Below, piece by piece: positions 1 through 64,000 of a DNA stretch of 64,000 nucleotides (positions are counted from its first letter, which is position 1; each line of letters opens with the position of its first letter). Source of the stretch: Pegea sp. RAD2-039 (lineage: Eukaryota > Chordata > Thaliacea > Salpida > Salpidae); the NCBI GenBank assembly GCA_034620365.1, contig JAQGEQ010000339.1, positions 1,039,163 through 1,103,162 of the forward strand, read 5' to 3'. The position numbers were made by a program, and so were the translations under genes. The notes beneath the pieces are model-generated. The model was given only the letters and a program-made list of their open reading frames with translations. It made no database searches and was not told where the DNA came from.

Positions 1-1145
1 GGTGAAGATATGACGTCACATGAAGTTGAAGATATGACGTCACATCAAGGTGAAGATATGACGTCACATGAAGTTGAAGATATGACGTCACATCAAGGTG
101 AAGATATGACGTCACATCAAGTGGAAGATATGACGTCACATCTAGTTGAAGATATGACGTCACATCAAGTTGAAGATATGACGTCACATGAAGTTGAAGA
201 TACGACGTCACATCAAGTTGAAGATATGACGTCACATCAAGTTGACGGTATGACGTCACATGAAGTTGAAGATGTGACGTCACATCAAGTTGAAGATATG
301 ACGTCACATCAAGGTGAAGATATGACGTCACATAAAGTTGAAGATATGACGTCACATCAAGTTGAAGATATGACGTCACATCAAGTTGACAGTATGACGT
401 CACATCAAGTTGAAGATATGACGTCACATCAAGGTGAAGATATGACGTCACATCAAGGTGAAGATATGACGTCACATCAAGGTGAAGATATGACGTCACA
501 TCAAGTGGAAGATATGACGTCACATCAAGTGGAAGATATGACGTCACATCAAGGTGAAGATATGACGTCACATCAAGTTGACAGTATGACGTCACATCAA
601 GTTGAAGATATGACGTCACATCAAGGTGAAGATATGACATCACATCAAGGTGAAGATATGATGTCACATGAAGTTGAAGATATGACGTCACATCAAGTTG
701 ACAGTATGACGTCACATGAAGTTGAAGATATGACGTCACATAAAGTGGAAGATATGACGTCACATCAAGTGGAAGATATGACGTCACATCAAGTGGAAGA
801 TATGACGTCACATCAAGGTGAAGATATGACGTCACATCAAGTGGAAGATATGACGTCACATCAAGTTGACAGTATGACGTCACATCAAGTTGAAGATATG
901 ACGTCACATCAAGGTGAAGATATGACATCACATCAAGGTGAAGATATGACGTCACATGAAGTTGAAGATATGACGTCACATCAAGTTGACAGTATGACGT
1001 CACATGAAGTTGAAGATATGACGTCACATCAAGTTGAAGATATGACGTCACATCAAGTGGAAGATATGACGTCACATCAAGGTGAAGATATGACGTCACA
1101 TCAAGTGGAAGATATGACGTCACATCTAGTTGAAAATATGACGTC
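1..1145 (+). repeat. 24-bp coding minisatellite, about 47 units
   Basis: Head-to-tail 24-bp units with consensus near gatATGACGTCAcatcaagttgaa fill the first 1.1 kb and run off the left edge, so the full length is unknown. The period is a multiple of three and the frame stays open, giving the octapeptide MTSHQVED with variants (QGED, EVED, KVED, QVDS). Nearly every unit carries the palindrome TGACGTCA. Differences between units are mostly single bases shared by subsets of units, as expected from repeated slippage or unequal exchange. Confidence 0.97.
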
Positions 1146-2805
1146 ACCGGAAGCGGGTGATTCTGTTGGAAACAATCAGAAGATAAAAACTTTTCATGTC
1201 GATGATATTGATGACGTCATCAAAAAGCCTTCAATAAAAAAACCAAAAAGAAGTTTAAAAAGGCCGACTGCTCGTAAAAAGATACCTAACCTATCCCTTG
1301 ACCACTTGCCCACTGACCACTTGTCCACCAATGATGTTCCATTTCAAGACTTTTATTCTGTTGACCCGTTTGCTTCAAGGTCAAAACTCCAAAATTCCCC
1401 GCCGCTGACGTCATCATTTTTAGTCAATAGCAAAAATGAAAATGTTGATTCACCACCGCTAGAGGCAGCAGAGAACAAAGTAAGATTTTGTGTTGATTGG
1501 TTTCCTTGACAACAAGTTTTCTCTTTTCAGGGTTTTCACGACTCCCTAGCAACCGACTTTAGGTAAATTAATTGATTTTCTGATAAATTATTCAATTTTC
1601 TGATTAAAATTTTATTTGTAGAAAACAAGATTTTGGTAAGTGTTTGACTCCATCTTATTTTGATGTTTGGTTTGTCTGCCGCTAACCAGCAGTCGCGAGC
1701 GAAGTTGTCGTGGCTACAATGACGCGTACTCAGTGAAGCGGAAGAACGCTTTAAACAAACTTTTCACCTTTCATTTCTTAAACTTTGTTTTTACTTCAGT
1801 AAATTATAATTTGATTTTTAACAGGATTTGAAAATCAGAAGCAGCTGACTCAGCAGAGGTATAATGACGTCACTATTGTTAATAGTTAATTTCGTTATGA
1901 CGTCATTACAGCATTTAAGATCTTTTTGAAGTGACAAAATTTCTTCTTATGATTTTTTTTTCTTTTAGAAATATGTCGGTTGTTGAAAGTGGAGAAAATT
2001 TAGAAGTTTTACAAAAAAGAGTTTCGAAAAAAGTAAATTTCTTTTTAAAACTTCAAACTTAATCTAACAAATTACCAAATAATTCAGGGACTTTTAGGAT
2101 TTCGCCCAAATTATTCAAATGATGAAGAATTGAAGAGCAAGTTGGAAAAATTGAAAATGAAGAAAAAAAAGTTACAAAATTGGATTCGGCTTTCGCAGTT
2201 CGTTTCGCTTCATTTCTCTTCAACTTCTTCACTAAATCTCTCTTCTTCAGAGATCACAAAGATTTCTGTGAGAAGATGAGGAGCCACTTGGCGGCGCTGT
2301 TGCAGAAAAAAATCGAAGAAACAAACTCGCGACAAAGCGACTATCGCGGCAGATTGGACGATTATCATCACGTGCATTGCCAGGTTTCCGACTTCACTAC
2401 GCGTGGTTACAACATCGACGAGCAAGTCGCGCGCATCAAGCAGGTTTGTGAGACGTCATCAAGTGTGTGAAGGCGTTTGTGACGTCATCGACGCGTTTGT
2501 AGGAAAACGCGATGCTGAAGGAGAAGCTGGAAATGAAACGCGAACGCTATAACCTCACACAACAAAGATTAATCCGACAATTAGATGAAGATCAGCAGAT
2601 GATGCGGGAGTCACGTGATGATCTACAACAGAAGCGCGCGAACATGAACGACGAGATGACGCTGGTGGAAGCGCGGTTACGTTCCACACAAATTCAGATG
2701 ACGTCATTAGAAGCTGATTACGTTAGCAAATCGGAACAATGTGAAGAAATGAGAAAGTTATGTGATGAATTAATCTTCACAGCTGAAAATAACCAAACTA
2801 ACTAA
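1..2805 (+). CDS. TACC-like coiled-coil protein with octapeptide repeats (5' partial)
   Basis: The exons are 1-1479, 1531-1562, 1622-1635, 1825-1858, 1969-2032, 2088-2170, 2251-2443 and 2503-2805. Joined, they keep one open frame of about 734 codons ending in TAA at 2803-2805. The first exon is cut by the window edge. The protein starts with the MTSHQVED array, passes through a basic, Pro/Ser-rich linker (IKKPKRSLKRPTARKK) and ends in a long charged coiled coil whose tail KLCDELI resembles the end of the TACC domain, CDDLI. TACC proteins are centrosome and spindle microtubule adaptors that bind their partners through this C-terminal coiled coil. The assignment rests on the heptad pattern, the C-terminal position and that short ending, so another spindle coiled-coil protein is possible. 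The 14-nt exon at 1622-1635 is inferred from phase. Confidence 0.6.
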
Positions 2806-2958
2806 TCTGTTACCATGACAACCAAGCTGCTTCGGTCGATGACGTCACACACACAAACGATACTTTTCTATTTATTCATCTAATTTCATCTAAAGATATC
2901 TGTATGCAAATTAGATCGATGACGTCATCATCGCTATTTCTTTTTCTATTTTTCTTTC

Positions 2959-2964
2959 AATAAA
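2959..2964 (+). terminator. Poly(A) signal AATAAA for the TACC-like gene
   Basis: AATAAA lies about 155 bp after the TAA of the coiled-coil gene and in a T-rich context, which fits a short 3' UTR. Confidence 0.55.
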
Positions 2965-3256
2965 ATTTAACTTAAAAAAATAGAAATTTTGTTTATGAGA
3001 AAATTAAAAAGTTTTTTATTGAAAAAGAAAGTTCTTAAAGCTGTAATTACTTAAAGTGGTGAAGTCACGTGACATGCAAATGAAGGTCATAATAAAAGTC
3101 AGTGAAACACAAAATACATCTTTTTCCGATTATTGTGATTTGCATAAATTTGCTGAGTTTGGAAATTCTGGCCTCTATCGATTAAGGCCCCAACTTTAAC
3201 AAAATTCCTTTCTTCGATTTCAACCTTTAACCAGATAATATGAAGTCATCAGCGCG

Positions 3257-4483
3257 CTAATAGTCGTCTAATTCGCCTTTCTTCCACGACGTGGGGATGA
3301 CGTCATGATCGCGCGGCGGTGTAGGAAGTTGTAGCTGAAGTGGGTCGCGAAGACGCTTCAAATCCGCTTCGATTTCATTTACTTCTTTCACCATGGCATT
3401 GTATCTGTCACGTGATGACATCACATTCACCACATACTCATTGACGTCATCACTAACCGTGCAATGTCAAAATCGCGTTTTCGTGCCGCCTTATAGAAGA
3501 ATCGAAGATAGACGCGATCACGTGCTGCTGGATAGATGTATTCCTAGAAAAAACATGTAAAGACGATGACGTCACATGATGACATAATACTGACCTGTTG
3601 GGTGAGCAGGAAGTAAGCGTAGAAGACGATCGCGTAGCCAGCAGTGATGAAGTAGGTGACAGGTTCCATAATATCCCACGAATATTCCCACCAAGTCAAT
3701 CGCGCTAAAACACCATATTGCGCTGCCATAGCAACCATACCGCCAATCATCGACACCTTAGTACGCGTCACAGCTGACTGCTCACACTGGTCGCGAACCT
3801 GAATCGATTTGTCAGATGACGTCATCAGTAGGGGCGTGAGAACCTTTTGAAGTGGGGCGAGAAGTGACTTAAGGTGCTCGAGGCGTTCTTCGAGACGTTT
3901 TTGTTTGTCGCGTTGAAACTCTTCGATATTCAGTTTGATGTAAAGATTTGAAACAATAGCGCGAGTCGCTGAGACGTCATTCATCGCTACGTCATCAGTT
4001 ATGTGATCACCTACGTCATCAACTGCGTCATCACCTCATCTATTAATCCCAGGTCTCACCTGAAGGGACACAAGGCGATGTGACGTCATAAGTGACGTCA
4101 TTTATTGTGATGTTGAAGTCACTTAAGATCAAGTTGCCAATTCTTGTGGAGGAAGACACGCGGTTCCCATCTAGAAGATACTGGATGAAGATTCTAAAAG
4201 ACTCTTCCATCTTTATTCACCTTTATTGTAGATCGCGACACGATCGATTCCGCCATCTTCCGTCTTTAAATCTTTTATAAAATCTCGAACTGATGACGTC
4301 ACAGGTAATAATGTGAAGTGACACATCTCATTTCGTGATGGTAATTTTAAATCAATGGTTGGCAAACCATTGATGTACTTCATCACAACTAAAAGCAATT
4401 AAAAGTGAAATAAAGTGATCTGATTGGTCAATTTTACCTCGTTCATCAGATGCTTGAGATGAAGATAAACGAAGAAGGGTTAC
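3257..4483 (-). CDS. MCU: Mitochondrial calcium uniporter pore subunit (5' exon not found)
   Basis: MCU forms the Ca2+ channel of the inner mitochondrial membrane. Minus-strand exons 4483-4438, 4388-4221, 4170-4060, 3986-3595, 3543-3458 and 3404-3257 join in frame to 316 residues and end in TAG. The matrix N-terminal domain is recognisable (NGLPTIDLKLPSRNEMCHFTL, then GGIDRVAIYNK). A coiled coil (RLEERLEHLKSLLAPLQKVL) precedes two membrane segments. Between them lies the uniporter signature TWWEYSWDIMEPVTYF, which contains the DIME selectivity motif. The C-terminal part EYIYPAARDRVYLRFFYK is also typical. The first exon, which should carry the start codon and mitochondrial presequence, is not visible; it must lie upstream of 4483 in AT-rich DNA. 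Confidence 0.95.
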
Positions 4484-4499
4484 CTGAAGAAGAAAAATT

Positions 4500-7400
4500 G
4501 TTTATTGATCTGTTAGAAGCTTTTAAGTTTTCTTTTTATTGATTTTTGCTACTTTTCTGAAACTATTTGAATTTTTTGACACAAATTATTTACCTGATGT
4601 GAAATATAAGTTTTAGAAAAACGAAATAAATTTGATGGCCCCAGAAATCTTTTCATCTTGATCTTTTGATTAAAACTTTATTTGAAAATAAAAACTAAAT
4701 AAATTTTTGTAGAAATCTTTTTAAGGTTTTTTATAAGAAAGTGATAATCTCTATCTTAAGTATAAGATCTGTTGTTTATAAAGTAATAATTATTATAAGT
4801 TTTTTATGTTTATTTAAAATCATAAAAATATTTAAATTTAGAAAAAAATCTTATGTATAAAATTCTAAAGTAAACAAATTAAGAAGTTTTCTTTAAAATT
4901 CAGTAAAAAGTAATTCTGATAAACATAAATTATATATATACCTCAAAAATAAAAATAAATCTATAAATAATACATACATTCAGAAAAAAGAACTTATAAA
5001 TTTAGAAATAAAAATGTTAAGAAACTGAAAAAGCATGACTTATAAAATCAAAAAATACTTAAATAAAAAGCATAAATAACAAAGATATTATAACAAAAAT
5101 ATTTCTAAATAAACAAAACTTTATTTTTAAAATTCTCTAACTTATTTAAAACCTTTGTTAGCTAATGTGAAAAAATAAAAAAGTATCTTTGATTTTACTT
5201 GTCAAAAAACAGCTTCTTTCCAAGATAATCAAAATTGATAAAAAACAAAAAAAATCTTACAGTCTGTTGAAACTTGTAAGACAAGACTGGCACAGCAAGA
5301 AACAATAACTTAAAATAAAAGAATTCGTTTGCTTACGTAGATGAAAAATGTAAATAAATGAAATAACTTTGAGATTAGACGTTCAGAAAAAAAGTGGATA
5401 AATAAATCAAAATAAACAATACAAGAAATTAAAAATTAACTTTTGTAGTTAATTAAATACATTTAGACATAAAGTTGTTTTGTAGTTACTTTAAAATCAA
5501 AACAAACTTCTCTAAGCAAATGCCCACAAACAGTAAACAAACGTTTTACTACAAAAATATTAAAACTATAATTAAAATTTTACTACAAGCTATAAACATT
5601 TGCAAACAAAAATGTGAATTGAATAGTTTCAAAGTTTTATATATAGTCAGAATGATGAATTTTGATTAACAATATTACAAATAATCATCAAATTATATCT
5701 AAAAGTTCATTGCTATTTTTAGTTCTCAGTAGTCATAGTGCGAGCTTGTAAAAAAACTTACAAATAGTCTTTGAGATGATTACATGGGTTCATCTAAAAT
5801 AAGGAGCTTCAGACCTTCAAATCAGGCTCTAAGCTTCCTTTATTCTGTCCTGATCACTGTCTTAAATTTATGTCCAGACTGATAAGAATGTTGAAGGCGA
5901 AAAATTGATATTTCAAGACTTTTAGGTCGGTGTTTTGATGTATTGCCCTGAATAATAAGAAATATTTTTAGAAACAACTCTTCTTAAGTTTGCAAAAGGA
6001 GTTCAGTCTTGTCTTGATTAGTATCTAGATTAGTATTTAGAACTTACACTTCTAAAATTACTTAAGACTTTAGAAAGTTTTGCTGAACTATTTTTTCAAT
6101 GTGTTAAAAAAGATTTCGATAGAAAGATAGTCGAATATCTTTTTGGTACTACGTTGTAATTTCTTAAAACTTTTAAATAGTTTTTTGTTTGTTTATAAAG
6201 TCTTATTTAGTCGTACAGTTTCTCAACTATGATAATCAGTTCTTAAACATTTGTTTTCTGAGATAAACAGTTTTTGAGATAAAATTTCTTATTTTGATTG
6301 ATAAATTTAGATCTATTTTTAGAAACCAATAAATTTCTGAATTTTTTTCTTTTTTTACACACAGCTTATTCTACGACAAGCTTGACAAATAAACTATACA
6401 GATTCATTTTCTTTTATTTCTAATTTAGTTTTATGCATTTACAAATCTCTTAATAATGATGATTAATTAAAACCACCTTTTATTTCTAAACTAATTTTAT
6501 TAAATAAATGCGTTTCTGTTTTGGATATGGTACATTTTGGGCTTCCTTAATTAATGGTTTTACGTTTTGTTTTTTGGTTTTTTAATATCCACATTTAGAT
6601 AAAATTTATAATTTACCAAAAGATCAAATTTGGGATCAAATCTTATTTAAAATCTTGAAGAAATTTGACAGTCATGTAGTAAAAAGGTTTCTGAAAGAAT
6701 GTAATCCAGAATTTTAATTTTTCTTGAAGTTAACTTTCACGACAAAAGTTTAAAGCTTCAGAAAGCTCTGACATCAAATTGCTGGTAGGTAATTACCGGC
6801 TTCGAGACTCAACGAGTGAAGATTTTCTTCTTCGAACTTGAAACGGAATTATTTTAATGATAGATATGATGGTTTTCTCAAACCTACGTCTAACCTTAAC
6901 TTCAGTCGAAACTACAGAACAACGGAAATGGCTTCCGAGTATTTTGGCTCAAAACAAAATTACAACTTTTAGAATGCATTGAAGCAAAAATATCTTCTTC
7001 CATTTAATTTCGAGTTTAAAAGTCCTGTAAGTATTTCAAACAAATAGATTTTGATTGAAGACATTTATGTATCGAAACTGAAGAAGACTTAATTTAATAA
7101 AATCTTTAATTTTCCAAGAAAAATTTTCGTTTCTTAGCAATAGTTCTATTTCGTGATCGGCCATCTAGTAACTGATATCGCCAAGTTCATTCAATTTCGA
7201 TCTGCTTCATTAATCTCGGGATGGGCGTCATGACGTAACTTACGCTGATATCTTTAATTACACCTATGAAGATGAAAGAAGTCTTGTGTGACGTCATCAC
7301 TCACTGTCGTGAGATTGTACTTTCACATGTCATTGAGGTGTTTGTTTGTATGTTTGTTTTTGCCCAAAAGTGATAAAACACTTGATTGTTGGTTATCTTC

Positions 7401-7700
7401 AAGTTTTGATTTCAATTCTTATTTCTTTTGTTGCTTTTTTAAGGTTTTAAAGGAAATATTTTTTGATAATTTTTCAACTTTTATTTTCAGTTCGATTTAA
7501 TAAACTTCAATTTCTCATTTGAAGTTTTGTATTTCAATTTTCCGAAATAAATTATTCCGAAATTATTCGGTGCGAGAAAGAAGAGATGAAAGCGAGAGAG
7601 AGAGGAAGAAAAAGAGATCATAATTGCAATAAAAGTCCACTCCACTTCCTAAGACTGTGTCAGATAGAGATTTGTAGGAAAATTTAATCTTTCAAATTAT
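4500..7700. other. AT-rich gap between MCU and the Wnt gene
   Basis: About 3.2 kb of very AT-rich sequence with homopolymer runs. I see no convincing coding exon on either strand. It should contain the missing first exon and promoter of MCU (minus) and the promoter and 5' UTR of the Wnt gene (plus), which are divergently arranged. A GA-rich stretch at about 7575-7620 lies just upstream of the Wnt start. Confidence 0.5.
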
Positions 7701-7714
7701 ATTATTTGTTGAAA

Positions 7715-10008
7715 ATGTGGACATCTTCACTGATGTCTCTTCTGATTAATCTTCTTCTGATGATTCTTCTTATCATTCATTCATCTCAATCATATCAGCC
7801 TTGGAAGTAAGTGTCCAGTTGAACTGTCGCGTCATTTTCTAGTGTTTTATGACTATTTACTTTCATTTTTTACAGGTCTATGTCTAGTATTCATCAAGTT
7901 TCAACTTTTATATGTGAACAGCATGTCCTTACCCCCCAACAGAAACAAATCTGTCTCAGGTAACCCTCCCCAACCCTCACCCCCCTAACTAGCCGATTTC
8001 TTACCCTAGCTGGTTTCAAAGCGACCCCAACAGCATTGATATGGTTCAACGAGGAGTCAACATCTCCATCCACGAATGCCAACATCAGTTTAAGAACGAA
8101 AGATGGAATTGTCCTGCTTTCCGACACGATACAGACGATGGCGGCGAGCTGATCGGTTAGTTACTTCTTTTTTACTATTTACAACGATCCTGTTGCCAGG
8201 TTGCCTGGTAACCATGGCAACCGACCAGCCAGCTAGGTAAGTGCCGTTTGTTGTCTAAACCTTCCACTTTCTGCTACTTTATGACGTAATTAAGCGACGC
8301 GGGCGCTGCCTTGCTGCTCATTTATCCAATTTTGTGACGATAATAATTTGGTTGCTCGGGAGGGGGGCTGGAGAAAATTGTTCGATTTGTGACTGGTTAC
8401 TAATTTGCATAGAAACCAAGCCTGGAAGTCGCGAATCGGCGTTTGTGCACGCGATCACCTCAGCAGCAATTGCATATCGCGTCACCGCGGCTTGTAGTGA
8501 TGAAGATCTTCAACACTGCACTTGTGATCCTAAGAAGAGAGGTGGAAGCTCTACTGACGAACAAGGTGAGTGACAGCGTTGTGATCTAAGTGATGACGTC
8601 ATTATTTTGAAGGAAAATTTGAATGGAATGGATGTAGCGATAATATCAACTATGGAGTCGATTTCGCGCAGCGGTATCTCGATTCACTCGAAACTTCCAA
8701 AAATGACGCGATTAATCGCGTAAATCTACACAACAATCTAATTGGACGAAAGGTTTTTGCATTTTTATTAATTTTTTTTTTGCTTGAAAATCGAACAGCA
8801 CCATCTGATTTTTATATCCGTTTGAAATCTGTGAGATAGAGATGAACAAACAAACCTCCTGACTGGCGCTTTGATCTTGAAAAAGCCGAAAATGTCGTAA
8901 ATCAATCTTGGCCTGCCGTAATTCGTCTGTCAACAGAGTTTTCAGCCTACACAACTTTCCAATTTCAAATTTATTTCTCCAAATTTTTTTCCTTTTTCAT
9001 TTTTTTTTTGCTTCATATTTTCTCTTCTTTTCATTTATGTAATTCCATTCATCAAATTTTTCTTCGGTTAATTACACCGATGTCGCGAAGCGGTGATAAG
9101 AATTCTCACTGATTAATCGCGCGTCAAATTTTCATTAAATTTGCATAAAAACCACCATCATCATCACCTAGTAACCAACAGCAACCTATATGTCCCTCTT
9201 CCGACTTGCTTCCAACTTTGACACGCTTCACCGCGTCTACTAATAACGTCATCATCTTCAATAAGACGTCACTAGAAAATTGCGCTAATGACGTCACTGC
9301 CATTTGACAATTAGTCTCCGTTCTTCAGGCAGTAAAGAAGTTCTTCAAACGTAAATGTCGTTGCCATGGACCAACCAGTACCTGTCCCACACGGACCTGT
9401 TTTCAAATTCTTGAAAATTTTCGAATGACCGGCAACTATTTGAAGGAGAAATATGACCGGGCACTTAAAGTTCGTGTCCTAGAAAATGGGACAATTAAAC
9501 TTAATCGACGTAGATCTATGAAAACTCTAAAGGGCCGCAACCACCTCTATTACCTTGAAAGGTCGGCGGATTATTGTAAAAGAGATGTGGCTAAAGGTGA
9601 GGACCTCAACATTTTGGTCATTTAAAAAACATTTTATGTCCAGGCTCCTTGGGGACTGGTGGACGCTTATGTAACGCGACCTCTAAGGGACGCGATAGTT
9701 GTGACCATTTGTGTTGTGGACGTGGCTATGATGAAAAGCGCGAAACATCGACGATTCCTTGCAGATGCAAATTTGTTTGGTGCTGCAACATGACATGTAG
9801 TACTTGTGACGTCTCATATAACATGTACACTTGTAAAGAAGACCCAGATGAGAATCGAACTTTTGTCGCTAAATCGTCACCACCGCTTGTTGCTAGGAAA
9901 CGGAATCGCAGCCGAAAGTTTAATCGACGTCGAAAGAGCTGGAAAAATAGTGGACGTAAGCGGACACGAAATGTGACGTCATCACCACCATCGGTGACTT
10001 CTGGCTGA
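7715..10008 (+). CDS. Secreted Wnt ligand, complete, with a long basic C-terminal tail
   Basis: Exons 7715-7806, 7876-7959, 8010-8155, 8413-8565, 8613-8752, 9329-9596 and 9644-10008 join exactly in frame to 415 residues. The start gives a hydrophobic signal peptide (residues 1-25). Wnt landmarks follow in order: ECQHQFKNERWNCP, AFVHAITSAA, GCSDNINYGVDF, NLHNNLIGRK, CRCHGPTSTC, GRLCNATS, CCGRGYDEKRE, CRCKFVWCC. Wnts are lipidated, secreted signals that bind Frizzled and LRP receptors. Two oddities: the usual acylated Ser position in CHG-x-S reads Thr221, with Ser222 beside it; and 57 residues follow the last Cys (358), rich in Arg and Lys. The subfamily is not certain; the C-terminal half has features shared by the Wnt4/7/16 groups. 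An N-glycosylation site is present at NAT. Confidence 0.95.
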
Positions 10009-10062
10009 AAATCGCACTTATGACGTCACGAAAATTTGTAATTACATCAAAAGCTCGACTCA

Positions 10063-10491
10063 CTACTGAACTGTGATTTTATATTCGCCCTTCCGCGCCT
10101 GCTTCTCGCTCGATGACGTCATTTCCGCCTGTCTGCAAAGGAGAAGAAATCTTAATAGAAAAGTGCTTGTCATGTGACGTAAGAATGACGTCAGTGAAAA
10201 GCGACAAGTAGCGATTGTATGAATCTGAGGAGTGAGGTTGAAATTTGCGAAATTTGCTCGTAACTTGAGAGGATAATTTTTCTCACAAAAACTTTTTTTT
10301 TGCTTTTCGAGTCTTTTGAGATTAATTTCTTTATCTGACTCGACTAAAAATTGCGTTTTTGGAGCTTTTTCGGCGTGACCGAGCCAGCATAAAAGCTTCA
10401 ATTGTGACGTCATGTCGTTTACTTTGATGTCGCAGATTGTGACGTCATCAACTACCCGATGATCGACTGTGTGAGACTTCTTCTCAATTAT
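10063..10491 (-). CDS. Possible 3' end of an unrecognised minus-strand gene
   Basis: A continuous minus-strand frame of 143 codons spans this region, but its middle looks like intron. A splice from ICDIK (donor GTAAAC near 10421) to AEMTSSSEKQARKGEYKITVQ (acceptor near 10130) is phase-consistent and ends in a TAG near 10063. The possible exon end HTVDHRVVDDVTICDIK is polar and not low-complexity. I do not recognise the family and find no good upstream exon. It lies tail-to-tail with the Wnt gene, separated by only about 55 bp. It may be chance. Confidence 0.22.
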   Translation of the reverse strand: MIEKKSHTVDHRVVDDVTICDIKVNDMTSQLKLLCWLGHAEKAPKTQFLVESDKEINLKRLEKQKKSFCEKNYPLKLRANFANFNLTPQIHTIATCRFSLTSFLRHMTSTFLLRFLLLCRQAEMTSSSEKQARKGEYKITVQ

Positions 10492-10499
10492 CACGTGAT

Positions 10500-12055
10500 T
10501 TTTGGAAGATGATTTTGAAAAAAATGAATAAAAATATAATTTATGAAATAATTTTGATGCTTGGTATAAAAACTGGGAACAGAAGCAGATTTTAAGATGA
10601 TTAGGGCAGTTAAAAAAGGGGGCTGAAGAGGTGTAGAAGTGAAAATAAAGTAAAAAACTTTTAATTTGAGAGACTGACTTGCAGCTTTCAATATTTTAGT
10701 TGTAATCTTTAAAGATTATTTTGAAAATTTGTAAAAATTTTGCTACAAACTGAAAAGTTTAAGTTGAAAATTATCCAAACTTTAGATCTCTAATCCTTCA
10801 GATAAAAAATTTTCAAATAAAAATAAGAGTGGTTGATAAAATTCTCATGAAAGATTTTTGAGAACTTCTCCTGATCTTGTATTCAATCATATTCTAATTG
10901 AAAATGTCTGAAGTTTACTAAAACATCAATTTCATTTGAAAAATCTTTCAGACAAATTGGACTTTTAACTTTTTGATTTATTTTTATCAAATTTTGAATT
11001 TGTCAAAATTTGAGGAAATATTATTTTGGATGGAGTTTTAATCAAGAAAATATCTTCTAATTTCACAAGGTACAAGCAGCAGTAGCAGCAGCAGTAAATT
11101 TTCTTGAGAAACTCTTTTTTTCAGCTCTTTTCTAATATTTTCTCCCATAATCCACCAATTACCAAACTAATTAAAGTTATGACAAAGCGTTTGAATATTT
11201 ACTCAAGGGTTACACTCCGATAAGTTTACATCAGCTGTTCTTATCTTCCAAACAACTTCTATCAATGCTGAGTTTTGGTGTAAATGTAGTTCAAAAATTG
11301 AACAATTCTCGAAAACTTGTAAATTTATATTCTCGGAACAAATTTCTTTTTTACGAATTTAATTTCTTTTTTTGTCAATTTTTGGTAAATGATACGATTA
11401 AAACTAAATCACCGAATTATTTGCATAACACTTTGTATGCAGCATTCAAAAATGGCTGTTTTCCGGCCAATTACATTTTTCTATTGATGTTCAACTGATG
11501 ATGTGAGATAATCAAACAAGTGTCACGTGATCATGTGTGTCGGGAAGCTCCCTCACTGTTGCTAGTAGCAACATAACTTCTTTCTACATTGACCGTATTT
11601 TGCGAATCTGATCAAAACTCAATTCAGTTATAGAACCGTGATTGGATGAAAGCAAGAGACTAGTTCAAGATCAACATCCAAAAAAAAGATCAACATCCGA
11701 AGGAAGGATAAGCATCCAGAAGAAAGGTCAGCATTATCATCAGCTACAACTCCTAATTAGTCCTCACTTTAAAGTCGAGATAAATTATAATTAGTTTAGA
11801 ATCTAATAGCAGCATAATTCAATTCTGCCAGAAGTATTTTTGGATTACAAGTTTCTTCAAACTCTCCGTTGTCGATAAAAGGCTTTCCACCTGCAGTCAG
11901 CAAATAAATTTAAACTATAACTTTCAATTAGGTTTCAAAGCTACTTTTACGATTTTAGATTTTATCCGCTAAGCGGCGCTATTTACCCCTGTTTGTAAAT
12001 TCAAAATTTTTTAATTGAAATGGAAATCTAAAATCAGCTTATAAGTAATTGCAGT
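10500..12055. other. Non-coding stretch after the Wnt gene
   Basis: AT-rich with no supported exon. It contains a short CAG/CAGTAG run near 11073-11095 and four imperfect copies of a roughly 20-bp unit (aagatcaacatccgaagga-like) at about 11662-11735. Confidence 0.4.
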
Positions 12056-12059
12056 GTTG

Positions 12060-12700
12060 AAATGATCTTCATCTTCAGCAAGGATGTTTGGAGGACTTTG
12101 ATGGAGAGTTTTATTTAAATTCAGCAATTTGGAGAAATGATTTGATCTTCTCAGTAACTTTTAAGAACAGAATCAAGATTATTTCCAAAATAGTTCATTA
12201 TTCTTCCGAAGAAGATTTCGTTTGTAGATCAAAGGATCAGTTAAAGAGCTGATCTCAGTCTCTTTATTTTTAGATATCTAATTGATCATTTGAAGAAACA
12301 AGCATCGATCTGGGAGCAAAAAGAGAATGGTGAGGACAGTTTAAACTTTATGAAAGTCTTTTAATCTCATCCGTAACTGCTAACAGCTTTCCCGGATCCA
12401 AGTAGTCATGATGAAGAGCGGATATAGCGGAAGGATTGGAAGATAAGAAGCGACTGTTACGCCATCGATGCTTAATCAAGTTAACTTCAAGCACCTACGT
12501 CATTACATCGATTTCTTTTCAGGAAATAATGTTGCAAGTTACTACCACTCGATTCGCTTCTATGACAACCAAACCGACTTCACAAGCACCGGGCGACCAG
12601 ATAACTGAGCGTTGGTAGTTTTCGAGGTGAAGCGGTGATGACGTCAGGCAACTTAGTGACGCTAACAGTTGCTAGGGGTACCGATTTTGCTTTTTTGTTT
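12060..12700 (+). pseudogene. Inverted, broken fragment of the DPP4-like gene
   Basis: Plus-strand 12077-12240 matches, almost base for base, the minus-strand DPP exon at 15570-15739, including the preceding intron end (gttgaaatgatcttca) and the acceptor. Positions 12545-12600 match the exon at 15281-15120 (ttctatgacaaccaaac) and 12624-12680 match minus-strand 14920-14860 (the cgaggtgaagcggtgatgacg part). Introns are kept, so this is a segmental copy and not a retrocopy. Frames are broken by base changes and internal losses: GATCAGTTAAAGAGC replaces GATCAGTTTAAAGATC. Only the beta-propeller part is represented; no catalytic exon was seen. Confidence 0.8.
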
Positions 12701-13284
12701 CGTAATTTATTTGTGATATCGCAGAAATATTTATTGCAAAAAGTAATCTCGAAATTATCAACCAAATTTCTAATTAAAGATTTTGTAATCGTTAGTCGCC
12801 TCATAATTAGTTCTAAAATTTTATAAAAAGTTGGTAGCTGTCAAAGGTCCCAGAAAAAGTTAGGATCAAATCCTTCAAAAGAATATAAAAACTCAGAGAA
12901 GAAGGATTATTGATCCAAGGAGCTTAAAAGCAGAAGACTCTTCTTATAAAATTTTGTTGTTCTTGCTGCAAGGTTCCGCGTTACCACGAAGACAACAAAT
13001 ACTCTGGACCACCTCTAAGCAGAGCTGTGGTTCCCATTTGTCCTCTTCCGCCACTATCGCTAAAGGACTGTTCGAGGTTTATGTTGACTACTTTCATATA
13101 TTTTCATTGGTTGATTAGTGGACAGGAACGCGCGCTGAACTGTTTAGATCTGTTACTTGGTGACTCGGCTCAGTGGACTGGGACAGTGACCTCGAGATGG
13201 TATATTTTCTGACAGGGCTGAGTGTAATATCTCTCAAAGCAATCACAAGCTAGTGACACTATTCATCCACTCTTGAGGAATCTA

Positions 13285-13400
13285 TTTTTCGCGTTCGGTA
13301 GGTGGCGTGGTAGAGTGCAGTGAGCATTTTGAGATGTGATTCGAACCCACGCTTGCAAAAACACAGTGTATTACAAGGCTAATCGACTTCAAGCTCATCT
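13285..13400 (-). mobile_element. Possible tRNA-derived SINE head
   Basis: Reverse-strand sequence contains a good B-box-like string GGGTTCGAATCAC preceded by a Thr-tRNA-like piece (GATTAGCCTTGTAA). No clear A box or second copy was found in this window, so this could be a lone tRNA relic. Confidence 0.35.
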
Positions 13401-13686
13401 TGTTGCTATTATTTAAGTAAGATGTTCTACTAGTAAAAGAAGCCTGGTAATAAAAAAGTTTCTCAGTTGATTTGGTTGCTTTAAAACCTAATAATTTTGA
13501 CAGAAGTTTTTTCACAGTAGTTACTACTCTACTAAATCTTGATTCTAGTTTTTGTATCTATAATTTTGTTCATAAATTCTCGTCTTAAAACTTCAACGAT
13601 TTATTAATTGTTGTAAAAAAAACTTTTGATTCAAATTTAACTTTTCGCAAAATGTCTTCTTTTTGAAAAATTATTTTCATGAACTT

Positions 13687-13692
13687 TTTATT
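13687..13692 (-). terminator. Poly(A) signal for the DPP4-like gene
   Basis: AATAAA on the minus strand about 45 bp after the predicted stop codon of the peptidase gene. Confidence 0.5.
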
Positions 13693-13734
13693 CCATTTAA
13701 AATAAGCGAATTAATAATTTTTTTGGCGAAAATT

Positions 13735-16700
13735 TCACAAACGGGAATCTCCAAAGATACTTTCTTGATCAAAACAGAACTGAAGTTCTCTAGTCAGGAT
13801 TTTGTAAACTGTATTGTAGTTGTTAGCTGTGTTCGACATGCCATGATCGTTGTTTGCAAAGAAGAAAGCTTCAAAGTCTACATCCTGTTCCACAAGGTAC
13901 ATTTGAAGTCGAGCGGCATTTTGAAAATGGACATTTTCGTCTCTTGTTCCATGCAAAACTGCATACCGATGTGCTGCTAGGTTCTCACTTTGTTGTAAAG
14001 CTGTTGAAAGCTCGTAGCCGATCTTAGAAGTAAAAAAAGCTCTTTAAGGACTTATATGAAGATCTACAAATACCGGATTCATATTTGGGGTCTTCATATA
14101 ACGTTCAGTGTAAATCGAATGATAGAAAGTCCAGTCCGTCACTGGGGCAACCGCCATTCCACACTTGAACACCCTGTCCACATCAGATTCAATTGTTCGG
14201 GTTGTTGCGTAACTATAACAACAGAAGTTATTGATAGATGTTTAGAGGGTCTCTAAGGGTCCTACCCTCCATAAGACCATCCCCATATAGCTGTTCGAGA
14301 GGTATCAATAAAACTGAATTTTTTCGATAACTCTTTGACCGCATGAATTTGGTCTAAAGGTTCATATTGTCCTAACTTCATGTAAACCTGGACAACTAGG
14401 AATAAGTAAAGACACATTTTTCACTTTATAGTTCATCACCTGATGCATGATATGGTCACCACGGTAACCAGTCCCGCGTCCATCGAAACTCATTACTATC
14501 ACATCAAGTGAACTGGCCACGTAGTCCTTGTAACCAAAAGAATACCGGTCCACAGCTTTTTGGTAGCCTGGTCCGGAGTAAACCTCCACTAGCAAAGGGT
14601 ATTTGCGTTTTGAATCGAAATTTGAAGGTTTATGAAGAATGTAAAAGAAGTCTTCTTCTTCTCCATTCTCTTCTTCCAATTTTATTGATCCGAAAGAAGT
14701 TTCGCGAATTCTATAATCTGCCATTAAATTAAATTGAAGCCAAATTAGTTTTTGACCATTTTCTCACCTTCTAATTTGCTCAACAATTCCTCATTATCTT
14801 CAACAACTTCTACAACTTCAAACTTCTCGTCTTTCCGCCCCAATAGCAACGAAATTGGTACCCCTAGCAACTGTCAGCATCAGTAAATTATCTGCCGTCA
14901 TCACCGCTTCACCTCGACTACTACCACCGCAGTTGATGATGACGTAGCTACCATCATGACTAAATGATGACGTCACCCAGTTGCAGCGATCGAGAAAATC
15001 GTCGTTGAAGTGGCACGTGACACATTTGCGTGTGACGTCATCAGTGTTGCCTTTAAAAACATCATATTTAAATTAGGTTGGTGACGTCACACTGCTCTAC
15101 CTCGAACACTCCACAGATGACGTATACGGGGAAGTCCCTGTCCTCCGCCTTCTGGTTGCTCGGTGCTCGTGAAGTAGATCAAGTCAGTTTGGTTGTCATA
15201 GAAATGGATTGACTGGTAGCCACTTGCAGCGTCAGTCACCTGAAAAAAAAACATTGTGATGACGTCACTCTTTGAGCTCAATTAAGCGATCAGGACTACT
15301 GACATCACAGTGATGACGTCACAGTCGCTACTTACTTCGAATTTTCCTGAGGTTCGCCATTCTTTTGTCACTTTCCCTTCACCTTGCCACGTGACTACCT
15401 CGATGTGGGGAAACCCCTGATAGCTGTTAACAGTCGCGTATTGTGTTGATGACATTGGAAAGATATCGTGAGGTTTGTAGTGTCCTATCCATCCTGTTGT
15501 GCTCCCAACAAGATCTACTTCTTGATCTTTAAATTATTTTGAGAGTTAAAGATGTAAGAAAGATCAGATCTTTAAACTGATCACTTGATCTACAAACGAA
15601 ATCTTCTTCGGAAGAATAATGAACTATTTTGGAAATATTCTCGATTCTGTTCTTAAAAGTTACTGAGAAGATCAAATCATTTCTCCAGATTGCTGAATTT
15701 AAATAAAACTCTCCATCAAAGTCTTCCAAACATCCTTGCTGAAATTGAAGATCATTTCAACACTGTAATTACTTAGTAACTGATTACCAGTGGTTGGACG
15801 TCGATTGGGTCGACAAGTAGCCGCGCGACATTCAAGTGAACCTTTGGAATGGGAGTCCCTGGTTTAGGGTAAGGGAGTTTCACCATCGTGGGGTATTGAT
15901 TATCAAAGACACTGAATTCGAATTGATGTACTTCTTCATCATTTATTCTACATATCGATCAACAAGTTTGTAAATTGTGTGCTGATTCGTTACTGACGTC
16001 GCCCAAGCGATGATGTCATCATTTGGTGACCACCAGAAGAGCGCGTCATCCTCCACAATCTCTTCGACGTACAGCCAATCAGCGATTCCGTTGAAAATCG
16101 CGTTTTCGCGTCCTTCCTGGCTCAGCTGATACACTTGTTTAAAATCCTGTAATAGCGCGACTGATGCTACAGGCTGTCACGGCAACATAAGTGCAGCTCA
16201 CTGGCGACAGAAACAAATTGAAGTCGGTGACGAACGCCACCTGGTGACCGTGATTACTCCATTTAAACTTTTGGATCCCACTGCTCTTAACTTCACCAAT
16301 CATCCCTGGATCTATAAACTCACTAAACATCGTGCTTCAATCGCTAATTCGTGACCTAATGACGTCATCTTACTTGTTGTTGACATCATAAATAAGCCAT
16401 GAAAAGGTTCTGACGTAATGTGCGTAACCCTAAAAACAGAAAATCAGACGAAGAAAGAAGTGATGAGGATCGAGACACTGACATCAATTAGGTTGTACGT
16501 GATCATGACGTAATCACGATCAGGCGAAATAGTCCATGAGTTCAGATTAGAAACAGATGTTAACTTATCAGCTGAAATTAGCTCTAAAGTAGAATTAGTC
16601 TCTAAATTTCGAATCCAAATTGATTGTGAAGACTCGTATGCAAATTCGGCGTCTGCGACATTCCATCAGATCATCTGAAGAATCAAAGACTGAAACTCAC

Positions 16701-17675
16701 CTGAGAGCCACGTGACATAAAAAGATTTGGCCGAGAAGTGACCGCTGATGTATTCATCAAAAGTAACTTCTTTTTGTGTCTCTTCCGCTGTGAAAAATGT
16801 TGGTTACTATGACAACGTTGCCTTACCAAATTTGGAGGTTGGAAGATTTATGTAAAATTAAGTTCAAAAAAATTTGAAAAAAAAAGATTAAACGATTGTT
16901 ATTAACATTCAAATGAAAAAGATTGAGCTGCTGAGTATCAAGTTCAAAGTGACTGTTGAATATGAAATTGGTACAAACGTTGATTTGTCAGCCAATGAGA
17001 CCAGTTTAAACCTTTTGGAGGATAAAAAGATATTTCAAAAAATATTGATTCGGTGTAACAAGTTGGTTAGAAACAAGTGAGACCAAGAAAGCTTTTCTTT
17101 TGAACAAACCAGTGAACTTTAAGTAGTTTAAGTTGTAGGATTTTCTTTACAAAAGAAACTTCGATAATCAAGAAAAATTTAGTAAATAAATGTTAGTTTT
17201 GTGATAATTTGATTCTAAATGAAAAGTTGATTTAGATTCGTTTGAAAACCTTGATTTGAATTTCCATTTTTAGGCGTTTTGAATTATTAATATTTTAGTG
17301 AGATTACCTGATAGTAAAATCAATAAAAAATAAAATATTATTGATTTAACATCAAATATTTATTTGTAAATAAACTTTTAAGCTATGTGATAACATTCAA
17401 AGGTTTTCGTACAGATGAAAACAATTTTATTACTTAAAGTTGATAAAGAAATATTTCAAAAAATTCGATTACTGCAGTTCTGAAATATAAAGCAAAACTC
17501 AAACCAACAGTAAAGATAAGTTAAATTCACCTCGATAATTTCTAATACTTCTTAAGCCTGGCAAAACTCCTGTACTGAAAGCAAAGAAGGATACTGCTAC
17601 AATTTTTATGAGAGCTGAAAGGAAGAAAAGCTTCCATTTATGACGTAATAAGATCTTGAAATCCATCCGGAACAT
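13735..17675 (-). CDS. Dipeptidyl peptidase 4/FAP-like type II membrane serine peptidase
   Basis: Family S9B enzymes cleave X-Pro or X-Ala dipeptides from peptide N-termini at the cell surface. The start at 17675 gives a short cytoplasmic tail ([15 protein letters not shown]) followed by one membrane helix, the type II layout of DPP4. Exons 17675-17531, 16787-16701, 16652-16483, 16429-16374, 16322-16202, 16146-15998 and 15947-15788 join in phase. Later propeller exons lie at about 15739-15560, 15525-15340, 15281-15120 and 15055-14770, and hydrolase exons at about 14725-13735. The Glu pair that anchors the substrate N-terminus is visible in ADWLYVEEI. The catalytic triad is intact: Ser in WGWSYGG (about 14275), Asp in [10 protein letters not shown] and His in NNDHGM. 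DPP6/DPP10-type inactive forms are therefore excluded. The splice between the exons at 15.5-15.6 kb is not resolved. Confidence 0.93.
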
Positions 17676-17994
17676 TTGATTACAATCAATGTCACAAACA
17701 AACCTTATAAATTAAAACGACTTTTTTTTGGAAATTAATTATTAACATGACTTTACCTAATTCAAATATTACTTTACAAAGCTAACTCAACTAAATAGGG
17801 AATTTCAACTGAACCACCATATTAAGTTTCAATGTTTTACTTTAGTCAATAATTTAAAAGATTATAATAACAGAGAAAACAAAAGTCTTTTTAAGCTAAA
17901 ACTAAAGACAATTGCTGCATTAGTGACAACATGGTTTGCTTCGCTCGACAACAACCATCCTGTGAGCCAGGACAGAAATAATGAAAATCTACCC

Positions 17995-18289
17995 ATTGCC
18001 CATGCATCAGGATTCTACTCTCCACGCTAACAAGGTATGCAGCGGAACAAAAAGACTAATAGCCGCAGGAGCTGCCAGAACGACACTGAGTACATTGGCG
18101 ACCTGCCTACAGAGCTCCAAATCCGGCTTTGAATTTGGAGTTTTGCATCTCCAAGAAGAGTTATCATTAACCAGACTTACAGGGCCCTTCTACCCGGGCT
18201 CTTATGGACTTTACCTTGTTGAGCACCTGGGCTCAAGCCTTCTGCGTGTTAGGCGGATGTGATGACCACTACACCACGGAGACGTAAGC
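17995..18289 (-). mobile_element. SINE with tRNA-Val(AAC)-like head
   Basis: Read on the minus strand from 18284, the first 45 bases (GTGGTGTAGTGGTCATCACA, then CCGCCTAACACGCAGAAGG) closely follow a eukaryotic valine tRNA, with an A box, an AAC anticodon region and a degraded B box (GGCTTGAGCCC). The body includes CACTGAGTACA and GGAGTTTTGCATCTCC and ends near GATTCTACTCTCC and CCCATGCA. Body and tail are shared with the elements in the protease-array spacers (e.g. 45430-45770), which lie in the opposite orientation. Confidence 0.75.
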
Positions 18290-18299
18290 TGTTGAATTT

Positions 18300-21200
18300 T
18301 GACTTAAATGTAAAGTTGAACCATAAAATAATTGGATAAAAAAGATTAGCTTTTCATTTGACATTTTTATTAATAAAACCATTTCTTATGGTTTTGTAGT
18401 TGGTATTCAAATGTGCCGAGAGCTTTATTTTTCTACAAAACCTAGTGTGCCCTAAAATATCTAGATTTGGGAATAATGAGATGCTTTTTAAAAAACTTCA
18501 ATACAAATATTTTATTATTTAATTGATTTTGAGAATTGTGATTTTGAGAGTGGTGACTGTAAAAAGAGCTCAATATTGCAATGAAACTGGTCTGAAAAAT
18601 TTTGAAAAGATTTGAAATCTAAAATTTTGTATAAAATAAATTTTCACAAAGCTTCAGTTAGATTGATGAAGATGAAATTACAAAGAGCTACATCAGCTAC
18701 TAGCAACAAGTAGATCATTAAATCAGTTTCAGATTAGCTGGTTTAATCTCTTCCTTTTTTCTCATCAGCTTCTGGTAGTATTCACGGTTGATCCAAATTG
18801 TATTTTGAAGTCGCGAAAGAAAAGAATCGCTTGACGCGGTGACAGAAAACTGAGGTCGACCGTAAACATTAAGAAAGTAGGATCACTAGTGGCTGAATCT
18901 CGAGAACCTGGTAAGCAGAAGCTGATGTGAAAAGTAAAAAATAAACCTGAAGTGCATGAGACAAAGGAGACAAGAAAACTGATCGATATGGTGACGAAGA
19001 AGCCGATGCAACCGAAAAAGAAGACTTGATACAATCAGTGAACAATTGCTGGTCGGTCTCCAAAATGGTTAATTACAAAAAAACCCGGATATTTGTGGAT
19101 AACTTTACAGTTGGATGATCGATGTGCTGACCGTTGTCGATAGTAACGCGATTCTAATGATGCTCACTTCAAATGTGCAATTCACCACTGACTTTCTAAG
19201 TTTCGGGTCTCGTTCAGGTTTCCTCGTACTTGCTGACCTATCATGATTTAAAGATTGAAAAAAAAACGCCACTTGTATAATCTATTGAGTCGCCTTAGTC
19301 CCAGCCTCGTAAATGAAAAGATTAAAATGCTAATACACAACCAACTTTTGTTAAACCAGAGGCAGAGAGATACCACAAGTAAATAAACCAACTATAAGAC
19401 CAGCAAATATACTCTCTATGGTACTAACACGGCTTTCCTTTCTACTATTAAAATCAAGAAACCAAAACAAGTCATCAGAAGACCCAGTATAACACCTGAA
19501 AAAGGATAGATAGTGGAGAAGTTATTGGGCAAGGTAGTGAACAGGTTAGTGGTCAGGTTGGCCGACAAGTTAGGAAAAGTTAATGGACATATTGTTAAAA
19601 ATGTAAGTGGACAGGTTGGTGAAAAGTTGGTATACAGTTAAGTGGCTAATGTACAAGTTAGTTGAAAATTTAAGGGACTAGTTGATGAACAAGTTAGTTG
19701 ATAATCTAGAAGACTCACCAACGATTCGAGTGATTCTCAACTCATTTCATGTATTGAGATGTTTGTAAGAAATTCAAATGATGTCTTCAAAAGTTAAAGC
19801 AGATAGTGAATTGATTCCTGTAGATACAGTACTGCTGATGAATGAAGTTGAGAAGATGAAGATCATCATATAAAGGTCATCTGTGAATTCTACTTTAGGC
19901 AGCTAGTATAAAGAAGCCCTTCCGGGTAACCGGCTAAATACTTTAGTGAATGAGCGTAAATGCCATTTGAAGGTAGGCAACCACTCGCTCACCTAATCAT
20001 TTGCTTTTCTGTGTGCTTATAGTTCAGTTATTTACTCTTATTCAATTGTTCGCATTTTATAATTGAAAGAGATTTTTATAATTACATTTTATTCCGTTAT
20101 AGTTTGTTTTTTGCGGTGAATTGTTGTCAGTTTCCTAGGCTCTGTTTGAGCGCAACAAAAGTTCAACGACAATTAACAACTGCTTTTGCTATACTTAGTA
20201 TAGATTGAAAATAGTTTATTTTATATATTTAGCTATAAAAATGAATGGACTATTTACGCCTAAGGCGATGTCTATAAACCCAAATATATGAATGGCTTTA
20301 CTGGAAGTAAACGTTCATCAATATCCTAGAAGAGTGTGGATGTAATAGACTTTGTAACTGTATAACCGAAGATGTACTTTGAAAGCCGATACACATATGC
20401 AATGCATTCTCAAATGAAATTTTTCCGCGTCATTTGCTACGAACTGAAAAGCAGAATCCGAGTCAATCTCTAGATTTTGGAGGTACTTTGGTGCGCCTAG
20501 CCAAGACCTTGAGTTTGAGAATGTCAAGGTAGTAAAAACAGGGATGGTATGATCAGGGATTCATTTATAGATGGATTATGCTCATCAGAAATACTGCAAC
20601 GGTTTAAAAACGATAAAACGTTGACTTAAAAAGAAGCCCTTTATCGAGCGGTGGCACTTAAGGAAGACGACGGAGCAACCAGTACTTTGGTACTGGTAGC
20701 TGCAGGAGAAGCAGTAAACTCAATGAAAATCGAAGATGAGGACCAAGTAGAACCGATAGTAGCGGCCATGAAGGGAGTTTGTTTAAAATGTGGAAATGAA
20801 AAAGCCGACATTACAGCCGGGCATATCATCTTCAAAAAAAGTTTTCCAAGCTGGGGTTTCCTCAATTTGTAAATAGAATGAACCGTGTCATGATGGATCT
20901 AGAAGGTAAGATATTCAAAGAACTTATTTATACCGAAACCTCGAAGAGCTTTGTAAATAGAAGCGTTGCTCAGAGTTTAAAGATCCACGAAGCTTGAAGT
21001 CAATTTAAGGTGAAATTGACTCAGTCGTTTAATGCCTGCCGGATAAATAAATTTTGCCAGGATAGGTCTCCAACTATTAGTTAAGTTGTACAAGAATGTA
21101 AAGCTGCTTATCGTGGAGGACCTTTGTGTGGAGGTGTAGGAAAGAGCTTGTTTAAAATTCATAATGAGGTGGTGTTTGAGTTAAGAAGTCTGCAAAAGAT

Positions 21201-22400
21201 TTAGTGGCAGGCGTAATATGTAACAAAGAAACGGACACAAAATTGTCATGCCAAATAGTTTAGATATGGTCAGGAAGGATATTGCGGTTATTCATGTGAT
21301 CTTCAAATTAGGTCATCGGCAAAGCAGCCGGGCAGGAAACGAAATAACAGAAGAATTGCGATGACGGTCCGAGCCTCTGAGTATCTGTGCGCTATTGTTA
21401 GCCATCGTAGATAATCAGCTAAGGTATAAAAACTGGAAAAAGAAAGCAGAAGGTCTACTTCACGGTCTAAAGAAAGCTTTCTACCAGCTCTAATCAAGAA
21501 TCAAGATGAAGAAGATACTAGACATTAAATTCAGTTTAAGAGGAAAGTAAAAGTTGCTGCTCCTCGAACCGAAAAATAAACAAGATTTTAGGCTGGATCC
21601 GGTCAAAAATTAAGAAAGAGTCCTGAGCGTTCTGGATGCGAAAAAGAGAAAAGCGGAAGCAACAACAAATCGCGACTGGACATGTATGAAAGTCACTACT
21701 AGAGACTGATGAAGTTATAATCAGCTTTTAGATAAGACCTAACTGAGGACAAGTTTTTTTCTTTGTAGAAAAAGTCGTTCAAATTGAAAATTCTTCGATA
21801 GTGGAACGTGAAATGCGCATGCGTGAAGATAGCGTGAAACCAACTTCTAACAGTTTTTAGTGGTAGTGGTGAAAGATGACATCTGGGATCGTTAGTGATA
21901 GCTTTGCTTAAAAGCAATTTATATTTTCTGTATCAGCCATCTTCACCATCAACGCAGAAATGGCAAAAGCACCTGGCAGCAAAATAGTTGTAAATTATAC
22001 TTTACATATTTCACTCAATCATCTAACACTATCACTAATTTATCAAATTTCTATGAACACTCGATAAACCTTATCGCTTACAAATTTAAGCTTATCTTAT
22101 TTAGTTGTAATCTAAAGTTATTCGTATTTCACCGAAAAAACCTCAAATGTGATTACAAAAATATTTGCTGTCTCATTCGTTGAATAATTTTCAATTTTAT
22201 CGGATTCACAAAATGTAGCAATTTTGAATACTTTTTTAGCTTTTACATCTCAAAAAAATTATCACTTTGTTCTCATTAACTAAAAAAAAAGATTTGATTA
22301 ATGATTTATGAATTCGAATCAAATTCTTTTAACTTTTTACTTTGTTTTTAAATTTTCACTAGTTCATTGATAATTGATTTGAAATTTGTTTACCTGTGAG
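18300..22400. other. Gene-poor stretch with decayed sequence
   Basis: No intact gene recognised. Minus-strand frames at 18765-19063 include a hydrophobic run but no family signature. Around 20640-20870 a 73-codon plus frame contains CLKCGNEKADITAGH, faintly like a gag-type Cys motif, followed to about 21600 by sequence rich in frame breaks, so a dead retroelement is possible but unproven. Beyond 21.7 kb the DNA is plain AT-rich. Confidence 0.35.
19515..19705. repeat. Degenerate short tandem repeat
   Basis: A series of imperfect copies around a 13-15-bp core such as ggacaagttagtg (variants gaacaggttagtgg, ggacaggttggtg, gaacaagttagttg). Unit length and sequence drift, so this is an old minisatellite. 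Confidence 0.6.
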
Positions 22401-25060
22401 CTATTCGTAGTGCAATATCACTGGACAAAAGTGGTTAGGGGCTTAGATAGCAAAACTTTTAATCAAAGAAATAATAACCGACAACACACCCAAAAACTAA
22501 ACTGCAAATGATATAGACATTTTCAGCCATTACAGCCGACATCAAAACATAAGAACATATTAAATAAATTGTATATGCCAACGACTCCACGAAATGCTCC
22601 AAAAGTGCACTAAAAACAGAAATTATTGTTTAGAATTATTATCAACATTTATAAGCATCTTTTAAGTGGTAAAATTATCTGAGATATTAAAAGCTAATTC
22701 GTTTGTAGTACCAACTACTTCAAAGTAAACAACACTAACAAACAAAACTTTTTTTGAGTTAATCATCGCTTTGTGATGAGAATTTAATTCTTGGTTTAGT
22801 TCTTTTTCCAAAGATTTTTGTACTTAACAAAGCCAGAAATTTAAACTTAATTTTAATGATTATATTTAGTTAAGTGTCAAATTGCATTTGTTGCATCAGT
22901 TTTAAAATTGAAGTTGAAAAATTAGAATTTTTTTCTTTTAATGTTCATTTGAATGAATGATTTTAAGATGAGTCCTTTCTCGATAATGCAGAATAATTAA
23001 AAAAAATATTATTTATATCTAAAAATTTTCAGTCTTATTTTACAAAAAAGATCGGTACAAGTTATTTTCAAAGATTTTATTCAGTCAATTTATTATTTAA
23101 AAAGTGTTTTTATTAGATTGATGTTTAATAAATTGATGATTTTATGGTTTTAATGTTTTAATCTAACTTATCTTTCGTCATTTATTTTACTTATTTTGTT
23201 GTTTATGTTACTTTTACTTACAAGTCAGATGAAAAATATTTTTGTTTTTTTTATACGTTATAAAATGTTTTAAATAGTTTTTAATGCAAGTATTCATAGT
23301 ATAGAATTGTGAATTGCAGTTAAAGTCAAATTTGTTCCGCATTAAAAGCATGAGTAGGCTAACATTTAATATCTATCTGATTTGTTTGTAGTGAAAATGA
23401 TTACTTTGGTGCAGGTTCAGTAGATGTTTGAAAAAAAAAATTATTCAGCCAAAAATCTTATTGATATAAAATTAAGTTTGAAATCGATATTTAGGTGTTT
23501 GATACTGTGTTGCACAAACCTTTGATTCGAGTTTTTTCTTTTCTTTTTTATCATAAATTTGGTTTGAATATGCTTGCAAAACTCGTGAAATATACCAACA
23601 AAGAATAAAGAAATGCAAGATATAACAAGACCTAGTAAAAAGTTATTAAACATCATAAAATGGTTATTGCATAAAAATATCGCTTACAAGGTAATTTCAG
23701 ATAAAATTAAAACCTTTAAGCAGTTTAAAAACACTATAAAGAACGATCTAAAGTTGTTTTAAATCTTACAAAATGTTTACAAATCTAACAAAAATATAAT
23801 AAAACAAGCACCAAAAATAAATCTTACCTTTTATATCGACAACTGAAAAAAAAAGAATTCTAAAATTTTCTAATTGAGTATTCATAGCTACAGTCAAAGC
23901 ACAAACTGCATTAAACAAAAGCTTACAACCAACTTCGATCTCTCTTACAACTATTGAAGTTAGAATAGCTTTTTTCTCGCTGTCTTTACGTTTTTTTCAG
24001 TTGAAAGATTGTAGCGCAGTAAGGTTAGAACCTCTTAAAGTTTACTCATTATGACTGATAAAGTTTAGCAGCAAATTTTTTATTTAGGAGATTATATTAA
24101 ATATTTATATCTTTTTATTCAATATTTTGTGGTGCAGTTTTGTAATACTTGTTTCAAATTTTACGAGTTATATTAAAACTTGTTCAATTTTGTAGATATA
24201 ATTAGCTGTACAATAAATTTAATAAGACTTTATTTAACTTTTTAACTCTTTTGTATTCTAACTATTTTCAAAAATACCATTTTGTTTACAATTGGTTAAA
24301 TTTAGCAGTCTAGTTTATACACGGTTTTTAATGTTTACAAAACTAACAGCCTTCAATTGTTTTAATTTTGTTCATCTAGAGAAGGTTTTGTTGTTATGAA
24401 ATGTTTATTTTTTGTGTTATCATAGACAACAAACAAGTAATGTAACTAGAAAGAAGAGTTAGTTATGTAAAGAGCAGACTATTTTACAAAGCTAATGTTA
24501 GTTGCAAACTAAAGTTTCGAGGCAGACATTAAGTCTATTTAGGTTTCAGAAAGCAAGATTTTACGTAAGTTTAGTAAACAGTTTGTAGCTTTAGATACTG
24601 TTTGATGAGTACCACCTTGCTTTGAACCTAGTTGATATTCCAAATCTGTTTCTTAGTTACAAAATGTTTATCAAAATACTACAAAACCTGGTCTGGGCTA
24701 TTATAAAATACTCCAAAGTTATAATCGATTAATTATACAAAAAATAATGAATAGTTTATAATAATGTTTGTGATAAAAAATCTTTGATTATTTACTCTGA
24801 GTATACTTTCAAAACACTCTGTCATAAAATAAATTCTTTTTAATAAATCAAACAAGCAAGTATTTGTTTTTAATTTCAACAACATTTGCAGATTATGATT
24901 TTGTGTAATTAACTCAAGCTTTGTTCAATTTATATCTTTTGGTTTACGCATTCAGCTTAAACTTACAATTTTAATTCGGTATTTTAATGAAATAATGACG
25001 TAATAATAAATATCCGCAAATATTTTTATCGGCTAGTCGTGATAGGCAACAGATTCTTTT
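22400..25060. other. AT-rich gene-free DNA
   Basis: Long A/T runs with no exon, RNA gene or repeat that I can support. A minus-strand frame at 23441-23656 is hydrophobic and Lys/Asn-rich, as expected from AT-rich DNA by chance. Confidence 0.45.
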
Positions 25061-25069
25061 TTAATTAAG

Positions 25070-25371
25070 ATGAAAAATTCTACTGACAATATCGTGTATG
25101 GCTTAAAACAATCAGATTGGTTTCCAATAACAGTGACAGTTCTTGGCTACTCTGCTTTTATTATATTTGTCTTTATAACATAGTAAGTTCTATCAAATGT
25201 TATTACAAATAAACAACTTAATAAATTTTGTCAATAAAACTTAATAATTTATCTTTTTTTAGCTACAAAACTAAAAAATCAGTGATAACTTTGGATGCAA
25301 CATCAGCAACTATCATCAAAAACAAAGGGTCGAATTTGGCTTACAATCAAGCTGGCACTAGTCGTGCTTAA
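25070..25371 (+). CDS. Small single-pass membrane protein (two exons, 73 aa)
   Basis: Exon 25070-25182 and exon 25263-25371, separated by an 80-bp GT-AG intron, join in frame (222 nt, TAA stop). Residues 1-20 are polar (NSTDNIVYGLKQSDW), then about 20 hydrophobic residues (TVTVLGYSAFIIFVFITYY) form one membrane helix, followed by KTKKS and a polar Thr/Ser/Asn-rich tail ending GTSRA. The positive charges after the helix predict that the C-terminus is cytosolic. I do not recognise the family. Support is the clean splice, phase match and sensible topology in otherwise non-coding DNA; chance cannot be excluded. Confidence 0.45.
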
Positions 25372-25379
25372 TGATGCTA

Positions 25380-27310
25380 ACTTGAAAGTTTTGTTGTTGC
25401 AAATAGTTTAATGCTTTCCAATTTTATCCACTTTTTCACTTATTTTACAAATCATAAATTTTTTTGGAGATTTTTTATCAGTTTTTGTTAAGGAGTAAAT
25501 ATTACAAAGTCTAACCCTAAAAGTCATGCTTATTTTTTAAGATTACGAAATTTAAACTTACAATCAAATAAAGCTTAAAGTGGAAGAAAAATACTTCAGT
25601 TTTTCAACTGTCAAAGATAAACAGATCTAAGATACTATTTAACATTTTCTATAGACTTTGTTAAAAATAAATTCTTTATCAAATGTTTTGTGGTATTCAC
25701 CTTTAAAATTGACTACTTGGTTTGTCTACTACGTGACTTAAAATTATATCAAATCTAATCGAAATAAAAAAGAAATATTTGATTACAAAGTCATTATGCA
25801 AACTAAACAATTTGCTTAGTCAACATGAAAAAAGCAACTGAATTATTAAGTGGAATATTGACATAGACTAACAGCAGGTCTTATTTTTAGCTTGTACGGA
25901 TAATAACTAAAAGTAAAATGCTTCGGGGCTTTTTAAATAATCTTAGGCTTATTCTCCAAACCGAAAATTCTCAAAGTTTTGTTAAATTTTGTTGCAGATA
26001 AAAGCTAGCATAAGTAAAAGTAATACGAAAAATAACAGTTTACTATCGTTCTTAAAATTTACTATACTAAGCTCTAAAAACACTTTAAAAAGATACAAGT
26101 ATTTATCATAAAAGTTTATTGAACTTAATTTATTCAATATTAATTAAATACAAAAAGTATACCACTTTTGATGATTCAATTATATGCTGTTCTAATTTAA
26201 TAAAATGATTTATTGTTGATATCTTTTAAATATTTATATTTTACTAATCCCAAATAGTAAATAGTACTAGGCACTTTCCAGAAACCTGTATGAAACAGTA
26301 TAATAGTTTTCTTTTAAGCTCTAATCATAGAATATTTTTGAAATTTTTATAAAATCAAAATTATTCTTTCAGCTGTTCATCAAGCATAACAAGTCAAATT
26401 GATTCAATTAAATTTCAACTAAGCCTTGTTTATTGGTTTGTTGTGACGCATTCTTAAAGGGTTAATCGTAAAGAATGCGGTTCTAATATCAAAAGAAAGA
26501 TTTGAAGATTATTTTAGAGCTTGTTTTGTAATTATTAGTATATTATAAAATTACTACTAACTTATAAAGCATACTAATTTACTCATCAATTCTGTTCTTC
26601 ATTTTATGTTAGTTCTTTAATAGGGGTTTTTTTTAAGCAAATATATTTTGAAATATCTAATAATCATATTAATTATCATTTGAAAGAAATTGTGTTTTAA
26701 TATAAAATAAGACTTAAAAACTCTAATTAATTTTATTTTTATAAATATATTTTAAAGATTTACTTTTTGGACAAGTTTTTTTATCTCAAATGTTAATCTT
26801 TTACTTTCATTTTATTGAGCTTATTTTGTCAAATCATTGTTATGCGGACATTTTAGTTGAATTTTAACTATACAATATTTTCAAGTAAAAATTATTCTTA
26901 AACAAACATATGAAAGTATTTTATCGTTTAGCTAAATATGAATTAGTTATTGTAATTCATCGATAGCTAAATATGAATTAGTTATTGTAATTCATCGAAC
27001 TTCAAAAAAGTTAAAATTGAATAATTTCTTTTTCATTTGCTTATGAATTGTAAAATTAAAAAGTTATGTTATATCATAAATTTGACACAAATATTAAACA
27101 TCTTACCAATTTCTTGATAAACTTTTAATAAGCATAATCTTTGTTTAGTTTTAGCCTAATATGTAACTCCAAAGTTTAATATTTATTGTTAAGTTTGACT
27201 ATAACATTTATAACTAACTTTATTCTAATAACTGATATATATATATAAATAGCTTCATGTCTACTTAAGCTTAGAAAAGAATTTAAAAATAATTTTGATT
27301 ATAAAATTAT
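25380..27310. other. AT-rich gap before IMPACT
   Basis: No gene seen. It contains the exact 35-bp duplication at 26929-26998 and a short TA run at about 27236-27247 that could serve as, or mimic, a TATA-type promoter element some 70 bp before the IMPACT start. Confidence 0.4.
26929..26998. repeat. Exact 35-bp tandem duplication
   Basis: The 35 bases tagctaaatatgaattagtt...ttcatcga occur twice back to back without a difference. Each unit also contains a near-inverted pair, atgaatta and taattcat, around a five-base centre. Identity indicates a recent slippage event. Confidence 0.9.
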
Positions 27311-27314
27311 GTAA

Positions 27315-28109
27315 ATGGATAATCAAGATGCCCAAAGAGAAGAAATTGAAGTCTTGAATTCAATTTATGCAAATGAATTTAAAGTTATAAATGAACTTTC
27401 TCGTGAATATTCAATTACTATTTCATCAGATGAAGATGAAACAAAAAGTTTGGAACTTTGTTTCATTCTACCAGATGATTATCCATCTAATACATGTCCT
27501 CGCTATGACTTCAAGTCCAAATATATCAATGGTGATGAAGTAAGCTACTTAACATTACATTTTGAAAGAATTTGGAATGAAACAAAAGGTTCTGGGAATG
27601 GTGTATTATATTCATGGATAGAATTTATAAGAGACTATCTACAGGAAGTTGCTACAGCCACTCAGAAATCTGTAATAACTAAAAAACCTATATCTTCCCA
27701 AATTGTTTGTCCCCATATCTTTCATGGGGACCCTGTGACAGAGCGAAAAAGCACTTTTCAAGCTCATGTAGCGACAGTGAAGAATATAGAAGAAGTGAAA
27801 ATAGTGATGAATAGTTTAATGTCAAATCGAAAAGTAGCAAATGCTACTCATAATATATCTGCTTATAGAATAAAAGGCTCAAAAGAAGGTATCTCAATTC
27901 AAGACTGTGATGATGATGGTGAAAATGCTGCTGGTGGTCGTTTACTACATCTTCTAGAGATTTTGGATGTCAGTAATATTCTTGTAGTAGTAACTAGGTG
28001 GTATGGAGGTATACTGTTAGGTCCTAATAGGTTCAAACTAATTAACAATGTTGCAAGAGAATGTCTTTCTAAAGAAGGTTTTATTCAAGATGATAAAAAG
28101 AAAAAATAA
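27315..28109 (+). CDS. IMPACT: IMPACT-type translation regulator (RWD + UPF0029 domains), intronless
   Basis: A single open frame of 264 residues. Residues about 8-112 form an RWD domain (EEIEVLNSIYANEF, then LPDDYPSNTCPRY). The rest carries the UPF0029/Impact signature: KSTFQAHVATV, NATHNISAYRI, QDCDDDGENAAGGRLLHLLE, VVVTRWYGGILLGPNRFKLI. IMPACT (yeast Yih1) binds GCN1 through its RWD domain and restrains GCN2, keeping translation going under amino-acid stress. The length is close to the yeast protein and shorter than the mammalian one. The ATG at 27315 fits the start of the RWD domain. The gene has no intron, unlike its neighbours, so it may be a functional retrocopy. Nothing is broken. Confidence 0.95.
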   Translation: MDNQDAQREEIEVLNSIYANEFKVINELSREYSITISSDEDETKSLELCFILPDDYPSNTCPRYDFKSKYINGDEVSYLTLHFERIWNETKGSGNGVLYSWIEFIRDYLQEVATATQKSVITKKPISSQIVCPHIFHGDPVTERKSTFQAHVATVKNIEEVKIVMNSLMSNRKVANATHNISAYRIKGSKEGISIQDCDDDGENAAGGRLLHLLEILDVSNILVVVTRWYGGILLGPNRFKLINNVARECLSKEGFIQDDKKKK

Positions 28110-28175
28110 GTTTGTAATGTATGATTTTCATACTAATTCTACTATGCACAAATATATCTTTTATACATAAGTGAG

Positions 28176-28181
28176 AATAAA
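28176..28181 (+). terminator. Poly(A) signal for IMPACT
   Basis: AATAAA about 65 bp after the IMPACT stop codon. Confidence 0.55.
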
Positions 28182-28516
28182 ATGTCAATGAATCTTACAG
28201 TATTTGACTTATTAGGCGCTGGTGCTGATCAGTTTGTAGAGAAATAATATTTGTGACTTATCTGTTCTTGAAACTAATTATCACAAGATGATCCAATAGA
28301 AAGTTTTTACAAGATTGCGTTTGATGTAATTGTTTTTCACTAATACAAAGACCAATTATTAATTTATTTTTTATTTGTTTCAAATATAGAATTATATTTT
28401 GAGCTAACAAAATGAGATGAAAAAAAGAATACAAAATTCTATTTAACAGAAAGAAAAACAAACAAGAAGTTAGACACATTCCAAATAACTCATCAAAAAC
28501 TTCACCAAACAAATAA

Positions 28517-29563
28517 TCAATCTTTTGTTTCCATTTTATTTTTTCCTTTAAAATGTTTACACAAGAGATATAATTCACTAGAGTCATTTCTACTACAAGG
28601 TGGTTTGACTCTTTGAACTGACTTGAAGTAGGGAGAAAGTCTTTTCCTCCAATCTTCAACCTCTGGTCCGTTCCACATCTTAAATAGAAAATTTCCATCT
28701 TTTTTGAGTAACTGCAACGAATTTCATATTTGTTAGATAGTTCACCACTTTGATAAGTTCAAAACTTACATTTAGAGCAATTTTGGATGAGCTTTTAACT
28801 ATGTTTGATAATTTAGCAGCATCTTGAGATTTAAATCCCGAAGCATTTGGAGCAGCATCACTAACAACTGCATCAATTTTTTCAAGTCGTCCATCAATCT
28901 GATGATTCAAACCAGTTGTAAGAGTCATCAAAATAATTTATGGGATCATTTCTCGCTAATCTCTTAACTCAATCTTACAACGAACGATTTGACGATTTCT
29001 TTTTGAGTTTCAACTTCAGTGAAGTCCCCAAAAATCAGCTGAACACCATCCAGGGGTAAGATTTTTATGACGTCAACACCAACTATTTTCCCTAAAAAAG
29101 TAAATAAATAAATTAGAAAACAATTTGATGACAAAACTTAGAAAATACCTTTTCCTATCTGCTGGTCATATTTTGATCTAGGAAAAATACTTTCAAAAAG
29201 AACTTGACACCAAGATCCAGGAGCACAACCTAAATCTAGAACTCTTGCTCCTTCTTTAATTATCTTGTGTTCTTCAATGATCTCTTTCAGTTTATAAGCA
29301 CTCCGACACCTATAAATGAGTTTCAATGTTGAATCAAACTAGAAGATGAAATTCAGTTAAAATTTTTAAAATAAACAAACCTAAAACCTTCTTCATAACG
29401 TTTTTTCACATAAGGATCTTTTAATTGCCTTATTTTATATTTAAAGGAGCCCTTGATAGGAATATCTTTGAAGTTTGAAGGTGTAATAGAAATCTTCTTT
29501 CTTATATATATTGTCTTGCTTATGCTGAAGTATCTATAAATGACATCATTTATATTATCTTTC
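28517..29563 (-). CDS. MRM2: FtsJ/RrmJ-type rRNA 2'-O-methyltransferase, MRM2-like (5' end unresolved)
   Basis: Minus-strand exons 29563-29381, 29309-29149, 29091-28979, 28898-28770 and 28711-28517 join in one frame ending in a stop. The SAM-binding motif is [13 protein letters not shown]. The K-D-K-E catalytic set of the RrmJ family is visible: Lys in RSAYKLKEI, Asp in [11 protein letters not shown], Lys in LFKMWNG and Glu in [11 protein letters not shown]2 methylates the ribose of a uridine in the peptidyl-transferase loop of the mitochondrial large rRNA. The pre-domain sequence ([20 protein letters not shown]) suits the MRM2 branch better than the cytoplasmic ones. The exon with the start codon and presequence is missing; an ATG near 29830 is a weak candidate. 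It converges on IMPACT with about 400 bp between stop codons. Confidence 0.88.
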
Positions 29564-29939
29564 CTGCTTTATATTCAAACTTAGTGACAACATTTAATAG
29601 TCAAATTATGTTTTCAATAAATAGTAGTTAATTATACATTGAAGTAAGAAAAATAAACTCTTTTAATAGTTATTATTAGAATTAATTGTTTAAACTAACA
29701 AATTATAATTTATTTGAGTTTTTATCAAAGTAAAATATATAGCATATAATAAATATAACTTATACTTATCAGATATTGCAAATATAAACTTATAGAACCT
29801 TCTTATAAAATGATTTTCCAACATGGTTTGAAAGCACACAATTTTAAAAGGAATTAAAAAGAAGATTTATAAGAAACTAAAAGAATAGATAATTGTTTGA
29901 CAAAATTAAATATAAGAAAAATAAAGATGAAATTAGGTT

Positions 29940-30165
29940 TAGTATAGTTTTTGATGAACTTAAAATTTTTATAATGGATTATTATACTGAAGAATCCTTA
30001 ATTTTCATTGACTAAAATTATGTTTACTTTAAAAGTTTTAAGGTAAATTAAAAATCAGTTTATATATGAATTTTATACATAAAACTATGTTTTTAGAGTA
30101 CCAATAAATGTGTACAAACAATACTAGCTTTAAAAAATCTTCAGAGTCAGCCTACAATATTAACG
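29940..30165. repeat. Outlying copy of the protease-unit 3' flank
   Basis: The segment containing ataatggattattatact and tttttagagtac is homologous to 38200-38400, 45815-46010, 53405-53600 and 61000-61190, which lie downstream of array copies 2-5. It marks the left limit of the duplicated unit of copy 1, separated from copy 1 by a LINE and other sequence. Confidence 0.8.
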
Positions 30166-30474
30166 TAATTGGTAAAATGTGGTATAATCAGCTTTTTATT
30201 TAAAAACATCTAACTAAGCAAAGGGAATTTCCCAAATATAAATGTTTTTGATACTCTAATCTTTTATGTGATGCTTTTTTTAATTATTACCAAAAGAAGC
30301 AATCACTTTTTTGAAATTTGTTTTAGTAAATATTTTTCTTATATACTAAATAGTATCAACTAAAGATCTATTCATCGAAATCGTTCATTGATAAAGTATT
30401 TTTAGTTGCTTGATATTGAGTGCAGAATTAATTTTGTTAATATTTGTTCAATTTCTTATTATACTTATTTTATT

Positions 30475-33240
30475 TATTTATTTCAATAAATGCAAGGAGG
30501 GTACCTGAAAGGAGCACCTCTCGCTAACACACATTCTCACAAACAACATCTATTTAGCCAAAAATATAGAAAGTAAAAGATGTAACACATGGTATTTCAA
30601 TATCACTCAAAGCATATAACAGCGAACAATTACATGGAATGCTAATAATAAATAATAATGTTAATAACAATGGTGCTCCATCAAATGACTGGTCATATGA
30701 TTGTGAGAGATATGTTCTTCAGTTCTGCAGATAACTGAAGTCAGCAAAACTGGTCTATAATTAAGTGCGGTATTTCTGGGAACCTTTTTATGAATTGGAG
30801 TAATAATAGCTTTCTTCCAAATTTGTGGAACTCTTCCTCGTCTAAGAGTCATGTTAAGGAGTAGCAATAAAAGTAGTGATAAAGAAGAAGTAGTTTTTCT
30901 TAAGCTTAGATACCATATTGACCGTTATGTCAAGATCTACCATCTCAGAGACATTTGTAAGAATGTCGGAGTAGGAGAGAGAAGGATCATTGCCATCATC
31001 GATTATAAAAACGCTATTAAATTGATTGTTTAGCAACTCAGCTTTATTTTCTGGTTCCATCACAAGCTGGTCGCTGTTATCAAGTAAGGGAGGTATTTTA
31101 GATCTCGCCTTAAGCTTGCGATTTATGAAACCAAAAATGCTTTCTTGCTAGGTGAAGATAAAACTGCAATTTCTCTTCCCAAATAGAGATTAGAAAAAAA
31201 TTTCTTGTAAACTATACAAAGATCTTTGTACAGAGATTTGATGGAAGGGTCTGTTTCAGTTTGTTTGTATAGGAGGTCTTTTAAATGTGGTAAATTCTTT
31301 AAATTTTTAGGCAAATGTAGTTCTTTGTTGGCTCTATAAAAAGCTATGAGTTTTTCAATTGACTCTTAAATGATGTTAGTAAACCTTGAGTAAATAGTGT
31401 TGATGTCTTCGGAAGAGTTGGAAACAGAAATCCAGTCAACATCTGATAGAAACTTGTTAATACCATTATAATTTCCACAGTAAAAATTCCTTTTGCTTCA
31501 AGTTTTAACGTTCATAAAAAAAGTTTGATGGAGCTTGAATTCAATCATATTGTGATTGCATGTCAAAGCAAAAGGTTCATTTTGATCAACGTAGATAATG
31601 TTCTCAGGTTTTGATGTGGTAAGAACATACAAAGTTTTACCACTAACTTGAGTTAGAAAAGTAACCATCTGAGATAGATTATTGGCATTGATGAAGCTTA
31701 CAAAGGCATGACTGAGAAAGGGTGAATTAGTATTATCGCTATTCAAGTTAAACGATTTTCCAATAAATGTTAAATTCGGGTTATTCCAATCGATTATACT
31801 AAAATTAAAACCCCCCAAAATAGATAACTCAGGACACACAGCACTCTTCAGATACTTCAATGAGGCCTCAACAGTAACCTCATCATTAATTTTAGAGGGT
31901 GGTAGGTAGGTACATATAAAAGAGAAAATTTGGACTTTGAGTAAGGAAAATCAAAAGCGATAATCTCAAACCCTGGACAATTATTGGGATCGATCTGAAT
32001 TATAGAGATCTTGGGTGCAAGCGATATTTTGTAAATTATGCAAACACCGTCGCCTCTATCATACAGTCTAACACAACGAAAAACACAAAAAAGATTACCG
32101 TCAACCAAAAAAGAATCAGGATAAAACGGTTTCAACCAGTTTTCAATAATAAAAACAAATGTGAAATCTTGGGAATGCAAAAGAGCTTTCAATTGAAAAG
32201 TTTTGTTAATAATCGACCGCACGTTGAAGAACCTACCTAATGTGATAGAAGAATTGTCTTTTTGACGCTTGTGAGATTTGGTGATGGGCTTCTGTAAATT
32301 GATATCTTGGGTATTCACAATTGTGTCCGGAGAGAGTTTGAAAAAAGAAGTTCTGGGTCCAGTGGTTATCTGCCACTTGCGTTTTTTGAAAAAAAAAACT
32401 TTGAAAGTTCTTAAGGCCTGTGGAGGATCTCGAACTTTGTATTTGAAATCAGTTGGTTGTTCTTTCTGATTTCGGTTATACGCCTCTTTTAGAAGACGCT
32501 TTGTTTCTAAGCGATCATCTTCACACATATCATGTGCTACTCTAATGCGCTCGAATTTTTTGTCAAGTCTTAGCTTATACAGCTTAGCAAGAAACTTGCA
32601 TTTGTTCCAACTTTCCTGAAAGGACACTTTCAATGGTCTTTGATGATCTGAGCTTTTTGCTCCAAGTCTAGTCATTGATACCTTTGGAACGTCCACAAAA
32701 TCAAGGCTTTGAGAACACATTTGATTAAAAAACTTACTGTCATCATCTTTATCAGTCCCAGAGACATTAAAGATGATGACATTTTTTTCTCTGTCCTCAC
32801 GGTCTAAAGTAAGTTTTTTGTGTGTGTCGGTGACCTTCTTGGCAAGAAGCTGCACCATCTTAGCATTTTTGTCAGAACCGGGATCACCGACCACCGAGGC
32901 CCATGTGACTTATTTCTTTGTAGAGGCATTCAGTTCGTCCATTGATTTGGACAAACTAGATATTTTCTCATCAATCTTTTCAACATCTTTGGCAATTTCC
33001 GATTTAAGTTTTACTAATTCAGCAGATACAGCTTTTCCTGATGTCTGATAATAGGTTTCCATCAGAATTGGTTGAGGGAGCTGTTGTGTCCATGGTTCTA
33101 CATTTAATGCAAAACCATTTAAATCCCATTTGCTGCATCTGGTTTTTATTAAACATATCATAAATTTTCTTGCTCACATCACTACAAGTGAGTAAAACCA
33201 AGAGAGACATTTAAAACATTCTATTACCGGTTCTTTACAA
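30475..33240 (-). mobile_element. Defective CR1/L2-like non-LTR retrotransposon
   Basis: On the minus strand, from about 33210: an ORF1-like start with a Cys-rich PHD-like finger (GFKWFCIKCRTMD), a coiled coil, then an RRM-like part (REDREKNVIIFNV). This runs into an APE-type endonuclease part (FFNVRSI and later IENWLKP, with GDGVCIIYK) in an ORF of 345 codons (32894-31857). Reverse-transcriptase N-terminal pieces follow (VPQIWKKAIITPIHKK, then ALNYRPVLLTSV at about 30750). The catalytic part of the reverse transcriptase is missing, and the sequence passes directly to a 3' end with a TGAAATAAATAAATAAAATAA tail near 30470. Several frames are broken. The element is therefore internally deleted and dead. 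Confidence 0.8.
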
Positions 33241-33820
33241 GAACAAATTTTATTGTATGATTGGCAATTGCCATTTCAAGCTTGTTTTGATAGTCGTTTG
33301 CGAAGTAAGTTGTGTCAGGTTTTTATCGGTATTTCCTTTACATTTGAACGTAAGGTCTTGCCAGTTTTATTTGGGTCCACAATAGCTTTTATGAAAGATT
33401 TTTAGCGTCACCAACCACAAAAAATATACAAAATAAATATATGTTGTCTTTTTACTGTTATTTTTTGAAATTGAACGACTTGAAACTTATTCAAATAGAA
33501 TGAAAACGAATTATAAACTGGATATTATTTTTTAACAAAATGTTCTCATATGATTCGTCAACAGGATAAGAAAAGTAAAATGATGAATAAATAAAAATCA
33601 AATATTAGATCAATTTTAAGTACATCTAAAATTTTTTCAACTAAAGATATCATTATTGTAGAGCTTTTCCAAACATGTTTACATTTTTGTTCATTAACTT
33701 TCTTATACTTTTTATATCACCTTCTTTTGAAAATATTATCAAATTATGAATTTATTTTATTAGAAATCATTTACAAAACCGTCAACTTATTAGAATTATA
33801 TTTACAGATAGAAAAAGTTT

Positions 33821-35921
33821 TTATTGTCTATTAGGATATCCAGGTACTTTATCATACAAGGAAAAAGAATGACGTGGAGCAGTTTTATAACGTGTTGCAT
33901 TTGTGACGTTTGTAATCCAATCCATAAAGTATTTTACATCAGTGTAAACACCAGGCTTGCTAGAAATAGCACACCCTCCTCCCCAACTAGTTATTCCTCT
34001 CAAAACAAAAGTTTTCACATCTGATGGTAGAGAGCAGTATAGAGGGCCCCCTATATCACCTTTACATGCATCTTTTTTGTTACTCTGTAAAATATAAGAT
34101 CAAGAACTTTAGAATTGATCTAATCAGAAACTAATCTGTTAAAACTTACAGCAGCACAAAACATTCCATCGAAGACTTTATCTTCACCATTCGGCCGCAA
34201 TCCATAGTTTTCACGACAACGAGTTAAGCTCTTTACTCGAACATTAGCTTTTTGAAGATCAATCCCATTGGGGTCAAGCATAGCTGGAATAAAGAAGATT
34301 AAAAGAAGGTCTTATGAAAGGTTCCCTCACATGCGCATCTGTTTGTGGTTCCCCATCCAGTAATAACACATTTCCTTCCCCGCTGAAGATCAGGAAGCGA
34401 ATGCATTGGTAAGTTGATTGGCTGAGTGAGATGACTGCAAAAAAGATTGGATCAAAAGTTATAAAAATTGCGTTTAACTAACTTGTAGTGAATACATTCA
34501 TTTCCAACCAATTTGGCTAATTTGATTAAAGCAATATCAGAGGTGGGACTTGAACCTCGCTTATAGTTTGGATGAATATAAATATCTTCAATTTGAAGAT
34601 CCTAGAAATTATTCGATAACCCTCTACTAATCTCAGGTTAAGTTCTGCTCAGACCTGTTCCCATTCCTCTTTTTCATCAGAAAATGTATTGTTTTCTCCA
34701 TTAAAGATATCTCCCACCCTAACGTGGTGCTCTCTGATATAATATTTCTTTGAAGATTCATCAATGCTGAAAACAAACAATCAGATGAATATTTCTTAGG
34801 AGCAACAGCTTACACTCTATTGAAGCAATGAGCCGCCGTCAAAACCCAGCAGCTACTGATTACCACTGCCCCGCATCTATGTTTCAAAGGCAACCAGGGG
34901 TTTGCAGTATTATCTCGAATAGAAGCCTGTTTCACTTTCATTAATTGATTAAAAACAACTTTGGTTTGAAATTTACCTGCCAAGGAAACTCTCCTGATTG
35001 TGCGCTTGTGCCTCCAACAATCTTACTTTCCACTAGAAAAGATCTGACTCGTTTACCCCAATAGTCTATTAAAATAAAAATTTTTAAAGGCCATATTTAA
35101 ATTTTCGATCTGCAAACAAATCTTACTTTCTCCATTAGGGTCTGGATCACAACAATTCCAATATAAAAAACAAAATGAAATCAATAATCAATAGATTTTA
35201 AGAATAATGAATATTACCGTATATAGAAGGTAAATTAATATCATGAGGAATGACGTACAGATCTTGAAAATTGCCGTTATACCCGCGGATTTCTTTAATC
35301 TCATCAAACGAACTCATCTCATACGAAATATTGAAAAGAGGAACTTTGTTGAAAATCACTTCAAAATTTTCGCTGTGAACTGAATTGAAAAATGTTAATC
35401 TGTTTGCAATAAAATGCTTTCGCATTTAATCAATTTTCAAGTAACTATGAAAACCTAACTCACTTTTTATGCGTAGCTCAAACTGTGCTTTGGGTTTAAT
35501 CTCACGGATGAACTTCTTGAATAAAAATTTTCCGATGGAATTGCCGGCTGGTTGATTATAACTTTCTGCAAAGAACTACAACAAAGTTGTTACAATTTCA
35601 TATCAACCTGTTCTACTAACTTGGTGTCTTCTAGCTTTGAAAACAATTGAAAGAGGTCTACATTGTACACAGCGTGGCAACTTGTCTTCACCAAACATAC
35701 TAATTCGAACAGGGGCATCAGGGAAAGTCCCCTTGGCTATAATTTCATCTCCAACTTGAAGATGAGAAGTTATTTTCAGGTGGAGATATCGGTCTGTAAA
35801 TGAGAAGTCTTAGAGGATATTTCACGAGAATACAGAGTAGTATAAGATGCTTACATGTCTCCATAGAGGCTACAGCATAACTTGTAAAGAAAAGGATCAA
35901 AATAACTTCAATTTGCTTCAT
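33821..35921 (-). CDS. Array copy 1: secreted galectin-like / trypsin-like fusion, Ser195 replaced by Ile
   Basis: Twelve exons (35921-35855, 35793-35621, 35575-35464, 35379-35218, 35141-35127, 35065-34977, 34926-34814, 34766-34655, 34601-34483, 34434-34331, 34283-34150, 34084-33821) join exactly to 487 residues. Residues 1-19 are a signal peptide. Residues 25-165 follow the galectin pattern (LQVGDEIIAKGTF, KAQFELRI, ENFEVIFNKVPLF, IRGYNGNFQDLYVI). A linker DPNGE-YWGKRVRSF leads to K191|IVGG, the trypsin activation site. His239 (LTAAHC) and Asp303 (SDIALIKL) are present, but the Ser motif reads GDIGGP: Ile411 replaces the nucleophile. Asp405 at the S1-pocket position and GWG are normal. The protein should be secreted and fold like a protease without being one. 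What it binds is unknown. Confidence 0.9.
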
Positions 35922-36330
35922 CAGGCAAATCGTTTTATTTTAAAGTTGAAAAGTAATAATTCAAAAAACGATCACTTTAAAAACATAAAGAAGTGAATAA
36001 TTTGCTGACAAATGGTTTAAGCAATTTAAACGTTTTTCAGTTTAATCGTTTAAAGACTTAAAAATTTAAAACTAACAATTATTACCCTTTTCATAAGATC
36101 TATTTTTGTAGGTGACACTCAATCTTAACTAATAAACAATTTATGTCGCCAATCTTTAGTTATTTTAAAATTTAGAGTAGTTTGAAAGGGTTGTTAGAGT
36201 GAACTTTAATAGCTATAAACGAACTTTGCATTTATAACAAGTTTTTATTTGACAGCAAAATATAAATACAACTTTCTTAATTTTTGAAACAGTTCGGTAA
36301 TTGATTTTATTAAAATCACCGCTGCAACAA
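35922..36330 (-). promoter_or_regulatory. Conserved upstream region of the array genes
   Basis: About 400 bp before the start codon is nearly unchanged in copies 1-4 (also 41126-41580, 48734-49190, 56327-56790; partly visible beyond 63927). It contains paired AAACG words (cgtttttcagtttaatcgtt) and little else that is recognisable. Conservation may just reflect recent duplication. No clear TATA box was identified. Confidence 0.35.
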
Positions 36331-38200
36331 ATTGGCTTTTAATATCTTACAAGCATCAGTAAATTTTTATCGTTGAATTTCCTTTCTAAAAATAATGTGA
36401 AATATTTTCTATAACAAATCCTTATTTGAGTTTTGGTATTATATTAGAGAAAATCAACTTTTTGTCAAATAATAAATAACAATATAATTTTTTACAAAAG
36501 TTAACTGTTTACAAATCTATTTCAATTAATCAAGTTTATCCTGACTCAATAGACATTAAAACTGTTTACAACCACTTTTTGATGGTCGGTTGTTGAGAAT
36601 AATTCGTCTAGACAAATAAAGCTTGAAGCTTTCTGTCTTAAAACAAGATCAAAAGAAGCCTTATTTAGTAAAAAACCAAATTTCAAAAGACGAAAAAATT
36701 TCTTTGAACAGTTCATAGCGACAAGTGTAATGTGGTAAGAAACTCTTTCTACTTTCACGCCCTATTTCTTTTCTAAATTACTTTAATTGTGTTCTGTGCG
36801 ATAGAATTATCATCATTCTTATTACTACTTCAACCAATAAGTTCTCCTACCATAAAACATTCGTCTTTATAAAGATTTCTCTTTAAATAAAGTTGAAATG
36901 AAAATTTTTACTTTGTCATAATATTTTTGCACGAGACAAACACTTAGTAAAAAGTTGATTTTTGTTTACTGGCATATAACTAAAATAGGAAATATTTTTA
37001 GCTATTATATGGTAATAAAAAAACCCCAATTATAAACCTAGGAAAACGAAATTTTTCCTTCTATTTATTAACATGTAACCAAAATAAAATAAGGTTCTCA
37101 AAATTTTCTAATGACTGTAACAAAATTTTTAGTGAAAAAATATCATTATTTATCTCACATATATTTTCTCACTTATAAATAATTCTGTCTCAAGTCTAGT
37201 TTATTTCTTGAGCTTTTTTCTTGTTTTTAACCTCTGATTTTTATGTAGTTTATAACCTACCCACTAGTCATTATTTGCACTAAAATTATATTTGAAAATT
37301 TAGATAAACACTAAAGTCAACGCATCAAATAAAAATAAAGAAATAATAAATATTTTATAAAATAACAAATATAAACAAAAAATTTGAAAAGCTGTGAAAA
37401 AATTTGTCTAAACTTTCTACAACTTTTTACCTTTGACATTATTTTAGTCATTTTTTGTTTATATAGATGGTAAAGTTGTTTACTGATGCAAAGAATTTGC
37501 GTCATTTAATACTAAGTTTTTTATTTTAATAAGTTATACAAATGAAACCTTTCACCAATGAGTCAAACTAGTATCAATAACTATAGTTTTTAGTATTAAA
37601 AATGTATCATTATTTAAAGAGAGTTTCTCATAATCATAAATTTTAGGTATGAGTTTTGATATAATATATAAGCATAATCATTACTAAGAGTTTTAAAAAT
37701 ACTCTCTTTTAAAGAAAATCATTAAAAACAAATAAATTATCCGTTAGTCTAGGATTTGTTATTATGATATACTTAATATAACTTTTAAAGACAAAAACTT
37801 ACAGAGTTTTGATTTTTTCTATAAATAGAAGTCAGATCTTATTTGTAACTATTAATCTGCCATATCACAATTTTTTATGTAACTTAATTTTATGTAGATT
37901 AAACTAATAACATTAAATTATTCTAAGTCACCCAAGATCAATAATCCAAAAGGTTTCTTAAAACAAACTGCTATTTAAAATAAAAATAACTTATTCTTAG
38001 AGTAAACAAGTTCAAGCTTATTTCAAGTAACAAATTGCAAAGATAGGAACTTGATACCCTCCTATTTATGTTATGTTAGTCCCATGCAGCTTCATCAGTC
38101 TGTCTGTTCCGCTGCATAACTTAGCTGCGGAGGGAAGTTGAATCCTGCTGCATGGGCAAAAACTGGATGTCAATAACTTCTGTCCAATCACATATATATT
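35930..38200. other. Spacer between copies 1 and 2
   Basis: No gene. Compared with later spacers it lacks a 245-bp block (at about 36385), has an extra stretch of about 300 bp (36845-37155), and lacks the roughly 2.5-kb Ty3/gypsy and SINE block, keeping only about 85 bp of the SINE end at 38080-38165 (CCCATGCAG ... CTGCATGGG, an inverted pair). Confidence 0.7.
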
Positions 38201-39024
38201 TAATTTTTTTATAATGGATTATTATACTCAAGAATCCTTAATTTTCATTTACTAAAATTATGTTTACTTTAAAAGCTCTATGGTAAATTAAAAATCAGTT
38301 TATATATAAATTTTAGTCATTCTAAGTATGTTTTTAGAGTACAAATAAATGTGTTCAAACTATACTGGCTTTGAAAAAAGTAAATGTTTAGTGTCAGCCG
38401 GAATATTCATAATATATTTTAACATATTTGAGCAGGATAAAAACATAAAATAAATTTTATTGGATAAATTTTTTTATAACTGGTTACTCAAACTGATGGA
38501 GTTTTATTCTGTGCCCTTTTGAATATGAAGCTAAAAAATTTGACTATCATTAAGCAATATCTACCTTAATGGTTTGTGATTACCCGTGTAAAAAATGTCA
38601 TCGTTTTAATCGTTAGATTAATTTTCAAATATTTAATTTCATAATTATGAAAAATTAAACAAGTGTACTTTTACTACATTGGGTACTGTTACTAGCAAGT
38701 TTTGTTTGTAAAGATAAATTGTAAACTGGGTAGGCTTTTAACATAGTGCTCTCATATGATTCGTCAACAGAATGAAGCAAGTAAATTGATAGATAAATAA
38801 AAATCAACTCTTAGATTAATTTTTACTACATCTGCAGTTGTTTCAACTAAAGATATCATTATAGTAGAGCTTTTCCAAACATGTTTACATTTTTGTTTAT
38901 TAACTTTCTTATACTTTTTATATCACCTTTTATTTAAAATATTATCAATTTATGAATTTACTTTATTAGGAATCATTTACAAAACCGTCAACCTATTAGA
39001 AGTATATTTACAGGTAGAAAAGTT

Positions 39025-41125
39025 TTATTGTCTATTAGGATATCCAGGTACTTTATCATACAAGAAAAAAGAATGACGTGGAGCAGTTTTATAACGGGTC
39101 GCATTTGTGACGTTTGTAATCCAATCCATAAAGTATTTTACATCAGTGTAAACACCAGGCTTGCTAGAACTAGCACACCCTCCTCCCCAACTAGTTAATC
39201 CTCTCAAAACAAAAGTTTCCACATCTGATGGTAGATAGCAGTATAGAGGGCTTCCACTATCACCGTCAATTAAATTATTTGTGTTACTCTGTAAGGTATA
39301 AGATCAAGACCTTTAGAATTGATCTTATCAGAAACTAATCTGTTAAAACTTACTGCAGCACAAAACATTCCATCTAAGACTTTATCTTCACCATTCGGTC
39401 GCAATCCATAGTTTTCACGACAACGACTTAAGCTCTTTACTCGAACCTTAGCTTTTTGAAGATCAAACCCAGTGGGGTCAAGCATAGCTGAAATAAAGAA
39501 GATTAAAAGAAGGTCTTATGAAAGGTTCCCTCACATGCGCATCTGTTTGTGGTTCTCCATCCAGTAATAACACATTCCCTTCCCCGCTGAAGATCAGGAA
39601 GTGAATGCATTGGTAAGTTGATTGGCTGAGTGAGATGACTGCAAAAAAGATTGGATGAAAAGTTATAAGAATTGCGTTTAACTAACTTGTAGTGAATACA
39701 TTCATTTCCAACCACTTTGGCTAATTTGATTAAAGCAATATCAGAGATGGGACTTGAACCTCGCTCATAGTTTGGATGAATATAAATATCTTCAATTTGA
39801 AGATCCTACAAAATCATTCGATAACCATCTACTAATCTCAGGTTAAGTTCTGCTCAGACCTGTTCCCATTCCTCTTTTTCATCAGAAGAAGTATTGTTTT
39901 CTCCGTTAAAGATATCTCCCACCCTAACGTGGTGCTCTCTGATATAATATTTCTTTGAAGATTCATCAATGCTGAAAACAAACAATCAGATGAATATTTC
40001 TTAGGAGCAACAGATTACATTCTATTGAAGCAATGAGCCGCCGTCAAAACCCAGCAGCTACTGATTACCACTGCCCCGCATCTATGTTTAAAAGGCCACC
40101 AGGGGTTTGCAATATTTTCCCGAATAGAAGCCTGTTTCACTTTCATTAATTGATTAAAAACAATTTTGGTTTGAATTTTACCTGCCAAGGAAACTCTCCT
40201 GATTGTGCGCTTGTTTCTCCAAAAGTCCTGAATTGAACTAGAAACGATCTGTCTCGTTTACCCCAATAATCTATTAAAAAAATTTCTTAAAGGCTGAAAC
40301 TTAAATTTTCGATCTGTAAACATAACTTACTTTGTCCATCAGGGTCTGGATTACGTTGATTCCAACATAAAAAACAAAGTGAAATGAAAAACCAATATAT
40401 TTTAAATATAGTGAATATTACCGTACATAGAAGGTAAATTAATATCATGAGGAATGACATAAAGATCTTGAAAATTGCCGTTATACCCGCGGATTTCTTT
40501 GATCTCATCAAACGAGCTCATCTCATACGAAATATTGAAAAGAGGAACTTTGTTGAAAATCACTTCAAAATTTTCGCTGTGAACTGAATTGAAAAATGTT
40601 AATCTGTTTGCAACAAAATGCTTTCGCATTTAGTCGATTTTCAAGTAACTATGAAAACGTAACTCACTTTTTATGCATAGCTCAAACTGTGCTTTGGGTT
40701 TAATCTCACGGATGAACTTCTTGAATAAAAATTTTCCGATGGAATTGCCGGCTGGTTGATTATAACTTTCTGCAAGGAACTACAACAAAGTTGTTACAAT
40801 TTCATATCAACTTTTTCTACTAACTTGGCGTCTTCTAGTTCTAAAAGAAATTGAAAAAGGTGTACATCGTACACAGCGTGGCAACTTGTCTTCACCAAAC
40901 ATACTAATTCGAACAAGGGCATTAGGGAAAGTCCCCTTAGCTACAATTTCATCTCCAACTTGAAGCCGTGAAGTTAGCGTCAGGTAGAGATTTTGGTCTG
41001 TAAATGAGAAGTCTTAGAGGATATTTCACGAAAATACCGAGTAGTATAAGATGCTTACATGTCGCTGTAGATACTACAGCATAACTTGTAAAGAAAAGGA
41101 TCAAAATAACTTCAATTTGCTTCAT
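39025..41125 (-). CDS. Array copy 2: galectin-like / trypsin-like fusion, activation motif and Cys191 lost
   Basis: Exon plan as in copy 1, with every exon examined open. The signal peptide is MKQIEVILILFFTSYAVVS. The galectin-like part reads LQVGDEIVAKGTFPNALVRI. The activation peptide is changed: where copy 1 has ESK|IVGGTS, this copy reads QFR|TFGETS, so the new N-terminal Ile-Val-Gly-Gly needed to form the active site is gone. The Ser motif itself is good (GDSGSP), but the residues before it are NLID instead of DACK: the S1 Asp189 is Asn and Cys191 is Ile, leaving its partner in WGGGCA unpaired. The conserved GWG reads GWR. His (LTAAHC) and Asp (SDIALI) are kept. It is probably inactive for a different reason than copy 1. 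Confidence 0.88.
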
Positions 41126-41600
41126 CAGGCAAATCGTTTTATTTTAAAATTGAAAAGTAATAATTCAAAAAACGATCACTTTAAAAACATAAAGAAGTGA
41201 ATAATTTACTGACAAATGGTTTAAGCAATTTAAACGTTTTTCAGTTTAATCGTTTAAAGACTTAACAATTTAAAACTAACAATTATTACCCTTTTCTTAA
41301 GATATATTTTTGTAGGTTACACTCAATCTTAACTAATAAACAATTTATGTCGCCAATCTTTAGTTATTTTAAAATTTAGAGTAGTTTGAAAGGGTTGTTA
41401 GAGTGAACTTTAATAGCTATTAACAAACTTTGCATTTATAACAAGTTTTTATTTGACAGCAAAATATAAATAAAACTTTCTTAATTTTTGAAACAGTTCG
41501 ATAATTGATTTTATTAAAATCACCGCTGCAACAAAATGGCTTTTAATATCTTAGAAGCATCAGTGAATTTTTATCGTTGAATTTCCTTTCTAAGCATAAT

Positions 41601-41846
41601 GCAGTTAACACTATAAAAAGCTGGCACTGATCACGTGTTTATAGATTAACATTACTTCTGTGAAGATAATCGGAGCCTCAAGACATGGCAAAGTTATGAA
41701 TTACAAAATGCTACAAATAAAGAAAAACATAGTTTAATATATCACATGTCAACAAAATTTCTAAATTTATACTTACATAAGATACCATCAGTTGTTTTTC
41801 TAATTTTTAAAAGTAATAATAAAAAGAAATTTATTTAAGTAGTGAA
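41601..41846. repeat. Roughly 245-bp block present in spacers 2-4, absent from spacer 1
   Basis: Sequence from cagttaacactataaaaagc to gaaatttatttaagtag interrupts an otherwise alignable spacer (copies at 49208-49450 and 56808-57052). No clear terminal inverted repeats or target duplication were found, so insertion in units 2-4 and deletion from unit 1 are both possible. Confidence 0.6.
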
Positions 41847-43124
41847 ATATTTTCTATAACAAATCCTTATATAATTTTGGTATTTTATTAGAGAAAATCA
41901 ACTGTTTGTCCAAAGATAAATAACAATCTAATTTTTTACAAAAGTTAAACTTTTTACAAATCTATTTCAATTGATCAAGTTTATTCTGACTCAATAGATA
42001 TTGAAAACTACATAGTTTACAACCACTTAATGATGATGGTTTGTTGAAAATGAAGAGTCTATACATATAAAACTTGAAGCTTTCTGTCTTAAAGCAAGAT
42101 CAAAAGAAGCCTTATTCAGTAAAAAACAAATTTCAAAATGAGAAAAAATTTCTTTGAACAGTTCATAGCGACTAGTGTAATGTGGTAAGAAACTCTTTCT
42201 ACTTTCACGCCCTATTTCTTTTCTAAATTACTTTAATTGTGTTCTGTGCGATAGAATTATCATCAGTTTTATTGCTACTTCAAAGAATAATTTCACCTTG
42301 TTTTCTCGCTTATAAATAAATCTGTCTGAATTCTAGTTTATTTCTTGAGATTTTTTCTTGTTTTTAACCTTTGATATTTATGTAGCTGATAACCTATCAA
42401 ACTGGTCATTATTTGGTCTAAAACTATACCTGGTATTTTAGATAAACACTAAAGTCAAACACATTAAATAAAAGTAAAGAAATAATAAATATATTATGAA
42501 ATAAATATAAAAAGATGAATTTAAAAAGCTGTAAAAAAATTTGTCTAAACTTTCTACAATTTTTTTACCTTAGACAATATTTTAGTCGTTTTTTGTTTAT
42601 AGAGATGGTAAAGTTGTTTACTGATGCAAAGAATTTACGTCTTTTAATGCTGAGTTTTTTATTGTAACAAGTTATAGAAATGAAATGTTTTACCAATGAG
42701 TCAAACTAGTATTGATAACTATAGATTTTTAATGTTAAAAATGTATGATTATTTAAAAAGAGTTTCTCAGAACCATAAATTTTAGGTATGAGTTTTGATA
42801 TAATATATAAGTATAATCATTACTAAGAGTTTTAAAAATACTCGCTTTTAAAGAAAATCATTAAAAACAAATAAATTATCCATTAGTCTAGGATTTGTTA
42901 TTATTGTATACTTAATATAACTTTTAAAGACAAACACTTACAGAGTTTTGAATTTTTCTATAAATAGAAGTCAGATTTTTATTTGTAACTAATAATCTGC
43001 CATATCACAATTTTTTATGTAACTTAATTTTATGTAGATTAAACTAATAACATTAAATCATTTTAAGTCAACCAAGATCAATAATCCAAAAGGTTTCTTA
43101 AAACAAACTGCTATTTAAAATAAA

Positions 43125-44150
43125 TATAATTTATACTTAAATAATCCTTGAAAAGACTGCAAAACAATATTACCGATTATGGCAACTATCAATTTCTTGA
43201 ATTTTTCAAGCAGTTATTTTCCCAGTAATAATTAGAAGTATAACTTCCGATTGCTTGATCAGAATTACAAAAACCATTTGGAAACATGTCACGATATAAC
43301 CCTAGTTTTGTAATCAAACTTTTAGATATAACAAACATTAAAAGTATTTTAACTAGATCAATAAGGTAAACTGCAAATTACTAATAATAATGGTTTCATT
43401 TATTGCAGTAAAGTTATGCATCCACAATTCAGAATTTATTTTACTTGCAGTTTTGTTGCATTTCAATTAACTGAAAAGTAGTTTTCATAAAAGATGTTAA
43501 ATAGTTCTAAAACTTATTCATAAAGGTTAATTCAAACATTTCTTCCTTAATCCGAGAACATAAATATCATAATTGAGAAGAAATACAGAAACCCAAAATG
43601 CCATTTCTCATAAAAGACAATATGAACACAGTTAATTTCAAGTATAAACATGTAATTTCTATCCGAGTAAATATGGTTTAATTCACAAAATTCAATGACC
43701 ACCAGTTGCTATTAACTGAATTAATTCATAAACTTATTGATAAAAATTAATGACTCATCAAATCAAACTTTATTCAAAAATATTAAGGTGACTAACAACA
43801 ATGATAAGTATACTAACGATACGCGCTACTTACAACACATTCTTGTGCCGAATGACAAAATAGGAAAATGACGAGTAACACATTTACGTCACCGTCAGAA
43901 TAGTTTTCTTCTATACCACATTCTTCCAAATTAAATGATTAAGCCGAACATTAAAGAATTCACGTTGTCTTATTACTGCCACCAACGAAAAATAGCCCCA
44001 ACAATATTGCTTTGGAGGTACATCTTCATATGATCTAATGATCTGCCGTTTATGCCGATCTTTGGGCTGACAGCATCACTCTTGTAAACTATTAAAGCTC
44101 GTCATCATTTCCTCATTAGAAACCTGCACACTCAAACCACCCCTCACTTC
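43125..44150. other. Left part of the roughly 2.5-kb block in spacer 2
   Basis: Non-coding DNA absent from the spacer between copies 1 and 2; the break is near 43125 (37975 in unit 1). It repeats at about 50740-51720 and 58340-59330. It probably belongs with the adjacent retroelement relic, but no LTR was recognised. Confidence 0.45.
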
Positions 44151-45420
44151 ATCTTCTTGATTTTATCTAGTCATGATTTTGTCATTGGGATTCTCCCTCA
44201 TATCACTTGGTGAAACCTGTCAGAAACCATCAAAGAAACGTTGGATTCCCTGCCATCCAAATAGCAGACTCGAGCGTATACCAGGTTAGCCTCTAGCAGT
44301 TCAACTTTCTTTACCCTATAATTTTCTTTGCTCTTGAGTACAGTGTTTTGCAAGAGTGTCCTTGCAAAGCCAATTTGGGAAAAAAAGTCCCAGAGGTGTT
44401 CTTCGACTGAAGCTGAAAAGTCTTGATTGAGGAGCTTTGTTTGTTGATGTACAAACTTCAAACAAAATTAAAAGTCCGTGGTAACACTTGTTCAAATTTT
44501 TGGCTGGTAGATCTCTGAACTTTAATTTTTACTTCTCTCTACCTTGTGGGTGGCAGGGAGTTGTCCTACTGCATAAAACTCTTTTTTGTAAGAGATCATT
44601 TTTCAGTTGTCGAGACATGAATGGATATGACTGCGAGTTCTAAGCAATGAAAACCATCTTTCCAAGCAGCTGATAACCGTGTTAGAATCCATCCTAGAGC
44701 ACGGAAAAGAAAAAAGGAAATCTAGAAAGCTCGTCAACAATAAACAAGAAAAATACATTCTTAATACTACTCACAATAGGGCCCTTAAAATCCACGTTAA
44801 ATTTTTCCTTTGATGAGAGTGTCATTGCTCATATGGTAAAACGTTGGGCGAAATTATGAGCAGATTGTGCTCTCATCAAAACATCTCCATATCAGTAAGT
44901 GAGTATAGGAGGTTTTTGACCTCATCCAGCAACACAAAGTTTGGTGAAGCATCTTAATATCCAATTTTATCGTTGATGTAGTTCCACCGTAAGTCCTTGA
45001 TAATGCGTCTGGCCTTACATTTGTATCTCCTTATAGTATACGAAAAAGATGCTAATTCCATCCTCCAACTCATAGTTTTGACATTCTTCTTTTTCGACTT
45101 TTTCTTACAGTCTAACATAAACGTAATTGATCTTTGATCTGTTATCAGGAAGATGTACTGCGACAACAGCAAGTAACTCCATTTTTGAACAGATTTGATA
45201 ATGGTAATCGCTTCCTTCTCCACTGCAGGGTATAACAACTCTATCGCTACTCTCTCTAAAACTCTCTATTGCTACATACTTCCATCACTTTCAACTCTGA
45301 TTGGTAAGATTTTATCCATGACCTGTAATGTGGACTTGGCAATATTCTTCTTGAGCTCTTCATATTCCGGGATCTATCTTTCTCCCACAAAGAATTGATG
45401 AACCTTTTTCAGTCGTCTAG
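44150..45420 (-). mobile_element. Ty3/gypsy relic in spacer 2 (RNase H and integrase C-terminal pieces)
   Basis: The minus-strand frame 45238-44954 reads LYPAVEKEAITIIKSVQKW and then LITDQRSITFMLD, typical of the RNase H region of Ty3/gypsy pol. The frame at 44461-44198 contains LVYARVCYLDGRESNVSL, like the C-terminal end of gypsy integrases. Frames between them are broken, the rest of pol, gag and LTRs are missing, and the element is dead. Near-identical copies sit in spacers 3 and 4, so insertion preceded the amplification of those units. Confidence 0.75.
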
Positions 45421-45429
45421 TCTTAGCTC

Positions 45430-45770
45430 TCCATCTGTTTGATGAAGCAGTTACCATACCTGACTACCAAGTGGGTGGTTACGGGTTTGATCCCAGAAGG
45501 ACACATATCAGAGATAAGGAAAAGACCATTTAAAAAGCCCGGGTAGAAAGGCCCCTGTGAGTCTAGTAAAATGACAACACTTCTAGGAGATGCAAAACTC
45601 CGAATTGAAAAAGTCGGATTTAGAGCCTTGTAGGTAGCTCGTCACTGTACTCAGTGTCATTCTAGTAACTCTTGAGACGCCAGTCCCATGCAGCTTCATC
45701 AGTCTGTCTGTTCTGCTGCATTATCTAGCTGTGGAGGAAAGTGGAATCCTGCTGCATGGGCAAAAACTGG
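45430..45770 (+). mobile_element. tRNA-derived SINE in spacer 2
   Basis: The head has a tRNA look (GCAGTTACCATACCTGACTA, then a B-box-like GGGTTTGATCCC). The body contains GGAGATGCAAAACTCC and CACTGTACTCAGTGTC, and the end carries the inverted pair CCCATGCAG / CTGCATGGG. It is the same family as the element at 17995-18289, in the opposite direction. Confidence 0.65.
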
Positions 45771-46631
45771 ATGTCAATAACTTCTGTCCAATCACATATA
45801 TATTTAATTTTTTTATAATGGATTATTATACTCAAGAATCCTTAATTTTCATTGACGAAAAATTATGTCTACTTTAAAAGCCTTAGGGTAAATTAAAACT
45901 CAGTTTATATATAAATTTTAGTCATTCTAAGTATGTTTTTAGAGTACGAATAAATGTGTTCAAACTATACTGGCTTTGAAAAAAGTAAATGTTTAGTGTC
46001 AGCATGAATATTCCTAATATATTTTGACATATTTGAGCAGGATAAAAACATAATAAATTTTAGTGAATAAATCTTTTCATAACTGGTTACTCAAACTGAT
46101 AGAGTTTTATTCTGTGCCATTTTGAATATGAAGCTAAAAAATTTGACTTTCAATAAGCATTATCTACCTTAATGGTTTGTGATTACCCGTGTAAAAAAAT
46201 GTCTTCATTTTAATCGTTAGATTACTTTTCAAATATTTAATGTTAGAAGTATGAAAAAATAAAGAAGTTTTACTTTTACTACATTGCGTACTGTTACTAG
46301 CAAGTTTTGTTTTGAAAGATAAATTGTAAACTGGATAAGCTTTTAAACATTGTGCTCTCATATGATTCGTCAACAGGATGAGACAAGTAAATTGATAAAT
46401 AAATTAAAATAAATTATTAGATCAATTTTTACTACATCTGCAGTGTTTTCAACTAAAGATATCATTATAGTAGAGCTTTTCCAAACATGTTTACATTTCT
46501 GTTTATTAATTTTCTTATACTTTTTATATCACCTTCTATTTAAAATATTATCAAATTATGAATTTACTTTATTAGGAATCATTTACAAAACTGTCAACAT
46601 ATTAGAAGTATATTTACAGGTGGAAAAAGTT

Positions 46632-48733
46632 TTATTGTCTATTAGGATATCCAGGTACTTTATCATACAAGGAAAAAGAATGACGTGGAGAAGTTTTATA
46701 ACGTGTTGCATTTGTGACGTTTGTAATCCAATCCATAAAGTATTTTACATCCGTGTAAACACCAGGCTTGCTAGAAATAGCACACCGTCCTCCCCAACTA
46801 GTTATTCCTCTCAAAACAAAAGTTTTCACATCTGATGGTAGAGAGCAGTATAGAGGGCTTCCACTATTACCTTTACATGCATATTTTATGTTACTCTGTA
46901 AAATATAAGATAAGAAACTTTTAAAGTTGATCTAATCAGAAACTAATCTGTTAAAACTTACTGCAGCACAAAACATTCCATCTAAGACTTTATCTTCACC
47001 ATTCGGTCGCAATCCATAGTTTTCACGACAACGAGTTAAGCTCTTTACTCGAACATTAGCTTTTTGAAGATAAATCTTATTTGGGCCAAGCATAGCTGAA
47101 ATAAAGAAGATTAAAAGACGATCATTTAAAAGGTTCTCTCACATGTGTATCTGTTTGTGGTTCTCCATCCAGTAATAACACATTCCCTTCCCCGCTGAAG
47201 ATCAGGAAGTGAATGCATTGGTAAGTTGATTGGCTGAGTGAGATGACTGCAAAAAAGATTGGATGAAAAGTTATAAGAATTGCGTTTAACTAACTTGTAG
47301 TGAATGCATTCATTTCCAACCACTTTGGCTAATTTGATTAAAGCAATATCAGAGGTGGGACTTGAACCTCGCTCATAGTTTGGATGAATATAAATATCTT
47401 CAATTTGAAGATGCTACAAAATCATTCGACAACCATCTACTAATCTCAGGTTAAATTCTGCTCAGACCTGTTCCCATTCCTCTTTTTCATCAGAAGAAGT
47501 ATTGTTTTCTCCATTAAAGATATCTCCCACCCTAACGTGGTGCTCACTGATATAATATTTCTTTGAAGATTTATCAATGCTGAAAACAAACAATCAGATA
47601 AATATTGATTAGGACCAACAGCTTACACTCTATTGAAGCAATGAGCCACCGTCAAAACCCAGCAGCTACTGATTACCACTGCCCCGCATCTATGTTTTAA
47701 AGGCCACCAGGGGCTTGCAATATTTTCCCGAATAGAAGCCTGTTTCACTTTCATTAATTGATTAAAAACAACTTTGGTTTGAAATTTACCTGCCAAGGAA
47801 ACTCTCCTGATTGTGCGCTTGTGCCTCTAACAATCCTTCTTTCCACTAAAAACGATCTGACTCGTTTACCCCAATTGTCTATAAAAAAAAATTTTTTAAA
47901 GGCCATATTTAAATTTTCGATCTGCAAACAAAACTTACTTTCTCCATCAGGGTCTGGATCACAACAATTCCAACATAAAAAACAAAATGAAATGAATAGC
48001 TAATATATTTTAAGAATAATGAATATTACCGTATATAGAAGGTAAATTTATATCATGAGGAATGACGTAAAGATCTTGAAAATTGCCGCTATATCCGCGG
48101 ATTAGTTCAATCTCATCAAACGAGCTCATCTCATACGAAATATTGAAAACAGGAACTTTGTTGAAAATCACTTCAAAATTTTCGCTGTGAACTGAATTGA
48201 AAAATGTTAATCTGTTTGCAATAAAATGCTTTCGCATTTAGTCGATTTTCAAGTAACTATGAAAACGTAACTCACTTTTTATACATAGCTCAAACTGTGC
48301 TTTGGGTTTAATCTCACGGATGAATCTTTTGAATAAACGTCTTGTGATGAAACTACCGGCTTGTGTATTCATACTTTCTGCAAAGAACTACAACAAAGTT
48401 GTTACAATTTCATATCAACTTTTTCTACTAACTTGGTGTCTTCTAGTTCTAAAAGCAATCCTAAGAGGTATACATCGTACACAGCGGGGTGACCTGTCTT
48501 CACCAAACATATTAATTCTAGTATCCCAATTATTAAAAGTTCCCTTAGCTATAATTTCATCTCCGACTTGAAGACGAGAAGTTAGTTTCAGCGAGAGAGT
48601 TCGGTCTGTAAATGAGAAGTCTTAGATGATGTTTCACGAGAATACAGAGTAGTATAAAATGCTTACATGTCGCTGTAGATACTACAGCATAACTTGTAAA
48701 GAAAAGGATCAAAATAACTTCAATTTGCTTCAT
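46632..48733 (-). CDS. Array copy 3: galectin-like / trypsin-like fusion, GNSGS and IVRG
   Basis: Same exon plan; no stop seen in the exons examined. The galectin part has changed loops (AKGTFNNWDTRINMFG and a NTQAGSFITRRLF stretch). The activation site is R|IVRG instead of IVGG. His is kept in LTVAHC and Asp in SDIALI. The Ser motif reads YACKGNSGSP: Ser195 remains, but Asp194, which normally pairs with the freed N-terminus, is Asn, and the S1 position 189 is Tyr. The position before Cys220 is Arg (WGGRCA), and GWG reads GWR. By sequence the 3' half matches copy 5 and the 5' half matches copy 4, so the gene looks like a conversion mosaic. Confidence 0.88.
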
Positions 48734-51719
48734 CAGAAATCGTTTTATTTTAAAATTGAAAAGTAATAATTCAAAAAACGATCACTTTAAAAACATAAAG
48801 AAGTGAATAATTTACTGACAAATGGTTTAAGCAATTTAAACGTTTTTCAGTTTAATCGTTTAAAGACTTAAAAATTTAAAACTAACAATTATTACCCTTT
48901 TCTTAAGATCTATTTTTGTAGGTGACACTCAATCTTAATTAATAAACAATTTATGTCGCCAATCTTTAGTTATTTTAAAATTTAGAGTAGTTTGAAAGGG
49001 TTGTTAGAGTGAACTTTGATAGCTATAAACAAACTTTGCATTTATAACAAGTTTTTATTTGACAGCAAAATATAAATAAAACTTTCTTAATTTTTGAAAC
49101 AGTTCGGTAATTGATTTTATTAAAATCACCGCTGCCTCAAAATGGATTTTAATATCTTACAAGCATCAGTGAATTTTTATCCTTGAATTTCCTTTCTAAG
49201 CATAATGCCGTTAACACTATAAAAAGCTGGCACTGATCACGTGTTTATAGATTAACATTACTTCTGTGAAGATAATCGGAGCCTCAAGACATGGCAAAGT
49301 TATGAATTACAAAATGCTACAAATAAAGAAAAACATAGTTTAATATATCACATGTCAACAAAACTTCTGAATTTATACTTTCATAAGATACCATCAGTTG
49401 TTTTTCTAATTTTTAAAAGTAATAATAAAAAGAAATTTATTTAAGTAGTGAAATATTTTCTATAACAAATCCTTATATAATTTTGGTATTTTATTAGAGA
49501 AAATCAACTTTGTGTCCAATAATAAATAACAATCTAACTTCTTTTACAAAAGTTAAACTTTTTACAAATCTATTTCAATTGATCAAGTTTATTCTGACTC
49601 AATAGATATTGAAAACTACATAGTTTACAACCACTTAATGATGATGTTTTGTTGAAAATGAAGAGTCTATACATATAAAACTTGAAGCTTTCTGTCTTAA
49701 AGCAAGATCAAAAGAAGCCTTATTCAGTAAAAAACCAAATTTCAAAAGAAGAAAAAATTTCTTTGAACAGTTCATAGCGACAAGTGTAATGCGGTAAGAA
49801 ACTGTTTCTACTTTCACGCCCTATTTCTTTTCTAAATTACTTTAATTGTGTTCTGTGCGATAGAATTATCATCATTTTTATTACTACTTCAACCAATAAT
49901 TTCACCTTATTTTCTCGCTTATAAACAAATCTGTCTAAATTCTAGTTTAATTCTTGAGATTTTCCTTGTTTTTAACCTTTGATATTTATGTAGCTTATAA
50001 CCTATCAAACTGGTCATTATTTGCTCTAAAACTGTACCTGGTTTTTTAGATAAACACTAAAGTCAAACACATTAAATAAAAGTAAAGAAATGATAAATAT
50101 ATTATGAAATAAAAATATAACAAGATGATTTTAAAAAGCTGTGAAAAAATGTGTCTAATCTTTCTACAATTTTTTTACTTTAGACATTATTTTAGTTGTT
50201 TTTTGTTTATAGAGATGGTAAAGTTGTTTACTGATGCAAAAAATTTACGGCATTTAATGCTGAGATTTTTATTGTAACAAGTTATAGAAATGAAAGGTTT
50301 TACCAATGAGTCAAACTAGTATTGATAACTATAGATTTTTAGTATTAAAAATGTATGATTATTTAAAGAGAGTTTCTCAGAATCATTAATTTTAGGTATA
50401 AGTTTTGATATAATATATAAGTATAATCTTTACTAAGAGTTTTAAAAATAATCGCTTTTAAAGAAAATCATTAAAAACAAATAAATTGTCCATTAGTCTA
50501 GGATTTGTTATTATGGTATACTTAATATAACTTTTAAAGACACTTACAGAGTTTTGAATTTTTCTATAAATAGAAGTCAGATTTTTATTTGTAACTATTA
50601 ATCTGCCATATCACAATTTTTTATGTAACTTAATTTTATGTAGATTAAACTAATAACATTAAATCATTTTAAGTCAACCAAGATCAATAATTCAAAAGGT
50701 TTCTTAAAACAAACTGCTATTTAAAATAAATGTAATTTATACTTAAATAATCCTTGAAAAGACTGCAAAACAATGTTACCGATTATGGCAACTATCAATT
50801 TCTTGAATTTTTTAAACAGTGATTTTCCCAGTAATAATTAGAAGTATAACTTCCGATGGCTTGATCAGAATTACAAAAAACATTTGGAAACATGTCACGA
50901 TATAACCCTAGTTTTGTAATCAAACTTTTAGATATAACAAACATTAAAAGTATTTTAACTAGATCAATAAGGTAAACTGCAAATTACTAATAATAATGGT
51001 TTCATTTATTGCAGTAAAGTTACTTATCCACTATTCAGAATTTATTTTACTTGCAGTTTTGTTGCATTTCAATTAACTGAAAAGTAGTTTTCATAAAAGA
51101 TGTTAAATAGTTCTAAAACTTATTCATAAAGGTTAATTCAAACATTTATTCTATAAGCCGAGAACATAAATATCATAATTGAGAAGAAATACAGAAACCC
51201 AAAATGCCATTTCTCATAAAAGATAATATGAACACAGTTAATTTCAAGTATAAACATGTAATTTCTATCCGAGTAAATATGGTTTAATTCACAAAATTTA
51301 ATGACCACCAGTTGCTATTAACTCAATTAATTCATAAACTTATTGATAAAAATTAATGACTCATCAAATCGAACTTTATTCAAAAATATTAAGGTGACTA
51401 ACAACAATGATAAGTATACTAACGATACGCGCTACTTACAACACATTCTAATGCCGAAAGACAAAATAGGAAAATGACGAGTAACACATTTACGTCACCG
51501 TCAAAATACTTTACTGCTCTACCACATTCTTCCGAATTAAATGATTAAGCCGACATTAAAGAATTCACATTGTCTTATTACTGCCACCAACAGCAAATAA
51601 CCCCAACAATATTGCTTTGGAGGTACATCTTCAAATGATCTGCCGTTTTTGCCGATCTTTGGGCTGACAGCAGCATTCTTGTAAATTATTAAAGCTCGTC
51701 ATCATTTCCTCATTAGAAA

Positions 51720-53010
51720 CCTGCACACTCAAATCACCCCTCACTTCATCTTCTTGATTTTATCTAGTCATGATTTTGTCATTGGGATTCTCCCCATATC
51801 ACTTGGTGAAACCTGTCAGAAACCATCAAAGAAACTTTGGATTCCCTGCCATCCAAATAGCAGACTCGAGCGTATACCAGGTTAGCCTCTAGCAGTTCAA
51901 CTTTTTTTACCCTATAATTTTCTTTGCTCTTGAGTACAGTGTTTTGCAAGAGTGTCCTTGCAAAGCCAATTTTGGAAAATAAGTCCCAGAGGTGTTCTTC
52001 GACTGAAGCTGAAAAGTCTTGATTGAGGAGCTTTGTTTGTTGATGTACAAACTTCAAACAAAATTAAAAGTCCGTGGTAACACTTGTTCAAATTTTTGGC
52101 TGGTAGATCTCTGAACTATAATTTTTACTTCTCTCTACCTTGTGGGTGGCAGGGAGTTGTCCTACTGCATAAAACTCTTTTTTGTAAAAGATAATCTTTC
52201 AGTGGTCGAGACCTGAATAGATAAGACTTTGAGTTCCAAGCAGTAAAAACCATTTTTCCAAGCAGCTAATAACCGTGTTAGAATCCATCCTAGAGCACGG
52301 AAAAGAAAAAAGGAAATCTAGAAAGCTCGTCAACAATAAACAAGAAAAATACATTCTTAATACTACTCACAATAGGACCCTTAAAATCCACGTTAAATTT
52401 TTCCATTGATAAGAGTGTCATCGCTCATCTGGTAAAACGTTGGGCGAAATTATGAGCAGATTTTGCTCTCATCAAAACATCTCCATATCAGTAAGTGAGT
52501 ATAGGAGGTTTTTGACCTCATCCAGCAACACAAAGTTTGGTGAAGCATCTTAATATCCAATTTTATCGTCGATGTAGTTCCACCGTAAGTCCTTGATAAT
52601 GCGTCTGGCCTTACATTTGTATCTCCTTATAGTATACGAAAAAGATGCTAATTCCATCCTCCAACTCATAGTTTTGGCATTCTTCTTTTTCGACTTTTTC
52701 ATACAGTCTAACATAAACGCAATTGATCTTTGATCTGTTATCAGGAAGATGTACTGCGACAACAGCAAGTAACTCCATTTTTGAACAGATTTGATAATGG
52801 TAGTCGCTTCCTTCTCCACTGCAGGGTATAACAACTCTATCGCTACTCTCTCTAAAACTCTCTATTGCTACATCCTTGGATCACTTTCAACTGTGATTGG
52901 TAAGATTTTATCCATGACCTGTAATGTGGACTTGGCAATATTCTTCTTGAGCTCTTCATATTCCGGGATCTATCTTTCTCCCACAAAGAATTGATGAACC
53001 TTTTCCAGTC
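51720..53010 (-). mobile_element. Ty3/gypsy relic in spacer 3
   Basis: Repeat of the element at 44150-45420: RNase H frame at 52834-52550 and integrase C-terminal frame at 52057-51779, with a few substitutions. It is equally defective. Confidence 0.72.
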
Positions 53011-53024
53011 GTCGTCTTAGCTCT

Positions 53025-53362
53025 CCATCTGTTTGATGAAGCAGTTACCATACCTGCCTACCAAGTGGGTGGTTCTGGGTTTGATTCCAGATGGACACAT
53101 ATCAGTGACAAGAAAAAGACCATTTAATAAGCCCGGGTAGAAAGGCCCCTGTGAGTCTAGTAAAATGATAACACTTCTAGGAGATGCAAAGCTCCGAATT
53201 GAAAAAGTCGGATTTAGAGCCTTGTAGGTAGCTCGTCACTGTACTCAGTGTCATTCTAGTAACTCTTGAGACGCCAGTCCCATGCAGCTTCATCAGTCTG
53301 TCTGTTCTGCTGCATTATCTAGCTGTGGAGGAAAGTGGAATCCTGCTGCATAGGCAAAAACT
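53025..53362 (+). mobile_element. tRNA-derived SINE in spacer 3
   Basis: Same element as at 45430-45770. The B-box-like string reads GGGTTTGATTCC here. One base of the terminal inverted pair is changed (CTGCATAGG). Confidence 0.63.
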
Positions 53363-54225
53363 GGATGTCAATAACTTCTGTCCAATCACATGTATGCTTA
53401 ATTTTTTTATAATGGATTATTATACTCAAGAATCCTTAATTTTCATTGTCGAAAAATTATATCTACTTTAAAAGCCTTAGGGTAAATTAAAACTCAGTTT
53501 ATATATAAATTTTAGTCATTCTAAGTATGTTTTTAGAGTACGAATTAATTTGTTCAAACTATACTGGCTTTGAAAAAAGTAAATGTTTAGTGTCAGCCGG
53601 AATATTCATAATATATTTTGACATATTTGAGCAGGATAAAAACATAATAAATTTTAGTGAATAAATTTTTTCATAACTGGTTACTCAAACTGATAGAGTT
53701 TTATTCTGTGCCATTTTGAATATAAAGCTAAAAAATTTGACTTTCAATAAGCATTATCTACCTTAATGGTTTGTGATTACCCGTGTAAAAAAATGTCTTC
53801 ATTCTAATCGTTAGATTACTTTTCAAATATTTAATGTTAGAAGTATGAAAGAATAAAGAAGTTTTACTTTTACTACATTGCGTACTGTTACTAGCAAGTT
53901 TTGTTTTGAAAGATAAGTTGTAAACTGGATAGGCTTTTAAACATTGTGCTCTCATATGATTCGTCAACAGGATGAGACAAGTAAATTGATAAATAAATTA
54001 AAATCAATTATTAGATCAATTTTTACTACATCTGCAGTGTTTTCAACTAAAGATATCATTATAGTAGAGCTTTTCCAAACATGTTTACATTTCTGTTTAT
54101 TAATTTTCTTATACTTTTTATATCACCTTCTATTTAAAATATTATCAAATTATGAATTTCTTTTATTAGGAATCATTTACAAAACTGTCAACCTATTAGA
54201 AGTATATTTACAGGTGGAAAAAGTT

Positions 54226-56326
54226 TTATTGTCTATTAGGATATCCAGGTACTTTATCAAACAAGGAAAAAGAATGACGTGGAGCAGTTTTATAACGTGT
54301 TGCATTTGTGACGTTTGTAATCCAATCCATAAAGTATTTCACATCCGTGTAAACACCAGGCTTGCTAGAAATAGCACACCCTCCTCCCCAACTAGTTATT
54401 CCTCTCAAAACAAAAGTTTTCACATCTGATGGTAGAGAGCAGTATAGAGGGCTTCCACTATCACCTTTACATGCATATTTTATGTTACTCTGTAAAATAT
54501 AAGATAAGAAACTTTTAAAGTTGATCTAATCAGAAACTAATCTGTTAAAACTTACTGCAGCACAAAACATTCCATCTAAGACTTTATCTTCACCATTCGG
54601 TCGCAATCCATAGTTTTCACGACAACGAGTTAAGCTCTTTACTCGAACATTAGCTTTTTGAAGATAAATCTTATTTGGGCCAAGCATAGCTAAAATAAAG
54701 AAGATTAAAAGACGATTATTTAAAAGGTTCTCTCACATGTGTATCTGTTTGTGGTTCTCCATCCAGTAATAACACATTCCCTTCCCCGCTGAAGATCAGG
54801 AAGTGAATGCATTGGTAAGTTGATTGGCTGAGTGAGATGACTGCAAAAAAATTGGATGAAAAGTTATAAGAATTGCGTTTAACTAACTTGTAGTGAATGC
54901 ATTCATTTCCAACCACTTTGGCTAATTTGATTAAAGCAATATCAGAGGTGGGACTTGAACCTCGCTCATAGTTTGGATGAATATAAATATCTTCAATTTG
55001 AAGATGCTACAAAATCATTCGACAACCATCTACTAATCTCAGGTTAAATTCTGCTCAGACCTGTTCCCATTCCTCTTTTTCATCAGAAAATGTATTGTTT
55101 TCTCCATTAAAGATATCTCCCACCCTAACGTGGTGCTCACTGATATAATATTTCTTTGAAGATTTATCAATGCTGAAAACAAACAATCAGATAAATATTG
55201 ATTAGGACCAACAGCTTACACTCTATTGAAGCAATGAGCCACCGTCAAAACCCAGCAGCTACTGATTACCACTGCCCCGCATCTATGTTTTAAAGGCCAC
55301 CAGGGGCTTGCAATATTTTCCCGAATAGAAGCCTGTTTCACTTTCATTAATTGATTAAAAACAACTTTGGTTTGAAATTTACCTGCCAAGGAAACTCTCC
55401 TGATTGTGCGCTTGTGCCTCTAACAATCCTTCTTTCCACTAAAAACGATCTGACTCGTTTACCCCAATTGTCTATAAAAAAAAATTTTTTAAAGGCCATA
55501 TTTAAATTTTCGATCTGCAAACAAAACTTACTTTCTCCATCAGGGTCTGGATCACAACAATTCCAACATAAAAAACAAAATGAAATGAATAGCTAATATA
55601 TTTTAAGAATAATGAATATTACCGTATATAGAAGGTAAATTTATATCATGAGGAATGACGTAAAGATCTTGAAAATTGCCGCTATATCCGCGGATTAGTT
55701 CAATCTCATCAAACGAGCTCATCTCATACGAAATATTGAAAAGAGGAACTTTGTTGAAAATCACTTCAAAATTTTCGCTGTGAACTGAATTGAAAAATGT
55801 TAATCTGTTTGCAAAAAAATGCTTTCGCATTTAGTCGATTTTCAAGTAACTATGAAAACGTAACTCACTTTTTATGCATAGCTCAAACTGTGCTTTGGGT
55901 TTAATCTCACGGATGAATCTTTTGAATAAACGTCTTGTGATGAAACTACCGGCTTGTGTATTCATACTTTCTGCAAAGAACTACAACAAAGTTGTTACAA
56001 TTTCATATCAACTTTTTCTACTAACTTGGTGTCTTCTAGTTCTAAAAGCAATCCTAAGAGGTATACATCGTACACAGCGGGGTGACCTGTCTTCACCAAA
56101 CATATTAATTCTAGTATCCCAATTATGGAAAGTCCCCTTAGCTATAATTTCATCTCCGACTTGAAGACGAGAAGTTAGTTTCAGCGAGAGAGTTCGGTCT
56201 GTAAATGAGAAGTCTTAGATGATGTTTCACAAGAATACAGAGTAGTATAAGATGCTTACATGTCGCTGTAGATACTACAGCATAACTTGTAAAGAAAAGG
56301 ATCAAAATAACTTCAATTTGCTTCAT
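54226..56326 (-). CDS. Array copy 4: galectin-like / trypsin-like fusion with complete Ser motif
   Basis: Same exon plan. The triad is formally complete: LTVAHC, SDIALI and GDSGSP, with both Asp194 and Ser195, and WGGGCA is normal. It still departs from active S1 enzymes at R|IVRG (Gly18 to Arg), GWR for GWG and Tyr at S1 position 189 (YACKGDSG). The galectin loop reads AKGTFHNWDTRINMFG. The 5' half is almost the same as copy 3. It is the copy most likely to keep some proteolytic ability, with an unusual pocket; specificity for Lys or Arg is not expected without Asp189. Confidence 0.88.
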
Positions 56327-59300
56327 CAGGCAAATCGTTTTATTTTAAAATTGAAAAGTAATAATTCAAAAAACGATCACTTTAAAAACATAAAGAAGTG
56401 AATAATTTACTGACAAATGGTTTAAGCAATTTAAACGTTTTTCAGTTTAATCGTTTAAAGACTTAACAATTTAAAACTAACAATTATTACCCTTTTCTTA
56501 AGATCTATTTTTGTAGGTTACACTCAATCTTAACTAATAAACAATTTATGTCGCCAATCTTTAGTTATTTTAAAATTTAGAGTAGTTTGAAAGGGTTGTT
56601 AGAGTGAACTTTAATAGCTATTAACAAACTTTGCATTTATAACAAGTTTTTATTTGACAGCAAAATATAAATAAAACTTTCTTAATTTTTGAAACAGTTC
56701 GGTAATTGATTTTATTAAAATCACCGCTGCAACAAAATGGCTTTTAATATCTTAGAAGCATCAGTGAATTTTTATCCTTGAATTTCCTTTCTAAGCATAA
56801 TGCAGTTAACACTATAAAAAGCTGGCACTGATCACGTGTTTATAGATTAACATTACTTCTGTGAAGATAATCGGAGCCTCAAGACATGGCAAAGTTATGA
56901 ATTACAAAATGCTACAAATAAAGAAAAACATAGTTTGATATATCACATGTCAACAAAATTTCTAAATTTATACTTACATAAGATACCATCAGTTGTTTTT
57001 CTAATTTTTAAAAGTAATAATAAAAAGAAATTTATTTAAGTAGTGAAATATTTTCTATAACAAATCCTTATATAATTTTGGTATTTTATTAGAGAAAATC
57101 AACTGTTTGTCCAAAGATAAATAACAATCTAATTTTTTACAAAAGTTAAACTTTTTACAAATCTATTTCAATTGATCAAGTTTATTCTGACTCAATAGAT
57201 ATTGAAAACTACATAGTTTACAACCACTTAATGATGATGTTTTGTTGAAAATGAAGAGTCTATACATATAAAACTTGAAGCTTTCTGTCTTAAAGCAAGA
57301 TCAAAAGAAGCCTTATTCAGTAAAAAACAAATTTCAAAATGAGAAAAAATTTCTTTGAACAGTTCATAGCGACTAGTGTAATGTGGTAAGAAACTCTTTC
57401 TACTTTCACGCCCTATTTCTTTTCTAAATTACTTTAATTGTGTTCTGTGCGATAGAATTATCATCAGTTTTATTGCTACTTCAAAGAATAATTTCACCTT
57501 GTTTTCTCGCTTATAAATAAATCTGTCTGAATTCTAGTTTATTTCTTGAGATTTTTTCTTGTTTTTAACCTTTGATATTTATGTAGCTGATAACCTATCA
57601 AACTGGTCATTATTTGGTCTAAAACTATACCTGGTATTTTAGATAAACACTAAAGTCAAACACATTAAATAAAAGTAAAGAAATAATAAATATATTATGA
57701 AATAAATATAAAAAGATGAATTTAAAAAGCTGTAAAAAAATTTGTCTAAACTTTCTACAATTTTTTTACCTTAGACAATATTTTAGTCGTTTTTTGTTTA
57801 TAGAGATGGTAAAGTTGTTTACTGATGCAAAGAATTTACGTCTTTTAATGCTGAGTTTTTTATTGTAACAAGTTATAGAAATGAAATGTTTTACCAATGA
57901 GTCAAACTAGTATTGATAACTATAGATTTTTAATGTTAAAAATGTATGATTATTTAAAAAGAGTTTCTCAGAACCATAAATTTTAGGTATGAGTTTTGAT
58001 ATAATATATAAGTATAATCATTACTAAGAGTTTTAAAAATACTCGCTTTTAAAGAAAATCATTAAAAACAAATAAATTATCCATTAGTCTAGGATTTGTT
58101 ATTATTGTATACTTAATATAACTTTTAAAGACAAACACTTACAGAGTTTTGAATTTTTCTATAAATAGAAGTCAGATTTTTATTTGTAACTAATAATCTG
58201 CCATATCACAATTTTTTATGTAACTTAATTTTATGTAGATTAAACTAATAACATTAAATCATTTTAAGTCAACCAAGATCAATAATCCAAAAGGTTTCTT
58301 AAAACAAACTGCTATTTAAAATAAATATAATTTATACTTAAATAATCCTTGAAAAAACTGCAAAACAATATTACCGATTATGGCAACTATCAATTTCTTG
58401 AATTTTTCAAGCAGTTATTTTCCCAGTAATAATTAGAAGTATAACTTCCGATTGCTTGATCAGAATTACAAAAACCATTTGGAAACATGTCACGATATAA
58501 CCCTAGTTTTGTAATCAAACTTTTAGATATAACAAACATTAAAAGTATTTTAACTAGATCAATAAGGTAAACTGCAAATTACTAATAATAATGGTTTCAT
58601 TTATTGCAGTAAAGTTATGCATCCACAATTTAGAATTTATTTTACTTGTAGTTTTGTTGCATTTCAATTAACTGAAAAGTAGTTTTCATAAAAGATGTTA
58701 AATAGTTCTAAAACTTATTCATAAAGGTTAATTCAAACATTTCTTCCTTAATCCGAGAACATAAATATCATAATTGAGAAGAAATACAGAAACCCAAAAT
58801 GCCATTTCTCATAAAAGATAATATGAACACAGTTAATTTCAAGTATAAACATGTAATTTCTATCCGAGTAAATATGGTTTAATTCACAAAATTCAATGAC
58901 CACCAGTTGCTATTAACTGAATTAATTCATAAACTTATTGATAAAAATTAATGACTCATCAAATCAAACTTTATTCAAAAATATTAAGGTGACTAACAAC
59001 AATGATAAGTATACTAACGATACGCGCTACTTACAACACATTCTAATGCCGAATGACAAAATAGGAAAATGACGAGTATCACATTTACGTCACCGTCAAA
59101 ATACTTTACTGCTCTACCACATTCTTCCAAATTAAATGATTAAGCCGAACATTAAAGAATTCACGTTGTCTTATTACTGCCACCAACAGCAAATAACCCC
59201 AACAATATTGCTTTGGAGGTACATCTTCAAATGATCTGCCGTTTATGCCGATCTTTGGGCTGACAGCAGCATTCTTGTAAACTATTAAAGCTCGTCATCA

Positions 59301-59329
59301 TTTCCTCATTAGAAACCTGCACACTCAAC

Positions 59330-60610
59330 TCACCCCTCACTTCATCTTCTTCCTATCTAGTCATGACTTTTTCATTGGGATTCTCCCTCATCTCACTTGG
59401 TAAAACCTGTCAGAAACCATCAAAGAAACGTTGGATTCCCTTACATCCAAATAGCAGACTCGAGCGTATACCAGGTTAGCCTCTAGCAGTTCAACTTTCT
59501 TTACCCTATAATTTTCTTTGCTCTTGAGTACAGTGTTTTGCATGAGTGTCCTTGCAAAGCCAATTTGGGAAAAAAAGTCCCAGAGGTGTTCTTCGACTGA
59601 AGCTGAAAAGTCTTGATTGAGAGGCTTTGTTTGTTGATGTACAAACTTCAAACAAAATTAAAAGTCCGTGGTAACACTTGTTCAAATTTTTGGCTGGTAG
59701 ATCTCTGAACTTTAATTTTTATTTCTCTTTACCTTGTGGGTGGCAGGGAGTTGTCCTACTGCATAAAACTCTTTTTTGTAAGACATCATTTTTCAGTTGT
59801 CGAGACCTGAATGGATATGACTGCGAGTTCTAAGCAATGAAAACCATCTTTCCAAGCAGCTGATAACCGTGTTAGAATCCATCCTAGAGCACGGAAAAGA
59901 AAAAAGGAAATCTAGAAAGCTCGTCAACAATAAACAAGAAAAATACATTCTTAATACTACTCACAATAGGGCCCTTAAAATCCACGTTAAATTTTTCCAT
60001 TGATAAGAGTGTCATCGCTCATCTGGTAAAACGTTGGGCGAAATTATGAGCAGATTTTGCTCTCATCAAAACATCTCCATATCAGTAAGTGAGTATAGGA
60101 GGTTTTTGACCTCATCCAGCAACACAAAGTTTGGTGAAGCATCTTAATATCCAATTTTATCGTTGATGTAGTTCCACCGTAAGTCCTTGATAATGCGTCT
60201 GGCCTTACATTTGTATCTCCTTATAGTATACGAAAAAGATGCTAATTCAATCCTCCAACTCATAGTTTTGGCATTCTTCGTTTTCGACTTTTTCTTACAG
60301 TCTAACATAAACGTAATTGATCTTTGATCTGTTATCAGGAAGATGTACTGCGACAACAGCAAGTAACTCCATTTTTGAACAGATTTGATAATGGTAGTCG
60401 CTTCCTTCTCCACTGCAGGGTATAACAACTCTATCGCTACTCTCTCTAAAACTCTCTATTGCTACATACTTCCATCACTTTCAACTCTGATTGGTAAGAT
60501 TTTATCCATGACCTGTAATGTGGCCTTGGCAATATTCTTCTTGAGCTCTTCATATTCCGGGATCTATCTTTCTCCCACAAAGAACTGATGAACCTTTTTC
60601 AGTCGTCGTC
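59330..60610 (-). mobile_element. Ty3/gypsy relic in spacer 4
   Basis: Third copy: RNase H frame at 60428-60144 and integrase C-terminal frame at 59651-59388. By eye the spacer containing it is closer to spacer 2 than to spacer 3. Confidence 0.72.
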
Positions 60611-60614
60611 TTAG

Positions 60615-60955
60615 CTCTCCATCTGTTTGATGAAGCAGTTACCATACCTGCCTACCAAGTGGGTGGTTCCGGGTTTGATTCCAGATGGACACATATCAGT
60701 GACAAGGAAAAGACCATTTAATAAGCCCAGGTAGAAAGGCCCCTGTGAGTCTAGTAAAATGACAACACTTCTAGGAGATGCAAACCTCCGAATTAAAAAA
60801 GTCGGATTGAGAGCCTTGTAGGTAGCTCGTCACTGTACTCAGTGTCATTCTAGTAACTCTTGAGACGCCAGTCCCATGCAGCTTCATCAGTCTGTCTGTT
60901 CTGCTGCATTATCTAGCTGTGGAGGAAAGTGGAATCCTGCTGCATAGGTAAAAAC
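60615..60955 (+). mobile_element. tRNA-derived SINE in spacer 4
   Basis: Same element as in spacers 2 and 3, with B-box-like GGGTTTGATTCC and the end CTGCATAGG as in spacer 3. Confidence 0.63.
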
Positions 60956-61823
60956 TGGATGTCAATAACTTCTGTCCAATCACATGTATGCTTAATTTTT
61001 TTATAATGGATTATTATACTCAAAAATCCTTAATTTTCATTGACGAAAAATTATGTCTACTTTAAAAGCCTTATGGTAAATTAAAAATCAGTTTATATAT
61101 AAATTTTAGTCATTCTAAGTATGTTTTTAGAGTACAAATAAATGTGTTCAAACTATACTGGCTTTGAAAAAAGTAAATGTTTAGTGTCAGCATGAATATT
61201 CATAATATATTTTGACATATTTGAGCAGGATAAAAACATAATAAATTTTAGTGAATAAATCTTTTCATAACTGGTTACTCAAACTGATAGAGTTTTATTC
61301 TGTGCCATTTTGAATATGAAGCTAAAAAATTTGACCCTTCTTCAGTAAGCAATATCTACCTTAATGGTTTGTGATTACCTGTGTAAAAAAATGTCTTCAT
61401 TTTAATCGTTAGATTACTTTTCAAATATTTAATGTTAGAAGTATGAAAAAATAAAGAAGTTTTACTTTTACTACATTGCGTACTGTTACTAGCAAGTTTT
61501 GTTTTGAAAGATAAATTGTAAACTGGATAAGCTTTTAAACATTGTGCTCTCATATGATTCGTCAACAGGATGAGACAAGTAAATTGATAAATAAATTAAA
61601 ATAAATTATTAGATCAATTTTTACTACATCTGCAGTGTTTTCAACTAAAGATATCATTATAGTAGAGCTTTTCCAAACATGTTTACATTTCTGTTTATTA
61701 ATTTTCTTATACTTTTTATATCACCTTCTATTTAAAATATTATCAAATTATGAATTTACTTTATTAGGAATCATTTACAAAACTGTCAACATATTAGAAG
61801 TATATTTACAGGTGGAAAAAGTT

Positions 61824-63926
61824 TTATTGTCTATTAGGATATCCAGGTACTTTATCATACAAGGAAAAAGAATGACGTGGAGAAGTTTTATAACGTGTTG
61901 CATTTGTGACGTTTGTAATCCAATCCATAAAGTATTTTACATCCGTGTAAACACCAGGCTTGCTAGAAATAGCACACCGTCCTCCCCAACTAGTTATTCC
62001 TCTCAAAACAAAAGTTTTCACATCTGATGGTAGAGAGCAGTATAGAGGGCTTCCACTATTACCTTTACATGCATATTTTATGTTACTCTGTAAAATATAA
62101 GATAAGAAACTTTTAAAGTTGATCTAATCAGAAACTAATCTGTTAAAACTTACTGCAGCACAAAACATTCCATCTAAGACTTTATCTTCACCATTCGGTC
62201 GCAATCCATAGTTTTCACGACAACGAGTTAAGCTCTTTACTCGAACATTAGCTTTTTGAAGATAAATCTTATTTGGGCCAAGCATAGCTGAAATAAAGAA
62301 GATTAAAAGACGATCATTTGAAAGGTTCTCTCACATGTGTATCTGTTTGTGGTTCTCCATCCAGTAATAACACATTCCCTTCCCCGCTGAAGATCAGGAA
62401 GTGAATGCATTGGTAAGTTGATTGGCTGAGTGAGATGACTGCAAAAAAGATTGGATGAAAAGTTATAAGAATTGCGTTTAACTAACTTGTAGTGAATGCA
62501 TTCATTTCCAACCACTTTGGCTAATTTGATTAAAGCAATATCAGAGATGGGACTTGAACCTGGCTCATAGTTTGGATGAATATAAATATCTTCAATTTGA
62601 AGATGCTACAAAATCATTCGACAACCATCTACTAATCTCAGGTTAAATTCTGCTCAGACCTGTTCCCATTCCTCTTTTTCATCAGAAGAAGTATTGTTTT
62701 CTCCATTAAAGATATCTCCCACCCTAACGTGGTGCTCACTGATATAATATTTCTTTGAAGATTTATCAATGCTGAAAACAAACAATCAGATGAATATTTC
62801 TTAGGAGTAACAGCTTACACTCTATTGAAGCAATGAGCCGCCGTCAAAACCCAGCAGCTACTGATTACCACTGCCCTGCATCTATGTTTTAAAGGCCACC
62901 AGGGGCTTGCAATATTTTCCCGAATAGAAGCCTGTTTCACTTTCATTAATTGGTAAAAAACAACTTTGGTTTGAAATTTACCTGCCAAGGAAACTCTCCT
63001 GATTGTATGCTTTTGCCTCTAACAATCCTACTTTCCACTAGAAACGATCTGACTCGCTTACCCCAATTGTCTATTAAAAAAAAATTTTTTAAAGGCCATA
63101 TTTAAATTTTCGATCTGCAAACAAAACTTACTTTCTCCATCAGGGTCTGGATCACAACGATTCCAACATAAAAAACAAAATGAAATGAATAGCTAATATA
63201 TTTTAAGAATAATGAATATTACCGTATATAGAAGGTAAATTTATATCATGAGGAATGACGTAAAGATCTTGAAAATTGCCGCTATATCCGCGGATTAGTT
63301 CAATCTCATCAAACGAGCTCATCTCATACGAAATATTGAAAAGAGGAACTTTGTTGAAAATCACTTCAAAATTTTCGCTGTGAACTGAATTGAAAAATGT
63401 TAATCTGTTTGCAACAAAATGCTTTCGCATTTAGTCGATTTTCAAGTAACTATGAAAACGTAACTCACTTTTTATGCGTAGCTCAAACTGTGCTTTGGGT
63501 TTAATCTCACGGATGAACTTTTTGAATAAACGTTTTATGATGAGACTGCCCGCTTGTCTATTCGAACTTTCTGCAAGGAACTACAACAAAGTTGTTACAA
63601 TTTCATATCAACTTTTTTTACTAACTTGGTGTCTTCTAGTTCTAAAAGAAATTGAAAGAGGTCTACATCGTACACAGCGGGGTGACCTGTCTTCACCAAA
63701 CATATAAATTGCAGTATCCGAATTATGGAAAGTCCCCTTAGCTATAATTTCATCTCCGACTTGAAGACGAGAAGTTAGTTTCAGCGAGAGAGTTCGGTCT
63801 GTAAATGAGAAGTCTTAGATGATGTTTCACAAGAATACAGAGTAGTATAAAATGCTTACATGTCGCTGTAGATACTACAGCATAACTTGTAAAGAAAAGG
63901 ATCAAAATAACTTCAATTTGCTTCAT
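61824..63926 (-). CDS. Array copy 5: galectin-like / trypsin-like fusion, GNSGS and IVRG
   Basis: Same exon plan; the start codon lies 74 bp from the right window edge, so the promoter is cut off. The protease part shares GNSGS, WGGRCA and Tyr189 with copy 3, but the His motif is LTAAHC and the Asp loop reads EPGSSPISDIALI. The activation site is SR|IVRGKS. The galectin part is distinct from copies 3 and 4: FLAESSNRQAGSLIIKRLF and GTFHNSDTAIYMFG. Asp194 to Asn and Gly18 to Arg together make zymogen activation by the normal salt bridge unlikely. Confidence 0.88.
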
Positions 63927-64000
63927 CAGGCAAATCGTTTTATTTTAAAATTGAAAAGTAATAATTCAAAAAACGATCACTTTAAAAACATAAAGAAGTG

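Follow-up and report, generated by a model that had tools for sequence, protein, structure and literature searches.

The window analysed here, a 64,000-nucleotide stretch of the genome of the salp Pegea sp. RAD2-039, contains five tandem gene copies (c1 to c5) on the minus strand between window positions 33821 and 63926. Start-to-start distances between neighbouring copies are 5.2, 7.6, 7.6 and 7.6 kb, and whole-unit alignment gave 92.4–93.6% identity between c1 and the others and about 96% among c2 to c5. This bears out the five-copy array of the initial annotation, with five being a lower bound imposed by where the window ends. The copies are as follows:

33821..35921, minus strand: c1, 487 aa in 12 exons; SKIVGG at the activation site, His and Asp kept, GDIGGP with Ile for the catalytic Ser
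39025..41125, minus strand: c2, 487 aa; activation motif lost (FRTFGE); NLIDGDSGSP, with Ser kept and Cys191 and Asp189 lost
46632..48733, minus strand: c3, 487 aa; RRIVRG, TVAHC, YACKGNSGSP (Asp194 to Asn; Tyr at 189)
54226..56326, minus strand: c4, 487 aa; RRIVRG, TVAHC, YACKGDSGSP (Tyr at 189)
61824..63926, minus strand: c5, 487 aa; SRIVRG, TAAHC, YACKGNSGSP

The contig carrying the window (C39) ends at window base 64000, and the first 8967 bases of a second contig (C40:1-8967) correspond to window positions 55043–64000 at 99.4% identity. The overlapping copy of c5 on C40 encodes an identical protein, and beyond the overlap C40 carries two more copies, c6 (491 aa) and c7 (485 aa). The array runs past the contig end, and the gene count is at least seven. 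Used as a query against the whole genome (E up to 10), the N-terminal domain matched 30 pieces, all of them inside the array.

Joined by splice site and phase, the 12 exons of c1 form a single 487-residue open frame, as had been annotated, and transfer of these exon boundaries by alignment gave 487 residues without a stop in each of c2 to c5, all introns of the five window copies being GT-AG and the exon lengths equal. The only GC donor of c6 follows its exon 2, and its exon 12 contains an in-frame insertion of 12 nt; the C-terminal end of c7 differs from that of the other copies. Apart from this insertion and the c7 end, exon lengths are equal in all seven full copies, each of which has one frame without stop or frameshift. 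The data support exons 1–12 as a single predicted gene product in each copy. In c1 the exons, all on the minus strand, are arranged as follows:

35855..35921, minus strand: exon 1, start codon and hydrophobic signal-peptide-like segment (signal peptide read by eye)
35621..35793, minus strand: exon 2, opening portion of the galectin-like domain; varies more among the seven copies than any other exon (55/173 columns)
35464..35575, minus strand: exon 3, middle of the galectin-like domain; 31/112 columns vary; exon end follows the strand QFEL-I-K
35218..35379, minus strand: exon 4, closing portion of the galectin-like domain; almost invariant (12/162 columns; pN/pS 0.29)
35127..35141, minus strand: exon 5, linker micro-exon of 15 nt; by phase, the frame is kept if it is skipped
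34977..35065, minus strand: exon 6, remaining linker, SKIVGG activation site and start of the S1 domain
33821..34926, minus strand: exons 7–12, remaining S1 domain and C-terminal tail

The identity of the trypsin-like domain, judged from profile matches, is certain. In the three copies scanned, Pfam Trypsin (PF00089) matched over its entire length (profile 1–220 of 220) with 161.5–176.9 bits, compared with a cut-off of 20.6, and E-values of 3.2e-51 (c1), 3.4e-47 (c4) and 6.6e-52 (c7). The secreted-looking two-domain gene of the initial annotation, tandemly repeated and with an S1 domain, is supported. Among S1A proteases in the PDB the nearest are plasma kallikrein and factor XI, plasma kallikrein matching the whole c1 domain with an E-value of 6.6e-35. 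The motif set taken to define an active S1A protease comprised IVGG, His57, Asp102, Asp189, Asp194 and Ser195, with numbering by eye. It is complete only in c7; at least one canonical feature is lost in six of the seven copies, and Ser195 is lost in c1 only. A fully canonical protease is thus absent from the five window copies. The activation site, His and Asp motifs annotated in c1 are indeed present, but the catalytic Ser, which had not been listed there, is replaced by Ile. The linker contains no Cys, and the segment that usually holds the tether Cys of S1 zymogens reads PINLP (by eye).

The N-terminal domain is more difficult to assign. The galectin family PF00337 is its best Pfam match in all seven copies, with E-values of 0.0013–0.0098, the next-best family having an E-value of 0.078 or worse. 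The annotated galectin-like domain stands to that extent, but all scores (15.8–18.6 bits) fall under the curated cut-off of 22.1, and in c1, c2 and c5 the best-matching stretch is confined to the second half of the domain; in the other four copies the match spans the whole domain in register. The best score, 19.1 bits (E 0.0009, profile 4–121 of 132), was obtained with c7 trimmed to residues 22–161. The family consensus (E 0.0039 over 44–127) did not improve on single copies, and the consensus reversed by hand matched only an unrelated family, with an E-value of 0.39. A family profile searched against the PDB (E up to 10) found 11 matches, all of them galectin-domain chains: ten galectin-13 entries (E 0.58–0.70) and 2wsu, a galectin-domain protein that is itself matched by galectin-7 with an E-value of 1.2e-27. 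Plain phmmer with the c1 N-terminal domain gave three PDB matches (E 0.74–1.5), namely 2wsu and two unrelated chains. Profile comparison with three galectins scored 21.8 versus a mean of 12.2 (s.d. 2.4) for 300 column shuffles, one of which reached or exceeded the real score; the hhalign probability was 5%. An NCBIfam scan returned one weak, unrelated match. PF00337 found nothing in the whole genome, which is uninformative since it likewise found nothing in 14 control genomes, and a galectin-3 query, run with no positive control alongside, also matched nothing in the genome; ordinary galectins were therefore of no use as a bridge. Taken together, the profile matches make a galectin fold probable but marginal.

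Sugar binding in galectins depends on residues of strands S4–S6, with the motifs H-x-N-x-R and W-x-x-E-x-R. The former is absent from all seven proteins and the latter from all seven N-terminal domains, and the only Trp within residues 23–165 is that at position 49 of c3 and c4. Galectin-type sugar binding is not supported in any copy. The domain occupies exons 2–4, and the exon 2/3 boundary falls after strand S4, unlike in the usual layout of galectin genes. The end of exon 3 (QFEL-I-K) aligns with a galectin strand taken by eye as F3. Galectin CRDs are described as encoded by three exons whose middle one ends in strand F3 or F4, at F3 in F3-CRDs (PMC5751359), a layout that the array may share in its three exons and the F3-like end of the middle one.

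Divergence among the copies is uneven. At residues 23–117, 44 of 95 positions are variable, compared with 5 of 54 at 118–171 (p 1.7e-6), and pN/pS is 0.88 for exons 2 and 3; exon 4, with its much lower value, is clearly under constraint. Variable columns are more frequent in exons 2–3 than in introns 1–3 (86/285 versus 15/190, p 1.4e-9), and synonymous change in these exons is also high (0.16 and 0.14). A generally faster evolution of exons than of introns was rejected, as 258 of 1463 exon columns and 96 of 633 intron columns are variable over the whole gene (p 0.18), the fraction in introns 4, 5, 10 and 11 reaching 0.19–0.29. Since exons and introns are similar over the whole gene and synonymous change in exons 2–3 is high, positive selection is not established. 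Focusing of the variability on the supposed ligand face (residues 65–100) was not borne out, with 20 of 36 variable positions there versus 18 of 42 at 23–64 (p 0.36). The dN/dS between copies ranges from 0.38 to 1.14, lying at 0.65–1.14 in 20 of 21 pairs, values that would also fit relaxed constraint. The genes are mosaic: between c1 and c2, exon 3 shows 2 differences in 112 sites and exon 6 shows 13 in 89, and between c1 and c7, exon 6 shows 2 differences in 89 sites and exon 3 shows 19 in 112. In a simulation of neutral drift from c7 as ancestor, with copies taken as independent and c3 and c4 excluded as close to c5, the probability that c1, c2, c5 and c6 would all be stop-free over exons 1–11 was about 5e-5.

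Several readings of the array can be considered. The genes could be duplicates of an ordinary secreted protease whose N-terminal part is an uncharacterised pro-domain, the extra copies passively decaying and having no role in recognition. The high dN/dS of nearly all pairs and the loss of protease features in six copies are what such decay would leave, but all seven full copies are free of stops and frameshifts, the simulation, counting stops alone, makes this improbable under neutral change for the four copies covered, and exon 4 is clearly constrained, so that we regard this reading as unlikely, if worth taking seriously. A similar smallish chance is given to the N-terminal domain having another fold and resembling galectins by accident, which would be compatible with any of the other readings. 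The sub-threshold scores, the missing sugar-binding motifs and the position of the exon 2/3 boundary speak for it; it accounts poorly for PF00337 being the best family in every copy, ahead of a next one with an E-value of 0.078 or worse, for the four whole-domain matches in register, for the PDB profile matches being galectin-domain chains only, and for the behaviour of the reversed consensus.

Fertilisation in ascidians involves trypsin-like proteases of the sperm, and gamete-recognition proteins are commonly encoded by variable tandem genes. The array could then encode sperm or egg-coat proteins acting in gamete recognition or self-sterility, consistent with variable exons 2–3 adjoining a conserved exon 4 and with the mosaic sharing of exons 3 and 6; there is, however, no sign of gonad expression in the sequence, and the C-terminal tail shows no membrane anchor by eye, and we consider this proposal unlikely. 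It is very improbable that the galectin-like part, as a secreted protein, and the protease are read as two products. If translation ran on into intron 4, a galectin-only protein would terminate within a few codons, but the phases of exons 4, 5 and 6 agree in all seven copies, and residues 166–195 contain no Met in six of them (c2 has one at position 170), leaving a protease-only product without a start there.

The explanation we favour, with a probability of about 0.4, is that the array represents a family of secreted mosaic proteins, encoded by at least seven tandem genes and consisting of a galectin-like beta-sandwich, a short cleavable linker and a trypsin-like domain, most members of which would be pseudo-protease recognition proteins. 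At the sequence level, the single frame, the tandem arrangement, coding constraint, the loss of at least one protease feature in six of seven copies and the mosaic, uneven divergence are demonstrated. The galectin-like half would be the recognition part, lacking the standard beta-galactoside site and variable in its first two exons. The c7 protein would be a conventional zymogen that is cleaved at Lys-Ile and has trypsin-type specificity. The roles of the other copies, in the haemolymph or mucus, would be mainly non-catalytic: they might bind the same partner or surface, or serve as cofactors or decoys for it. Because the linker lacks Cys and the tether segment reads PINLP, cutting of the linker would free the galectin-like part, with no disulfide tether kept. 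The family may have an immune role, as the initial annotation suggested. One could further hypothesise, as a long shot, a diversified tunicate recognition system in which one active galectin-like/trypsin-like zymogen is the source of a proteolytic signal, the paralogues are largely silenced, and the variable galectin-like domains, reshuffled by gene conversion, supply a repertoire of binding specificities directed at microbes or used to tell self from non-self (gametes).

Among the closest known systems are chordate galectins, with which the array shares its best Pfam family and, in galectin-13, its top PDB profile match, and which include the Ciona galectins CiLgals-a/b. The array proteins differ from chordate galectins in their signal-peptide-like start, the protease fusion, the missing sugar-binding motifs and the sub-cut-off score. 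With S1A proteases they share the whole-domain PF00089 match and, in c7, the full motif set, differing in the features missing from the other six copies and in having no Cys in the usual tether segment. Horseshoe-crab Factor C is likewise a single secreted zymogen containing both a lectin-type domain and a trypsin-like one, but its lectin is C-type rather than galectin-like and is accompanied by sushi, LCCL and EGF modules. Clip-domain serine protease homologues and the inactivated protease paralogues of scabies mites are likewise trypsin-like families that have lost catalysis and kept intact frames, and differ in that the array proteins carry an attached galectin-like domain and, in c1 and c4, no clip domain. 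The comparison with MASP/C1r and clip-protease systems in the initial annotation gained no sequence support: in full-length c1 and c4 no Pfam domain besides Trypsin and PF00337 was found at E up to 1, including CUB, CCP, EGF and clip, and the likeness to MASP/C1r is one of logic only, that of a recognition-linked S1 protease.

If the galectin fold is real, the array would join a galectin-type module to a secreted serine protease, a fusion not found in the titles, abstract openings and passages of the literature consulted on this question. Tunicates are the sister group of vertebrates, and in this array the putative recognition part varies and protease features are lost in most copies, offering a concrete example, open to testing, of a possible turn from a protease family into a recognition family. 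Rfam and tRNA scans of the window returned no matches, and neither the COX1 family nor an 18S pattern gave a hit. What would by itself point to an ascidian host is the presence in the genome of the spliced leader of Ciona, part of which lies in a 199-base tandem array.

Five head-to-tail copies of one gene (c1–c5) occupy window positions 33821–63926 on the minus strand, with copy spacings of 5.2, 7.6, 7.6 and 7.6 kb. Each copy encodes a galectin-like domain followed by a linker and a trypsin-like domain. Joining the 12 exons of c1 by splice site and phase gave 487 codons with no stop, in agreement with the single 487-residue frame proposed in the initial annotation; transfer of these boundaries by alignment to c2–c5 gave 487 stop-free codons in all four, and every intron of c1–c5 is bounded by GT and AG. 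The assembly comprises 105.7 Mb in 387 contigs, and the window lies at the end of one of them, C39. The first 8,967 bases of a second contig (C40:1–8967) match window positions 55043–64000 with 99.4% identity; C39 and C40 therefore overlap, and their unmerged ends possibly represent two haplotypes. Since two further copies, c6 and c7, were found on C40 beyond the overlap, the array has at least seven copies, and the tandem arrangement described earlier stands, its count of five being a minimum set by the window edge. The c5 protein is identical in the two contigs, and the partial version of c4 on C40 differs from c4 by one residue.

Scanned alone, the N-terminal domain had the Pfam galectin family, PF00337, as its best match in all seven copies (E 0.0013–0.0098), with other families at E 0.078 or worse. 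The best-matching stretch spans the whole domain in c3, c4, c6 and c7, whereas in c1, c2 and c5 it is confined to the second half; residues 22–161 of c7 gave E 0.0009 and 19.1 bits. A hand-made consensus of the domain matched PF00337 across residues 44–127 (E 0.0039), and no galectin match was found in a Pfam scan of the reversed consensus. A family profile built from six copies, with c3 left out, returned 11 PDB matches at E up to 10, namely ten galectin-13 entries (E 0.58–0.70) and 2wsu (E 1.3), which is also a galectin-domain protein because galectin-7 matches it at E 1.2e-27. Profile–profile comparison with three galectins gave a score of 21.8 (E 0.0076, with a probability of only 5%); 300 column shuffles had a mean of 12.2 (s.d. 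2.4, maximum 24.5), one of them reaching at least 21.8, and the reversed alignment scored 12.7. Three exons encode the domain, and the second of them stops after an F3-like strand (our assignment), which would resemble F3-type galectin domains, where strand F3 closes the middle of three exons (PMC5751359, available text).

The galectin pattern initially read in this domain thus has PF00337 as its best match throughout, but all seven scores (15.8–18.6 bits) are below the cut-off of 22.1, and the sugar-binding motifs H-x-N-x-R and W-x-x-E-x-R are missing in every copy. From these comparisons, we estimate the probability of a galectin fold at about 0.75; a different fold, for which the low scores leave room, is considerably less probable. 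Even with a galectin fold, classical galactoside binding appears unlikely.

The protease half gave full-length matches to Pfam Trypsin in the three copies scanned (E 3.2e-51 for c1, 3.4e-47 for c4, and 6.6e-52 for c7), and the closest solved structures to the c1 protease are plasma kallikrein and factor XI.

Protease motifs of the seven copies (chymotrypsin numbering assigned by eye)
c7: KIVGG, TAAHC, SDIAL and DACKGDSGGP; all canonical
c1: Ile instead of the catalytic Ser; otherwise canonical
c2: Ser present; without activation motif, Asp189 and Cys191
c3, c4, c5: activation site IVRG; Tyr at 189
c3 and c5: also Asp194 replaced by Asn
c6: IVGG kept; Phe at 189; Asp194 replaced by Asn
c2–c6: GSP in place of GGP after Ser

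The canonical set is complete in one of seven copies (c7) and in none of the five within the window; all seven retain His57 and Asp102, and six retain Ser195. The activation, His and Asp motifs attributed to c1 are all canonical; its catalytic Ser, however, is Ile. Given their changes at positions other than Ser195, His57 and Asp102, we infer that c2–c6 may be inactive as proteases. The strongest candidates for lost catalysis are c1, which lacks Ser195, c2, whose activation motif is gone, and the three copies without Asp194 (c3, c5 and c6); the loss in c4 is uncertain. The c7 product would be a normal zymogen.

Among the seven copies, 55 of 173 columns vary in exon 2, 31 of 112 in exon 3 and 12 of 162 in exon 4. 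Variable residues number 18 of 42 at 23–64, 20 of 36 at 65–100, 6 of 17 at 101–117 and 5 of 54 at 118–171; residues 23–117 are more variable than 118–171 (p 1.7e-6), with no significant difference between 65–100 and 23–64 (p 0.36). Exons 2–3 are also more variable than introns 1–3 (p 1.4e-9), although no such excess is seen when exons as a whole are compared with introns (p 0.18). Pooled pN/pS was 0.88 for exons 2 and 3, 0.29 for exon 4, 0.59 for the linker, and 1.25 and 0.89 for two parts of the protease; synonymous change in exons 2–3 is likewise high (0.16 and 0.14), so these ratios do not demonstrate positive selection. The nearest copy changes from exon to exon, a pattern suggestive of gene conversion or unequal exchange. 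All full copies are free of stops and frameshifts. In a simulation of neutral change with c7 as ancestor and half of the observed differences, covering exons 1–11 and taking copies as independent, the probability that c1, c2, c5 and c6 all stay stop-free was about 5e-5; it therefore seems that the copies whose motifs are broken are kept as proteins.

Galectin ligand residues lie on strands S4–S6 (PMC5751359, text as available), whose equivalents, placed by eye at about residues 65–100, fall within the variable part of the domain, and the conserved exon 4 would carry strands of the opposite face. Variability extends beyond this supposed ligand face, and the pattern at most suggests that the galectin-like part binds some ligand and has diversified. 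Ascidian galectins are listed as inflammation mediators, and serine proteases of ascidian haemocytes presumably activate phenoloxidase (both PMC5465252, in part), so that a role in immunity would be reasonable. A role in gamete recognition is also compatible with all data presented here, though less probable. Zymogens joining a lectin and a protease are known as a kind, for example Factor C, and the array is therefore not a wholly new kind. No galectin–trypsin fusion was described in the open-access titles and abstract openings retrieved on such fusions, tunicate galectins and proteases, or in the available portions of PMC9334734, PMC5465252, PMC5751359, PMC11934519, PMC10433773 and PMC8462739.

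Other features were observed around the array.

Window 1–1147, plus strand: minisatellite of 1.1 kb with a 24-base unit (a multiple of three), units mostly >90% alike
Beyond it, up to about 2.8 kb: apparent exons of a coiled-coil-type gene (by eye)
Window about 7715–10007, plus strand: Wnt gene, N-terminal part matching PF00110 (E 1.7e-26)
Window about 13735–16176, minus strand: exon-like ORFs resembling a dipeptidyl-peptidase-type gene by eye, without a Pfam match in the one fragment scanned
Window 27315–28109, plus strand: IMPACT-like ORF with RWD and UPF0029 domains
Window 30469–33428 and C40:27503–31049: two LINE-like stretches (by eye), similar to each other but oppositely oriented, one at each end of the array; no Pfam match in the one window ORF scanned
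Window about 43730–43900: dispersed repeat of roughly 150 bases, at no fewer than 32 further places in the genome
Window 44198–45641, minus strand: ORF remnants within the spacer of one 7.6-kb unit, LTR-retroelement-like by eye

The LTR-like remnants may explain why c1 and c2 are only 5.2 kb apart.

The 16-base spliced leader of Ciona intestinalis (PMC7986045, available text) occurs 272 times genome-wide, and its backwards pattern does not occur. On this leader the genome was assigned to an ascidian, probably one other than C. intestinalis. Part of these matches form a tandem array on another contig (C4:1135044–1142217), in which the leader is followed by GTAAG in all four units read. The leader is the same as in Ciona, whereas the unit is about 199 bases compared with 264 there (PMC7986045, same portion).
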